In this document: positions 1 to 54,163 of the stretch, in pieces
How the letters are laid out: each line of letters starts with the position of its first letter
How positions within the stretch are numbered: the stretch's first letter is position 1
From: Dechloromonas sp.
GTDB lineage: Bacteria; Pseudomonadota; Gammaproteobacteria; Burkholderiales; Rhodocyclaceae
DNA: 54,163 bases
Direction of reading: 5' to 3'
NCBI GenBank assembly: GCA_016790815.1
Contig: JAEUOG010000049.1
Coordinates: 1 to 54,163, forward strand
Translations under genes and position numbers: made by a program
Notes under the pieces: generated by a model
Database searches by the model: none
What the model was told of the DNA's origin: nothing
What the model saw: only the letters and a program-made list of their open reading frames with translations

Positions 1-92
1 GCGTCTTCGACGGTCGTGCAGTGAATCCCGCGCGGAACCGTAACGCCGAATTTCTTCAGGAGTTGTTTGCCCTGATATTCGTGAATTTTCAT
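1..92 (-). CDS. sucC: Succinyl-CoA synthetase beta subunit, N-terminal part (cut by window edge)
   Basis: Only the first 30 codons are inside the window. The start ATG is the complement of 90-92, preceded by a good AAGGAAAG ribosome binding site. The peptide begins [17 protein letters not shown] and continues with VPRGI, the typical N-terminus of SucC, which opens the ATP-grasp domain. In the family this subunit binds nucleotide and succinate and, with SucD, interconverts succinyl-CoA and succinate in the TCA cycle. The gene reads leftward out of the window, and sucD would be expected beyond the edge. Identification rests on about 30 residues, but the motif is distinctive. Confidence 0.85.
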
Positions 93-228
93 GCGCTTTC
101 CTTGCGTTTAGTTGAGTTGCGAGCAATGAGCGGTAGCCGAAACATCCCCCGACCCCACCCGGTTATACCGGCTTGAACTCAAAATGTTACCACATTCACC
201 TAGAATCGTTGCAGCGTGAAATTCATAA
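93..228. other. Intergenic region upstream of sucC
   Basis: These 136 bases separate the sucC start from the MATE gene end and must hold the sucC promoter on the minus strand. The only structure I see is a small inverted repeat, CCGGT-TAT-ACCGG, at 159-171. I see no convincing -35/-10 pair and no terminator for the MATE gene. Confidence 0.3.
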
Positions 229-1569
229 TTACGGAGTCGATTCCGTGGCCAGGATCACCTTGCGCAACAAGGGGAGTAGCAGGACTGCGGCCAGCATCAG
301 GCTGATCACGGAAGCCAGCCAGAACCCGGCCACACCGAGCGGAGTAGACCAGCGATAACAGAGCCATGCACCGCCGAGCAAACCGACGCCCCAGAAGCAG
401 AAAATCTGCACCAGCATGGGCACGAAAGTAACTCGGTAGGCCCGCAAAGCGTGCCCGGCGACGGTCTGCAATGCGTCGAAAAACTGATAGATTGCAACGT
501 AAATGATCAGTCCCATGGCGACAGAGCGAACGGCGGGATCGTCGGTGTAGGCAGCGACCACGGGTTCAGCGACGAACCATAGCAGAACTCCGATCGCGGT
601 CGACGAAGCACCCGCCAGGATCAGCCCGACCCGTATCGTCACCCTCGCCCGCAATCCATCGCGGGCGCCAACCGCCTGACCAACAGCAGACATGGTTGCG
701 ATGCCGAGCGACAGCGGCAACATGTAAATGAGGGCCGACAGGTTGGCAACAATCCGATGCCCGCCCACCACCGTCGCCCCGAGCGATGCGACGAACAAGG
801 CGATCAAGGTGAATGAAGTGATCTCAACCAGGTTGGACAGCCCCATCGGCACGCCGATACGCAACAATTCGCGCCAGGTTGCCCATTTCGGCAACTGCCA
901 GTTGGAAAATGGGCGATAGCGCGGACCGAGCGGCCCGAAAGCGAGATAGGCTGCTCCGCTGGCACAGGCCAACCAGCCGATCAGAATATTGGACAGCGCA
1001 CAACCAACCACCCCGAGCGGCTCGCCGAGCCAGCCCTGCAGTGCAAACCCCCAAGCCAGCACAGCATGCAAGGCCAAGCTGAACAACCCTATCCCCATGA
1101 GCACACGTGGCTTGCCCAGCGCATTGCAAAAAGCGTAAAACGTCCGATAGAAAAGCGATGCCGGCAACCCCCAGGCCAGCAGCGCCAGATATTGGCGAAC
1201 CTTGGCTTCGACGGCGGCATCCATGTCCGCCATGCCGAGCACAGCACCGGGATGGGTCAAAAACAGGATACCCGGCACGGCGAGCAGCATGGCCAGCCAG
1301 AAACCCTGCCGGAGAACACCGGCGACCTCGTCCTCACGCCCGGCGCCGTGCAGGTGGGCGACGACGGGCGAAACCGCCTGCACGATGCCGACCAGCGCAA
1401 AGACTATTGATACATGAATGCCGCCGCCAATCGCTACGGCCGCCAGATCAATCGAGCTGACATGGCCGAGCACGGCGGTATCGACCACCATCATGCCGAT
1501 AGAGGACAACTGGGCAATGAGAATGGGGAATGCGTGGCCGACAAGGCCACGGGAGACGGTGCGAAACAT
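229..1569 (-). CDS. MATE family multidrug/cation antiporter
   Basis: This is a 447-residue inner-membrane protein with about 12 hydrophobic segments, the usual MATE length. The N-terminus reads MFRTVSRGLVGHAFP followed by ILIAQLSSIGMMVVDTAVLGH, which matches the MATE first helix with its conserved D-T-A-V/M-L-G-H signature. A second half (GVPMGLSNLVEITSF) repeats the motif, as expected for the two six-helix bundles. MATE proteins export cationic drugs or metabolites using Na+ or H+ gradients; the substrate cannot be read from sequence. I chose the ATG at 1569 because an upstream extension in frame is polar and unlike the family. No strong ribosome binding site is visible. It appears monocistronic. 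Confidence 0.85.
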   Translation of the reverse strand: MFRTVSRGLVGHAFPILIAQLSSIGMMVVDTAVLGHVSSIDLAAVAIGGGIHVSIVFALVGIVQAVSPVVAHLHGAGREDEVAGVLRQGFWLAMLLAVPGILFLTHPGAVLGMADMDAAVEAKVRQYLALLAWGLPASLFYRTFYAFCNALGKPRVLMGIGLFSLALHAVLAWGFALQGWLGEPLGVVGCALSNILIGWLACASGAAYLAFGPLGPRYRPFSNWQLPKWATWRELLRIGVPMGLSNLVEITSFTLIALFVASLGATVVGGHRIVANLSALIYMLPLSLGIATMSAVGQAVGARDGLRARVTIRVGLILAGASSTAIGVLLWFVAEPVVAAYTDDPAVRSVAMGLIIYVAIYQFFDALQTVAGHALRAYRVTFVPMLVQIFCFWGVGLLGGAWLCYRWSTPLGVAGFWLASVISLMLAAVLLLPLLRKVILATESTP

Positions 1570-1660
1570 GGAGCGGGATTGTCGCACACGCCAGCGATCG
1601 ACTATCCCGCAGCAAACCTGAATGGCAACGATGAGACGACCTGGCCTCAAGCCAATTTGG

Positions 1661-1701
1661 GCTTGCTACGGTCAACCGGAAAAAATGGCCAGAATCAAAG
1701 C
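1661..1701 (+). repeat. Interspersed repeat copy R1 (CGGTCAACCGGAAA family)
   Basis: The core CGGTCAACCGG starts at 1669 and is followed by an A-run and GGCC at 1687-1690. It lies between the MATE and FAH-family genes. The 20 bases TTGCTACGGTCAACCGGAAA are shared exactly with copy R6 inside hrpA, more than 50 kb away. Confidence 0.8.
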
Positions 1702-1792
1702 GGGCCGCGACGGCATCCTTGATTCAACAAAAGCCAATGTGGTACCGGACCGAAGTTTTCAGCATGCCCGCGCTTACCCGAGAAATTCCGTC

Positions 1793-2494
1793 TCAGACTA
1801 TCCGGGCACGCAAGGAAGCAACGCCCTCCACTGCCGCCGCCAGCACATCGCCCCGCACCAGCGGACCAACGCCGGCAGGTGTGCCCGTGTAGATCAGGTC
1901 GCCGGCCTCCAGCCGAACCAGCGTGGACAGGTTGGCGATAATCTCGGGCACTTTCCACATCATGGCCGACAGGTCGCCGTCCTGCCGTAGCTGCCCATTC
2001 ACCATCAGGCTGACTCGGCCACTGGCGGGGTACCCGCAGACGGCCACCGGGCAAATCGCGCCGGACACGGCCGACTGATCGAAACCCTTGCTCATGTCCC
2101 AAGGATGGCCCTTTTCCTTGGCCTTCGCCTGCATGTCGCGACGCGTCAGATCGAGGCCGACGGCGTAGCCAAAAATCAGGCTGTTTGCCGCGTCGACCGC
2201 AACATTTGCCCCGCCTGCGCCGAGAGCAACGACCATTTCCACCTCATGATGAAGATTGGCCGTCTGCGGCGGATAGATCACACTGACCTCATCATCGCCC
2301 CCAACAACCGCATCGCCCGGTTTACTGAAGAAAAATGGCGGCTCGCGCCCCTCCGCCTGTTCCAAAGCCCCCATTTCGCGGGCATGGTCGGCGTAGTTTC
2401 GGCCGACGCAAAAAATCCGCCGAACCGGAAAGCGCAGATCACTCCCGGCAATGGGCAGAGTAGCGACGGGATGGGGTTGAAAAACAAGGTTCAT
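1793..2494 (-). CDS. Fumarylacetoacetate hydrolase family protein
   Basis: The product has 233 residues, which fits the compact FAH-fold enzymes (YcgM, FAHD1-like) rather than eukaryotic FAH. Visible motifs are FCVGRNYADHA near the N-terminus, the metal-binding HHEVEMVVALG, GLDLTRRDMQ and the C-terminal YTGTPAGVGPL. Family members are Mg/Mn-dependent hydrolases or decarboxylases acting on acylpyruvates or oxaloacetate; the substrate here is unknown. The ATG at 2494 is chosen because GGAG sits about ten bases upstream and the protein then starts with the family-typical short lead before FPVRRIFCVGRNY. It is divergent from the FimV-like gene, with 113 bp between the starts. Confidence 0.85.
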   Translation of the reverse strand: MNLVFQPHPVATLPIAGSDLRFPVRRIFCVGRNYADHAREMGALEQAEGREPPFFFSKPGDAVVGGDDEVSVIYPPQTANLHHEVEMVVALGAGGANVAVDAANSLIFGYAVGLDLTRRDMQAKAKEKGHPWDMSKGFDQSAVSGAICPVAVCGYPASGRVSLMVNGQLRQDGDLSAMMWKVPEIIANLSTLVRLEAGDLIYTGTPAGVGPLVRGDVLAAAVEGVASLRARIV

Positions 2495-2607
2495 CGGATA
2501 GCTCCGGAATCGATGGTCAAGACGCAAAGTGTGCAACATTTCGGCCTTCACCGACCAGCCCGGTGTTAAAGTTTTGGCCTCGGGGAACACATTGACATAG
2601 AAACAGG

Positions 2608-3660
2608 ATGATCGCTTCACGACTGCTGCGCCACGGACTTCTGAGCGCGGCGATATTTTCAGGTGCTGCCAGCGCCGTCGGACTCGGCGAAATCAGCCTG
2701 CATTCACGCATCGGTGAGCCACTGCGCGCCGACATCCCGGTCATTTCGGGCGGCGAATTGCTGGACGCCGCGTGTTTTTCCCTGGCCCCGCTTCCCGGCG
2801 CCGACTTTCCAGTTATCACCAGCGCCCGTACCCGGCTGATTCGCATCGGCCAGGACTACCGCCTCATTCTTACCGGCAGCAAGACCATCGATGAACCAGT
2901 AGTCGCCATCAACCTGCGCGCTGGATGCGGCATCGACTTGCAGCGTGAATACGTTCTGCTACCGGCGCCACCGCTCACCCCCTCACCCCGCGACATCGAG
3001 CCGCCCTTGGTGGCAGGAGATCCCATGCCGCGCGAGGCACCTCCTCCCTGGGTCCGCGCCGAACGTTACAGCGAAAGCAGGGAAGGCGATGGTGGCGTGC
3101 AGCATTTCCCGGAAGCAAAACCCCGCCAGCCCGCAACCCGGGCTGTCGGGGCAGCCAAGCCCAAGAAGCCGCTACCGCGCGAAACGCTCGCCGGCATTGC
3201 CGACGGCAGGGACCGGATCGTCCTCGGCGCCGCGCTCAACGACTTGCCCCCACCTGCTGCCGGCGATCCGCTTGCCCCCGCCAACGAAATTGGCGAACGC
3301 CTGTTGAAGATGGAAACAACGCTGCACCTGCTCAATCAGGAAGTCGACAAGCTGAGTAGCGCAGCCGCGCTGGGTGCCGAATCGCGCGCAATACAGGACA
3401 AAATTCAAGATCTGCAAGCCCAGCAGTCTGTGCCCGGCGTTCTGCCCAGCGCCCAGGCTGCCATGCAGCAGGCACCGATCAAAAGCAGTTCAAACACCAG
3501 TGGCTGGACCGAGCTGCTGCTCGGCCTTCTGCTCGGCGGCAGTGTTTCAGCCGGCGTCGCCCACCTCGTGAGCCGCCGGCAGGACAAGGCGCGCATGAAC
3601 CACACATTGGCCCGCCAAATTGCCAAGCCAGCAGAGCGACGCCGCCCGATAACCGGCTAA
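2608..3660 (+). CDS. Short FimV-like protein with N-terminal FimV domain
   Basis: This 350-residue exported protein starts with a signal peptide (MIASRLLRHGLLSAAIFSGA) followed by GLGEISLHSRIGEPLRADI, the hallmark of the FimV/HubP N-terminal domain. About residues 90-225 are Pro-rich and low complexity. Residues about 230-275 look like a coiled coil (LLKMETTLHLLNQEVDKL), and about 300-320 form a single membrane segment (WTELLLGLLLGGSVSAGVA) before a basic tail. In the family, FimV/HubP organises the cell pole and type IV pilus assembly. Full-length FimV has a LysM domain and a long acidic C-terminal TPR part; both are absent here. It is not next to pilus genes, so the role is open. The Shine-Dalgarno sequence is weak. 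Confidence 0.7.
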   Translation: MIASRLLRHGLLSAAIFSGAASAVGLGEISLHSRIGEPLRADIPVISGGELLDAACFSLAPLPGADFPVITSARTRLIRIGQDYRLILTGSKTIDEPVVAINLRAGCGIDLQREYVLLPAPPLTPSPRDIEPPLVAGDPMPREAPPPWVRAERYSESREGDGGVQHFPEAKPRQPATRAVGAAKPKKPLPRETLAGIADGRDRIVLGAALNDLPPPAAGDPLAPANEIGERLLKMETTLHLLNQEVDKLSSAAALGAESRAIQDKIQDLQAQQSVPGVLPSAQAAMQQAPIKSSSNTSGWTELLLGLLLGGSVSAGVAHLVSRRQDKARMNHTLARQIAKPAERRRPITG

Positions 3661-3701
3661 GGTAGCCCACTACCCCGGAGTGCTCGGCAACACGATCGGC
3701 G

Positions 3702-4448
3702 CTAAACGGGGTTGTCCAGGTCTACGAATTCGCAAGCGATGCCTAACTGCTGCGCCAGATGCGCGGCGAGCGCCTGCACCCCGTAGCGCTCGGTGGCATG
3801 ATGCCCCGCCGCCAGATAGGCAACCCCGCTCTCGCGGGCAAGGTGCACGGTCTGTTCGGATATCTCGCCAGACACAAAGGCATCAACACCCCGTGCGATC
3901 GCCTGCTCGAAATACCCCTGGGCGCCGCCGGAACACCATGCGATTCGCCGAATCCTCCGGGCGCCGTCACCGATCACCATCGGCGTCCGTCCGAGGACAG
4001 CCGCGATCTTTGCAGCCAGCGCGTTCAAGTCACAGGGTTCGATAACCGTTCCCAGCCAGGCGATATCCTGCTCGCCGAAACGCCCCTCGGGCGACCAGCC
4101 AAGCAATCTGGCCAGCTGCGCGTTGTTGCCTAGCTCGGGATGCGCATCAAGCGGCAGGTGATAGGCCAGCAAATTGATGTCGTTGGCGAGCAGCGTCGAC
4201 AGCCGCTTGCGCCGCATGCCGGTAACCCGGCCGTCTTCGCCTTTCCAGAAATAGCCATGGTGCACGAGAATGGCATCGGCTTGACGGTCGACCGCAGCAT
4301 CCAGCAGGGCCTGGCTGGCCGTAACACCTGCGACAATGCTTGTGATCTCGGAACTGCCTTCCACTTGCAGGCCGTTTGGGCAATAATCCCGGAACTTTCC
4401 GGGCGTCAACAGCCCATCCAGATACTCCACCAATTCTTCACGCTTCAT
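3702..4448 (-). CDS. Nif3-like dinuclear metal-centre protein (DUF34/YbgI family)
   Basis: The 248-residue product matches the Nif3/YbgI family along its length. It has [16 protein letters not shown] at the start, [21 protein letters not shown] with metal-binding histidines, [15 protein letters not shown], and a C-terminal [14 protein letters not shown] with the second histidine pair. Family members form toroidal hexamers with two metal ions per subunit. They have been linked to GTP cyclohydrolase-like or nucleic-acid functions, but no reaction is settled. The start at 4448 gives the canonical N-terminus; it lies only 13 bases from the divergent protease start, so the two promoters must overlap the neighbouring coding regions. 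Confidence 0.88.
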
Positions 4449-4461
4449 CGAGACACTTTCC

Positions 4462-5616
4462 ATGCAGAGGTTGTGGCTGATTTTTGCACAAACGGTCACT
4501 GTTGCGCTGGCCATTCTGTTCGTCGTCACCACACTGAAACCAGAGTGGCTGCCCTCGCGACAGGCGGTCATTGCCCTGCAGGAAACGTCTGCCGATGGCG
4601 AGGACGGCAAGGTCGCGCCAACCGGCTCTTATCGCGACGCCGCCCGCGCCGCCCTGCCTTCGGTGGTGCACATCTACACGACACAGGATATCAAGCAGCA
4701 ACGCCACCCGTTGTTTGACGATCCGATTTTCCGCCACTTTTTCGGGGAGCGTCCCGAGGGTCAGCCCCAACGCAATTCCGGTCTTGGCTCCGGGGTCATC
4801 GTCAGCCCCAACGGCTACATCCTGACTAATTTCCACGTCATTGATGGCGCTGATGACATCCAGGTTTCGCTCAACGACAGCAAGACCTACAAGGCAAAGA
4901 TCATCGGTAGCGACCCGGAATCAGATCTCGCCATCCTGCAGATCAAGGCTGAAAAACTGCCCGCCGTCACCTTCGGCCAGATGGACAGCCTGCGTGTCGG
5001 TGACGTCGTACTCGCCATCGGCAATCCTTTCGGTGTTGGCCAGACTGTGACCATGGGCATCGTTTCGGCGCTCGGCCGCTCGCATCTCGGCATCAACACA
5101 TTCGAGAATTTCATCCAGACCGACGCTGCAATCAATCCCGGCAATTCCGGTGGCGCGCTGATCGACGTCAATGGCAATCTGGTCGGCATCAACTCCGCCA
5201 TCTACTCACGGACCGGCGGTTCGCTCGGCATCGGCTTCGCCATTCCGGTCTCCAGCGCCCGCAGCATCATGGAACAGATCATCCGGACCGGCGCCGTGAC
5301 GCGCGGCTGGATCGGCGTCGAGGCTCAGGAAATCACCCCCGAACTGGCCGAATCCTTCGGACTGCCGGACAACGCAGGCGCCCTGATCGCCGGCGTCGTG
5401 CGCGGCAGTCCGGCCGACAGCGCCGGCATCCGACCGGGCGATGTCCTGCTCTCGGTGGGCGGCAAAGCCGTCAAGGACCCGCAGGTCATGCTCGACCTGA
5501 TTGCCGCACTGACGCCGGAAGAGCGTTCGGCTTTCCGACTGCGCCGCGACAAGACCATCGTCGAAGTCCAGGTCAAGATCGGCAAACGTCCGGCCATGCG
5601 CGCCGATAAAGAGTAA
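4462..5616 (+). CDS. Membrane-anchored HtrA/DegS-like serine protease
   Basis: The product has 384 residues. One N-terminal membrane anchor (about residues 5-25) is followed by a trypsin-like domain with the triad His125 (TNFHVID), Asp155 (SDLAIL) and Ser229 (GNSGGAL), then one PDZ domain at about 285-370. One anchor and one PDZ match DegS/AlgW rather than the two-PDZ periplasmic DegP. In that family the PDZ senses misfolded porin C-termini and the protease starts RseA/MucA cleavage in the sigma-E pathway; that role is inferred here. The flexible Pro/Gln-rich LA-loop region (residues 80-105) is present. It is followed after 3 bases by the glutamine amidotransferase gene, so the two are probably cotranscribed. 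Confidence 0.88.
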
Positions 5617-5619
5617 GCC

Positions 5620-6423
5620 ATGTGCCAGCTGCTCGGCATGAACTGCAACGTGCCGACCGACATCTGTTTCTCGTTCAGCGGATTCCAGGCCCGCGGCGGC
5701 GCCACGGATGTTCATTCGGACGGCTGGGGCATCGCCTTTTTTGAAGGCAAGGGCACCCGCCTCTTTCTCGACCCGCAACCGTCGAGCACCTCGCCGGTGG
5801 CCGAACTGGTCCGCCAATACCCGATTCGCTCGAAGAACGTCATTGCCCATATTCGCAAGGCGACGCAGGGCGCCGTCGGGCTGGAAAATACCCATCCGTT
5901 CATGCGCGAGCTGTGGGGCCGTTACTGGATTTTCGCCCACAACGGCAATCTCTTCGATTTCATCCCGCAACTCGATGGCAGTTTCGTCCCGGTCGGGCTT
6001 ACCGACAGCGAACGCGCCTTCTGCTGGTTGTTACAGGAATTACGCTGCCGATTCGGCAACCGTGTGCCGGAACGCGCCGCGCTGTTCGATGCGGTGCATG
6101 AACTGACGCTGAAGATTTCGCTTCACGGCGAATTCAATTTTCTGCTCTCGAATGGCGATTGCCTGTTCGCCCACGCCTCGACCAAATTGAGTCATATCGT
6201 GCGCAAGGCGCCGTTCACCCAGGCGCATCTCAAGGATCAGGACATCACAGTCGATTTCAGCGATGTCACGTCGCCGGATGATCGCGTGGCCGTCATCGCG
6301 ACGCTACCGCTGACTGACAACGAAGCGTGGACCGATATGCCGCCGGGAACGCTCTGGTGGTTCGAGGAAGGGACGCCGGTAAAGACCCTGCCGACCCGGC
6401 CGGGGCCAGTCAAAAAGACCTGA
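5620..6423 (+). CDS. Class II glutamine amidotransferase (YafJ-like)
   Basis: The 267-residue protein starts MCQLLGMNCNVPTDI, so Cys2 is the N-terminal nucleophile after Met removal, as in Ntn-type class II amidotransferases. Further family motifs are GGATDVHSDGWGIAFFEG, HIRKATQGAVGLENTHPF and FAHNGNLF. Such stand-alone domains (YafJ, EgtC-like) hydrolyse the amide of glutamine or a related gamma-glutamyl compound; no synthase partner is adjacent. Translation starts 3 bases after the protease stop codon, consistent with a two-gene operon. It ends 9 bases before the convergent tatC, without a visible terminator. Confidence 0.85.
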   Translation: MCQLLGMNCNVPTDICFSFSGFQARGGATDVHSDGWGIAFFEGKGTRLFLDPQPSSTSPVAELVRQYPIRSKNVIAHIRKATQGAVGLENTHPFMRELWGRYWIFAHNGNLFDFIPQLDGSFVPVGLTDSERAFCWLLQELRCRFGNRVPERAALFDAVHELTLKISLHGEFNFLLSNGDCLFAHASTKLSHIVRKAPFTQAHLKDQDITVDFSDVTSPDDRVAVIATLPLTDNEAWTDMPPGTLWWFEEGTPVKTLPTRPGPVKKT

Positions 6424-6432
6424 CTGGCTGTT

Positions 6433-7251
6433 CTACAGCTTGCGGAACTGCTCTTCCGCCTGGTCCATCTCGGATTCCATTTTTGCATCATTTTCCGGGT
6501 TAACCGCAGGAGTCGCCTCCACCGGCGCCGGACGCGACACCAGCCGCGAAGCCAGAATACCCAACTCGTACAGCAGGCACATGGGGATGGCCAGAGCCAG
6601 TTGCGACACCACGTCGGGCGGCGTCACCACGGCAGCAACGACAAAGGCACCGACGATGAAATAGGAGCGCCACTCTTTGAGCTTTTCGACGGTCACGACG
6701 TTCAGCTTGACCAGCATGACGAGCGCCACCGGCACCTCAAAAGACAGGCCGAAAGCGAGGAACATGGTCATCACGAACGAAAGATAGGCCTCGATGTCAG
6801 GCGCTGGCGTGATGCTCTTCGGCGCAAAGCTGGCAATGAAGCTGAACACCTGTCCGAACACAAAGAAGTAACAGAAGGCCATGCCGGACATGAACAGCAG
6901 CGTGCTGGAAACAATCAGCGGAATTCCCAGGCGCTTTTCATGCGCGTAGAGCCCCGGCGCGACAAAGGACCAGACCTGATAAAGGATGAATGGCAGGGCG
7001 AGCACGAAGGCGACCATGGCCGTCACCTTGAGCGGTACCATGAAAGGCGTTATGACGCCGATGGCCACCATCTTGGTGCCTTCCGGCAGGGCCTGGGTCA
7101 GCGGTGCAGCGAGAATGTCATAAATCTCGCCGGGGCCAGGATAGATGCAGAGAACACCCAGCACGACTGCAATGGCGATCAGGCTGCGCAACAGGCGGTC
7201 GCGCAGTTCGATCAGGTGCGAGATAAAGGAATCTTCCTGGGGTTCGCTCAT
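6433..7251 (-). CDS. tatC: Sec-independent protein translocase TatC
   Basis: This 272-residue inner-membrane protein has six predicted helices and the TatC signature in its N-terminal region (FISHLIELRDRLLRS), where the conserved Glu contacts the twin-arginine signal. The C-terminal 30 residues are an extra hydrophilic tail rich in Glu and Pro. With TatB it forms the receptor for folded proteins carrying RR signal peptides. Its start overlaps the tatB stop by 4 bases (ATGA), so the two are translationally coupled. The order tatA-tatB-tatC downstream of hinT is common in betaproteobacteria. Confidence 0.97.
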   Translation of the reverse strand: MSEPQEDSFISHLIELRDRLLRSLIAIAVVLGVLCIYPGPGEIYDILAAPLTQALPEGTKMVAIGVITPFMVPLKVTAMVAFVLALPFILYQVWSFVAPGLYAHEKRLGIPLIVSSTLLFMSGMAFCYFFVFGQVFSFIASFAPKSITPAPDIEAYLSFVMTMFLAFGLSFEVPVALVMLVKLNVVTVEKLKEWRSYFIVGAFVVAAVVTPPDVVSQLALAIPMCLLYELGILASRLVSRPAPVEATPAVNPENDAKMESEMDQAEEQFRKL

Positions 7252-7613
7252 GCTGCCGGTTTGCCAGTGGGTTCAGCGACCGGCAGGGTTTCGGTCAGCG
7301 AGGCCGCAGTCGAATTCAGTTCGGCGACAGCCTCCTGGGCCGGGGCCTCAATGTTGCTGCGCGCCGTTTCGTACTCCTTGCGCACCGAACTTTCCAGTTC
7401 GCGAGCCGAATCGGTCACCTGCGTCTGGAGCCTCTTCAGCTCATCGAGCTGCACTTCGCGACTGATGTCCGACTTGACGTCATTGACATAACGCTGTGCG
7501 CGGCCGAGCAGATGCCCGAGCGTTCGTGCCACGCGGGGCAGGCGCTCGGGACCAATGACGATCAGCGCCACTATGCCGATCACCATCAATTCGGAAAAGC
7601 CGATATCAAACAT
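7248..7613 (-). CDS. tatB: Sec-independent protein translocase TatB
   Basis: The 121-residue protein starts MFDIGFSELMVIGIVALIVIGPERLP, the canonical TatB transmembrane helix with the conserved Glu and the Gly-Pro hinge. An amphipathic helix (RVARTLGHLLGRAQRYV) and a charged coiled tail follow. TatB binds TatC in the Tat receptor complex and contacts the twin-arginine substrate. It overlaps tatC by 4 bases and lies 44 bases downstream of tatA. The C-terminal Ala/Thr-rich tail is poorly conserved in the family. Confidence 0.96.
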   Translation of the reverse strand: MFDIGFSELMVIGIVALIVIGPERLPRVARTLGHLLGRAQRYVNDVKSDISREVQLDELKRLQTQVTDSARELESSVRKEYETARSNIEAPAQEAVAELNSTAASLTETLPVAEPTGKPAA

Positions 7614-7657
7614 GATTTGAAAGTCGTATCAATGAACGGGATACCCCGTCCGAGAGA

Positions 7658-7891
7658 TCAGGACTTGGTCTTTTCCTTGACGTCGACATCGATGGTCTGA
7701 CCGCCCACCTGCTGCGTCGGTTGTGCTGCGTCGGCCGGCTTGTCACCCGCCGTAGCATCCTTCATGCCGTCCTTGAACCCCTTGACGGCGCCACCAAGAT
7801 CCTGCCCGACGTTACGCAACTTCTTGGTGCCGAAGATAAGCATGACGATGACCAGAACGATCAGCCAGTGCCAAATGGAAAAACTGCCCAT
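7658..7891 (-). CDS. tatA: Sec-independent protein translocase TatA
   Basis: The 77-residue protein begins [29 protein letters not shown]. This is the short transmembrane helix, the FGTKKL hinge and the start of the amphipathic helix ([16 protein letters not shown]) typical of TatA. TatA oligomers form the translocation-competent patch in the inner membrane. The ATG at 7891 gives the canonical N-terminus; an upstream in-frame extension would run into hinT. It starts 10 bases after hinT ends and is the first tat gene of the run. Confidence 0.96.
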
Positions 7892-7901
7892 GATTTGTCT
7901 C

Positions 7902-8252
7902 CTAAATGCGTTTGAGCATGGGGCCGACCGGGTCAGGTCCGCCCACAATGTGCGCGTGAAGGTGCGGCACTTCCTGCTGCCCTACACGTCCCGTATTGAT
8001 GATCACCCGGAAACCATCCGGACTACCCTGCGATACCGCAATTTCGTTCGCCTTGGCCAGAATTTTGCCGAGCAACAGCGTGTCGTCCGCACCAGCAGTC
8101 GCCAGCGAGGTGATGTGCTTTTTCGGAATTACCAGCACATGCACCGGGCGCGCCGGATTGATGTCGTTGAAAGCGAGGATATCCTCGTCTTCATAGACCT
8201 TCTTGGCCGGAATCTTGCCGTCAACGATCTTGCAGAAAATGCAGTCGCTCAC
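7902..8252 (-). CDS. hinT: HIT family nucleotide-binding protein (HinT-like)
   Basis: The 116-residue protein has the N-terminal [12 protein letters not shown] zinc-type motif, [20 protein letters not shown] in the middle and the histidine triad HLHAHIVGG near the C-terminus. These are standard for HINT purine-nucleoside phosphoramidases, which hydrolyse AMP-NH2-type and aminoacyl-AMP compounds. It overlaps hisE by 4 bases and lies just before tatA, so it links the histidine and Tat gene runs in one probable transcript. The cellular role of bacterial HinT is only partly known. Confidence 0.93.
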
Positions 8253-8575
8253 TTTGTCCCCCGAGCCGCCTTTTCGTCAATCCCGGAAATACCCTCACGC
8301 CGACGCATTTCCTGCGAAACGTCCTCGATGCTCAAGCCGTAAAAGGCGAGCAGAACCAGCACGTGATAAATGACGTCCGTCGATTCCCAGACCACTTTCA
8401 GACGCTTGCCTTCCTTGCCGGCCATGATCAGTTCGGCGCACTCCTCGCCGATCTTCTTCAGGATCGAATCCGGCCCCTCGGAGAAGAGCTTTGCGGTATA
8501 GGACACTTCCGGATCAGCGTGCCGACGGGAAGCCAGCGTCTCGGAGAGACGGTGCAGAATGTCATGGGTGCTCAT
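8249..8575 (-). CDS. hisE: Phosphoribosyl-ATP pyrophosphatase HisE
   Basis: The 108-residue protein is an all-alpha MazG-like fold enzyme. Motifs seen are [28 protein letters not shown], with the metal-binding EECAE, and [14 protein letters not shown]. It hydrolyses PR-ATP to PR-AMP, the second step of histidine synthesis. It is a stand-alone gene, not fused to hisI as in enterobacteria, and overlaps both hisI and hinT by 4 bases, which indicates tight translational coupling. Confidence 0.96.
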
Positions 8576-8970
8576 TTGTAAATATCCTTCGGGTCTTTCA
8601 GAACCGGATCAGCGGGAACCCAGCGGTCCCCATTCAATTCATTGAAAAAGCAGCTTTCACGGCCAGTATGACAGGCTATTCCACCCACTTGTTCAATGCT
8701 CAACAACAGCACGTCACCGTCGCAATCAGTGCGGATGGAGCGGATTTTCTGGAAATGCCCGGACTCCTCACCCTTGCGCCAAAGACGCTTTCTGGAACGC
8801 GACCAGTATACCGCGTTGCCACACTGAAGCGTTTCCTGCAGCGAATCACGATTCATGTAGGCAAACATCACAACTCGGCCGTTTTGATCTTGGGCGATAG
8901 CCGGGATCATGCCATCGACGTCCCACTTCAACGCTTCCAGCCAGTTCAGGGAATTGTCGAGATCGCTCAC
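8572..8970 (-). CDS. hisI: Phosphoribosyl-AMP cyclohydrolase HisI
   Basis: The 132-residue enzyme opens the adenine ring of PR-AMP (step three of the pathway). Motifs include [35 protein letters not shown], the metal/zinc-binding DCDGDVLLL and [13 protein letters not shown] with its cysteines. The length fits the monofunctional form. It overlaps hisF and hisE by 4 bases at each end. Confidence 0.96.
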
Positions 8971-9725
8971 AGACGGACTTCAATACCGCGTGCCGCCATG
9001 TATTCCTTGGCCTGGCGCACGGTGTATTCACCGAAATGGAAGATCGAGGCGGCCAGAACGGCATCTGCTCTTCCTTCGCTGACGCCATCGGCCAAATGCT
9101 GCAGATTGCCGACACCGCCCGAGGCGATGACCGGAATCTTCACGGCATCGGAAACGGCACGGGTCAGCGCGAGGTCAAAACCGTTCTTGGTGCCATCACG
9201 ATCCATGCTGGTCAGCAGGATTTCGCCGGCGCCCAGGGCGTCTACCTTCTTCGCCCACTCAATGGCATCCATGCCCGTATCGTTGCGACCGCCATGGGTG
9301 AAAACATGCCACTGGCCGGGTGCAACCTGCTTGGCGTCGATGGCGACGACGATGCATTGCGAACCAACCTTGCTCGACGCATCGAAGATCAGATCGGGGT
9401 TCTGCACTGCTGCCGTATTCATCGACACCTTGTCGGCCCCGGCATTGAGCAGGCGACGTACATCCTCAACCTTGCGCACGCCGCCGCCAACGGTCAATGG
9501 AATGAAGACCTGCTCGGCACAGGCTTCGATGATGTGCAGGATGATGTCGCGCTGGTCGCTGGAGGCAGTGATGTCAAGGAAGGTGACCTCGTCGGCGCCT
9601 TGCTCGTTGTAGCGGCGGGCGATTTCGATCGGATCGCCGGCATCACGCAAGCCGACAAAGTTGGTGCCCTTGACGACGCGGCCAGCCGTGACGTCAAGGC
9701 ATGGGATGATGCGCTTGGCAAGCAT
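8967..9725 (-). CDS. hisF: Imidazole glycerol phosphate synthase cyclase subunit HisF
   Basis: The 252-residue TIM barrel begins [20 protein letters not shown], with the catalytic Asp in CLDV. It continues with [20 protein letters not shown] and [13 protein letters not shown], which carries the second catalytic Asp, and ends with VIASGGVG. HisF uses ammonia from HisH to form IGP and AICAR from PRFAR. I chose ATG 9725 because it overlaps the hisA stop in a TGATG arrangement; a TTG one codon earlier is possible. Confidence 0.96.
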
Positions 9726-10465
9726 CAAGCGCCCAACTGATCAGCGAGTTCCTGCGCCGCCTTGAAGTCCAGCGAACCGTCGTAAACTGCGCGGCCGGCG
9801 ATCGTTCCGACAACGCCTTCGCCTTCGACAGCGCACAGGGCGCGGATGTCGTCTAGGTTGGTCAGGCCGCCTGAAGCGATGACCGGAATGGTCAGCGCCT
9901 GGGCCAGACGGACGGTCGCGTCGATATTGAGCCCGGAGAGCATGCCGTCACGGCCGATGTCAGTGTAGATGATCGACTCGACGCCGTAGTCTTCATACTT
10001 TTTGGCCAGATCGACGACTTCATGGCCGGTCAGCTTGGACCAGCCATCGGTTGCCACTTTGCCATCCTTAGCATCGAGGCCGACGATGATGTGGCCCGGA
10101 AAGGCGACACAAGCGTCACGCAGGAAGCCGGGGTTCTTGACCGCAGCCGTGCCGATGATGACGTAGGACAGGCCGCCGTCGATGCATGCTTCGATCGTAT
10201 CGAGGTCACGAATGCCGCCACCCAGTTGGACCGGAATCTCGTCCCCAACTTCGGCCAGGATGGCCTTGATCGCCGCCGCATTCTTCGGCTTGCCGGCAAA
10301 GGCGCCATTCAGGTCGACCAGATGCAGGCGGCGGGCGCCTTGGGCTAGCCAATGACGCGCCTGTTCGGCCGGGCTATCGGAAAAAACAGTGACCTGTTCC
10401 ATCAGGCCCTGCTTGAGACGGACGCATTGGCCGTCCTTGAGATCAATCGCGGGAATAATCAGCAT
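9725..10465 (-). CDS. hisA: ProFAR isomerase HisA
   Basis: The 246-residue TIM barrel has [17 protein letters not shown] with the catalytic Asp in the first strand, [30 protein letters not shown] with the second catalytic Asp, and VIASGGL. It performs the Amadori rearrangement of ProFAR to PRFAR. A 34-base gap precedes it after hisH, the only non-overlapping junction in the run from hisB to hinT apart from the tat side. Confidence 0.96.
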
Positions 10466-10499
10466 GGGATTCTAGGAGAGTAAATTCGGCGGATGCGAA

Positions 10500-11147
10500 T
10501 CAGGGGTGCCACTCGACGAAGTTTTTCAGGAGTTGCAGGCCGTCACGAGCGCTTTTCTCGGGGTGGAACTGAACCGCGAAGATATTATCCCGCCCCACCG
10601 CACAGGTAAAGGGGACGCCATATTCGCAACTCCCCGTGACCAGGGCCGGATCGGCTGGTTCGACAAAGTAGCTGTGCACAAAATAGAAGCGCGCGCCGTC
10701 GGCGATGCCACTCCACAGCGCGTGCGGTTTCTGGCGGACTTGGTTCCAGCCCATGTGCGGCACTTTGAGGCGTTCGCCGTTTGGCAGAACCATCTTCTCA
10801 TCAGGGAAGCGTTTGACGTTGCCGGGAAAAACGCAGAGCGCCGGGACGTCGCCCTCGTCGCTGTGCGCGAAGAGCATTTGCTCACCGACGCAGATGCCGA
10901 GGAAAGGCTTGTCCTTGGCGGCCGCCAGCACAGCAGCACGCAGACCGCGTGTTTCGAGTTCGCTCATGCAGTCGGGCATGGCGCCCTGGCCGGGGAAAAC
11001 GACGCGCTCGGCCGCCGCCACGACGGCCGGATCTGCCGTCACGACGACCGTCTTGCCGCCAGCGACATGCTCCAGCGCCTTCGACACCGAACGCAGGTTG
11101 CCCATGCCGTAGTCGATTACGGCGATGGCATTGCCGGTTGCTGTCAC
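10500..11147 (-). CDS. hisH: Imidazole glycerol phosphate synthase glutamine amidotransferase HisH
   Basis: The 215-residue class I amidotransferase has [14 protein letters not shown] at the N-terminus and the nucleophile elbow [12 protein letters not shown] with the catalytic Cys. The C-terminal [12 protein letters not shown] gives the catalytic His and Glu. It channels ammonia to HisF. It overlaps hisB by 4 bases. Confidence 0.96.
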
Positions 11148-11731
11148 AGCGAGCCCTTGGTCGACGGCATGGTACCGGCCATGCGCGGATCGGGCGTCAC
11201 CGCCATGCGCAGGGCGCGGCCGAAGGCCTTGAAGATGGTTTCGGCCTGATGGTGGGCATTCTTGCCACGCAGGTTGTCGATGTGAAGCGTGACGCCGGCG
11301 TGGTTGACCAGGCCGTGGAAGAATTCGCTGACGAGATCGACATCGAAGCTGCCGATGACGGCGCGCGAAAACTCGACATTAAGTTCCAGCCCCGGACGCC
11401 CGGAAAGGTCGATGACGACGCGCGACAATGCCTCGTCGAGCGGCACATAGCTGTGGCCGTAGCGGGTCAGGCCCTTCTTGTCGCCCCACGCCCTGGCCAG
11501 CGCCTGACCAAAGGTGATGCCGATGTCTTCGACGGTGTGGTGGGCGTCGATGTGCAGGTCGCCCACAGCCTCGATATCGAGGTCGATCAGGCCATGACGG
11601 GCAATCTGATCGAGCATGTGGTCAAGAAACGGGACGCCGGTGGCAAATTTGCCCTGGCCGGTGCCATCGAGGTTGAGACGCACGGTGATCTGCGTCTCCA
11701 GCGTATTGCGAGTAATTTCGGCTTGCCGCAT
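11144..11731 (-). CDS. hisB: Imidazoleglycerol-phosphate dehydratase HisB
   Basis: The 195-residue monofunctional dehydratase starts [15 protein letters not shown]. It has [37 protein letters not shown] with Mn-binding His/Glu, and a later [22 protein letters not shown] with the second metal set. It converts IGP to imidazole acetol phosphate. There is no fused phosphatase domain, so histidinol-phosphatase must be elsewhere. The ATG at 11731 gives the family N-terminus. It faces hisC head-to-head across a 78-base spacer (11732-11809), which should hold divergent promoters; I cannot point to convincing boxes. Confidence 0.95.
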
Positions 11732-11809
11732 GGTTGAAGGCTGCAAAAGGCTTTTATCGGAGGGCCATGATACCATTTCAGCCTACTTTTACGCCTTTCG
11801 TGAAACCCC

Positions 11810-12901
11810 ATGAGTCGTTTCTGGAGCCAGGTCGTCCGCGACCTCACCCCCTACGTGCCGGGCGAGCAGCCCAAAATCGCCAATCTGATCAAGCTCAATA
11901 CCAACGAGAACCCGTTTCCGCCATCGCCCAAGGTGCTGGCGGCGATCCAGGCCGAGCTTGGCGACGATGCGGCGCGCCTGCGCCTCTACCCGGACCCGAA
12001 TGCCGATTTACTCAAGGCTGCAGTGGCCAAGCGGCATGCCGTGACGCCGCAACAGGTCTTCATCGGCAACGGATCGGACGAAGTGCTGGCCCACGTTTTC
12101 ATGGCCCTGCTCAAGCACGAGGCGCCGATCCTCTTCCCTGACATCACCTACAGCTTCTACCCGGTGTATTGCGGCCTGTACGGCATCGATTACCGCACCG
12201 TGGCGCTGGCTGACGACTTTTCGATTGATCCGGCCGATTACTGCGGTCAACCGGAAAAATCGGCCAAAAATGAGATCGGCGGCATCATCTTCCCCAACCC
12301 GAACGCACCGACCGGTCGCCTGCTCGGGCTGGCCGCCATCGAGCAGATCCTCCTGGCCAATCCGGATGTCGTTATCGTAGTCGATGAAGCCTACGTTGAT
12401 TTTGGCGGCGAGACGGCCATTCCGCTCGTCGAACGCTACGACAACCTGCTGGTCGTGTACACGCTGTCCAAGTCGCGTTCGCTGGCCGGCCTGCGCGTCG
12501 GCTTCGCCGTCGGCCATCCGGTGCTGATCGAAGCGCTGGAGCGCGTCAAGAACAGCTTCAACTCCTATCCGCTTGACCGCCTGGCCATCGTCGGCGCCGT
12601 CGCCGCGATGGAAGACGAGGCATACTTCGAGCAATCTTGCCGCGCCGTGATCGCCACCCGCGACACGCTAACCGCCGACCTGCGCGGCCTCGGCTTCGAA
12701 GTCCTTCCTTCGGCCGCCAATTTCATCTTCGCCCGCCACCCGCTGCGCGACGCGGCCGAACTGGCCAAGGCGCTGCGCGACAAGAGCATCATCGTCCGCC
12801 ACTTCAAGCTGCCGCGCATAGACCAATTTTTGCGCATCACCGTCGGCACCGAGGCACAATGCAAGGCGCTGACGCAAACGCTGCAAGGCATTCTGGCTTA
12901 A
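11810..12901 (+). CDS. hisC: Histidinol-phosphate aminotransferase with repeat-encoded insertion
   Basis: The 363-residue PLP enzyme converts imidazole acetol phosphate and glutamate to histidinol phosphate. Motifs include [44 protein letters not shown] and the PLP-lysine region [17 protein letters not shown]. Residues about 145-155 ([11 protein letters not shown]), just before [13 protein letters not shown], are encoded by interspersed repeat R2 and appear extra compared with related HisC proteins, which pass directly into this strand with only a few residues. This loop is on the surface side of the fold, so activity is probably kept. The gene is on the plus strand although the other his genes here are on the minus strand. 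Confidence 0.94.
12241..12274 (+). repeat. Interspersed repeat copy R2, in frame within hisC
   Basis: The core CGGTCAACCGG starts at 12244 and is followed by AAAAAT, CGGCC and AAAAATGAG. It is read in frame as [10 protein letters not shown]. It matches copy R7 near 54,000 over the core and the GGCCAAA part. Confidence 0.8.
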
Positions 12902-12915
12902 GAAGGGGCACACCA

Positions 12916-13272
12916 ATGCAAGGTATCGATTTCGACGAAGCCATCCGCCTTCACAACACCTGGCGGCGGCAGTTCATGAACGCCTTCGCCCGGGGCAGCT
13001 ACGCCGACATGCCGCTGTCCGACCACCAAGGCTGCATGTTCGGCTACGCCATCGCGGCCGCCGACGATGCGTCGCGCGCGCTGCCGCAATTCCAGGCACT
13101 GATCAAGGCACACTCGAGCTTCCATGCTCTGGCCAGCGAGATTCAGGAGTTAAGCCGCAACGGCATGGCTGAAGACGCGGACCTCATACTCCCCGAGCTA
13201 TCCGACGCATCGCACCGCCTCGCCAATCTGTTCGATGAACTGCGCACCATCCAGCGCGGGCGGCGAGGCTAA
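12916..13272 (+). CDS. Stand-alone CZB (chemoreceptor zinc-binding) domain protein
   Basis: The 118-residue soluble helical protein carries the CZB zinc-site pattern: His13 and Trp16 in LHNTWRRQF, the SDHQGCMFGY block with Cys40 in a C-x-F-G context, and His66 and His70 in KAHSSFH. CZB domains usually sit at the end of chemoreceptors or diguanylate cyclases and sense zinc or oxidants such as hypochlorous acid. Here it is alone, with no fused output domain. AAGGGG lies just upstream of the ATG. It starts 14 bases after hisC and is probably cotranscribed with it. Its stop overlaps the stop of the convergent chromate transporter gene. Confidence 0.72.
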   Translation: MQGIDFDEAIRLHNTWRRQFMNAFARGSYADMPLSDHQGCMFGYAIAAADDASRALPQFQALIKAHSSFHALASEIQELSRNGMAEDADLILPELSDASHRLANLFDELRTIQRGRRG

Positions 13273-13787
13273 ACCCAGCCGAGCAGCCCCAACCCGGCGC
13301 CAACGCCGATAAACCACAGCGGATGCAGCTTGCTCCGCAAGTTGGCCACCACGGTCGCCGCTACCAGCAGCCACGTCGCCCAACCAAAGTTCGCCGCCTG
13401 CGCAATAAGGGTCGCACCGGAAAAAATCAACCCGACCGCCAGCGGTGCCACGCCGAGGCTGATCGCCTTCTGCCAGCGCTTGCCGGCGAAGCTTTCCCAG
13501 CGGTCGATGAGCAAGTAGATCAGCACGCTCATCGGCAGACACATGGCCAGCGTCGACGCCAGCGCACCGAGCAGTCCGGCAATTTTCCAGCCGATCAGTG
13601 TCACAACCAGCACGTTCGGCCCGGGCGCAGCCTGCGCGATGGCGTAAAGATGCGTGAAGGTCTGGTCGTCCAGCCAGTGATGGTTCTCGACCACGACACG
13701 ATGCATTTCCGGCAGCAGCGCCGTCGCACCACCGAACGCGACGAAAGACAGCAGCCCGAACTCGAGGAAGAGCTCGACGATGATCAT
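13269..13787 (-). CDS. chrA: Chromate transporter, second half-size subunit
   Basis: The 172-residue membrane protein has the ChrA signature FGLLSFVAFGGATALLPEM and the AQAAPGPNVL motif, and about five hydrophobic helices. ChrA-family (CHR) proteins export chromate or related oxyanions with the proton gradient. Short members occur as adjacent pairs that together replace the two halves of long ChrA, as here. The ATG at 13787 overlaps the stop of the upstream half by 4 bases. The transported substrate is not proven for such short CHR pairs. Confidence 0.85.
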   Translation of the reverse strand: MIIVELFLEFGLLSFVAFGGATALLPEMHRVVVENHHWLDDQTFTHLYAIAQAAPGPNVLVVTLIGWKIAGLLGALASTLAMCLPMSVLIYLLIDRWESFAGKRWQKAISLGVAPLAVGLIFSGATLIAQAANFGWATWLLVAATVVANLRSKLHPLWFIGVGAGLGLLGWV

Positions 13788-14347
13788 TTTCGCCCCAGCT
13801 TCCAGTAGGCGACGCCGCCGGACAGAATCAGCCCGGCGACCATGACCATCGGCATCGGCAAGCGCAGGCCGGCAATGGCAATCACGGTCAACGCTGTAAA
13901 CGGCAGAAAAAACAACTTCTCCTTGATCGCGCCACTCATCCGCCACGCCATGGCAAAGAGCAAACCTACTCCCACAGCGGCAATGCCGCGCAGCATCGAC
14001 TGGGCCAGCGGCAAACTGCCGTAGCGATCGTAAGCTAACGCGAGCAGCAGGACGATGGCAAGCGGCCCGGCCAGCAACCCGATTGGTGCAACGATCGCAC
14101 CGGCAAGGCCTCCGTAGCGCTTGCCGACCACGACAGCAAGGTTGACGACATTCGGCCCGGGGAGAAACTGGCAGAGGCCAAGCTGGGCGTTGAACTCCTC
14201 GGCTGTCATCCAGCGCCGCTCTTCGACAAGCATGCGCCTTGCGAAGGGCAGGACACCACCAAAACCGGATAGCCCAACCGACGAAAATCCCAAAAAAAGC
14301 GCCCGGAGGTCCGGGCGGTTTTGGTTTTTTAAGGCTTCCACGGTCAA
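13784..14347 (-). CDS. chrA: Chromate transporter, first half-size subunit
   Basis: The 187-residue partner carries LFLGFSSVGLSGFGGVLPFARRML and CQFLPGPNVVNLAVVVG, the two hallmark regions of the CHR N-terminal half, plus about five further hydrophobic stretches. The start is uncertain. TTG 14347 and GTG 14341 both fall inside interspersed repeat R3, and no ATG precedes the conserved LRALFLGF. A strong terminator-like hairpin lies within the first 20 codons (14300-14317). The gene begins about 14 bases after hisD ends and interrupts the his locus, which suggests insertion or rearrangement here. Confidence 0.82.
   Translation of the reverse strand: MTVEALKNQNRPDLRALFLGFSSVGLSGFGGVLPFARRMLVEERRWMTAEEFNAQLGLCQFLPGPNVVNLAVVVGKRYGGLAGAIVAPIGLLAGPLAIVLLLALAYDRYGSLPLAQSMLRGIAAVGVGLLFAMAWRMSGAIKEKLFFLPFTALTVIAIAGLRLPMPMVMVAGLILSGGVAYWKLGRK
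14291..14330. terminator. Bidirectional intrinsic terminator inside the 5' end of chrA
   Basis: The arms CGCCCGGA (14300-14307) and TCCGGGCG (14310-14317) form an 8-bp GC stem with a 2-base loop. It is flanked by a seven-A run on the left and GTTTTGGTTTTTT on the right. On either strand the hairpin is followed by a U-rich tract. On the minus strand it lies about 45-60 bases beyond the hisD stop. Confidence 0.75.
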
Positions 14348-14373
14348 CCGGAAATTTCGCTCAATTTTGAAGT
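14332..14373 (+). repeat. Interspersed repeat copy R3 at the hisD/chrA junction
   Basis: The core CGGTCAACCGG is at 14341-14351. Bases 14332-14354 are identical over 23 positions to the complement of 48402-48424 (copy R4). The repeat supplies the hisD stop codon (14361-14363) and its last codons, and also both candidate chrA start codons. Confidence 0.85.
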
Positions 14374-15662
14374 CGGAATTCCGCCGACTTGGCGTGCGCA
14401 GGAAGGCCTTCTCCGTGCGCCAGCGTCGAGGCGATCTTGCCCAGCGTCTGGGAACCGGCCTGCGAGACCTTGATCAGGCTGGTCCGCTTCTGGAAGTCAT
14501 AGACGCCCAGCGGCGAAGAGAAACGCGCACTGCCTGAGGTCGGCAACACGTGATTCGGACCGGCGCAGTAGTCGCCCAGCGCCTCCGACGTGTAGTGACC
14601 GATGAAGATGGCGCCGGCATGGTGAATCTTGCTGACCCAGGGATCGGGATCGGCCAGCGACAATTCGAGGTGCTCCGGCGCAACGCGATTGGCAATGGCC
14701 ACGGCCTCTTCAAGATCGCGCACGAGAATGAATGCGCCACGATTGGTCAGTGAGGTTTCAATGACCTCACGGCGAGGCATGGTCGACAACAGTTTTTCGA
14801 TGCTCGCCTGCACCTTTTCGATATACCTGGCGTCAGTACAGATCAGGATCGACTGCGCCAATTCGTCGTGCTCGGCCTGCGAGAAAAGATCCATCGCCAC
14901 CCAGTCCGGATTGCCGGAGCCATCCGCCAGGACCAGAATTTCCGACGGACCGGCGATCATGTCGATGCCGACGATGCCGAACACCCGACGTTTGGCGCAA
15001 GCCACGTAGGCGTTACCAGGGCCGACGATTTTGTCCACCTGCGGAATAGTCGCCGTGCCGTAAGCCAGCGCTCCAACCGCCTGCGCGCCACCGATGGTGA
15101 ATACGCGGTCAACGCCGGCCAGGCAGGCCGCTGCCAGCACCAGCTGGTTCTTCTCGCCACCCGGCGTGGGCACGACCATGATCAGCTCCTTGACGCCAGC
15201 CACCTTGGCCGGAATCGCGTTCATCAACACGGACGACGGATAAGCCGCCTTGCCTCCCGGAACGTAGAGGCCGACGCGGTCGAGCGGCGTGATCATCTGG
15301 CCGAGCATGGTGCCGTCGGCTTCGGTGTAGGACCAGCCTTCGAGCTGCTGCTTTTCGTGATAAACACGGACACGATGCGCCGCGGCTTCCAGCGCCTGAC
15401 GCTGTTCGGCCGGCAGGCTGTCGAGCGCCTTCTGCATTTCGGCCATGGACAGCTCCAGATCGGCCATGCCAGAAACCGACAGCCTGTCGAATTTGTTGCT
15501 GTACTCAACAACCGCAGCATCACCGCGCGCCTTCACATCGGCCAGAATGCCGATGACCGTGCGCTCGATGCCTTCATCCTGCGCCGCTTCGAACGCGAGC
15601 AACGCATCCATTTTTGCCTTGAAGTCGGCGTCGACCGTGGAAAGACGTTTGATCGCGACCAT
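14361..15662 (-). CDS. hisD: Histidinol dehydrogenase HisD
   Basis: The 433-residue enzyme oxidises histidinol to histidine with two NAD+. Motifs include [48 protein letters not shown], the Zn-site region [13 protein letters not shown], and [21 protein letters not shown] near the C-terminus. The length is typical. The last residues (RLQN) and the TGA are contributed by repeat R3. It begins 5 bases after hisG ends, so hisG-hisD form an operon. The usual next gene, hisC, has been turned round and displaced to about 1.5 kb away. Confidence 0.96.
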
Positions 15663-15667
15663 AAAAA

Positions 15668-16312
15668 TTATTTCTCCACCGCCCGGGCAAAGGCGTCGAT
15701 GATCGGTTGCAGGGTGTCGCGCTTGACCTTGAGCGAGGCCTGGTTGACCACGAGCCGGCTCGAAATATCGACGACGTGCTCGACCGCGACCAGTTTGTTG
15801 GCCTTCAATGTACCTCCGGTCGACACCAGATCGACAATGGCATCGGCCAGGCCAGCCAGCGGCGCCAGTTCCATCGATCCATAGAGTTTGATGAGGTCAA
15901 CATGAACCCCCTTGCTGGCGAAATGTTCGCGCGCGATCTTGGTGTATTTGCTCGCCACCTTGAGGCGATTGCCCTGACGCACAGCCCTGGCGTAATCGAA
16001 GCCTTCCGGCACGGCGACCATCATCCGGCACTTGGCAATCTTGAGGTCGAGCGGCGAATAAAGACCGTCGCAGCCATGCTCGATGAGCACGTCCTTGCCC
16101 GCCACGCCGAGATCGGCGGCGCCATACTGGACATAAGTCGGCACGTCGGAAGCACGAACGATCACGACGCGCACATCAGGATTGTTCGTATCGATGATCA
16201 GTTTACGGGAAGTTTCGGGATTTTCAGTCGGAACAATGCCGGCAGCGGCGAGCAGCGGCAGGGTCTCATCGAAAATGCGGCCCTTGGAAAGTGCGATGGT
16301 GATGCCGTTCAC
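15668..16312 (-). CDS. hisG: ATP phosphoribosyltransferase, short form
   Basis: The 214-residue protein is the short HisG lacking the C-terminal regulatory ACT-like domain of the long form. It has [18 protein letters not shown], the [14 protein letters not shown] region, and [19 protein letters not shown], the PRPP-binding loop. It starts histidine synthesis from ATP and PRPP. Short HisG works with the histidyl-tRNA-synthetase-like HisZ, which is not in this window. The start codon is GTG. A terminator of the upstream csp gene lies at 16382-16403, so hisG must have its own promoter in about 70 bases. Confidence 0.95.
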
Positions 16313-16381
16313 GGGTTATCTCGTGGCAAAAGAAGGATTTTACCGCAAAGCCAGCCTCAAAGCGGCCGGCCACAAAAGCAA

Positions 16382-16403
16382 AAAGCCCGGCAAGCCGGGC
16401 TTT
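16382..16403 (-). terminator. Intrinsic terminator of the cold-shock gene
   Basis: AAAGCCCGGC and GCCGGGCTTT form a perfect 10-bp stem around a 2-base loop. On the minus strand it is followed by TTGCTTTTG, and it lies 24 bases downstream of the csp stop. It separates csp from hisG. Confidence 0.85.
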
Positions 16404-16427
16404 CTTGAGTCAGGCGACTCCGCGGAC

Positions 16428-16634
16428 TTATTCAGCCGGGCGGATGTTTGCAGCCTGCTTGCCCTTCGGGCCGTTCACGACATCGAACGTCACTTTCTGG
16501 TTCTCGGCCAGGGTCTTGAAACCATTGCCTTGGATTGCAGAGAAGTGAGCGAAGAGGTCTTCACCACCTTCGGACGGGGAGATGAAACCGAAACCCTTGG
16601 AGTCGTTGAACCACTTAACGGTACCGTTTGCCAT
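16428..16634 (-). CDS. Cold-shock domain protein (CspA family)
   Basis: The 68-residue single CSD protein starts [20 protein letters not shown] and contains the RNA-binding RNP1 (KGFGFI) and the RNP2-like stretch [11 protein letters not shown]. It binds single-stranded RNA/DNA and acts as an RNA chaperone; whether it is cold-induced or constitutive is not visible. About 220 bases separate it from murA, leaving room for the long 5' leader common in csp mRNAs. A GGAAGC motif precedes the ATG. It has its own terminator. Confidence 0.95.
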
Positions 16635-16795
16635 TTGATAGCTTCCTAAAATAAATATACGGGCTTGCGCCACAAAAACACGAGAACCAAGACCGAGGAG
16701 AGCTGACAAACCGTGGTACGGCGCAGGAACAAAACACTGCCTGGAAATCCCGAGGCTCGGAGTATGGGCCAGCAATTGGAATACGCCAAGCATTT
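16635..16795 (-). promoter_or_regulatory. Probable csp promoter and leader region
   Basis: This is the non-coding stretch upstream of the csp start, between the perfect inverted repeat and the gene. It is consistent with the promoter and the structured leader usually found before csp genes. I could not assign -35/-10 boxes with confidence. Confidence 0.35.
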
Positions 16796-16833
16796 TTTGT
16801 ATTTTTCTGCACGCCCGTGCAGAAAAATACAAA
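16796..16833. repeat. Perfect 18-bp inverted repeat downstream of murA
   Basis: Bases 16796-16813 (TTTGTATTTTTCTGCACG) are perfectly complementary to 16816-16833 around a CC loop. It lies 24 bases beyond the murA stop and upstream of csp. The A/T-rich outer part and GC top could terminate murA, but no separate U-tract follows on either strand, so it may instead be a protein-binding site. Confidence 0.85.
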
Positions 16834-16857
16834 TCACCGTCGCCTGGCAATCCCGGA

Positions 16858-18346
<1,489 letters not shown>

Positions 18347-18351
18347 CTTGT

Positions 18352-19104
18352 TCAACCTCTTAGCTTCCAACCCCGCTTCAGCAAGCTCAGGGTCAGTATG
18401 GACACAGCAGCGAAGCAGGCAACAACAACCGCCAGACTGGTTTCCGGCGCCACATCGGAGACGCCAAAAAAGCCATAACGGAAGCCATCGATCATGTAAA
18501 AAACAGGATTGTAATGCGACAGCGCCTGCCAAAACGTAGGCAGTGTGTAAATCGAGTAGAAAACCCCCGACAACATGGTGAGTGGCATGATCAGGAAATT
18601 CTGGAAACCGGCCAGCTGATCGAACTTCTCGGACCAGACCCCAGCGATGATGCCGAGCGCCGCAAAAAGTCCGCCACCGAACAGGGCAAATGCCAATATC
18701 CACCACGGCGCAACAACATTAAGTTCGGCGAACCAGAGCGTCGCGAGCAGGACACCGATGCCGACCAGCAGTCCTCGCGCTACGGCAGCGAGCACATAGG
18801 CGGCAAAGAACACGCTGTACGGAATGGGGGGAAGGAGTACAAAAACTATTGAGCCAGTGATCTTGGCCTGGATCAGGCTGGAGGAGGAATTGGCGAAGGC
18901 GTTCTGCAGAACCTGCATCATGACCAACCCGGGAATGAGGAAGCTCACGTAACGCACGCCGTGAACCCGAACATGCTCGTCTAGCACGTGTCCGAAAATC
19001 AACAAATAAAGCAACGCGGTCAGCACAGGCGCTGCAACGGTCTGGAAACTGACCTTCCAGAAGCGGAGAAACTCTTTTTCGAACAGCGTCAGGAATCCGA
19101 TCAT
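18352..19104 (-). CDS. yadH: ABC-2 type transporter permease (YadH-like)
   Basis: The 250-residue inner-membrane protein has six hydrophobic segments and the ABC-2 pattern YVSFLIPGLVMMQVLQNAFANSSSSLIQAK, GVFYSIYTLPTFWQALSHYNPVFYMIDGFRYGFFG. It pairs with the ATPase encoded just upstream, overlapping by 4 bases. YadGH-type exporters are uncharacterised but often sit with mla genes in betaproteobacteria, suggesting an envelope lipid or polymer substrate; this is inference. Confidence 0.88.
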   Translation of the reverse strand: MIGFLTLFEKEFLRFWKVSFQTVAAPVLTALLYLLIFGHVLDEHVRVHGVRYVSFLIPGLVMMQVLQNAFANSSSSLIQAKITGSIVFVLLPPIPYSVFFAAYVLAAVARGLLVGIGVLLATLWFAELNVVAPWWILAFALFGGGLFAALGIIAGVWSEKFDQLAGFQNFLIMPLTMLSGVFYSIYTLPTFWQALSHYNPVFYMIDGFRYGFFGVSDVAPETSLAVVVACFAAVSILTLSLLKRGWKLRG

Positions 19105-19826
19105 TGCTGCATCGTCCGCACAAAAACCTCTTCAAGCGACGCCCCTGGGTGCGCCGCCATCAGATTGGCCGTCGTATCTAGCGCAATGACCCGCCCCTGC
19201 TTCATGAGTGCTATGCGGCTGCACAAGGCCTCGGCCTCTTCGAGATAATGCGTCGTCAGAATGATGGTATGGCCTTCGCCATTCAGTCGGCGGATGAACT
19301 GCCAAAGCCCCTGGCGCAACTCGACATCAACACCCGCTGTAGGCTCGTCGAGGACGATCACCGGCGGCTTATGCACCAACGCCTGAGCAACGAGCACGCG
19401 TCGTTTCATCCCACCCGACAACCGACGCATATTGACGTCGGCCTTGCTTGTCAGATCGAGGTTTTCAAGGATCTCATCGATCCACTCGTCGTTATTGCGG
19501 ATGCCAAAATAACCCGACTGGATGCGCAGCGTTTCACGAACATTGAAAAACGGATCGAAGACCAGTTCCTGAGGCACAACGCCAAGCAGGCGACGTGCTT
19601 CGCGAAAATCGCGAACGACCTCATGCCCCATCACCTTGATGGTGCCAGCGTCGGGTCGGATCAGGCCAGCCAGCGAGGAAATCAGTGTTGTTTTGCCTGC
19701 GCCGTTCGGTCCTAGCAGGCCGAAGAATTCACCTTGCGCGATATCGAGTGACACCCCGGCCAGCGCTTTCAGCGAGCCATAATGCTTGACAACGTCAATG
19801 ATGGAAACAGCGGGCGGCATGAACAT
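19101..19826 (-). CDS. yadG: ABC transporter ATP-binding protein (YadG-like)
   Basis: The 241-residue ATPase has Walker A GPNGAGKTTL, the signature LSGGMKRRVLVAQAL, Walker B VIVLDEPTAGVD and the H-loop TTHYLEEAE. It energises the YadH-like permease. Two start codons are possible, ATG 19826 and ATG 19820; a GAGG sequence lies 4 and 10 bases upstream respectively. It begins immediately after mlaB, whose stop is about 7 bases away. Confidence 0.9.
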   Translation of the reverse strand: MFMPPAVSIIDVVKHYGSLKALAGVSLDIAQGEFFGLLGPNGAGKTTLISSLAGLIRPDAGTIKVMGHEVVRDFREARRLLGVVPQELVFDPFFNVRETLRIQSGYFGIRNNDEWIDEILENLDLTSKADVNMRRLSGGMKRRVLVAQALVHKPPVIVLDEPTAGVDVELRQGLWQFIRRLNGEGHTIILTTHYLEEAEALCSRIALMKQGRVIALDTTANLMAAHPGASLEEVFVRTMQQ

Positions 19827-19832
19827 GCCCCC

Positions 19833-20114
19833 TCAGGCGAGAGGCAGCAATTCAGTAACGCCGTATAGCTCCGCCAGCGACACAACGCCCTCGGGAATAT
19901 GGGCAAATTTTACGGTTGACCGCGACAGACTGGCTGCTCGCAGCCACCCGAGCATCACCGCAAGCGCGGATGAGTCAGCCTCCTTGACCTCCGAGAAGTC
20001 AATGATTTGCTCGCCCGGCTGCAAAGCAGAACGGCCTGCTTCGAGCAGGCCGCGCGCATTGGTCATCACCAGCGGCACCTTGACGACAAGGCACCCCTTT
20101 TCACGTTCGATCAT
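19833..20114 (-). CDS. mlaB: STAS-domain protein MlaB
   Basis: The 93-residue STAS domain protein has the core VDFSEVKEADSSALAVMLGWLR-type stretch (here IDFSEVKEADSSALAV), with the Asp-Ser-Ser motif, and ends with SLAELYGVTELLPLA as in other MlaB proteins. MlaB binds the MlaF ATPase and stabilises the MlaFEDB complex that moves phospholipid across the periplasm. It overlaps mlaC by 4 bases. A degenerate copy (R8) of the interspersed repeat may lie inside the gene without changing its length. Confidence 0.88.
   Translation of the reverse strand: MIEREKGCLVVKVPLVMTNARGLLEAGRSALQPGEQIIDFSEVKEADSSALAVMLGWLRAASLSRSTVKFAHIPEGVVSLAELYGVTELLPLA
19897..19926 (-). repeat. Degenerate candidate repeat copy R8 inside mlaB
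   Basis: The stretch ATGGGCAAATTTT followed by ACGGTTGACCGCG matches the complement of the repeat core with mismatches. It encodes ordinary-length MlaB sequence, so chance similarity remains possible. Confidence 0.35.
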
Positions 20115-20728
20115 TTCTTGGTTTTGGCTTCCAGAGATTTGTTCTTGGCTGCCACAGAGGCGATAAGACCGTCGATGCCACCGTTGCGCACCTCCTGGCC
20201 AAACTGGTCACGATAATTGGTCACCAGACTGATACCAGCAACAACAACGTCATAAACCTTCCAGCCCGACTCCAGTTTTTCCAGGCTATAATCAAGCTGA
20301 ACCGGCTTGCTGCCGGGCTGCTGAACCTCGGTCCGGACCAGAACATCGGTATCGCTCGGTGCCACCTTGGTAGGCTTGTAGACAACCTTCTGATTCTTGT
20401 AGCCAGTGAGGGCGTTGGCGTAGGTGCGAACCAGAAGTGTCTTGAATTCCGCAGTCAACTGCTGCTGCTGTTGTGGACTAGCCCTACGCCATTCCTTGCC
20501 CAGGGCCAGCGCCGTCATGTGCGCGAAGTTGAAATGCGGCAAAACTTTCTTGTCGACCAATTCGATGACCTTGTTCGTATCGCCGTTCTGAATATCCTTG
20601 TCCTTACGGATAATCTCCAGCACGTCATCGGTAACGCGCTGAACCAGCGTATCCGGCGCCTCTTGGGCGTAGGCAGTGCATGCAACAAATCCTGCAAACA
20701 ACAAGGCAAATAGCTTTTTCATCATCAT
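20111..20728 (-). CDS. mlaC: Periplasmic phospholipid-binding protein MlaC
   Basis: The 205-residue protein has a signal peptide ending near AYAQ. The MlaC/Ttg2D fold follows: VIELVDKKVLPHFNFAHMTALALGKEWRRASPQQQQQLTAEFKTLLVRTYANAL is typical, together with the later YDVVVAGISLVTNYRDQF. MlaC shuttles phospholipid between the outer-membrane MlaA complex and the inner-membrane MlaFEDB complex. It overlaps mlaB by 4 bases and lies 12 bases after mlaA. Confidence 0.93.
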   Translation of the reverse strand: MMMKKLFALLFAGFVACTAYAQEAPDTLVQRVTDDVLEIIRKDKDIQNGDTNKVIELVDKKVLPHFNFAHMTALALGKEWRRASPQQQQQLTAEFKTLLVRTYANALTGYKNQKVVYKPTKVAPSDTDVLVRTEVQQPGSKPVQLDYSLEKLESGWKVYDVVVAGISLVTNYRDQFGQEVRNGGIDGLIASVAAKNKSLEAKTKK

Positions 20729-20740
20729 TGAAAGAAGTAG

Positions 20741-21466
20741 TTAATCATCAAGCCGCGGCGGGCGGCCATCGAAAATCTGGTTGCGACGGCGCTGCAGATA
20801 CGCATCGCGAATATAAGCATATTTATCCAGAGCAGCCTCTTCGACCACCTTGTCCGAAGGTAACAAACCTGCCCGGATGTCGACAAATCGCAACGCTGCC
20901 ATGCTGTTACGCACAGAAACCGGGCGAACGTAGCTCACCGGGTCGGCATAAGTGCCGACAGCAAATCCGATTGTATCGCGCACGTTGCGCGGGCCAAGCA
21001 CTGGCCAAAATAGATAACCGCCACCGCCCGCCCCCCAGACAGCCATGGTCTGGCCAAAATCCTCCTCATGCCGCTCCAGCCCCAGTTCGCTGGCGACATC
21101 AAAGAGCCCGAATATGCCGACCGTCGAATTGATCAGCAGGCGCCCGATATCTACGCCGGCATCACCAAATTTTCCCTGTAGCGCATTATTGACTCCGACC
21201 CACAGGTCCCCTGCGTTGCCAAAAAAATTCCCGACGCTAGCCTTAACGGGCAAGGGGACCAGATTGTCATAAACCTGGGCAACGGGCTTAGCTGCATATT
21301 TGTCGATAGCCTCATTGACTGCAAACATCGGACGATTGAATGCCTCGTAGGGGTCGTTCGGATTTCCGTCCGCCACTGCCATGGAGCAGGAAAATGCCAC
21401 TACCAGCGCTCCGAAGCCGAATCGTTGAGCCCCTCGCACAGCCGATGTGCAAAAACTGACCGTCAT
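20741..21466 (-). CDS. mlaA: Outer-membrane lipid asymmetry protein MlaA (VacJ)
   Basis: The 241-residue protein contains the family hallmark NPNDPYEAFNRPMFAVNEAIDKY just after the export signal, then FFGNAGDLWVGVNNALQGK and GPRNVRDTIGFAVGTYADP. The signal ends in a weak lipobox-like AFSC. MlaA forms a ring in the outer membrane that removes mislocalised phospholipid and passes it to MlaC. Having mlaA inside the mla operon is usual in betaproteobacteria but not in E. coli. Confidence 0.92.
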   Translation of the reverse strand: MTVSFCTSAVRGAQRFGFGALVVAFSCSMAVADGNPNDPYEAFNRPMFAVNEAIDKYAAKPVAQVYDNLVPLPVKASVGNFFGNAGDLWVGVNNALQGKFGDAGVDIGRLLINSTVGIFGLFDVASELGLERHEEDFGQTMAVWGAGGGGYLFWPVLGPRNVRDTIGFAVGTYADPVSYVRPVSVRNSMAALRFVDIRAGLLPSDKVVEEAALDKYAYIRDAYLQRRRNQIFDGRPPRLDD

Positions 21467-21934
21467 TTATTTTTCCTGTCCGTCCGCTGCTTTGCTAAAT
21501 AGAAACTGGCTAATCAATTTTTCGAGCACCACTGCCGACTGCGTCTTGGCAATCGTATCACCCGCAGAAAGCATCTTTTCATCCCCGCCAGCATCCAGGC
21601 CAACATACTGTTCGCCAAGCAGACCCGCCGTATTGATTGATGCAAAGGTGTCCTTCGGGAAGCGGTAGCGACCATCGACGGTCATGCTGACCACCGCCTC
21701 ATACGTCGCCGAATCGAACTGGATATCGACGATTCGCCCAACAACAACCCCAGCACTCTTTACCGGACCACGCACCTTCAGGCCTCCAATATTATCAAAC
21801 TTGGCCTTCAAAACGTACGTTTCTGACAAATGTGATGACGATAGGTTCCCCACCTTGAGCGACAAAAAGAGCAGGGCGGCAAGGCCCAGAGCAACGAAAA
21901 AACCGACCCACAGGTCAAGAACAGTGCGATTCAT
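21467..21934 (-). CDS. mlaD: MCE-domain protein MlaD
   Basis: The 155-residue protein has one N-terminal transmembrane helix (LWVGFFVALGLAALLFLSLKV) and one MCE domain, including YVLKAKFDNIGGLKVRGPVKSAGVVVGRI and NTAGLLGEQYVGLDAGG. MlaD forms the periplasmic hexamer attached to MlaE. It abuts mlaA directly and shares a base with the mlaE stop, which shows tight coupling. Confidence 0.94.
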   Translation of the reverse strand: MNRTVLDLWVGFFVALGLAALLFLSLKVGNLSSSHLSETYVLKAKFDNIGGLKVRGPVKSAGVVVGRIVDIQFDSATYEAVVSMTVDGRYRFPKDTFASINTAGLLGEQYVGLDAGGDEKMLSAGDTIAKTQSAVVLEKLISQFLFSKAADGQEK

Positions 21935-22725
21935 CAGGCTCCCCGGAACATGAACGAGGTTAGAACAAAGTCCAGCGCGAGAACGGTCAGCACTGAAGTC
22001 ACCACAGTACGCGTTATCGCGCGCGATACACCTTCGGCAGTCGGCACCGAGTCGTAACCTTCGAAAACCGCGATCAGTGAAACCGCAATGCCGAACACGA
22101 AGCTCTTCACAACACCATTCCAGATGTCGTAGCGAAAATCCACACTGGCCTGCATTTGCGACCAGTAGGAACCGTCGTCAACGCCAATGACGATCACGCC
22201 GATTAACCAACCACCCAGAACGCCCATGGCGGAAAATATAGCAGCCAGCAAGGGCATCGAAATCACACCACCCCAGAAACGCGGCGCCACGACACGGGCA
22301 ATCGGATTGACTGCCATCATGTCCATCGCCTTCAATTGTTCAGTTGCCTTCATGAGGCCTATTTCAGCCGTCACCGAAGAACCAGCCCGCGACGCAAAAA
22401 AAATGGCAGCCAGAACAGGCCCCAGCTCCCGAGTTAGCGACAAGGCGACGAGCGTCCCAAGCGCCTCAGTTGACCCGAAGCGCTGCAGGATTTCATACCC
22501 CTGAAGCCCTAGCACCAGTCCGACAAACAGACCGGAAACCATGATGATCAATAGCGATAGCACGCCACTGAAATAGATTTCGCGTAACGTCAGCGGCAGG
22601 CGACGGAAAGACGACCCGGAATGCATCAATACAGCCCACAGGAATCGCGCGGCAAAACCGAGCCGCCAAACGCGGTCAACCGTAGCGTGACCCAGCTTGC
22701 GAAATATGGAAACCGGATCAAACAT
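21934..22725 (-). CDS. mlaE: Phospholipid transport permease MlaE
   Basis: The 263-residue protein matches MlaE/YrbE: IYFSGVLSLLIIMVSGLFVGLVLGLQGYEIL, SLTRELGPVLAAIFFASRAGSSVTAEIGLMKATEQ, VAPRFWGGVISMPLLAA and a C-terminal hydrophobic end. It is the inner-membrane permease of the Mla complex. It overlaps mlaF by 8 bases. The sequence CGGTCAACCG near 22,675 resembles the repeat core but codes a normal Mla stretch. Confidence 0.95.
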   Translation of the reverse strand: MFDPVSIFRKLGHATVDRVWRLGFAARFLWAVLMHSGSSFRRLPLTLREIYFSGVLSLLIIMVSGLFVGLVLGLQGYEILQRFGSTEALGTLVALSLTRELGPVLAAIFFASRAGSSVTAEIGLMKATEQLKAMDMMAVNPIARVVAPRFWGGVISMPLLAAIFSAMGVLGGWLIGVIVIGVDDGSYWSQMQASVDFRYDIWNGVVKSFVFGIAVSLIAVFEGYDSVPTAEGVSRAITRTVVTSVLTVLALDFVLTSFMFRGA

Positions 22726-23542
22726 GCGCTACGAAATCTAGAAATTGTTCACGCGCCGACGGCGCAGGATAGTCAAAGTGAACCGGGCCATCCGGGGCGG
22801 CATGGACAAACTGATGAACGAAGGGATCAGTCGAGGCACGAATCTCGTCTGGCGTTCCTTCAGCGACCACGCGCCCGCCATTCATGAAATAGATGTAGTC
22901 GACGATCAGCAGCGACTCCTGGATATCGTGCGTCACCATGATGGACGTTGCCCCCAAGGCATCGTTCAACTTGCGAATCAATTGACCAATGACGCCCAGC
23001 GCTATCGGATCCAAACCAGTAAACGGCTCGTCATACATGACCAGCATGGGATCGAGCGCCAAGGCGCGCGCCAAAGCCACCCGTCGTGCCATTCCGCCCG
23101 ACAACTCGCCCGGCATCAAATTGTACGCACCGCGCAAACCTACCGCCTCCAGTTTCATCAGCACCAGATCGCGAATCATTTCATCCGACATATCGGTGTG
23201 TTCTCGCATCGGGAAAGCGACGTTCTCAAACACGGACATGTCCGTAAACAGCGCGCCAAACTGGAAGAGCATGCCCATCCGGCGACGCAGGCGATACAGC
23301 TCAGCCTCTGACATCTCGCATACCTGATGCTTTTCCAGTCGAACGCGCCCGCCGGTCGGCCGCAACTGACCGCCAATACAACGTAGCAGCGTCGTTTTGC
23401 CACAACCGGACCCGCCCATGATGGCAACTACCTTGCCGCGCGGAATCTTCATGTTGATTCCCTGCAGCACAGGCCGGCCATCGTAGGCAAACTCAAGATC
23501 CTCGATATCGACCAAGACGTCGTCGGACAAAGCATATCCCAT
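22718..23542 (-). CDS. mlaF: Phospholipid transport ATPase MlaF
   Basis: The 274-residue ATPase has Walker A GGSGCGKTTLLRCIGG, the signature LSGGMARRVALARALAL, Walker B LVMYDEPFTGLDP and the H-loop MVTHDIQE. It drives the MlaFEDB phospholipid pump. It is the first gene of the mla run, and its promoter should lie in 23543-23629, shared with the divergent response regulator gene. A TAAAAT -10-like sequence is present there on the minus strand. Confidence 0.94.
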   Translation of the reverse strand: MGYALSDDVLVDIEDLEFAYDGRPVLQGINMKIPRGKVVAIMGGSGCGKTTLLRCIGGQLRPTGGRVRLEKHQVCEMSEAELYRLRRRMGMLFQFGALFTDMSVFENVAFPMREHTDMSDEMIRDLVLMKLEAVGLRGAYNLMPGELSGGMARRVALARALALDPMLVMYDEPFTGLDPIALGVIGQLIRKLNDALGATSIMVTHDIQESLLIVDYIYFMNGGRVVAEGTPDEIRASTDPFVHQFVHAAPDGPVHFDYPAPSAREQFLDFVAHV

Positions 23543-23629
23543 TGAAAAAGTCGGACGATTTTAGCAGAAACCCCCACGGTCGCCGGGAAACGACAAGGCT
23601 ATAATCGAACATATTTCATATGGAATGTT

Positions 23630-25057
23630 GTGCTCTTGTCATCTGCCAAGCCACTCCTTTTGATCGTCGACGACGATTCGCTCATCAGCGAATCGCTGAG
23701 CTTCGCCTTTGCGCAGGAGTATGACGTACTTACCAGCCACTCCCGAGAGCACGCACTGACGCTGCTCAGGCAGCTTCGGAAACCGCCGCAACTCGCCTTG
23801 GTTGACCTTGGCCTCCCTCCCATTCCCCACCGCCCTGATGAGGGATTTGCGCTGATAGGCGACCTTCTGGCGCTCTTGCCAGACATGAAGATCATTGTGC
23901 TTTCGGGACAAAGCGACGAGACCAACGCACGCCATGCTCGCACACTGGGCGCGGTCGACTTCGTTGCCAAGCCGTGCGACCCCAGCCGCCTGAGCGAACT
24001 TTTCCGACAAGCTCTCCGTTTTGACAACACCCCGATGGCCACCCATGCCGGCGGACTGATCGGCGAAAGCCTGCCCATGCAGCGCCTTCGACTGCAACTC
24101 GGCCAATACGCCAATCTGGCTTACCCGGTATTGATCGAAGGCGAATCAGGCAGCGGCAAGGACATCGTTGCCAGTCATTACCTCCACCGCCTGACCGAGC
24201 GCCAAGACAAGCCTTTCCTTGCGCTGAACTGCGCCGCCATTTCCCCGACATTGCTGGAGCCAACGCTTTTCGGCTACGCCAAAGGGGCCTTTACCGGTGC
24301 CACCAGCGCAAAATCCGGCTATTTTGAAGACGCAGACAGCGGAACGCTTTTCCTCGACGAAATCGGCGAGTTGCCGCTCGACTTGCAACCGAAGTTGCTA
24401 CGCGTTCTCGAAAACGGGGAGTACCAGCGCGTCGGAGAAACACACCCCAGGATTTCCAGCGCACGCATTGTTGCTGCAACCAATCGCGATCTGCGCCAGG
24501 AGATGCGTGCAGGGCGTTTTCGCGCGGACCTTTTTCACCGACTTTCGGTGTTTACCGTGGCAGTTCCGCCTTTACGGGAAACCGGCCTTGACCGTCTCCT
24601 TCTTCTTGAACATTTTCGCAAGAACTGCGCCGCCAACGTCAACTCCGCGCCGTTCCTCCTGGCACCTTCTGCCCAGTCACTTTGGCTGGACTATGGTTTT
24701 CCTGGAAATGTTCGCGAACTGCGCAATATCGTCATCCGCCTGAGCGCACGCTATCCGGGACAGGCGGTGACTGCCGAGCAGTTGCGCGCCGAGCTCGACC
24801 AACAGGACGCTTCCGAGCCAGCCCCAGGGGCGAGCGGACTTGCCGCCGACGACCTGAAAGATGCAAAAATGGCTGCATCCAAGCACCTTGAGAAAGCCTC
24901 CCGTCTAAATCTCGACGCGACCCTTGAGCTTTGGCAGCGCGGATACATCGAGGCTGCCATCGAACTGAGCGGTGGCAACATGAGCGAAGCTGCTCGCCGC
25001 CTCGGGATCAACCGCACGACACTCTATAACCGAATGGAAAGCTGGACCCGCCGATGA
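23630..25057 (+). CDS. Sigma-54-dependent response regulator (PrsR/PilR-like)
   Basis: The 475-residue regulator has an N-terminal receiver domain with acidic pocket IVDDD and phosphoacceptor Asp59 (LVDLGLPP). The AAA+ domain follows, with Walker A GESGSGKD, the sigma-54 contact loop GAFTGA and Walker B TLFLDEIGELPL. A C-terminal Fis-type helix-turn-helix reads GGNMSEAARRLGINRTTLYNRM. Such proteins activate sigma-54 RNA polymerase from upstream sites. The start codon is GTG, and TATAAT lies at 23600-23605 upstream. It overlaps the MshM-like gene by 4 bases, and a sigma-54 promoter precedes the island's pilin gene, so the pilin is its likely target. The histidine kinase at 39,654-41,336 is the likely partner. 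Confidence 0.87.
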   Translation: MLLSSAKPLLLIVDDDSLISESLSFAFAQEYDVLTSHSREHALTLLRQLRKPPQLALVDLGLPPIPHRPDEGFALIGDLLALLPDMKIIVLSGQSDETNARHARTLGAVDFVAKPCDPSRLSELFRQALRFDNTPMATHAGGLIGESLPMQRLRLQLGQYANLAYPVLIEGESGSGKDIVASHYLHRLTERQDKPFLALNCAAISPTLLEPTLFGYAKGAFTGATSAKSGYFEDADSGTLFLDEIGELPLDLQPKLLRVLENGEYQRVGETHPRISSARIVAATNRDLRQEMRAGRFRADLFHRLSVFTVAVPPLRETGLDRLLLLEHFRKNCAANVNSAPFLLAPSAQSLWLDYGFPGNVRELRNIVIRLSARYPGQAVTAEQLRAELDQQDASEPAPGASGLAADDLKDAKMAASKHLEKASRLNLDATLELWQRGYIEAAIELSGGNMSEAARRLGINRTTLYNRMESWTRR

Positions 25058-26436
25058 GCCTTTACCTCGACCATTTCGGCCTGCGCGAACCACCGTTTCG
25101 CATTACCCCGCACACTGACTATTTTTTTACTGGCGCCAACCGTGGGCCGACACTCGACGCACTGATCTATGCCATCACCCAGGACGAAGGCATCGTCAAG
25201 GTCACAGGTGAAGTAGGCAGCGGCAAGACCATGCTCTGCAGAATGCTTCTCGAGCGCTTGCCTGAGAACGTCGAGACGCTGTACATGGCGAACCCGTCGC
25301 TTTCGAGACACGAAATTCTGGGCGCCATTGCTGACGAACTGGGTATTCCAGCCGAGGGCAAGGCCACCCACTCACTGACCCGTGCGCTACAGGAAGCCTT
25401 GATCGAGCGTTACGCCAAGGGCAAGCGTGTCGTACTGCTGATTGACGAGGCGCATGCGATGCCCGCGGAATCCCTCGAAGAAATCCGCTTGCTTTCCAAC
25501 CTCGAAGCAAAGGCAGCGAAACTGCTGCAAATAGCGCTCTTCGCGCAGCCCGAACTGGATGAGCGCCTTGCAGCCACGGACATGCGCCAACTCCGGGAGC
25601 GAATCACCCAGCACTTCAACCTCACGCCACTCAAACAGGATGATGTCGCTGCATACATCGAGTTTCGCCTCCGTGCGGCCGGATACCGCGGACCGAATCC
25701 ATTCACCGCCGATGCCGTCACAATGATTGCCAAGGCCTCCGAAGGTTTGTCACGACGCATCAACATACTTGCCGACAAGGCGCTGCTGGCGGCGTATTCC
25801 CGAGGCATCCACGAAGTTGGCGGAAATGAGGTCAAGGTTGCAGAGCAAGATGCACGGTTTTCGCCGCTGGCGCCAAAATCGGCCTTCAACTCGAAATCGC
25901 TGCTCTGGGGAGTCGCCGGGGCCAGCACAGTTGCCCTCGTCACGGCCATGATCTTCGGCTCGCCACCCCGCGCGGTCCACGATACACCGTCCAGCGATTC
26001 CGCCCCCCCGCCAATACCTCAGATCGAACCTTCGCCCCAAACCGCGAAACGGGCTCCAGCGCTGCCATTGCGTCCCGACGCGCAAACCCAGATGCCCGCG
26101 CAGGACAAAATCCGGTTTGCACCACTGACTCGCCAGCATTTCGGCCAGTACGACCAATGGATTGCGGATGCGAAGAACAATCACTACTTCATTCAACTAC
26201 TTTCCGCTGACGCGACGCAGACCGGCGAAATCGAAGGCTTTCTCAATCGCGCGACGAGCGTTCTTGACGCGTCACAGCTGCGCGCTTACCGCTCGAGCCT
26301 GTCCGGACGAGACCGGGTCGGCGTAATTTTTGGTGACTACGACACCCGTGAAGAGGCTGTTGCAGCCATGCAATTGCTGCCAGGACCAATCAAGGCCGCA
26401 CAGCCTTTCCCTCGTCAGGTCAGCAAGTTACGCTAG
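25054..26436 (+). CDS. mshM: MshM/ExeA-like AAA+ ATPase with C-terminal SPOR-like domain
   Basis: The 460-residue protein begins MSLYLDHFGLREPPFRITPHTDYFF, the typical ExeA/GspA/MshM start. Walker A is GEVGSGKT and Walker B VVLLIDEAHAM, and the sensor region SEGLSRRINILADKALLAAY follows. A membrane helix at about residues 286-305 leads to a Pro-rich linker and a C-terminal domain (HYFIQLLSADATQTGEIEGFLNR, then VGVIFGDYDTREEAVAAMQ) resembling a SPOR peptidoglycan-binding fold. In related systems ExeA/MshM helps place the secretin through the cell wall, and this domain arrangement fits that task. The SPOR call is by pattern only. Confidence 0.85.
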   Translation: MSLYLDHFGLREPPFRITPHTDYFFTGANRGPTLDALIYAITQDEGIVKVTGEVGSGKTMLCRMLLERLPENVETLYMANPSLSRHEILGAIADELGIPAEGKATHSLTRALQEALIERYAKGKRVVLLIDEAHAMPAESLEEIRLLSNLEAKAAKLLQIALFAQPELDERLAATDMRQLRERITQHFNLTPLKQDDVAAYIEFRLRAAGYRGPNPFTADAVTMIAKASEGLSRRINILADKALLAAYSRGIHEVGGNEVKVAEQDARFSPLAPKSAFNSKSLLWGVAGASTVALVTAMIFGSPPRAVHDTPSSDSAPPPIPQIEPSPQTAKRAPALPLRPDAQTQMPAQDKIRFAPLTRQHFGQYDQWIADAKNNHYFIQLLSADATQTGEIEGFLNRATSVLDASQLRAYRSSLSGRDRVGVIFGDYDTREEAVAAMQLLPGPIKAAQPFPRQVSKLR

Positions 26437-26543
26437 CTTGCCGGCAGCCGCCAAACCGTGCGGGCATGCGTTATTACGTGCTAGCATCGCAAGAATATGC
26501 GCTCCCCCCTGAATCACTAGCTTATGACAAGGCAAACAATCCG

Positions 26544-28340
26544 ATGAAAATCGGTTTCATCAGCACAATACTTGCATGCTTACTGCTGGCCGCTTGTGCG
26601 GCACCGACGCCGCGCGAGCCATTGAAGGGGCATCTGAATACGGACAGTTCCGCCCCGAACACCCCTGCATCAAGCATTCCCGCCCCGGTGCAGCAGACGC
26701 TCGCCTTGCCCAAACCGCGCACATCGCGCAAGGCTGAAACCTACAGCGTAGTCGTCAACAACGTCCCTGTTCGCGACCTGCTTTTTGCATTGGCGCGAGA
26801 TGCCAAGGTCAACGTCGACATCCACCCCGGCATCACCGGGACGGTAACGCTGAATGCCATAGACCAAACCTTGCCACAACTGCTGAGTCGCGTTTCAAAG
26901 CAGGTCGACATGCGCTTCGAGCTGGATGGCCCCAACCTATCCGTGATGCCCGATTCGCCCTTCCTGAAGCACTACAAGGTCGACTATGTGAACATGGCGC
27001 GGAACGTCACCGGAACCGTCTCGACTAATACCCAGATCGCAACCGGAACCTCGGGCGGGAGTACTGGCAATCCAAGTGCGCCCGCCACAGGCGGCGGCGG
27101 AAACATATCCAACACGCGCATTGAAAACACTTCCCGCAATCAGTTCTGGGAATCGCTGGAAAAGAACATCAAGGACATCCTGCGCGAGACCGACAAGGTC
27201 TTTCCTGAAGGATCGAGCGAAACCGTTATCGAGAAATCGAGCGCCCAAACTGCAACGGGTGCTGCAGCGCTTCCGCAAGGGAATGGGCAACGCGCAGCAC
27301 AATCCGTCGCCAACGCCTTGCAGGCGAACCCCAATCCCAATTCAGCCAGCCAGGCCACAGGCACCTCTATCGAGCGCCGCAGCACCTTCCGCGAAGCAGC
27401 CTCCGTCATCATGAACTCCGAAAGCGGTGTCATTACGGTGCGCGCCACCCAACGCCAGCATGAACGAATTCAGGAGTTTGTGGATCGGGTCACCAACTCG
27501 GCGCAGCGACAAGTATTGATCGAAGCGACCATCGTCGAAGTCACGCTGAAAGATGGTTACCAGCAGGGTATCAACTGGACCCAATTGGCCGGCGCAGGCT
27601 CACTCAACTTCATTGGCGACGCCCTCACGAAGAATGCCTACAACCTCAGTTATGACAGGGGTGGCAATCCGGATGCACTGGTCACGATGCTCAATACATT
27701 CGGGACGACCAAGGTACTTTCCAGCCCCCGGGTCTCCGTCATGAACAACCAGACCGCATTGTTGAAGGTTGTTGAGAACTACGTCTATTTCAGCGTCAAA
27801 GCAGACACAACCACCACCGCCAACGTCGGCACAACCACCACCTACACCACAACACCACAGTCCGTCTCCGTAGGACTCGTGGTCAGTGTTACCCCGCAAA
27901 TCAGCAACAGTGATGCCGTAACGCTAAACGTGCGGCCGACGATTACCTCTGTCGCCCGCGAGGTGTTGGACCCCAACCCCGATTTGAAGAGAAACGACAT
28001 AAGCAATCTTGTTCCAGTGATCCGCACCCGCGAAATCGAATCCGTGATGCGTGTCGCCAGCGGCAATATCGCCATTCTCGGCGGATTGATGGAAGACAAG
28101 ATCGACTATCAAAATCAGCGCGTACCGTTGCTTGGACAAATTCCGATTGCCGGAGAACTGGTCAACAACCGGAACAATGCGGCCCAAAAAACGGAGCTGG
28201 TAATTTTCCTGCGCCCTGTCGTCATCAAGGACGCAAGCCTGGACGGGGATTTCGCCGCACTGCGCGACCACCTTCCCGGACAGAACTTCTTCGCCCAGCC
28301 GAATGAAGCCCAGCCCTTCAATATCGTCCCGAGCCGCTGA
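26544..28340 (+). CDS. mshL: MshL-like pilus secretin (lipoprotein)
   Basis: The 598-residue protein starts with a lipoprotein signal (MKIGFISTILACLLLAAC, Cys18). Residues about 75-150 form the secretin/TonB short N-terminal domain (VNNVPVRDLLFALARDAKVNVDIHPGITG). A Ser/Gly/Asn-rich linker precedes the C-terminal secretin core (VLSSPRVSVMNNQTALLKVVENYVYFSV, then VPVIRTREIESVMRVASGNIAILGGLMED and VPLLGQIPIAGELVNN). It should form the outer-membrane ring through which the pilus passes. The ATG at 26544 is chosen for the signal peptide; 107 bases separate it from the mshM-like gene. Confidence 0.92.
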   Translation: MKIGFISTILACLLLAACAAPTPREPLKGHLNTDSSAPNTPASSIPAPVQQTLALPKPRTSRKAETYSVVVNNVPVRDLLFALARDAKVNVDIHPGITGTVTLNAIDQTLPQLLSRVSKQVDMRFELDGPNLSVMPDSPFLKHYKVDYVNMARNVTGTVSTNTQIATGTSGGSTGNPSAPATGGGGNISNTRIENTSRNQFWESLEKNIKDILRETDKVFPEGSSETVIEKSSAQTATGAAALPQGNGQRAAQSVANALQANPNPNSASQATGTSIERRSTFREAASVIMNSESGVITVRATQRQHERIQEFVDRVTNSAQRQVLIEATIVEVTLKDGYQQGINWTQLAGAGSLNFIGDALTKNAYNLSYDRGGNPDALVTMLNTFGTTKVLSSPRVSVMNNQTALLKVVENYVYFSVKADTTTTANVGTTTTYTTTPQSVSVGLVVSVTPQISNSDAVTLNVRPTITSVAREVLDPNPDLKRNDISNLVPVIRTREIESVMRVASGNIAILGGLMEDKIDYQNQRVPLLGQIPIAGELVNNRNNAAQKTELVIFLRPVVIKDASLDGDFAALRDHLPGQNFFAQPNEAQPFNIVPSR

Positions 28341-28349
28341 GGCCTGCGC

Positions 28350-29600
28350 ATGAGCCTGCTGATGGATGCCCTGCGTCGGGCGGAGAATGCGAAGCTGGAG
28401 TCAGCCCGTAACCCGCAGGTAGACATTCTGCCAACAGCCGCCGACATGCTCAGCCTCGAGCCGTTTCCACCCGAGCCGGCGAAAGCAGCGCCCAATCCTC
28501 TTCCCGATCTCGCAACGCATATTGCAGCGGTCGACGCTGACTTGGCCAAGTCGGCCATACCCGAGCGACGATCTGCGCCACCACCCGCACCTCCCCAACC
28601 CGCCAAGGCAGCCGAGCCGCGCGAAGCCGTTCGCAATGCCTTTGCTGCGAAGCAGCCCCCTGCCAAGCCATCGAGACTTCCGCTCTGGCTGGCCTTGGGC
28701 ACGCTGGGCGTTGCCGGCTTTTCCATCGCCGGATATGTCTGGTATCAGCTGAATGCCATGAACCGCGGATCGTTCACTGCCAGCACTTCTTCGGCAGTGC
28801 CGATGGGTCGCCCCTCTCCACCTCCGGCGGCGGTGGCCGTACCGGCGCTGCCAGTATCACCCCCCGCCGATTTTGCCTCCTCTAACCGGTCGACCGCAGC
28901 TGCGTCTCCCGAGCCTGCCGGAACATCCGTATTCGCACGCCGGGAAGTTCGCCCCGTCCGGATGCCGACTGCCACAAGCGATCCTTCAGCCACCGCCCCT
29001 ATTCGCCTGACTCGCACGCGCCCCGAGCCTGACACCAGTATTGCTCGCGGCCACGCCAGCCTGCAGCGCGGTGAGATGGAATTGTCCCGCCGGGAGTTCG
29101 AACAGGCGCTGCAACGCGACCCGAACAATACGGATGCCTTGCTCGCTCTGGCAGCCATCGCCCACAGCCAAGGCCGCCCGGCAGACGCCGAAAGCCTCCG
29201 CCAGCGAGCACTCATCGCCAACCCGAGCGACCCGGCCGCACAGGCAGCCGTCCTCAACAATCCGTCAGCCAACGCTGACCCGAACACTGCAGAAAGCCGC
29301 CTGAAATCATTGCTCTCCAGCCAGCCTGAATCGGCCCCGCTCAATTTCGCACTTGGCAATCTGTACTCTCGTCAGGCACGCTGGGCCGAGGCACAACAGG
29401 TCTACTTCAATGCGGTAGCGGCCGATGGCGACAATCCTGACTACCTTTTCAATCTGGCGGTCAGCCTCGATCACCTGCGCCAACCCCGCCTCGCTGCCCA
29501 GCATTACCGGCTTGCCCTGGAAGCGTCCACCAAGCGCCCGGCCGGATTCTCCCGTGACAAGGCGCAGCAGCGCCTTGGCGAGCTGCAGCCGGAGCGGTAA
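28350..29600 (+). CDS. MshN-like membrane protein with TPR repeats
   Basis: The 416-residue protein begins MSLLMDALRRAENAKLE, a start shared by GspB/MshN-type assembly proteins. A Pro/Ala-rich cytoplasmic segment, one membrane helix at about 111-130 (LPLWLALGTLGVAGFSIAGY) and another Pro-rich linker follow. Tetratricopeptide repeats occupy about residues 230-400, for example GHASLQRGEMELSRREFEQALQ and LNFALGNLYSRQARWAEAQQVY. It probably sits in the inner membrane with TPRs in the periplasm, linking secretin and platform; this is by analogy with MshN. It lies 9 bases after mshL and 5 before mshE. Confidence 0.75.
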   Translation: MSLLMDALRRAENAKLESARNPQVDILPTAADMLSLEPFPPEPAKAAPNPLPDLATHIAAVDADLAKSAIPERRSAPPPAPPQPAKAAEPREAVRNAFAAKQPPAKPSRLPLWLALGTLGVAGFSIAGYVWYQLNAMNRGSFTASTSSAVPMGRPSPPPAAVAVPALPVSPPADFASSNRSTAAASPEPAGTSVFARREVRPVRMPTATSDPSATAPIRLTRTRPEPDTSIARGHASLQRGEMELSRREFEQALQRDPNNTDALLALAAIAHSQGRPADAESLRQRALIANPSDPAAQAAVLNNPSANADPNTAESRLKSLLSSQPESAPLNFALGNLYSRQARWAEAQQVYFNAVAADGDNPDYLFNLAVSLDHLRQPRLAAQHYRLALEASTKRPAGFSRDKAQQRLGELQPER

Positions 29601-29605
29601 CACCC

Positions 29606-31312
29606 ATGAGCGCCTCCACCCTCCAGCGCCGCCCTCTCGGCCAGATACTGATTTCCGAAGGCATCCTGTCGGAAGATCAGTTGCGTATCGCGCTGCTGGA
29701 GCAAATGAAGCAGAACCAGCCGATCGGCAAGCTGCTGGTTTCGCTGGGCTTCGTCACCGAGGCCACCCTGCGCCAGGCGCTCTCCGAAAACCTCGGCAAA
29801 CAGAGCATCGACCTGTCGCATGCCGTCGTCGACCCGCAAGCGCTCAAGCTAGTCCCGCGCGACCTCGCCAAACGCCACCACCTGCTGCCGCTTGACTACG
29901 ACCGTCACAACCGCCGCCTGACGCTGGCCATTTCGGACATCAACGACATCGTTGGTCTCGACCGTGTCCGCGGTCAACTGGAAGAAGGTACCGAAATCGA
30001 AACGCTGCTCGGCGGCGAATCCGAAATCGATCACGCCATCGACCAGTATTACGGTCACGAACTGTCGATTGACGGCATCCTGCACGAGATCGAAACCGGC
30101 GAAATCGACTGGCAGAGCCTGTCCACAACCGACGATGAGTACAGCCAGCCGGTCGTCCGGCTGATCGACTCGATTCTGACCGACGCAGTCAAGCGCGAAG
30201 CCTCGGACATCCATTTCGAACCCGAAGCCAATTTCCTGCGCATACGCTATCGGATCGACGGCATGCTTCGCCAGATCCGCGCGCTGCACAAATCCTACTG
30301 GCCGGCAATGACGGTGCGCATGAAAGTGCTTTCCGGCATGAATATCGCCGAGATGCGGGCGCCGCAGGATGGGCGGATCAGCCTCACCGTTTCAGGTCGC
30401 CCCATCGACTTCCGGGTCGCCAGTCAGCCGACCATTCACGGCGAAAACATCGTGCTGCGCATTCTCGACCGGCAGAAGGGAATAGTGCCGCTGGACAATC
30501 TCGGGCTGGCCGAGGAGCACCTGCACCAGCTCAAACTCATGATCTCGCGGCCCGAAGGCATCATCCTCGTCACCGGCCCGACCGGCAGTGGCAAGACGAC
30601 GACGCTCTACTCGGTGCTCAACCACATCAACTCCGAGGGCATTCACATCATGACCCTCGAAGATCCGGTCGAATACCCGATGGCGATGGTCCGCCAGACA
30701 TCGGTTTCGGAAACGGCCAAGCTGGATTTCGCCAACGGCATCCGCTCGATGATGCGCCAGGACCCGGACGTCATCCTGGTCGGCGAAGTACGCGATGCGG
30801 AAACCGCCGAAATGGCCTTTCGAGCTGCCATGACCGGTCATCAGGTGTACACCACCTTGCATACGAATTCGGCCATTGGCGCCGTCCCGCGCCTGCTCGA
30901 CATCGGTGTTCTCCCCGACGTGATGGCTGGCAACATCATCGGCATCGTCGCCCAGCGCCTGATTCGTCGACTGTGCGACCACTGCAAATCGCCCTATCAC
31001 GCGGAACCCCACGAAATACGCCTGCTCTGTGAGCTGGGTGAGGGTCCGCGCCCTGTTCTGTTCCGCCCTACCGGCTGTGAGGCATGTGATTTCCAGGGTT
31101 ACCGGGGCCGCATCGCCATCATGGAATTACTGCGTATCGATGCCGGCATCGACGAACTCATTGCGCGTCGCGCGACTACCCATGAGATCCGCTCGCGCGC
31201 CCTGCTCCAGGGCTTCACGACGCTGGCCGACGATGGCATGCAGCGCGTACTGAACGGTACGACTTCGCTTGAAGAACTGGCCCGCGTTGTCGACCTGACT
31301 GATCGGATGTAG
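29606..31312 (+). CDS. mshE: MshE-type pilus extension ATPase
   Basis: The 568-residue GspE/PilB-family ATPase has an N-terminal MshEN domain with two tandem 24-residue motifs, starting near LGQILISEGILSEDQL and IGKLLVSLGFVTEATL. Walker A is GPTGSGKT at 324-331, the Asp box DPDVILVGEVRDAET is near 386-400, the His box GHQVYTTLHTN is near 411-421, and the zinc cysteines are C457, C460, C491 and C494. In Vibrio MshE the N-terminal motifs bind c-di-GMP to stimulate pilus extension. Here the usual Arg before Leu-Gly in each motif is Pro, so c-di-GMP binding is plausible but not assured. No PilT retraction ATPase is in the island. Confidence 0.93.
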   Translation: MSASTLQRRPLGQILISEGILSEDQLRIALLEQMKQNQPIGKLLVSLGFVTEATLRQALSENLGKQSIDLSHAVVDPQALKLVPRDLAKRHHLLPLDYDRHNRRLTLAISDINDIVGLDRVRGQLEEGTEIETLLGGESEIDHAIDQYYGHELSIDGILHEIETGEIDWQSLSTTDDEYSQPVVRLIDSILTDAVKREASDIHFEPEANFLRIRYRIDGMLRQIRALHKSYWPAMTVRMKVLSGMNIAEMRAPQDGRISLTVSGRPIDFRVASQPTIHGENIVLRILDRQKGIVPLDNLGLAEEHLHQLKLMISRPEGIILVTGPTGSGKTTTLYSVLNHINSEGIHIMTLEDPVEYPMAMVRQTSVSETAKLDFANGIRSMMRQDPDVILVGEVRDAETAEMAFRAAMTGHQVYTTLHTNSAIGAVPRLLDIGVLPDVMAGNIIGIVAQRLIRRLCDHCKSPYHAEPHEIRLLCELGEGPRPVLFRPTGCEACDFQGYRGRIAIMELLRIDAGIDELIARRATTHEIRSRALLQGFTTLADDGMQRVLNGTTSLEELARVVDLTDRM

Positions 31313-31314
31313 CC

Positions 31315-32514
31315 GTGCTGTTTGATTACAAAGCGGTCAGTGCGGAAGGTCGGATGACCTACGGACGAATCGACGCGATCAACCAGGTTGATCTCGAAAT
31401 GCGCCTCAAGCGCATGAATCTCGATCTGGTCACAGGTTCGCCGATCAAGCATCGCGCCCTGTTTGGCGAACAGCGCGTGCCCCGGCCGGAACTGATCAAC
31501 TTCTGTTTTCACCTCGAACACCTGACCCGAGCCGGCGTTCCCATCCTTGAAGGACTGACCGACCTGCGCGACTCCGTTGACCATCCCCGCTTCCGCGAAG
31601 TGATGGCCGGGTTGATCGAAAGCATCGAGGGCGGACAGACACTGTCGCAGGCCATGGGCGCCCATCCTGACATTTTCAGCCAGGTATTCGCCAACCTGAT
31701 CCGCGCTGGCGAAGGAAGCGGCCGCTTGCCAGAGGTTCTGGCCAGTCTGGCGGAATCCCTGAAATGGGAGGATGAGCTGACTTCGCACACCAAAAAGCTG
31801 TTGATGTACCCGGCCTTCGTGGCAACCATCGTGCTTTCCGCCACCGTGTTCCTGATGATTTACATGGTGCCGCAGCTCAAGCTGTTCGTAAAGAACATGG
31901 GACAAGCCCTGCCGCCCCATACCCAGCTGCTGTTTTTTGTTTCCGATCTGCTGACCAATTACTGGTACGTATGTCTGGTGCTGCCCATCCTGGCACTCAT
32001 TACGCTACAGATTGTCCTGCGCAGAAACCCGCTGGCGCGCGTCCGTCTCGATGAGATCAAATTGGGCTTGCCGATATTCGGCCCGATCCTGAAAAAAATC
32101 ATTCTCTCGCGCTTCGCAAACACCTTCGCCATGCTCTACGCATCGGGCATCCCGGTGCTCGAATCGATCCGGACCACGCAGACCATCGTCGGCAACCATG
32201 TCGTGCGCAAGGGGCTCGAGCGTGTCGAGCAATCCATCCGCGAAGGCCAGAACGTGGCCGGCGCCTTCCGTGATGTCGGGATGTTTCCGCCGCTCATCGT
32301 ACGCATGCTACGCATCGGTGAAAGCACCGGCGGGTTGGACAAGGCGCTGCTCAACGTAAGCTATTTCTACAACCGCGACGTCAAGGAATCGGTCGGCAAG
32401 GCACAGGCGCTGATCGAACCGATGCTGACGCTTTTCATGGGTGCCCTGCTTGGCTGGATTATGCTGTCGGTCATTGGCCCCGTTTACGACGTCATTAGCA
32501 AGATCAAAACGTGA
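31315..32514 (+). CDS. mshG: MshG/GspF-like inner-membrane platform protein
   Basis: The 399-residue protein has two GspF repeats (FCFHLEHLTRAGVPILEGLTDLRD and ILSRFANTFAMLYASGIPVLESIRTT). Three membrane helices follow the pattern of PilC/GspF, ending with a conserved segment (ALIEPMLTLFMGALLGWIMLSVIGPVYDVI). It is the membrane core around which the pilus is assembled by MshE. The start codon is GTG, 2 bases after the mshE stop, and its own stop overlaps the next GTG start. Confidence 0.92.
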   Translation: MLFDYKAVSAEGRMTYGRIDAINQVDLEMRLKRMNLDLVTGSPIKHRALFGEQRVPRPELINFCFHLEHLTRAGVPILEGLTDLRDSVDHPRFREVMAGLIESIEGGQTLSQAMGAHPDIFSQVFANLIRAGEGSGRLPEVLASLAESLKWEDELTSHTKKLLMYPAFVATIVLSATVFLMIYMVPQLKLFVKNMGQALPPHTQLLFFVSDLLTNYWYVCLVLPILALITLQIVLRRNPLARVRLDEIKLGLPIFGPILKKIILSRFANTFAMLYASGIPVLESIRTTQTIVGNHVVRKGLERVEQSIREGQNVAGAFRDVGMFPPLIVRMLRIGESTGGLDKALLNVSYFYNRDVKESVGKAQALIEPMLTLFMGALLGWIMLSVIGPVYDVISKIKT

Positions 32515-34019
32515 AACTTCGCCTTCTCTACCTCAATACGCACCGCATGTCGGCCTACACCTGGCATCAAGGAAACCTGCGGGCGGAGGGTGTGTTTGAG
32601 AACGATGAGGATGGCCTGACGCAGTTTGCTGAGTACCTCTGCGAGCAGCGCGACAGCCAGTTTTCGCTGCTCGCCAACGTCGCCGAGGAAGGCCATGCGC
32701 TGGAAACCATTCCCTACCTGCGGGGAAACGACCGTCAGACCCTTGTAACCCGCAAGCTCGGCCAGCATTTTCTCGGCACGCCATTGTCCACGGCTGTTTC
32801 GCTGGGCTATGAAAAAAGCCAGCGCAAGAACGAGAAGCTGCTCCTCTCGGCGTTGACCAACCCGGCGCATTTCGATCCCTGGTTGCGCCGGATCAGCGAG
32901 GCAGAGGCGCCACTGGCGGGTATTTACACGGTGGCCCAACTGGGTGGCCAACTGCTCAAGAAGCTCGGCCAGGACAGCAGCCGCTGCCTGCTGCTGACAT
33001 TGCAGGATCAGTCCATCCGCGAGACCTATCTCGTTGACGGCCACGCCCACTTTTCACGCATGGCACCGCTCTCCGACAGCAGCATTGCCGGCATCGCCAG
33101 CGCATTTGCGGCAGAGGCGGGGAAACTGCATCAATACCTGATCGGTCAGCGCCTGATCGGCCGCGACGAGGCCCTGCAAGCCTTCATCGTTGCTCATCCG
33201 CTGACCATTCCGGCCATCGAAAAGGCCTGCCCGGAGCACAGTCCTCTGAGCTTCACGCTCCTCGATAGCCATGCGGCGGCAAACAAGCTCAAGTTACAAA
33301 CCTTGCCAGCCGACAATCGTAGCGAACTGCTGCTTCTGCAACTCCTCGCCACAGCCAGGCCTGCTCAGCAATTTGCGACCGATGCGCATCGCCATCATTT
33401 CCGCTTGTCGCAGATCCGCCACGGCTTGATCGCCGCCGGCCTGATCGCCCTCCTCGGCGGCGTGCTCATCGCGGCCAAGGAAACCTACGACGCGCAGAAC
33501 CTGCGTACGGAAACAGCTGATCTGCTTGCCAGCGAGGCAGACCTCAACCAACGCTATCGCGAAATCTCCGCGACCTTCCCGCAATTGGGCCTGGACAACG
33601 ACTCGCTACGCGGATTGACCACCCGCTATGGAGAACTGATAGCTCAGCAGCGCCAACCGGCCCCCAGCTACCGCATGGTAAGCCAGGCCCTTGACCGCAT
33701 GCCGGCCATTTCGCTGGATGCCATCGAATGGAAAAACGGCTGGAATCCGCAGTCGACCGCAGCAGTCACTGCTAGCGCGATGGACATTACGACGGTGCGG
33801 GGCACCATCCGCCTTGAGCGCGCAACCCCCAGGCAAACGCTGGCCGTCCTCGATCAATTTGTCGATGCACTACGCGCCGACCCTGCCAATACGGTCAAGG
33901 TGGAACAACGACCGTTCGACATTGAATCCGGTCGCGCTCTGCGTGGCGGTGACGGGCTCGACGAAGATTCCAAGCCACGCCAATTCGTCATCGAAATAAC
34001 CCGGAGCGTCGCGCCATGA
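32511..34019 (+). CDS. MshI-like assembly protein (PilM/PilN fused type)
   Basis: The 502-residue protein has an N-terminal, PilM-like actin-fold portion (about residues 1-280), a membrane helix at about 307-325 (HGLIAAGLIALLGGVLIAA) and a PilN-like periplasmic part with a coiled segment (NLRTETADLLASEADLNQRY). Fused PilM-PilN/GspL proteins form the inner alignment complex and contact the extension ATPase. The N-terminal half is weakly conserved, so the call depends on position between mshG-like and PilO-like genes and on topology. It starts with GTG, overlapping mshG by 4 bases. Confidence 0.68.
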   Translation: MKLRLLYLNTHRMSAYTWHQGNLRAEGVFENDEDGLTQFAEYLCEQRDSQFSLLANVAEEGHALETIPYLRGNDRQTLVTRKLGQHFLGTPLSTAVSLGYEKSQRKNEKLLLSALTNPAHFDPWLRRISEAEAPLAGIYTVAQLGGQLLKKLGQDSSRCLLLTLQDQSIRETYLVDGHAHFSRMAPLSDSSIAGIASAFAAEAGKLHQYLIGQRLIGRDEALQAFIVAHPLTIPAIEKACPEHSPLSFTLLDSHAAANKLKLQTLPADNRSELLLLQLLATARPAQQFATDAHRHHFRLSQIRHGLIAAGLIALLGGVLIAAKETYDAQNLRTETADLLASEADLNQRYREISATFPQLGLDNDSLRGLTTRYGELIAQQRQPAPSYRMVSQALDRMPAISLDAIEWKNGWNPQSTAAVTASAMDITTVRGTIRLERATPRQTLAVLDQFVDALRADPANTVKVEQRPFDIESGRALRGGDGLDEDSKPRQFVIEITRSVAP

Positions 34020-34618
34020 ATTTGACTCGCCGCGACCTTCCGAAACTGGGGCTGCCACTGTTGGCAACCGTCGTCATGTTCGTTGTTGCCGGCCTGCTCG
34101 CCTGGGTCAGCCATATTGACTCCAGCAAAGCGGAGCGTGAGCGTAACGCCGCCGAAGCGGCCAGAAATCAGATCGAACAGCGTTTGCGCCAGGTTCGAAC
34201 CGAGGAGCAGGATATCAGGGAGCGAATGCAACTCCTGAAGCAACTCCAGGATGCGGGCATCGTTGGTGACGAAAAACGGCTCGACTGGATGGAAATGCTC
34301 CGCGATACCCAGCGCGAACTGCGTCTCCCCGGCATGAGCTACGAGTTCGGCGCCCAGACCAGCGTGGACAAAGGAAACGACACGCAGCACACCTGGTTCA
34401 GCAGCCCGATGCGCCTGCAACTCCGCCTGCTGCACGAAGAAGACCTGTTAAATTACCTCGCCCGCATCCAGAATAAGGCAAGAGCCATGGTCATCGTAAG
34501 CAGCTGCCGGCTGGCCCCAACCCCAAGCCAGGCCGAGGGGCGCGAAGTGATGTCGCAGCTAGGCGCCGAATGCGAAATGCAGTGGCTTACCGCCCGCCAG
34601 ACAAATAGCACCAAATGA
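34016..34618 (+). CDS. MshJ/PilO-like assembly protein
   Basis: The 200-residue protein has one N-terminal membrane helix (LGLPLLATVVMFVVAGLLAWVSHI), a coiled coil (AERERNAAEAARNQIEQRLRQVRTEEQDIRERMQLLKQ) and a small periplasmic ferredoxin-like end, the PilO/GspM topology. It would pair with the preceding PilN-like protein. It overlaps both neighbours by 4 bases (ATGA). Confidence 0.68.
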   Translation: MNLTRRDLPKLGLPLLATVVMFVVAGLLAWVSHIDSSKAERERNAAEAARNQIEQRLRQVRTEEQDIRERMQLLKQLQDAGIVGDEKRLDWMEMLRDTQRELRLPGMSYEFGAQTSVDKGNDTQHTWFSSPMRLQLRLLHEEDLLNYLARIQNKARAMVIVSSCRLAPTPSQAEGREVMSQLGAECEMQWLTARQTNSTK

Positions 34619-34986
34619 GACAGATTCGACTGATCGTTTTCGTGTTAATCGCTTCTGCCATCGGCCCGAACTTCGCCGCCGAACAGTCTTCTCTAGGGCG
34701 CCTTTTCCTTGATCCGCAGCAGCGCGCCAAACTTGATGCCCAGCGCCAGCGCAATCCGGCCTTTCTACCGGATGGGGACGGCGAAGCCAGCATGACGATC
34801 AACGGGGAAGTGCGTAGCAGCAACGGCCGTCGCACCCGCTGGATCAATGGCACCCCTGACTGGAACGGCAACGCCCCGCCAGTCCGCGTTCCGGTCGGCG
34901 ACACGTTCAATCCATCAACCGGCCAGCGCGAAAGTGTGATCGGCGACGGTCGCATTGTCGTCAAGCGAGGCAGCAGCCGGAAATGA
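34615..34986 (+). CDS. MshK-like periplasmic protein
   Basis: The 123-residue protein has a signal peptide (cut near NFAAEQ), then SSLGRLFLDPQQRAKLDAQR and a small beta-rich part MTINGEVRSSNGRRTRWINGTPDWNG. This matches the short MshK/PilP-type proteins that follow PilO-like genes and contact the secretin. It is short and weakly conserved, so context carries much of the call. It overlaps the neighbours by 4 bases on each side. Confidence 0.62.
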   Translation: MRQIRLIVFVLIASAIGPNFAAEQSSLGRLFLDPQQRAKLDAQRQRNPAFLPDGDGEASMTINGEVRSSNGRRTRWINGTPDWNGNAPPVRVPVGDTFNPSTGQRESVIGDGRIVVKRGSSRK

Positions 34987-37601
34987 GGCGCTGCGCCCCC
35001 CCATCCACGCAAAGGGGCGTCGCACTTTGGATGCTCCTCATCCTCGTTACCATTGCGGGTGGCTACGCCTTTTTCCAAAGTGCCAACAGCCAGTTCAACA
35101 AGGCGGGACAAGACGCAAAAATCGCGGCTTCACTCTTGCGCGCCAAGGAGGCATTGATTGCCCGAGCTGTCACCGACAGTAACCGTCCGGGCAGTCTTCC
35201 CTGCCCGGATCTGGTCACCAATAGTCCAGGGCTGAACAACACGCCAGGCGACGGCAAGGCGGACATGTTCGCCATGACACAATGCCCAAGTTACGTTGGC
35301 TGGCTGCCCTGGGTCACCCTTGACCTCCCGGAGTTGACCGACGATGTTGGCGCACGCCTCTGGTATATCCTGTCTCCTGCCTTAAAGGATGACGACAGCG
35401 CCCATCCGATCAACAGTGACACAGCAATGGCGCTTGATGTTGACGGCAGCAGCGACATTGCCGCTCTGATCATCGCGCCGCGCACCCCCTTGGTCGGTCA
35501 GAACCGGCCATCGAACAACCCGGCTGATTACCTGGATGGCGAGAATGGCAACGGAAACGACCATAAGTACGTCACCGGGCCGCGCAGCGACAGTTTCAAC
35601 GACATGGTTCTGGTCATCACCCGCCAGGAGCTGATGGCCGCTGTAGAAAAGCGCGTGGCGAACGAGGTCAGCAGTTGCCTCAACCAACACGCCGCCTCCC
35701 AGGCGAATACCGACCACCGCTACCCTTGGCCGGCACCGTTCTCATCCAGCGGTTTTCAGGGCAAGGAAAACAGTTTTTTCGGACGGGTACCGAGCACCCA
35801 GCCCGGCAGCGGCCCCGAAGCCGCCCTCAAATCAACCATCGCCAGGCTGACTTTGACGGTCAATCAACTGGGGAGCGCCGCCAATGCCGGCCAGCAACTC
35901 GTCGCCCTCAACGCTCTTGGGGATACGATCGTCCAGGCCCGCAATCTGTTCAACGCCATATTCCTGGCGGGAAACCAGCTGAAGCAGTTAGCCAATACCG
36001 CGACATCCCTGATGACTGGCATTGACGAAGAGGTCGATTCAGCCGCCATTAACGGTCGTATCAGCGTGGTAGAGGGGCGTACGATCCGGGAGCTGACAAG
36101 CGTCACCGACTCAGCCCTGGAGAGCCTGCGCGACGCAATGGCCAGTCTCGGCGTAGACGTCATGCCATGGCAGTTGACGCAACTCGCCAGTGCGCTTGGC
36201 GCATCGGCCAACAGTATCGACCTTCTCCACAGCACGGAGGCCACGCTTTCCTTGCTGAATGCCACCGTCGCTTCGCATCCATTGGCGCAAGCCTCGTTTT
36301 CCTTCGCAAAATCGAGCGCGGAAACAGCCTATCTGGCTGCAGTATCGGCCGTTGCTGCAGCTGGCTCGCCTGCCGAAATCACTTTGCAGAACGCGGCCAA
36401 GGCGGCAGCCACCACCCTTTCCAGAAACATCATTGCCTTCGGCAACAGCATCGAAGCCAGCAGGGTGAATGTTCTTGCCAGCGAGGCCATCAGCTACATA
36501 GCGCCTCTGGAAAGCGCCGCCACGGCATTGCGAAACACCCCGAACGCAGAAAACATCAGGGAAATGCAGGGTGCGCTGGCCGCCGCCAAGGCATCGGTCA
36601 CCGGAATCGTCACGGGTGTTCAGGATGTCAGCAACGCGCGATCTACGGCACTGGCTTCCCTGCAGACGGCCGAGAGCGCAGCCACGGCGCCGGTCGCAAA
36701 CTACGCAGCGGTGGATGCCGGGGTGACCGCAGCCATAGCCGACCTGAACGCCTTGGTCACGACAATCAGCAACAATCAGGCGTTCGACAACAACGTCACC
36801 CATACCAGCCTGACCGCCGCCATCAACACCTTTATGCTCAGACGTACGGAGTTCAACCAGCTCGATACCGCCGACCCACGCCCCGTACAAACCACCATCA
36901 CCCCCTACGCCAATCGTCTCGGCAATGCTGCGGTCGACATCGATATCTGGGCAAAAATCATCTCGGCGAATGCGGCCCTCGTTGCCCCCCTGGCCAAAGC
37001 CAGTCCTGTCGCCGCCAATGTTGATCCCGGCACCGCTGTTACCCTTGACGCCTCTGCCTACGCGCTGGCCGGCAATACCCTGTCCAGCATTACCGGCAAA
37101 AACGCATCGATCTCTCTGCTCCAGGCCTACATCGACAATCCGAGCGCCAGCAATCAGGCCAAAGCAATCGCCGCACTGTCCCAAACTACAGCCTTGGCAA
37201 ACTCGCTGCTCGCCGCCGCCAATACGCTGGACACCCCGTTATCGGGCACGACCGCCACCGCTTTCCCCATTGTCTGGAACGCCAGTCGTTGCGATTTCAT
37301 GCTGCCGACAGCCAATTGGTGGACAAGCAACCAGTGGTCCAACACCGTTTTCTACCAGATCAGCAGCCCCACCACGAACCAGCCCGGAAAGCTGACCATC
37401 AACGGCGCGGGAAACCACCGTGTCGTAGTACTAGCGGCAGGCCGCCTACTCGCCGGCCAGACTCGCGGCCCGATGAATGCCGCCGCCTTCTTCGAAGGCA
37501 TCAACGCCGACCCGTCGCGTAACGGAAATGCAAACTCCCCGGCAACCGCCTTTACGTCAGCCCCGCCATCGGCTACCTTCAACGATCGCCTGGCTAACTG
37601 A
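34983..37601 (+). CDS. Giant pseudopilin-like protein with Ala-rich helical insertion
   Basis: The 872-residue protein starts with a type III signal-like N-terminus (TQRGVALWMLLILVTIAGGY), resembling PilX-type minor pilins without the Glu5 of standard pilins. Residues about 60-130 (RPGSLPCPDLV, CPSYVGWLPWVTLDLPEL, GARLWYILSPA) match the same pattern in the next gene's pilin (RLPCPA, GVLPWATLGLPE, WGRRLTYYAQAAF). About residues 275-770 form a long Ala/Ser/Thr-rich, mostly helical insertion with few Cys. The pilin-like fold appears to resume near FPIVWNASRCDFMLPTANWW. It may cap the pilus as a large tip subunit; that is inference. It overlaps the mshK-like gene by 4 bases. Confidence 0.68.
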   Translation: MRRCAPPSTQRGVALWMLLILVTIAGGYAFFQSANSQFNKAGQDAKIAASLLRAKEALIARAVTDSNRPGSLPCPDLVTNSPGLNNTPGDGKADMFAMTQCPSYVGWLPWVTLDLPELTDDVGARLWYILSPALKDDDSAHPINSDTAMALDVDGSSDIAALIIAPRTPLVGQNRPSNNPADYLDGENGNGNDHKYVTGPRSDSFNDMVLVITRQELMAAVEKRVANEVSSCLNQHAASQANTDHRYPWPAPFSSSGFQGKENSFFGRVPSTQPGSGPEAALKSTIARLTLTVNQLGSAANAGQQLVALNALGDTIVQARNLFNAIFLAGNQLKQLANTATSLMTGIDEEVDSAAINGRISVVEGRTIRELTSVTDSALESLRDAMASLGVDVMPWQLTQLASALGASANSIDLLHSTEATLSLLNATVASHPLAQASFSFAKSSAETAYLAAVSAVAAAGSPAEITLQNAAKAAATTLSRNIIAFGNSIEASRVNVLASEAISYIAPLESAATALRNTPNAENIREMQGALAAAKASVTGIVTGVQDVSNARSTALASLQTAESAATAPVANYAAVDAGVTAAIADLNALVTTISNNQAFDNNVTHTSLTAAINTFMLRRTEFNQLDTADPRPVQTTITPYANRLGNAAVDIDIWAKIISANAALVAPLAKASPVAANVDPGTAVTLDASAYALAGNTLSSITGKNASISLLQAYIDNPSASNQAKAIAALSQTTALANSLLAAANTLDTPLSGTTATAFPIVWNASRCDFMLPTANWWTSNQWSNTVFYQISSPTTNQPGKLTINGAGNHRVVVLAAGRLLAGQTRGPMNAAAFFEGINADPSRNGNANSPATAFTSAPPSATFNDRLAN

Positions 37602-37608
37602 AATACCG

Positions 37609-38292
37609 ATGCCCCCCAAGCACCACCGAATCCAACAAGGTTTCTCTCTGATCGAACTGACCGTTGTACTGGTCATTGTTGCCCTGCTCTCGGGTGGTTT
37701 GATGCTTGGCCTCGCGGCGCAACGCGAGGCCAACAGCTATCAGGAAGCACAGCGCCAACTCGACAGTGCCAAGGAAGCCCTGCTTGGATTCGCCATCAGC
37801 AATGGCCGACTCCCCTGCCCCGCAACTGCGAATCTGGCCAACACGGACGCCAACGCCGGCAGGGAAAATTGCGCCTCAGCCCACGGCGTGCTGCCTTGGG
37901 CAACGCTAGGCCTCCCAGAGTCTGACCCCTGGGGCCGACGCCTAACCTACTACGCACAAGCCGCGTTCACGGCAACCGTCGCCGCGGGCGCGCTGGCCAG
38001 CTTCACACTCGACACGCAGGGCAATGCCAATGTCAAGGATGCCGCAGCTTCAGGGTACGACATCGCCTCTGGGCTACCAGCGGTCATTGTCAGCCACGGT
38101 AGCCGGGGATTTGGAGGCTATCAGAGTTCAGGTGCCCAACTGCTTGGCGCGGCCGGCGAAGAAGCAGAAAACAGCAATGCGAACCTGACCTTCATCGCCC
38201 ACACACCAACGGACAGTTTCGACGATCTGGTTACCTGGATCATCCCTACCGTGCTCAAATCCCGGATGGTTGCCGTCGGCAAACTTCCCTAG
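37609..38292 (+). CDS. Type IV minor pilin/pseudopilin
   Basis: The 227-residue prepilin has the cleavage motif QQG-FSLIELTVVLVIVALL with Glu5 of the mature protein, followed by the long hydrophobic helix. The globular part has LPCPATANLANTD, GRENCASAHGVLPWATLGLPESDPWG and ends with SFDDLVTWIIP, a pattern shared with the preceding giant protein. Prepilin peptidase (PilD) would cut after Gly; no pilD is in the window. The ATG at 37609 lies 7 bases after the upstream stop and gives a normal 11-residue leader. Confidence 0.85.
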   Translation: MPPKHHRIQQGFSLIELTVVLVIVALLSGGLMLGLAAQREANSYQEAQRQLDSAKEALLGFAISNGRLPCPATANLANTDANAGRENCASAHGVLPWATLGLPESDPWGRRLTYYAQAAFTATVAAGALASFTLDTQGNANVKDAAASGYDIASGLPAVIVSHGSRGFGGYQSSGAQLLGAAGEEAENSNANLTFIAHTPTDSFDDLVTWIIPTVLKSRMVAVGKLP

Positions 38293-38370
38293 GCAATATC
38301 CCCGCAAGCCTTTTGGCATATTGACCGGAGCACTGGTGACTGCCAAACTGAACCGGTTATTCCAACCTTA

Positions 38371-38403
38371 AGCCAGCAACATCCCTTGAGCCAGCAACCC
38401 TTC
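38371..38403 (+). repeat. Small tandem duplication at the cyclase start
   Basis: AGCCAGCAAC occurs at 38371-38380 and again at 38389-38398, an 18-base (six-codon) period in frame with the cyclase. Both units are followed by CCT-rich bases. The duplication blurs which start codon is used. Confidence 0.7.
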
Positions 38404-39651
38404 CTCGTTGCATTGCGTACTGGTGGCGTCCTCCCCGACGATGATGCCGAGACGCGACTGAAGAAATCGCTACTGGTCTTTGCCACCGGTCTGGTTTGTA
38501 CCGGCTCCATGCTTTGGCTATTTCTGTATGGCCAGATGGGGCCGCAGTTTTCGGCGACTGCACCCTTCGTTTTTCAGCTGCTGCTGGTTGGAAACTTGCT
38601 GTACTACTTCCGTAGCGGCAATTTCGACCTTTTTCGCTATTCGCAACTCGCACTTTTCCTGTTTGCCCCGTTTGCGGTCCAGTGGAGCATCGGCAACTTC
38701 ATCACAGCCAGCGGAACCAGCCTCTGGGGACTGCTCGCCCCAATCGGCGCAGTACTCTTCTTCGGCGCAAGGGAGTCACTGGCCTGGTTTATCGCCTACA
38801 TCTTCCTGACCGCGTTGTCCGGGTTTTTCGACTATTTCCTGGCCGACAGCATGGCCAGCAGCGCCCCAAAGATTTCAATTCGGACCAGCGTCTTTTTCTT
38901 TGCACTCAATTTCGCCGCCATTTCCAGCATCGTCTACCTCTTGGTGCGCTACGCCGTACTGGAAAAAGCCAAGACTCAAGCCAGCCTCGAAGAAACCCAT
39001 CTACTCTTGCAGGAAGAACAGAACAAATCCGAACGGCTGCTTCTCAATATTCTGCCCGGCCCAATCGCCGAGCGCCTGAAGCATGACAGCCAAGCCATTG
39101 CCGACGGTTTTGCTGACGTCACTGTGATGTTCGTAGACATCGTCAATTTCACCAGAATTGCCGAAGGCATGACCCCTCAACAGGTTTTCTCGATGCTAAA
39201 CCGAATATTCTCATCGTTCGACGAGTTGGCAGAACAACACAGTATGGAGAAGATCAAAACCATCGGTGACGCCTATATGGTTGCCGGAGGCCTGAACAAC
39301 GAGCTGACCAATTACACCCGCTCCATCGCTGAACTGGCCATCGCCATGCGTGACCTGCTGCATCGCGACTTCACGGTCAACGACATGCTGCTCGACGTTC
39401 GCATCGGTATCGGCACGGGGCCCGTCGTTGCCGGGGTTGTCGGAAAGAAAAAATTCATTTACGACCTGTGGGGCGACACCGTGAATCTTGCCAGCCGGAT
39501 CACCAGCGAGGGCACTCCGGGCATGATCCATGTCGATGCAACCACCCACAACCGCCTGGCCCCACTGTTTTCGTTCGACGAGCCGAAAACGCTGTACCTC
39601 AAGGGCAAGGGAAATACCGTGGTCTATCGCCTAAACGGCTTGCGGCAATAG
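38386..39651 (+). CDS. Membrane-bound class III adenylate cyclase
   Basis: The 421-residue protein has about six membrane helices (about residues 27-190), a coiled linker (ASLEETHLLLQEEQNKSERLLLNILP) and a catalytic domain. The metal Asp residues are D251 (VMFVDIVNFT) and D295 (IKTIGDAYM), the adenine-selecting pair is Lys291 and Asp360 (YDLWGDTVN), and the transition-state residues are Asn367 and Arg371. All key residues for ATP to cAMP are present. The start is uncertain: TTG 38386 has no clear ribosome binding site and sits in a small tandem duplication. It lies 93 bases after the minor pilin in the island, suggesting cAMP control of piliation. Confidence 0.82.
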   Translation: MSQQPFLVALRTGGVLPDDDAETRLKKSLLVFATGLVCTGSMLWLFLYGQMGPQFSATAPFVFQLLLVGNLLYYFRSGNFDLFRYSQLALFLFAPFAVQWSIGNFITASGTSLWGLLAPIGAVLFFGARESLAWFIAYIFLTALSGFFDYFLADSMASSAPKISIRTSVFFFALNFAAISSIVYLLVRYAVLEKAKTQASLEETHLLLQEEQNKSERLLLNILPGPIAERLKHDSQAIADGFADVTVMFVDIVNFTRIAEGMTPQQVFSMLNRIFSSFDELAEQHSMEKIKTIGDAYMVAGGLNNELTNYTRSIAELAIAMRDLLHRDFTVNDMLLDVRIGIGTGPVVAGVVGKKKFIYDLWGDTVNLASRITSEGTPGMIHVDATTHNRLAPLFSFDEPKTLYLKGKGNTVVYRLNGLRQ

Positions 39652-39653
39652 CC

Positions 39654-41336
39654 CTACGCAAGTTGTGCCAGCGTAAAGGCAACGCACCCCGCTCGATTCT
39701 CAGTCAGCGCCAAGCTGTAGCCCACCCCGCTGGCCTGACGAGCGGCGTGATACAAACCGATGCCAAGGCCGTCTTCCGAACTGACCGGTTCGTTGAACAG
39801 AGCTGCCGCTAAAGCAGGTGCGATGGGCAGGCCATCGTCGGATACCGTCAGGCTACCGCCCTCAAAATTCACGTGAATTCCCAGACCTGGTTGCCGCAAG
39901 CGTTTTGCCAGCGCATTTTGCAAGAGGTTTTCCGCTACGCTATCGAACAATGGGGCAGGCAAAGAATGGCCAGCTGTAGCATCTCCCAGCCATTCGACCA
40001 GCAGATGACCATTCCGCTCCTTGAACTGGCGCCACCAAAGTCTGGCCTCTACGTGTTCCAGACTCGCGATCTGGGGTGATTGCAGCTTATCCAGCGTTGA
40101 TTTCAATCGCTCCGCAATTTGCGGCAGTTGCCGTCCAAGCAAAGCAGTCACCTGAGCCGGATCGCCTGGCTGATTAGCGGCATAGCAAAGCGCCTGCAAG
40201 GATTGGAGCAGGTTTTTCACGTCATGCGTCACCCGCGCACCCGTTTCGTAAATGGCCTGCACATAGCCCATGCGCTGGAGTTGGTGCGTCTGGAGTTTAA
40301 CCAGATAGAACTCGATGACCAGTCGTAGCAACCACTCTACGTGCCAGCGCATCGCTGGCGAAGGAAGATGCCGAAAGTGTGCGGTCAGCGCCAATTGATT
40401 GGCCTGACAAGTATGTACGTGCGCGGATTGTTCGCCGGACTGCCCGACACGTTGTTCGGCCTGCCAGGAGGCTCCAACAACCCAAGGGATGCCTTGGAGT
40501 CGGCGCATGACCGCATCGAGAAATAAGGCGGGCTCAGCGTAGAGCTCACTCTCCTCCGAAAGCTCTAGCAGCCATTTTTCAAGCGGCATGCCAAGGGAAA
40601 GCATGTAACGGGAAATGGCCGAGCCGATGCCGGCAAATCCGCCACGAGGGTTCCATGCCCATGCCACCACAAGCAATGCACCAGCAACAGCCAACGACGT
40701 CTTGAACAACGCCTCGACATAGCCCGCTCCGCCGAGGAGCATGTATGCCAGCGCTCCAAGCACAAAAACGGATAGCACCAGAAAGACCATCACGCCATAG
40801 AAAAAATCGAATGCTTCGCGGGATTTCCGCTCCGGCGCGCGAGCCGGGAATATCAGCAAGAATGGCAGCACAAGGGGCATGAAGCGGGCTAGCACCCCAC
40901 GCAGGACCGGATCAATGGCGACAACAGGCGAGACCTCCGGAACCACGCCCAGAACGGCAATGCCCACCAGATACCCGAACGCCAGGAGATATCCAGTTCG
41001 CTCGCGGGGTGTATCCGTCCCTAGAACCCGCCCGCCAATGGCTGCTGCCAAGGCACCGCACCAGATCAACAGCAGCCACGGACCCAGCAGTAGCGTCGAC
41101 ACCACAACGACACCGAGCAAGATCACCCCCTGCCGCAACTCGATACGGCGCTCTCCGGCAACAAAGGGCTGCCAGAGCAGGAATAATCCGATGGCCACCA
41201 CCCACAACAATCGAATAGCAGGGATTTTCCAGCCTCCAAATGCCAGCGTGTGGAGCATCAGCAAATGCGAGGCCAACAACAAATGCGGCCAGTCCGCCAA
41301 GCGGCTGGCAATGTTGCCAACTATTCTAGTGTTCAT
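39654..41336 (-). CDS. Membrane sensor histidine kinase (PrsK-like)
   Basis: The 560-residue kinase has about eight N-terminal membrane helices (residues about 15-230), a GAF-like or linker region (about 265-345), and an H-box GARVTHDVKNLLQSLQAL with His371. The ATPase domain has an N-box FDSVAENLLQNALAKR, SDDGLPI and GLGIGLYHAARQ. It should phosphorylate a response regulator; the sigma-54 regulator at the other end of the island is the obvious candidate, and their order resembles PrsK/PrsR pairs. The signal sensed is unknown. Its start codon overlaps the proposed upstream activator site of the divergent pilin gene. Confidence 0.83.
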   Translation of the reverse strand: MNTRIVGNIASRLADWPHLLLASHLLMLHTLAFGGWKIPAIRLLWVVAIGLFLLWQPFVAGERRIELRQGVILLGVVVVSTLLLGPWLLLIWCGALAAAIGGRVLGTDTPRERTGYLLAFGYLVGIAVLGVVPEVSPVVAIDPVLRGVLARFMPLVLPFLLIFPARAPERKSREAFDFFYGVMVFLVLSVFVLGALAYMLLGGAGYVEALFKTSLAVAGALLVVAWAWNPRGGFAGIGSAISRYMLSLGMPLEKWLLELSEESELYAEPALFLDAVMRRLQGIPWVVGASWQAEQRVGQSGEQSAHVHTCQANQLALTAHFRHLPSPAMRWHVEWLLRLVIEFYLVKLQTHQLQRMGYVQAIYETGARVTHDVKNLLQSLQALCYAANQPGDPAQVTALLGRQLPQIAERLKSTLDKLQSPQIASLEHVEARLWWRQFKERNGHLLVEWLGDATAGHSLPAPLFDSVAENLLQNALAKRLRQPGLGIHVNFEGGSLTVSDDGLPIAPALAAALFNEPVSSEDGLGIGLYHAARQASGVGYSLALTENRAGCVAFTLAQLA

Positions 41337-41367
41337 ATTTCAGACACACTGTCCATATTCCGACATC
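41332..41367 (+). promoter_or_regulatory. Tandem 16-bp direct repeats, possible activator sites
   Basis: TTCATATTTCAGACAC (41332-41347) and TCCATATTCCGACATC (41352-41367) align with four mismatches, with starts 20 bases apart, about two helical turns. They lie 50-85 bases upstream of the sigma-54 promoter, the normal place for an enhancer-binding regulator. Confidence 0.6.
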
Positions 41368-41415
41368 ACCCCCCCAACCGCCTGCAAAAGTTGTCAAATT
41401 CACGCACATATATAT

Positions 41416-41430
41416 CGGCACGAAAATTGC
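41416..41430 (+). promoter_or_regulatory. Sigma-54 (-24/-12) promoter of the pilin gene
   Basis: The sequence CGGCACGAAAATTGC has GG at 41417-41418 and GC at 41429-41430 with the required 10-base spacing, and it matches the consensus GGCACG-N4-TTGC. The predicted start site is near 41442. A GGAG ribosome binding site at 41454-41457 and the ATG at 41464 follow. Confidence 0.85.
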
Positions 41431-41463
41431 CTACGGATATCCGAAAAACATTCGGAGCATGCC

Positions 41464-42126
41464 ATGAAAAACCACCAAAAGGGCTTTACCCTTGTCGAAA
41501 TTGCCATAGTCCTGGTCATTATCGGCCTGTTGCTGGGCGGCGTACTGAAGGGGCAGGAACTGATCAACAGCGCCAAGGTAAAAAACCTGGCAAATGACTT
41601 CAAGAATGCCCCGTTGGCGATCTACGGCTATCAGGACCGCTTCCGCGCCGTTCCGGGAGATGACCTTCGCGCCCAAACCAATATTCCCGGCGGCGCAGCA
41701 TCGGACAATGGCAACGGAAACGGCCGCATAGACGGCGAGTGGAATTCCCAAACAGCCACCGATGAATCCGCAAAATACTGGCGCGCGGTCCGCCTCACCA
41801 ATTTCCTGGCCGGACCGACCGACATGAACCAGACCGAGTACTACCCCATCAATGTCGAAGGCGGGCGGATCGGACTTACCGGTGCGATCACCACACAAAT
41901 CCCCATTTCCGGCATGACAGGCACTTACGTTTTTTGTTCCAGTGGCATCCTGGGCAAGTACGCTCGCCAGCTTGATGCCACCATAGACGATAACAACACC
42001 GCGACCGGATCGCTTCGCGTGCGCGCACTGGTGACGGGTTCGACAGTTGCAGCACCTGCTGCTGCAATCGCCTCCACGACGGCCGACTTTGACACTACCG
42101 GCTATACCGTCTGCATGACCTTCTGA
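41464..42126 (+). CDS. Type IV pilin, probable major pilin of the island (MshA-like)
   Basis: The 220-residue prepilin starts MKNHQKG-FTLVEIAIVLVIIGLLLGGVLKGQELI, with cleavage after Gly7 and Glu5 present. The globular domain carries QDRFRAVPGDDLRAQ, a GNGNGRIDGEW loop and two Cys (FCSSG, and YTVCMTF at the end) that could form the C-terminal disulphide loop. A dedicated sigma-54 promoter, good ribosome binding site and terminator suggest high, regulated expression, as expected for a major pilin. Processing needs a PilD peptidase from elsewhere. Confidence 0.87.
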   Translation: MKNHQKGFTLVEIAIVLVIIGLLLGGVLKGQELINSAKVKNLANDFKNAPLAIYGYQDRFRAVPGDDLRAQTNIPGGAASDNGNGNGRIDGEWNSQTATDESAKYWRAVRLTNFLAGPTDMNQTEYYPINVEGGRIGLTGAITTQIPISGMTGTYVFCSSGILGKYARQLDATIDDNNTATGSLRVRALVTGSTVAAPAAAIASTTADFDTTGYTVCMTF

Positions 42127-42145
42127 TTTCGAACTCCCCTTGACC

Positions 42146-42168
42146 AAGCCCGCCAAGGCGGGCTTTTT
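42146..42168 (+). terminator. Intrinsic terminator of the pilin gene
   Basis: GCCCGCC (42148-42154) pairs with GGCGGGC (42157-42163), followed by five T. It lies 20 bases after the pilin stop and touches the end of the convergent antiporter gene. Confidence 0.88.
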
Positions 42169-44159
42169 CATTTCTGCAGCAGGCGCTCCTCTGCTGCGGT
42201 GACCGCTTCCGGCAAACCAAGAACAACCACCACGTCGCCCTCCTCCAGCAGGGTCTCCGGAGCAGGTTCGAGGGCACGGATTCCCCGCCGACGAATTGCG
42301 CTGACTTCGCAACCGAGATCATCCAGATTTAGGCTATCCAGCGTCTGTCCGATACCGGCTGCGCCGGACACCAACAACACCGAGTGAAGGCGCGGATGAT
42401 GCTCATCGTCGTCGTCGTGGTCACGGTCGGAAATGCCCCGATAGAAGCCGCGCAGCAAACTGTAGCGCTGAGAACGGGTCTGGCGGATGCGCTTGAGCAC
42501 GCGGTTCACCGGCACCCCAACCAGCACCAGGGCATGCGAGGCGAGCATCAGACTGGCCTCCAGTGCTTCCGGTACAACTTCGGCAGCACCCGCCCTTGTC
42601 AGGCGCTCCATGTCCCTCTCGTCAAAAGTGCGGACAACTACCGGCAAGTCAGGACGTGACTCCTGAACATGGTGCAGGACTTTCTCTGCCAGCAAAGTAT
42701 CGCCCATGGTAACGATGACGACACTAGCCCGCATCAGCCCAGCGGCCATCAACGCTTCTTTTCTGCCGACGTCACCGTAAACCACATTTTCACCGCCGGC
42801 GGCAGCCTCTCTTACCCGATCCGGATCAAGGTCGAGGGCCACGTAGGCAATGCTTTCCTGGCTCAGAAAGCGGGCGAGGTACTGACCGCTGCGTCCGAAG
42901 CCACATAGAATCACATGCTTCTCGGCCCCCATCGAATGCGCAGCGATTTTGGTCAGCTGCATGGATCGCATCATCCATTCGCTGGCGACAAAGCGCACCA
43001 CGATCCGCTCGCTGTACTGAACGATAAATGGCGCGATGAGCATCGAGAGAACGAGCACGGTCAACGAGACCTGCTGGATTTCCCGGGGCATGTTGACGAT
43101 TTCACCGAGCAGCACGAAGCCGAATTCACCACCGGCACACAGCCACAAACCAGAACGGATGGCATTACCCTGCGAGGCGCCCAGACGCCATGAGATCAAC
43201 CCGACAATCAGTGATTTGATCAGCAACAAGGCGATCAAGGCCAGCAAGACCTGCCACCACAGGCCGACAAGAATATGCAGGTCAAGCTTGACACCGATGG
43301 TCACAAAAAACAGACCCATGAGCACATCACGGAAGGGTTTGATGTCCTCTTCCACCTGCATTTTGTATTCGGTTTCCGAAATCAGCATGCCGGCGACAAA
43401 AGCCCCCAGCGCCAGCGAGAGCCCGGCCAGTTCGGTGATCGTGGCGAGGCTCAGCGTAATCAGCAGCACGTTGAGCACAAACACTTCAGAGGATTTTGCG
43501 CGGGCAACGAAGTGGAACCATTTGCGCATCAATTTCTGGCCGAAGACAAGAATGACCGCCAACACGATCACCGCCTTGACCAGCGCGACGCCAAGCAGCA
43601 TGGCCAGCTTCTCGGGCGGCTGGGTCAATGAGGGGATGATCACCAGCAGCGGAACCACGGCCAGATCCTGGAAGAGCAGGACGCCCATGATCTCGCGCCC
43701 GTGCGCCGAATCGAGCTGCTGGCGTTCGACCAGCAGCTTGGTCAGAACCGCTGTCGAGGACATGGCGAAGACGCCGCCGAGGGCAATGCCCAGTTGCCAG
43801 CTGACGCCGAAAAACATAATCAGTCCGGAAATAAGGATCATGCTCAGGAGAACCTGAAGCATGCCGAGGCCAAATACGATGCGTTTCATCGCATAGAGTT
43901 TGGGCAACGAGAACTCGAGGCCTATCGAGAACATCAGGAAGACGACGCCGAATTCGGCCAGATACTCGGCTCGATGAACGTCGTTCATCAGGTTCAGCGC
44001 ATGCGGCCCGATGACGCTGCCGACAAACAGGTAGCCAAGAACGGGGGGCAAATTGAAACGCCGAAATACGACCACGGCCATAACCGAGGCACCGAGCAGA
44101 AGAAGGACGAGGGAGAGTGCGCTCAAGGCCGTGTCTGAAGTCAGGTATACTTCGGCCAT
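42168..44159 (-). CDS. CPA2-family cation/proton antiporter with TrkA-N/TrkA-C domains
   Basis: The 663-residue protein has a 12-13 helix CPA2 membrane domain (VLGYLFVGSVIGPHALNLMNDV, AEFGVVFLMFSIGLEFSLPKL, GALGAF-type motif ALGAFVAGMLISETEYK). A TrkA-N Rossmann domain starts near residue 420 (HVILCGFGRSGQYLARFL), and a TrkA-C domain is near the end. It resembles KefB/YbaL and moves K+ or Na+ against protons, probably gated by nucleotide on the RCK domain. The ATG at 44159 gives the usual N-terminus; it is divergent from kdsD by 18 bases, so promoters overlap the genes. Confidence 0.88.
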   Translation of the reverse strand: MAEVYLTSDTALSALSLVLLLLGASVMAVVVFRRFNLPPVLGYLFVGSVIGPHALNLMNDVHRAEYLAEFGVVFLMFSIGLEFSLPKLYAMKRIVFGLGMLQVLLSMILISGLIMFFGVSWQLGIALGGVFAMSSTAVLTKLLVERQQLDSAHGREIMGVLLFQDLAVVPLLVIIPSLTQPPEKLAMLLGVALVKAVIVLAVILVFGQKLMRKWFHFVARAKSSEVFVLNVLLITLSLATITELAGLSLALGAFVAGMLISETEYKMQVEEDIKPFRDVLMGLFFVTIGVKLDLHILVGLWWQVLLALIALLLIKSLIVGLISWRLGASQGNAIRSGLWLCAGGEFGFVLLGEIVNMPREIQQVSLTVLVLSMLIAPFIVQYSERIVVRFVASEWMMRSMQLTKIAAHSMGAEKHVILCGFGRSGQYLARFLSQESIAYVALDLDPDRVREAAAGGENVVYGDVGRKEALMAAGLMRASVVIVTMGDTLLAEKVLHHVQESRPDLPVVVRTFDERDMERLTRAGAAEVVPEALEASLMLASHALVLVGVPVNRVLKRIRQTRSQRYSLLRGFYRGISDRDHDDDDEHHPRLHSVLLVSGAAGIGQTLDSLNLDDLGCEVSAIRRRGIRALEPAPETLLEEGDVVVVLGLPEAVTAAEERLLQK

Positions 44160-44177
44160 CATAACCTTAGCCAGCCC

Positions 44178-45176
44178 ATGAACCCAAGCCAATCTACCGC
44201 CCGATTTTCGCCGGAACGCGCTCTGGAACTGGGCCGTCAGACTCTGAGCATCGAGGCTGCTGCGGTCGACGCACTAAAAGAACGAATAAACGGCGACTTT
44301 GCCCAGGCCGTTGAACTGATCATCAACAGCCACGGCCGCCTGATCGTCAGCGGCATGGGCAAATCGGGCCACATCGCCCGCAAGATCGCCGCCACCATGG
44401 CGAGCACCGGCACCCCGGCCTATTTCGTTCATCCAGCCGAGGCAAGCCACGGCGACCTCGGCATGATCACCCGTGATGACGTTCTGCTTGCCCTCTCCAA
44501 CTCCGGCGAATCAGGTGAACTGCTCAGCATCCTTCCGGCACTCAAGCGCCAGGGCGCCAAGATCATCGCGATGACTGGCGTGCCGACGTCGACCCTGGCG
44601 CGCGAGGCCGACGTTCATCTGGATGCTGGCGTTGCTCAGGAAGCCTGCCCGCACAACCTTGCCCCGACGGCCAGCACGACGGCAGCCTTGGCGCTGGGCG
44701 ATGCCCTGGCCGTTGCCCTGCTCGACGCCCGCGGGTTCGGGCCGGATGATTTCGCCCGCTCGCACCCGGGAGGTTCGCTCGGTCGCCGCCTGCTCACTCA
44801 CGTCCGCGACGTCATGCGCGCGGACGACAAGGTGCCGGCCGTTGCCCCCGACACCCCGATCACCGATGCCATCATCGCCATGTCGCGTGGCGGCTTGGGG
44901 CTGGTTGCCATCACCAATCCTGCCAACTCCGTTCTCGGCATTTTCACCGACGGCGACCTGCGCCGGGCCTTCCAGAAACGCGTTGACCTGCAGCAAGGTG
45001 ACATAGCATCCGTCATGCATGCCGCTCCGTGCACCATCGGCCCCGACCGCCTTGCCGTCGAGGCCGTTGAAATGATGGAGCGCCTGCGCATCAACGCGCT
45101 GCTCGTCGTCGATGCCGATAACCGTCTGATCGGCGCGCTCAACATGCACGATCTATTCACAGCCAAGGTCATCTGA
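44178..45176 (+). CDS. kdsD: Arabinose-5-phosphate isomerase KdsD
   Basis: The 332-residue protein has a SIS domain (GRLIVSGMGKSGHIARKIAATMASTGTPAYFVHPAEASHGDLGM), SNSGESGE, and two C-terminal CBS domains (DVMRADDKVPAVAPDTPITDAI onward). It converts ribulose-5-phosphate to arabinose-5-phosphate for Kdo synthesis. It overlaps kdsC by one base (TGATG) and heads the LPS operon kdsD-kdsC-lptC-lptA. Confidence 0.95.
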   Translation: MNPSQSTARFSPERALELGRQTLSIEAAAVDALKERINGDFAQAVELIINSHGRLIVSGMGKSGHIARKIAATMASTGTPAYFVHPAEASHGDLGMITRDDVLLALSNSGESGELLSILPALKRQGAKIIAMTGVPTSTLAREADVHLDAGVAQEACPHNLAPTASTTAALALGDALAVALLDARGFGPDDFARSHPGGSLGRRLLTHVRDVMRADDKVPAVAPDTPITDAIIAMSRGGLGLVAITNPANSVLGIFTDGDLRRAFQKRVDLQQGDIASVMHAAPCTIGPDRLAVEAVEMMERLRINALLVVDADNRLIGALNMHDLFTAKVI

Positions 45177-45700
45177 TGGACATCAACACCCGTGCCGCCA
45201 ATATCAAGCTCGTCGCCTTCGACATCGACGGCGTGATGACCGACGGCGGCCTGCATTACACCGACGACGGCCACGAACTGAAAACTTTCAACGTCCAGGA
45301 TGGCCTTGGTGTCGTGCTGCTACGCCGTGCCGGCATCAAGGTCGCCATCATCACGGGGCGCACGTCGAACGTGGTCAACTGCCGAGCCAAGGATCTGGGC
45401 GTCGAACATGTTTTCCACGGCGTCGGCAACAAGGGGGCCGTTTCCGGCCAACTGCTTGAACAGCTGGGTTTTCAATGGTCGGAACTTGCCTTCATGGGAG
45501 ATGACCTGATCGATCTGCCGGCGATGACCCGGTGCGGTCTGGCCATTGCCCCCGCCAATGCCCGCCAGATCGTCAAGGAGCGCGCCCACATGGTGACCGA
45601 AGCGGGTGGCGGCAAGGGCGCGGTGCGCGAAGCCGTCGAATTCATTTTGGCCGCGCAAGGCAAGCTCGACGCGGCTTTTGCACCCTACCTCGAGGCTTGA
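45176..45700 (+). CDS. kdsC: Kdo-8-phosphate phosphatase KdsC
   Basis: The 174-residue C0-type HAD phosphatase has the nucleophile motif LVAFDIDGVMTDGGL, ITGRTSNVV, and FMGDDLIDLPAM with the metal Asp pair. It removes phosphate from Kdo-8-P. It overlaps kdsD and lptC by a base each (TGATG), so translation is coupled. The length matches tetrameric KdsC. Confidence 0.95.
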   Translation: MDINTRAANIKLVAFDIDGVMTDGGLHYTDDGHELKTFNVQDGLGVVLLRRAGIKVAIITGRTSNVVNCRAKDLGVEHVFHGVGNKGAVSGQLLEQLGFQWSELAFMGDDLIDLPAMTRCGLAIAPANARQIVKERAHMVTEAGGGKGAVREAVEFILAAQGKLDAAFAPYLEA

Positions 45701-46281
45701 TGAAGCACTGGCCCAGCCAACTCTTCCCGGTCATCGTTCTGATGATCCTGGCCGGGCTCAGTTTCTGGCTGCAAAGTACGGTCGACCGTGGCGAAACGAA
45801 AAGCGACGGCAAATTCCGCCACGATCCTGATGCGACAGCCGAAAACTTCACGGTGCGCCGTTTCGGCGAGAACGGTCAAGTCAAGTATCGCCTCACTGCC
45901 CCCTACCTCGTGCACTATCCTGACGACGACACCTCGGAGGTGAAGTCGCCAACATTGATCAGCTATCGCCCGGATGGGGCGACTGTCACCGTGACAGGCG
46001 ATCAGGCCAAGGTCACCGCCAAGGGCGAAACCATCTTCCTTTGGGACAACGTCAGCGTTACCCGTGCGGCAACGCCTGGTCGCCAGGAAATGGTGGCTCG
46101 CATGCCTGACCTGACCGCTCAGCCCGAAGCCGGCCTTGCCTTCACCGGCAGCCCGGTTGAAATCACTCAGGGGCAGTCCTGGGTCAAGGGCGTTGGCATT
46201 CATATCGACAACAACAATTCGACCCTCGTCCTGCAATCGCAGGTTCGTGGACAATACATTCGACCCAGGGCCGCGCCATGA
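45700..46281 (+). CDS. lptC: LPS export protein LptC
   Basis: The 193-residue protein has one N-terminal membrane helix (LFPVIVLMILAGLSFWLQ) and a periplasmic beta-jellyroll (ENFTVRRFGENGQVKYRLTAPYLVHYPDDDT and PTLISYRPDGATVTVTGDQAKV). It passes LPS from the LptBFG pump to LptA. The start overlaps the kdsC stop (TGATG). Confidence 0.92.
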   Translation: MKHWPSQLFPVIVLMILAGLSFWLQSTVDRGETKSDGKFRHDPDATAENFTVRRFGENGQVKYRLTAPYLVHYPDDDTSEVKSPTLISYRPDGATVTVTGDQAKVTAKGETIFLWDNVSVTRAATPGRQEMVARMPDLTAQPEAGLAFTGSPVEITQGQSWVKGVGIHIDNNNSTLVLQSQVRGQYIRPRAAP

Positions 46282-46874
46282 ATACTCGTCTAGCCACGCT
46301 CACCCTCTGCCTCCTGATCAGCCTTTCCGCCCACGCCGAGCGGGCCGATCGCAACAAGCCGATGCTGCTTGAGGCCAACCGCGTCTCCATCGACGATGCC
46401 AAGAAGATCCAGATCCTTGAAGGAGACGTCCTCATCACCAAGGGCACCATGACACTGAAAGCCGACCGCGTGGTAATCAGGGAAGACCAGTACGGCTTCC
46501 AGAAAGGTACCGCCTTCGGCGGAAAGAGCGGCCTCGCCCGTTTCCGCCAGAAGCGCGACGGCAAGGAGGAATACGTCGAGGGCGAAAGCGAGCGCATCGA
46601 GTACAACACCAACAGCGAAGTCGTCGAGCTCTTCCATCGTGCTTGGGTCAAGAGCGGCGAAGATCAGGTTCGCGGCGATTACATCTGGTATGACGCAGTC
46701 AGCGAAAAATATCTGGTCACTGCCGGCGAGACGCGTGACCCGAAGGCACCACCTGGGCGTGTTCGCGTCGTCATTCAACCGAAGGGCAAGGAGAGCGATG
46801 CCAAGCCAGCCCCTCGCGGGGAACACCTGGAGCTCAAGGGCTCCGGCAACCTGGGAACGCAGAACGCACAATAG
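46278..46874 (+). CDS. lptA: LPS transport periplasmic protein LptA
   Basis: The 198-residue protein has a signal peptide (LATLTLCLLISLSAHA), then the OstA-like domain with DRNKPMLLEANRVSIDDAKKIQILEGDVLITKGTMTLKADRVVI, and a C-terminal region ending in a Lys/Asp-rich tail. It forms the periplasmic bridge that carries LPS to LptD. It overlaps lptC by 4 bases. In many betaproteobacteria lptB follows directly; here phasin genes follow instead. Confidence 0.93.
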   Translation: MNTRLATLTLCLLISLSAHAERADRNKPMLLEANRVSIDDAKKIQILEGDVLITKGTMTLKADRVVIREDQYGFQKGTAFGGKSGLARFRQKRDGKEEYVEGESERIEYNTNSEVVELFHRAWVKSGEDQVRGDYIWYDAVSEKYLVTAGETRDPKAPPGRVRVVIQPKGKESDAKPAPRGEHLELKGSGNLGTQNAQ

Positions 46875-46948
46875 CAGTGCATCACGGGCTTGCGCCCCTG
46901 CCAAGCCCTGCGCCCGCCGAGCCTAAAATGCCAGCCAAGCCAATGATT

Positions 46949-46991
46949 TACATGAGTTTATTTATTTTTGTGCACCGCACAAAAATTTTGT
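46949..46991 (+). promoter_or_regulatory. Palindrome upstream of the phasin promoter, possible PhaR operator
   Basis: TTTTTGTGC and GCACAAAAA are perfect inverted arms around ACC, with the right arm ending a few bases before the -35 box. The TGC-N3-GCA centre resembles PhaR-type operators reported at phasin genes in other bacteria; that link is inference. Confidence 0.55.
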
Positions 46992-47018
46992 TGACAATCC
47001 GTCACCCATCTCTATAAT
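46991..47018 (+). promoter_or_regulatory. Near-consensus sigma-70 promoter of the phasin genes
   Basis: TTGACA at 46991-46996 and TATAAT at 47013-47018 are both perfect boxes, with a 16-base spacer. A start site near 47025 would give an 85-base leader before the first phasin gene. Confidence 0.88.
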
Positions 47019-47111
47019 AAAGCTCATGGTGCAGTGCAACATCGCTTAAAGGGATCGCGCTGCAACGGCTCAGAACTGTTCTGCATAACCTTTTGATACT
47101 GGAGATCACCC

Positions 47112-47672
47112 ATGACGTTCAACTTCGCCACCCCCGAGCAATTCGCCTCTGCCAACAAGGCCACCGTTGATTCCCTGCTGTCGCTGGCCAACACCGCCCT
47201 GGCATCTGCCGAGCGCATCGCTGCCCTGAACCTGAACACCGCCCGTTCGCTGGTTGAAGATTCCGTTTCCGGCGCCAAGGCCATGATGGGTGCCAAGGAC
47301 GTTCAGGAAGCCCTGTCCATCCAGGCATCCCTGGCCCAGCCGAATGTTGAGAAAGCCGTTGCCTACTCGCGCTCCGTGTATGAAATCTCGGCCCAGACCC
47401 AGGAAGAACTGTCCAAGATGGTTGAAGGCCAGTTCGGCGATTTCCAGAAGACCGTTGCCAGCCTGCTCGACAAGGCTGCCAAGTCCGCTCCGGCTGGTTC
47501 TGACGTTGCCGTTGCCGCCGTCAAGTCGGCCATCGCTGCTGCCACCTCGGCATTCGACAACATGAACAAGGCTGCCAAGCAGGTTGCCGAGATCACCGAA
47601 GCCAACGTTGCTGCTGCAACCAACGCTACCGTCAAGGCTGTCAGCGCAACCGCCAAGGCTGCCAAGAAGTAA
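47112..47672 (+). CDS. phaP: Phasin (first of a tandem pair)
   Basis: The 186-residue, Ala-rich, all-helical protein belongs to the phasin family: FATPEQFASANKATVDSLLSLANTALASAERIAALNLNTARS and a Lys/Ala-rich tail VKAVSATAKAAKK. Phasins coat polyhydroxyalkanoate granules and control their size. A GGAG site lies 6 bases before the ATG, and the strong promoter upstream suits an abundant protein. It is the paralog of the next gene, sharing the AQPN and YSRSVYE segments. Confidence 0.92.
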   Translation: MTFNFATPEQFASANKATVDSLLSLANTALASAERIAALNLNTARSLVEDSVSGAKAMMGAKDVQEALSIQASLAQPNVEKAVAYSRSVYEISAQTQEELSKMVEGQFGDFQKTVASLLDKAAKSAPAGSDVAVAAVKSAIAAATSAFDNMNKAAKQVAEITEANVAAATNATVKAVSATAKAAKK

Positions 47673-47680
47673 TTCGTTTG

Positions 47681-47710
47681 CCTCCCCTGCTTCGGCAGGG
47701 GAGGGTTTCG
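47681..47710 (+). terminator. UUCG-loop hairpin between the two phasin genes
   Basis: CCTCCCCTGC and GCAGGGGAGG pair over 10 bp around a TTCG tetraloop (47691-47694). Only a weak T-rich end follows (GTTTCGCTT), so it may be a partial terminator or an mRNA-stabilising structure that lowers expression of the second gene relative to the first. Confidence 0.75.
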
Positions 47711-47747
47711 CTTCATCTGAACCACCAAAATCAAACTGGAGATGACC

Positions 47748-48311
47748 ATGAGCAACCCGAATTTCGACCAACTGACTGCCGCCCAAAAAGCCAACGCCGA
47801 AGTCATGACGACCCTGCTGCGCACCGCCTTCGATGGCGTCGAGCGCCTGACCGCCCTGAACATGGCAGCTTCGCGTGAGTTCTTCAACAACACCATGGCC
47901 GGCACCCAGCAGATGCTGAGCGCCAAGGATCCGCAAGCCCTTGCCAAGCTGAACGCCGAACTGGCCCAGCCGAACGCCGCCAAGTGGATGGACTACTCGC
48001 GTAGCGTCTATGAACTGGTTTCCGAAATGCAGAAGGAAGTCACTTCGGTCATGGAAAACCAGTACGGCAGCTTCACCAAGAACATCAATACCGCCGTTGA
48101 AAAGGCCAAGACCTCTGCACCGGTTGGTGGTGACGTTTTCGCCGCCACCATGCAGTCGATGCTGAGCGCCTCGACCAAGGCTTTCGACAACATGACCGGC
48201 ATGGCCAAGCAACTGTCCGACATCGCTGAAGCCAACATGGCCGCTGCCAGCAAGGTTGCCACCCCGGCCAAGAGCGCCACGGCTGCTGCTGCCAAGAAGG
48301 CTGCCAAGTAA
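47748..48311 (+). CDS. phaP: Phasin (second of a tandem pair)
   Basis: The 187-residue phasin begins MSNPNFDQLTAAQKANAEVMTTLLRTAFDGVERLTALNMAASREFF and ends with an Ala/Lys-rich tail. It shares LAQPN, DYSRSVYE and an AFDNM segment with the first phasin, so the pair arose by duplication. I chose ATG 47748 because GGAG at 47738-47741 directly abuts the earlier ATG 47742, and the spacing to 47748 equals that of the first phasin gene. A strong terminator follows. Confidence 0.92.
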   Translation: MSNPNFDQLTAAQKANAEVMTTLLRTAFDGVERLTALNMAASREFFNNTMAGTQQMLSAKDPQALAKLNAELAQPNAAKWMDYSRSVYELVSEMQKEVTSVMENQYGSFTKNINTAVEKAKTSAPVGGDVFAATMQSMLSASTKAFDNMTGMAKQLSDIAEANMAAASKVATPAKSATAAAAKKAAK

Positions 48312-48333
48312 TTCCAGCATTTCATTGCTGACA

Positions 48334-48363
48334 AAAAACCCGCGAGCTTCGCGGGTTTTTTTA
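48334..48363. terminator. Strong bidirectional terminator after the phasin genes
   Basis: CCCGCGA and TCGCGGG form the stem around a GC loop, flanked by six A on the left and seven T on the right. It ends the phasin transcript and could also stop minus-strand transcripts from the convergent gene. Confidence 0.9.
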
Positions 48364-48382
48364 CGTCTGGCGATTCAAGAAT

Positions 48383-48424
48383 TTTGAATTTCGGCCCGTT
48401 TTTCCGGTTGACCGTGGAAGCCTG
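48383..48424 (-). repeat. Interspersed repeat copy R4
   Basis: The core TTTCCGGTTGACCG lies at 48402-48415, preceded by TTTCGGCCC. It sits between the phasin terminator and the MoaB/CinA-domain gene. 48402-48424 is identical over 23 bases to the complement of copy R3. Confidence 0.85.
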
Positions 48425-48434
48425 AAAAAAATGC

Positions 48435-49199
48435 TCAGGGCCGCCAGACCCAGGTGATTCCACGGCTTTCCACTTCGCTGCGGATTTCTTCCATCGCCTT
48501 GTCTACCAGGTCGGGCGCCCCCTCGACCCCAAGCTCCAGATGCTTGCGCTCCTTGCCGACCAGTGACGGCAGCGAGAACAGGCGTAGCGTCGGGTAGTCG
48601 GCGACGATGCGCTCCATCAAATCAAGCAGCGCACTTTCGTAGGCCGTCGGGCCGGTGAGCAGGAAGGCTTTTTCAACCATGCCGCCGACGGCCTTGAACT
48701 GATCCCGATAGAACGTATCGAGCGCCCATTCGATCATCGGGTGCGCCATCTGCGGAAAGCCGGGTACGAAGTAATGGTCGTTGGCCATGAAGCCGGGAAT
48801 GCGGTTGAAGGGGTTGGGGATAATCTGGACGCCGGCCGGAAAAGTGACGAGCAGCTTGCGTTTGTCGGTGATTTCTTCGCCGGCGAAACGGACTTTGAGC
48901 TCCTCGAAGCCTTCCGGGTGCAAGGCCAGATCGACGCCCAGCGCCGCCGCCACGGCCTGCCGCGTGTGGTCGTCCGGCGTGTTGCCGATACCGCCACAGG
49001 AAAACACCACGTCACCAGCCGCCATCGTGCGCCTGAAGGTGGCAGCAAGGCGTTCGCGGTCGTCCGCCAGATATTCGACCCAGCTCAGGCGCAGACCGCG
49101 CGCGGCCAGCAGCTCGGCAATTTTGGCGAAATGCTTGTCCTGCCGTTTGCCCGACAAAATTTCGTCGCCAATGATGACGGCGCCAAAGGTACGGCTCAT
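48435..49199 (-). CDS. MoaB/CinA N-terminal domain protein (molybdopterin-binding fold)
   Basis: The 254-residue protein has the MoCF-type motif FGAVIIGDEILSGKRQDKHF and the CinA/MoaB-like FSCGGIGNTPDDHTRQAVAAAL. FANDHYF-type and VPGFPQMAHPMIEWAL segments follow. It lacks the C-terminal deamidase domain of full CinA. Related single-domain proteins are proposed to act on nicotinamide-derived nucleotides; the substrate here is unknown. The ATG at 49199 overlaps the upstream membrane-protein gene by 4 bases. Confidence 0.82.
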   Translation of the reverse strand: MSRTFGAVIIGDEILSGKRQDKHFAKIAELLAARGLRLSWVEYLADDRERLAATFRRTMAAGDVVFSCGGIGNTPDDHTRQAVAAALGVDLALHPEGFEELKVRFAGEEITDKRKLLVTFPAGVQIIPNPFNRIPGFMANDHYFVPGFPQMAHPMIEWALDTFYRDQFKAVGGMVEKAFLLTGPTAYESALLDLMERIVADYPTLRLFSLPSLVGKERKHLELGVEGAPDLVDKAMEEIRSEVESRGITWVWRP

Positions 49200-49930
49200 A
49201 GTCTCTCTCCCTCGATGGTGACGACCGCCCCGCCGCGTGAGCGGCGCAAGGCTTCCAGGCCGTAATGAACAAATGATAGCGCGGCCAGCGCCGGCACCAG
49301 CAGCCCGACAAAGGGTACGTGAGCGAGCAGGGACATGGTCAGGCCGAGCATGAACAACGGCGTCTTCTGGCCGCTGCGAACCTCCTGCCACTCGCCAGCC
49401 GTTGCGTGCATGGACAGCGCATCGTAGGCAAACGTCCGGCGATTCAGCCAGCCCATCAGCAGCAGCGGAATGAGCAGCGAGAAGCCGGGGATCAGCCACA
49501 GCGGGATGGTAATCAGCCAGCCGAAAATGAACAAAATTGAGGCAAAAATGCTGTTGACCGCAGCAGCGACGAAACTGTCCTTGCCCATCGCTGCCACATC
49601 GCGATATTCGGTCGCCGAAAGGTGCTTGAGCATCAGCGGCATGATGACAATGGCCGCCAGCAACGAGGCTGTCAGGTAGGCGACGGCGAAGATCGCCATC
49701 CAGCCGCCGAGGTAGGCCAGGATATGCGCCAGCCAGACCAGCCCCCAGCCGACGAGCAGGGTCATCGGCGGGAAGTCCATCATTTGCTGCACCATCCAGC
49801 CCAGGCCCCAGATGGCCAGCGCGATGGTCAGCAGAAGCGAGAACAGCGCCGGGGTGAGGACATAGAGCCAGACCTTGCCATTTTTGAGGTTGGCGAAGGT
49901 TCGCGCCAACGCGAGCATGACTTCATTCAT
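49196..49930 (-). CDS. EI24/CysZ-like inner-membrane protein
   Basis: The 244-residue protein has about six hydrophobic stretches and resembles the EI24 domain family: VWLYVLTPALFSLLLTIALAIWGLGW, LAAIVIMPLMLKHLSATEYRDVA, PGFSLLIPLLLMGWLNRRTFAYDALSMHA. E. coli CysZ of this family helps sulfate uptake; many members are uncharacterised and no cys genes are nearby, so I do not assign that role. It begins 5 bases after hrpA ends. Confidence 0.75.
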   Translation of the reverse strand: MNEVMLALARTFANLKNGKVWLYVLTPALFSLLLTIALAIWGLGWMVQQMMDFPPMTLLVGWGLVWLAHILAYLGGWMAIFAVAYLTASLLAAIVIMPLMLKHLSATEYRDVAAMGKDSFVAAAVNSIFASILFIFGWLITIPLWLIPGFSLLIPLLLMGWLNRRTFAYDALSMHATAGEWQEVRSGQKTPLFMLGLTMSLLAHVPFVGLLVPALAALSFVHYGLEALRRSRGGAVVTIEGERL

Positions 49931-49935
49931 TCTCG

Positions 49936-52900
49936 TCACCCATTCTTGATCCCTTCCCATTGTTTCTGCAGCCGCTTGCTCGACACCGGCACCGGCGTCC
50001 GCAACTCCTGCGCGTAGAGGCCGACGCGCAGTTCTTCGAGCAGCCAGCGGAACTGCTCGACCTGCGGATCGAGCGCCCCGAGCTTGGCGAGTTGGATGGC
50101 GCGGCGTTCGTAGTTGGTCCATAGCGGGCCGTATTCGGCCATCAGCTGTGCATCGCGAGCCGGGTTGGCTTTCAGTTTATCGAGGCGCACGACAATCGCC
50201 TTGAAGTAACGCGGGTAGTGCTGCAGGCGCTCGAAAGGCGTGTCGATCAGGAAATTCTTGCCCATCAGCCGCTTGAGTTGCGCCTCGATGTCAGCCACCG
50301 CCGTGCCGTGCGCCTTGAAGGCCGGCAGCTTTTTGATAACGGCCTGCCATTCAGTCAGCACGGTGCCGACCAGCCGGCAGACTTCCTGCATGATCAGTCC
50401 GAGCCGCGCCTTGCTGTCACCGCAACGGCTCTTGAAAGCGTTCGGCGTCGTCGGCAGCGGTTCGGTCAGGCAGGCGCGTTCGAAGGTCAATTCGACGATC
50501 TGCTTTTTCAGGTCGTCGGCGCCGCCCAGCGCCATGTACTGCATGGCCATCTGGCTCAGGCCGGGGATGTTCTTGTCGAAATACTTCACCTGATCGCGGA
50601 ATTGCAGCATGAACAGGCGCAGCAGGCCGGCGCGATGGGCGGCGGCGGCTTCCTCGGCAGAATCGAAAACCTTGAGACTGACGCTCTCGCCGTCGTCGGT
50701 CAGGCCCGGGTAGCCGAGCACGGTTTGCCCGGCCACCGGGACTTCCATGAGCTCGGGCAACTCGCCGAAAGTCCAGTCGGTCAGTTTGGTGAATTCGGAT
50801 GGCGTTTCGTGCAGTTCGGCGAATTCCTGCTTGGCCTCGCGCCCCCACTCGGCGCGCAGGGCGACGAGGCTGCGGTTCATGTCGAGTTGGCGGCCATGCT
50901 CGTCGATCAGCTTGTAGTTCATCGAGAAGTGGGCGGGCAGCGCGTCGGGCCGGAAGGAATCGGGCGTCACGGCCCAGCCACGCGCATTGAGGCCGCGCGC
51001 TTCGAGGATGTGGTCGATCAGCGGCGTGATCAGGCCCTGATTCATCTTCCGATCTGCACCCGCTTGGTTGCCTGCCACGGTCGACAGGAATTCTTCGACA
51101 AATTCGGGCACCGGCACCACTTTCGCCCGAATCTTCTGCGGCAGCGTCTTGATGAGCTGGACGAGCTTTTCCTTGAGCAGCCCGGGCACCAGCCACTCCA
51201 TGCGGAGCACGGGAATCTGGTTGAGCTGGGCCAGCGGCAGGGTCAGCGTCACGCCATCGCGCGGCGAACCGGGCTCGAAGTGGTAGCTCAACGTGTAATC
51301 GACGCCACCGACTTTCAGGTGATGCGGAAAAGCCTCGGTCGTCACGCCGGCCGCCGAGTGACGCATGAGGTCGTCTTTCGACAGGTAGAGCAGCTTCGGC
51401 GTCTCGCGCTCGGCTTCCTTGCGCCAGTGGTCGAAGGTGGCGCCGTTGTGGATGCCCTCGGGGATGATCGAGTCGTAGAAGGCGAAAATCAGTTCGTCGT
51501 CGACCAGCACGTCCTGCCGGCGCTGCTTGTGTTCGAGGTGTTCGATCTCGCGAATCAGCTTCTGGTTGTGCTGGAAGAACGGCCAGCGCTTGGCGAAAGC
51601 CTCGTCGATTTCCTCGCTGACCAGGCCCTGGCGGATGAAGATTTCACGCGATTCGGCTGGCGCCATCGGGCCGTAATGAATGCGCCGTTTCGGGTTGATG
51701 ACCACGCCGTAAAGTGTCGTGCGCTCCCAGCCCGAGACCTGCATCGACTTCTTTTCCCAGTGGGCATCGAAGTACTGGCGCTTGACAAGGTGAGCGCCCA
51801 CTTTCTCCAGCCAGTCCGGTTCGATTCGGGCAACGCAGCGGCCGAACAGGCGCGTCGTCTCGGTGATCTCGGCCGCCATGATCCACTTGCCGGCCTTTTT
51901 TTGCAGCGGTGACGAGGGGTGGATCAGGTAGCGGATGCCACGCGCGCCGAGGTAAAAACCGGATTCGTCGGCCTTGCAGCCGAGGTTGCCGAGCAGGCCG
52001 GCGAGCAGCGCCTGGTGGATGGCGTCGTAGGTGCCGGGCAGATCGTTTTCCTTCCAGCCGCCGTCTTTCTGTCCCATTTCGGTGACCATCGCGTGCAACT
52101 GGCCATGCACCTCACGCCATTCGCGCATCCGCAGGTAGGAGAGGAAATGGGCATGGCAGTTGTCGATCAGCTGCTTGTTGGATTTTTTGTGCTCGACGGC
52201 GTTCTGGAACCAGTTCCACAGCTTCCACCAGCTTAAGAATTCCGATTTCTCGTCGGCGAACAATTTGTGTTTTTCGTCGGCCGCCTGCTGGCGGTCCTGC
52301 GGCCGTTCGCGCGGGTCCTGCGCCGAGAGGCCGGCGGCGATGACCATGACTTCCTTGAGGCAACCCAGATCGCGCGCAGCGACGAGCATGCGGCCGATGC
52401 GCGGGTCGAGCGGCAGCTTGGCCAGCGACGCGCCGATCGGCGTCAGCACGTTGTCGTCGTCGAGCGCGCCGAGTTCCTGCAGCAGCGCGTAACCGTCGGC
52501 AATGGCCTTGGCTGGCGGTGGCTCGATGAACGGGAAGCTCTCGACATCGGTCAGGCGCAGCGACTTCATGCGCAGGATGACGCCGGCCAGGCTGGAACGG
52601 AGGATTTCCGGATCGGTGAACGGTGGGCGGGCGTTGAAATCCGGCTCGTCGTACAGTCGGATGCAGACACCCGCCGCCACCCGGCCGCAACGCCCGGCCC
52701 GCTGCCGCGCCGCCGCCTGCGAGACCTTTTCGATCTGCAACTGCTCGACCTTGTTGCGGTAGGAATAACGCTTGACGCGGGCCAGCCCGGTGTCGATGAC
52801 GTAGCGGATGCCCGGCACGGTGAGCGAGGTTTCGGCCACGTTGGTGGCCAGCACGATGCGCCGCTGCCCACCCGAGGGCTTGAAAATTCGATCCTGATCA

Positions 52901-53919
52901 CCCGCCGACAGACGCGAAAAAAGCGGCAGGATTTCCGGGGCGTGGGCCGACGATAAACCGGGGCGAGCCAGCGCGTGCTTGCGCAAGGCTTCGGCCGCTT
53001 CGCGTATTTCCCGCTCGCCGGGCAGGAAGACGAGGATGTCGCCGCTGCCCAGCCGTGCTACCTCGTCGGCCGCATCGACGATGGCGTCGTAGAGGTCGCG
53101 CTCGTCGTCCTTCTTTTCGAGATCCTCGACCGGCCGGTAACGCACTTCGACCGGGTAGAGGCGACCGGAAACTTCAATAATTGGCGCTTTTTTCCCGTTG
53201 ACCGTGAAATGCGTCGAAAACCGGTCGGCATCGATGGTCGCCGACGTAATGATCACCTTCAAATCCGGCCGTTTGAGCAGCAACTGCTTGAGGTAGCCAA
53301 GAAGGAAATCGATGTTCAGGCTGCGCTCGTGCGCCTCGTCGATGATGATCGCCTCGTAGGCGTTCAAATACGGGTCGGATTGCGATTCGGCGAGCAGGAT
53401 GCCGTCGGTCATCAGCTTGACCCAGCTCTCCGGGCTGGAGCGATCCTGAAAGCGAATCTTGACGCCGACACCGGCGCCAACCTGCGTCTTCAACTCCTGC
53501 GCCAAACGCGTCGCCACGGAACGCGCGGCCAGCCGGCGCGGTTGGGTGTGGCCGATCAGCCCACGCGCGCCGAGCCCGAGATCGAGACAAATCTTCGGCA
53601 GCTGCGTCGTCTTGCCTGAGCCGGTTTCGCCGCAGACGATGACGACCTGATTTTTAACGATCAATTCTGCGATGTCGGCCCGCCGCTCATTGACCGGCAG
53701 GTCGCTCTGAAACTCAGGCTTCGGCAGCCGTGCCCGGCGTTCGGCCACCGCCGCGCGCGAACGCTCGAGCAAGGCAGCCAGATCGGCTTGCAGTTTTTCG
53801 CGTTTATTTCCGGTTGACCGTAGCAATTCGCGCTGCATGCCGCGCAGGCGCTTCTGGTCACTGCTCAAACAAGGGTTTTCGGCGAGTTCGGCGGCGCGGG
53901 CGGGTTTCTCTTGTTTCAT
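49936..53919 (-). CDS. hrpA: DEAH-box RNA helicase HrpA with repeat-encoded insertions
   Basis: The 1327-residue protein matches HrpA along its length: Walker A GETGSGKT (97-104), DEAH at 194-197, SAT motif ITSATID, QRAGRCGR motif VI, the helicase-associated and OB regions, and the long HrpA-specific C-terminus ending DEARVGL-like (EELRVGLYAQEL). HrpA unwinds RNA and has been linked to mRNA processing and stalled-ribosome rescue. Residues 239-244 (TVNGKK) sit between STHF and APIIEVSG, where E. coli HrpA has only two residues; they are encoded by repeat R5. Residues 33-43 near the N-terminus come from repeat R6. Confidence 0.95.
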   Translation of the reverse strand: MKQEKPARAAELAENPCLSSDQKRLRGMQRELLRSTGNKREKLQADLAALLERSRAAVAERRARLPKPEFQSDLPVNERRADIAELIVKNQVVIVCGETGSGKTTQLPKICLDLGLGARGLIGHTQPRRLAARSVATRLAQELKTQVGAGVGVKIRFQDRSSPESWVKLMTDGILLAESQSDPYLNAYEAIIIDEAHERSLNIDFLLGYLKQLLLKRPDLKVIITSATIDADRFSTHFTVNGKKAPIIEVSGRLYPVEVRYRPVEDLEKKDDERDLYDAIVDAADEVARLGSGDILVFLPGEREIREAAEALRKHALARPGLSSAHAPEILPLFSRLSAGDQDRIFKPSGGQRRIVLATNVAETSLTVPGIRYVIDTGLARVKRYSYRNKVEQLQIEKVSQAAARQRAGRCGRVAAGVCIRLYDEPDFNARPPFTDPEILRSSLAGVILRMKSLRLTDVESFPFIEPPPAKAIADGYALLQELGALDDDNVLTPIGASLAKLPLDPRIGRMLVAARDLGCLKEVMVIAAGLSAQDPRERPQDRQQAADEKHKLFADEKSEFLSWWKLWNWFQNAVEHKKSNKQLIDNCHAHFLSYLRMREWREVHGQLHAMVTEMGQKDGGWKENDLPGTYDAIHQALLAGLLGNLGCKADESGFYLGARGIRYLIHPSSPLQKKAGKWIMAAEITETTRLFGRCVARIEPDWLEKVGAHLVKRQYFDAHWEKKSMQVSGWERTTLYGVVINPKRRIHYGPMAPAESREIFIRQGLVSEEIDEAFAKRWPFFQHNQKLIREIEHLEHKQRRQDVLVDDELIFAFYDSIIPEGIHNGATFDHWRKEAERETPKLLYLSKDDLMRHSAAGVTTEAFPHHLKVGGVDYTLSYHFEPGSPRDGVTLTLPLAQLNQIPVLRMEWLVPGLLKEKLVQLIKTLPQKIRAKVVPVPEFVEEFLSTVAGNQAGADRKMNQGLITPLIDHILEARGLNARGWAVTPDSFRPDALPAHFSMNYKLIDEHGRQLDMNRSLVALRAEWGREAKQEFAELHETPSEFTKLTDWTFGELPELMEVPVAGQTVLGYPGLTDDGESVSLKVFDSAEEAAAAHRAGLLRLFMLQFRDQVKYFDKNIPGLSQMAMQYMALGGADDLKKQIVELTFERACLTEPLPTTPNAFKSRCGDSKARLGLIMQEVCRLVGTVLTEWQAVIKKLPAFKAHGTAVADIEAQLKRLMGKNFLIDTPFERLQHYPRYFKAIVVRLDKLKANPARDAQLMAEYGPLWTNYERRAIQLAKLGALDPQVEQFRWLLEELRVGLYAQELRTPVPVSSKRLQKQWEGIKNG
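53171..53207 (-). repeat. Interspersed repeat copy R5, in frame within hrpA
   Basis: The complement reads CACGGTCAACGGGAAAAAAG then CGCC, one base different from the core. It encodes Thr-Val-Asn-Gly-Lys-Lys and lies exactly where HrpA is longer than its E. coli relative. Confidence 0.72.
53788..53828 (-). repeat. Interspersed repeat copy R6, in frame within hrpA
   Basis: The complement contains TTGCTACGGTCAACCGGAAA, identical to copy R1. It encodes Leu-Leu-Arg-Ser-Thr-Gly-Asn-Lys-Arg near the poorly conserved HrpA N-terminus. Confidence 0.82.
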
Positions 53920-53989
53920 TCATCGGTACAGCAAATCGGAATGCCGATTTTACCGCGCCAAAGCAATGCGCCGCTGCCCGCCATCCGGA

Positions 53990-54028
53990 TTACCACGGTC
54001 AACCGGAAATTTTGGCCAAATCTGAAGG
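53990..54028 (+). repeat. Interspersed repeat copy R7 next to a transposase end
   Basis: The core CGGTCAACCGG starts at 53996, followed by AAATT and TTGGCCAAA, and ends in TCTGAAGG just before the transposase stop codon. It is the best match to the full-length pattern. Confidence 0.82.
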
Positions 54029-54163
54029 CTATGTACCCGTAACATGTTGAACGCCACCGATCCCCAAAGCGGCGCGTAGGAAATCGGCAGAGGACATATT
54101 CCGGTCGTATCGCTCGATCAGTCGTCGCCATCCCAGATAGTTACCCAGATAGCGAGTGGTCAC
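54029..54163 (-). CDS. Transposase, C-terminal end (cut by window edge)
   Basis: The last 44 codons of an open reading frame enter from the right edge and stop at TAG 54029-54031. The peptide contains TRYLGNYLGWRRLIERYD and SADFLRAALG. The Y-L-x-N-Y-L-G-W-R pattern near a C-terminus is familiar from insertion sequence transposases of the IS1595 type, but the fragment is short. I see no terminal inverted repeat with confidence. Whether the element is intact depends on sequence outside the window. Confidence 0.55.
   Translation of the reverse strand: MTTRYLGNYLGWRRLIERYDRNMSSADFLRAALGIGGVQHVTGT

What the first reader, a model, noticed from the sequence alone, without database searches (positions are those of the whole stretch)
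1661..54028. Undescribed short interspersed repeat family (core CGGTCAACCGGAAA), seven copies plus one candidate in 54 kb
Copies lie at about 1661-1701, 12241-12274, 14332-14373, 48383-48424, 53171-53207, 53788-53828 and 53990-54028, in both orientations. Each has a CGGTCAACC(G/C)GGAAA-like core, an A/T-rich stretch, often a GGCC-like block, and sometimes an end near TGAAG. Two copies share 23 identical bases (14332-14354 and the complement of 48402-48424), and two others share 20 (near 1664 and near 53823). Chance is very unlikely at this density. Part of the core (CGGT-CA-ACCG) is a short palindrome, and TTTGGCCAAA in one copy is another. I know no named family with this sequence. It resembles REP-type elements in size and spread but has only weak hairpin potential.
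Basis: partly seen in the sequence, partly recalled or inferred. Interest (0 to 1): 0.88.

Follow-up and report, generated by a model that had tools for sequence, protein, structure and literature searches.

The report
DNA-uptake-like genome signal in Azonexus
A 38-letter DNA word repeated hundreds of times in some environmental bacteria is not a jumping repeat but mostly grew in place, even inside ordinary genes, as the 'take me up' labels of naturally transformable Haemophilus and Neisseria did; if experiments confirm it, it would be such a label in a bacterial group where I found none reported.

Summary
The repeat is real and larger than reported: a ~38-nt motif (gAnTnCCA-CGGTCAACCGGAAA-AAWnGGCC-AAAATTGAAAT) with A/T tracts about one helical turn apart. 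The core has 99 exact copies in the own 2.54-Mb assembly and 215-382 in nine relatives of GTDB genus Azonexus; sampled genomes of other genera have 0-1. It is not REP-like: 7 of 11 high-copy genomes lack any Y1 (RAYT) transposase match. Inside conserved genes, 22 of 27 copies align gap-free with a motif-free relative, and none shows a unit-sized gap; protein identity is 50% at copies versus 87% in control windows. So the motif was mostly built in place, even at the cost of protein changes. Indels are still enriched (5 of 27 versus 10 of 540), and a few intergenic copies look like unit insertions. Both strands are used, non-coding gaps are favoured, and several 'dialects' exist, one symmetric. 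This matches how Haemophilus USS evolved and their layout (core plus phased A/T tracts). Best reading: an uptake signal of natural transformation. Uptake and receptor are untested, competence genes are only partly confirmed (ComEC yes, ComEA not in three carriers), and an intracellular DNA-binding protein is the main rival.

The parts
1661..1701 (+). copy, intergenic, between a MatE-family gene (229-1650 -) and an FAA-hydrolase gene (1793-2620 -)
   Evidence: PWM 49.7 bits; exact core; Pfam
6474..6514 (-). extra, degenerate copy inside ORF 6433-7251 (-)
   Evidence: PWM 23.6 bits; ORF, gene not identified
12236..12276 (+). copy in frame inside a histidinol-phosphate-aminotransferase-like gene (11810-12901 +); relative G034 is 21 bp (7 codons) shorter here
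   Evidence: PWM 53.6 bits; alignments; Pfam Aminotran_1_2; the name hisC is from neighbourhood and recall
14333..14373 (+). copy straddling the stop codon and 3' flank of hisD (14361-15662 -)
   Evidence: PWM 49.4 bits; Pfam Histidinol_dh
19890..19930 (-). copy (one core mismatch) inside a short STAS-like reading frame; gap-free against G034
   Evidence: PWM 16.4 bits, translation; alignment; family name from recall
29963..30003 (+). weak candidate inside ORF 29606-31312 (+)
   Evidence: PWM 12.9 bits; may be chance
48382..48422 (-). copy behind a terminator-like hairpin, between a + reading frame ending at 48311 and a MoCF_biosynth gene (48435-49499 -)
   Evidence: PWM 56.0 bits; sequence; ORFs; Pfam
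53172..53212 (-). copy inside hrpA (49936-53919 -), made by substitution in place
   Evidence: PWM 37.4 bits; hrpA alignment, 18 of 29 other loci gap-free, 11 lack 12 nt; name hrpA from recall
53788..53828 (-). second copy inside hrpA, made by substitution in place
   Evidence: PWM 37.6 bits; hrpA alignment, 27 of 29 other loci gap-free, 2 have 27 nt more
53988..54028 (+). copy upstream of hrpA, intergenic
   Evidence: PWM 51.1 bits; sequence

Best explanation
The repeat is most likely a DNA uptake signal sequence of natural transformation. A surface DNA receptor (a type IV minor pilin in the Neisseria system) would prefer DNA with the CGGTCAACCGGAAA core, the phased A/T tracts helping the duplex bend or melt as it enters. 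Because imported DNA replaces the homologous chromosome stretch, variants closer to the preferred word are taken up more often and spread, so copies build up base by base wherever genes tolerate them. Different species of the genus drifted to different dialects. Shown: the motif, its numbers, its mostly in-place origin, the dialects, the lineage limits, its absence from one foreign island, and ComEC genes. Inferred: that the organism is competent, that uptake is biased, the receptor, and the drive.
For: Copy number: 99 exact in the own genome and 215-382 in nine relatives, reversed control 0 in these; the top over-represented 12-mer in 480 kb of G068 (61 seen, 0.17 expected), nothing comparable in 800 kb of G034. 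PWM >=10 bits: 101 in 480 kb of G068, 0 in 800 kb of G034, 0 in one Markov sequence. In-place origin: 22 of 27 coding copies gap-free against G034, largest gap 7 aa, amino-acid identity 0.50 at copies vs 0.87 in 540 control windows; both hrpA copies gap-free against G034 and G024. In H. influenzae 24% of USS alignments had gaps (PMC1626085, section 7 read); here 19%. Graded excess of 0-3 mismatch forms: 32/34/22/17 vs 0/0/0/4 in one order-3 Markov sequence. Non-coding excess (46 of 101 coding vs 80% expected), convergent gaps richest, strands 56:45, near-Poisson spread. Layout: core plus tracts at +11..16 and +22..27, as in USS (PMC1626085 passages). Dialects A, B and a third form. ComEC family in 51 of 51 good genomes. 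The ~33.7-kb island inside comEC of carrier G002 holds 0 copies where ~7 are expected.
Against: No uptake experiment; no paper found on competence in this genus. The core is palindromic and dialect B symmetric, whereas known uptake sequences are described as not palindromic (PMC1939737 passage); this suits a dimeric intracellular protein. Indels are enriched at copies (5 of 27 vs 10 of 540), gaps with a copy are longer (median +16 vs 0, P=3.6e-4), and one stop/start junction shows a clean ~35-bp difference. ComEC is also present in genomes without the motif, and carrier G002 has its comEC split. PF12836 (HHH_3) matched in 15 of 15 genomes, but the best match of each lies in a frame of 784 aa or more (Tex-like by recall); a second group that could be ComEA is in 12 of 15 and not in carriers G000 (incomplete), G042 (one contig, complete) and G062. 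No dialect-matched receptor emerged from FimT/GspH-like pilins. Accessory runs still hold 28 copies in 197.6 kb.
Confidence: 0.6

Rival explanations
1. The motif is the binding site of an intracellular, probably dimeric DNA-bending protein (nucleoid organiser, segregation, occlusion or replication factor), selected genome-wide.
For: Palindromic CGGT-CR-ACCG core; dialect B symmetric with A/T tracts on both sides; in-place origin also fits any selected site; ComEA not found in three carriers.
Against: It changes proteins at unrelated genes, seems to hold more information than a binding site needs (inference), shows no strand polarity (184 forward, 198 reverse; the first 100 of 184 forward copies fill the first 2.08 of 4.15 Mb), and a related genome has 0 copies in 800 kb.
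Confidence: 0.26
2. A small mobile repeat (REP/MITE-like) inserted as ~35-40-bp units, later shaped by selection.
For: One clean ~35-bp presence/absence site (G068, G051, G042 versus G000, G002, G122, G034), hisC +21 bp against G034, the three shortest gaps longer by 35-61 bp; strong consensus.
Against: 22 of 27 coding copies gap-free, largest gap 7 aa; Y1 transposase absent from 7 of 11 high-copy genomes including the own, incomplete one; gap length changes at 17 intergenic copies range from -93 to +91 with no common unit.
Confidence: 0.07
3. An RNA-level or transcription-terminator element.
For: Convergent gaps are richest in copies (15 in 10.8 kb); two window copies sit beside terminator-like hairpins.
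Against: 46 of 101 copies lie in coding sequence, on either strand (26 same, 20 opposite); no Rfam match at the window copies.
Confidence: 0.04

Closest known systems
Pasteurellaceae uptake signal sequence (USS, Hin- and Apl-types)
   Same: Core followed by two A/T tracts about one turn apart on one side (dialect A); many genomic copies; coding copies formed by substitution; subclade types (PMC1626085 passages and section 7).
   Different: Different and palindromic core; about 38 nt; one dialect is symmetric; betaproteobacterial; uptake not shown; some unit-like insertions.
Neisseriaceae DNA uptake sequence (DUS) dialects
   Same: Several dialects within one bacterial group, very high over-representation (PMC3630211 passages).
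   Different: DUS core GCCGTCTGAA has no flanking motifs (PMC1626085 passage) and is described as not palindromic (PMC1939737 passage); density here is lower (about 1 per 5 kb in G068).
REP elements with RAYT (features from recall)
   Same: Short interspersed repeats, partly palindromic, over-represented between genes.
   Different: No consistent RAYT link, frequent in-frame coding copies, mostly made in place.

Membership tests
DNA uptake sequence (functional class) | Very high genomic over-representation of one word with graded excess of near matches | tested here: met
DNA uptake sequence (functional class) | Copies arise mainly by substitution in pre-existing sequence, not by insertion | tested here: met
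   22 of 27 coding copies gap-free, none with a unit-sized gap; but indels are enriched and some intergenic copies look inserted
DNA uptake sequence (functional class) | Both orientations, no replichore polarity, non-coding excess | tested here: met
   polarity judged from a partial list (first 100 of 184 forward copies of G068)
DNA uptake sequence (functional class) | Dialects following phylogeny | tested here: inconclusive
   10 of 11 dialect A high-copy genomes were in an HrpA tree of 30 rows and cluster, with low-copy G057 nested; G033 and G004 (67 and 41 exact A cores) fall elsewhere; dialect B genomes were not placed
DNA uptake sequence (functional class) | Depleted in foreign DNA | tested here: inconclusive
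   0 in the 33.7-kb G002 island; accessory runs 28 in 197.6 kb vs 59 in 236.7 kb; one island and a partial reference
DNA uptake sequence (functional class) | Competence machinery present | tested here: inconclusive
   ComEC family in 71 of 76 genomes, also in non-carriers; ComEA-like group in 12 of 15, not in carriers G000, G042, G062; full set not tested
DNA uptake sequence (functional class) | Preferential uptake or binding of motif DNA | not testable with these tools
   needs an experiment
Pasteurellaceae USS (by sequence) | AAGTGCGGT or ACAAGCGGT core | tested here: not met
   consensus; cores from PMC1626085
Neisseriaceae DUS (by sequence) | GCCGTCTGAA-type core without tracts | tested here: not met
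   consensus; core from PMC1626085
REP/RAYT | REP-associated tyrosine transposase in carriers | tested here: not met
   PF01797 in 4 of 11 high-copy genomes, absent in 7
Insertion-type MITE | Unit-length gap at empty orthologous sites | tested here: not met
   coding copies; exceptions among intergenic sites

The most novel reading that the evidence does not exclude
A third, independently evolved uptake-signal system, with a palindromic core and, in one dialect, two-fold symmetric phased A/T tracts, implying a dimeric or orientation-blind DNA receptor; it spreads both by substitution drive and by insertion of whole ~35-bp units during transformation, and has split into several dialects within one genus.
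Probability: 0.37. Interest if true: 0.88.

Novelty: new variant of a known kind. Interest (0 to 1): 0.76.

Why it matters
In the papers I saw, uptake sequences are described for two families, Pasteurellaceae and Neisseriaceae (listing and abstracts; passages). A third, unrelated origin that converged on the USS layout (core plus phased A/T tracts), inside a genus that also holds motif-free, low-copy, high-copy and differently spelled species, would be a natural experiment on how uptake specificity starts, drifts and is lost, and would predict competence in environmental bacteria for which I found no report of it.

Tried and rejected
Mobile repeat with RAYT: rejected. Chi/KOPS-like polar motif (names recalled): rejected on strand counts and spread. 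Phage origin: an IMG/VR scan gave 1 contig. Known RNA family: none at the window copies. Receptor candidates among FimT/GspH-like pilins of 8 genomes: divergent proteins, no clean orthologue set, nothing concluded. A first comparison with G034 by DNA alone was too diverged: 20 of 192 copies had spanning alignments (3 gap-free, 0 with a gap of 25 nt or more), so searches replaced it. The printed listing was cut in the middle, so I saw part of it. The first orientation of hrpA loci was wrong and the script stopped, repeated; gap counts there were recounted. The first HrpA tree took wrong reading frames for G033 and G043, repeated. A recalled lead on insertion of very short DNA during transformation was not found in the library. 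Among the 22 gap-free coding alignments, those at 497170, 535656 and 911265 of G068 are weak (low identity or frame end) and could be dropped without changing the picture; 74 of 101 copies were outside this test (7 partly in, 67 outside conserved frames).
Full report
What is there. The seven copies are confirmed, with more in the window: a 41-column weight matrix finds ten at >=10 bits. The core CGGTCAACCGGAAA occurs 99 times (55+, 44-) in the own 2.54-Mb, 76%-complete assembly, reversed control 0. From 188 copies the consensus is gAnTnCCA-CGGTCAACCGGAAA-AAWnGGCC-AAAATTGAAAT, columns -8 to +32, with A/T tracts at +11..16, +22..27 and +29..31, and background composition beyond (the 14-base core was the selection criterion, so only the flanks are independent evidence).

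Who has it. I therefore call the genus Azonexus in the GTDB sense. Of 71 same-genus genomes, nine have 215-382 exact cores, G033 67, G004 41, the rest 0-13; 3 of 48 genomes of other families have one each. With the 22-mer TTCCACGGTCAACCGGAAAWWW and up to 3 mismatches, 11 of 76 genomes (own included, and G122) have 221-642, the next 85. In 241 genomes of other genera of the family the pattern CACGGTCRACCGNNAAWW gave a single match in 5 and none in 236; it would miss other dialects. Dialect B, ACGGTCGACCGTRAAWW, is abundant in G010 (228), G064 (213) and G030 (40), with some palindromic sites counted on both strands, and 0-10 elsewhere. A wide pattern, CGGTCRACNNNRAWWWNNNSCNAAW, also picks out G033 (286) and G120 (148), with 12 of 76 genomes at zero and controls 0-1; in 80 kb of G033 many copies read like TGCTGCGGTCGAC..GAAAAA..GCCAAAATCGAAA. 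Dialect B in G064 is symmetric: A/T tracts lie on both sides of the palindrome in 40 cores chosen by the symmetric 12-mer and oriented by A/T content of one side.

It mostly grew in place. In hrpA the copy at 53788-53828 is gap-free against 27 of 29 other loci (2 have 27 nt more) and the copy at 53172-53212 against 18 of 29 (11 lack 12 nt); both are gap-free against the nearest motif-free relatives G034 and G024. For example GGTCGACCGGCGAAAAACGCGAAAAA in G054 stands against GGTCAACCGGAAATAAACGCGAAAAA in the window, same frame, changed residues. In a 480-kb block of G068, 101 copies score >=10 bits; 0 in 800 kb of G034 and 0 in a Markov sequence (training copies came from other carriers and the own genome). 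Of the 101, 27 lie wholly in reading frames conserved in G034: 22 gap-free, 5 with gaps of 2-7 aa. Identity to G034 is 0.50 at copies and 0.87 in 540 control windows of the same frames; gaps occur in 5 of 27 against 10 of 540. So substitution dominates and protein change is tolerated; indels are over-represented, but no tested coding copy has the 12-13 extra residues of an inserted unit. The same gap test was used to argue that H. influenzae USS are not insertions, with gaps in 24% of alignments (PMC1626085 section 7, read).

Insertion-like cases. Among 171 syntenic gene gaps, the 17 with a copy are longer than in G034 by a median of 16 nt (range -93 to +91) against 0 in the 154 without (P=3.6e-4); the three shortest grew by 35, 57 and 61. 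At one stop/start junction G068, G051 and G042 have ~35 bp with the motif, and G000, G002, G122 and G034 have none. The window's hisC has 21 bp that G034 lacks. Any model must explain both modes; selection for the word would favour either, but no mechanism for unit insertion is shown.

Genomic pattern. In the G068 block 46 of 101 copies are coding (80% expected of random 38-mers), 15 sit in 10.8 kb of convergent gaps, 29 in 51.6 kb of tandem and 11 in 25.1 kb of divergent gaps; strands 56:45; variance/mean per 20 kb 0.87 (gene calls are my own codon-usage predictions). Near matches are in graded excess: 32, 34, 22, 17 at 0-3 mismatches of the 16-mer, against 0, 0, 0, 4 in one Markov sequence and 0, 0, 1, 20 in 800 kb of G034. 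Runs of at least four genes without a G034 partner hold 28 copies in 197.6 kb, the rest 59 in 236.7 kb (partners outside the 400-kb G034 block were invisible).

Competence. ComEC (PF03772) is found in 71 of 76 genomes and 51 of 51 good ones, as an 811-aa open frame in the own genome; in motif-free G034 it falls in two overlapping pieces, which suggests a frameshift. HHH_3 (PF12836) matches in 15 of 15 genomes tested, but the best match of each lies in a frame of 784 aa or more (Tex-like by recall); a second group (68-87 bits) that could be ComEA occurs in 12 of 15, not in carriers G000, G042 and G062. G042 is complete in one contig, so this counts against the uptake reading there unless its ComEA is too diverged. 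In carrier G002 comEC is split by ~33.7 kb of foreign DNA without the motif, where about 7 copies are expected. These facts allow competence but do not prove it.

Phylogeny. In an HrpA tree of 30 rows the ten dialect A high-copy genomes included (G055 was in two pieces and left out) fall with low-copy G057 in one clade (97/96), next to G034 and G024; G033 and G004 are elsewhere. G057 keeps one strong hrpA copy and few others: loss or gene import, undecided.

Reading. Uptake drive explains in-place growth in unrelated genes, a strong consensus with graded near matches, both strands, non-coding preference, dialects and absence from the island. The palindromic core and symmetric dialect are unlike USS and DUS, and together with the missing ComEA matches they keep an intracellular dimeric DNA-binding protein open as the main rival. 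In print: three papers hold the core strings and none is on this topic by title, none holds the dialect B string, none joins 'DNA uptake sequence' with Rhodocyclales or 'uptake sequence' with Rhodocyclaceae, the one hit for Azonexus with 'uptake sequence' is a gonococcal pilus paper (listing only), and the betaproteobacterium Verminephrobacter paper only suggests sequence-limited uptake and refers to the two known families (PMC4212676 passages). PMC3630211, PMC1939737 and PMC12616744 were seen as passages only.

Noticed in passing
G002:C33:109608-143311 (L282-L283) and G043:C1 about 2218685-2251163 (L284-L285): Related ~33-kb islands sit at the same site inside comEC in two species (aligned pieces 71-90% alike); the first ORF of the G002 one looks like a recombinase (by eye). 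This may be repeated targeting of a competence gene by an integrative element.
   Followed up: partly
G034:C1:1959178-1959913; G007:C10 and C17: comEC matches come in two pieces (G034, overlapping; G007, with one TAG inside) in low-copy genomes.
   Followed up: no
G042 and G062: High-copy genomes without a ComEA-like HHH_3 match apart from larger frames.
   Followed up: no
window 16377-16773 (-): Rfam match to the cspA thermoregulator (RF01766, 91 bits).
   Followed up: no
hisC of G042 (L251 region): A further 27 bp is present just before the motif copy in hisC of G042, not in the five other carriers or G034.
   Followed up: no
hrpA loci L045, L046 (G059, G060): A 27-bp in-frame insertion lies where carriers have the first hrpA copy, without the motif.
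   Followed up: no
L218-L237 (G064): 12-mer AGAGGCGGAGAG occurs 13 times against about 0 expected, perhaps a local tandem repeat.
   Followed up: no
G057: A genome inside the carrier clade by HrpA but with few copies; a possible case of motif loss.
   Followed up: partly
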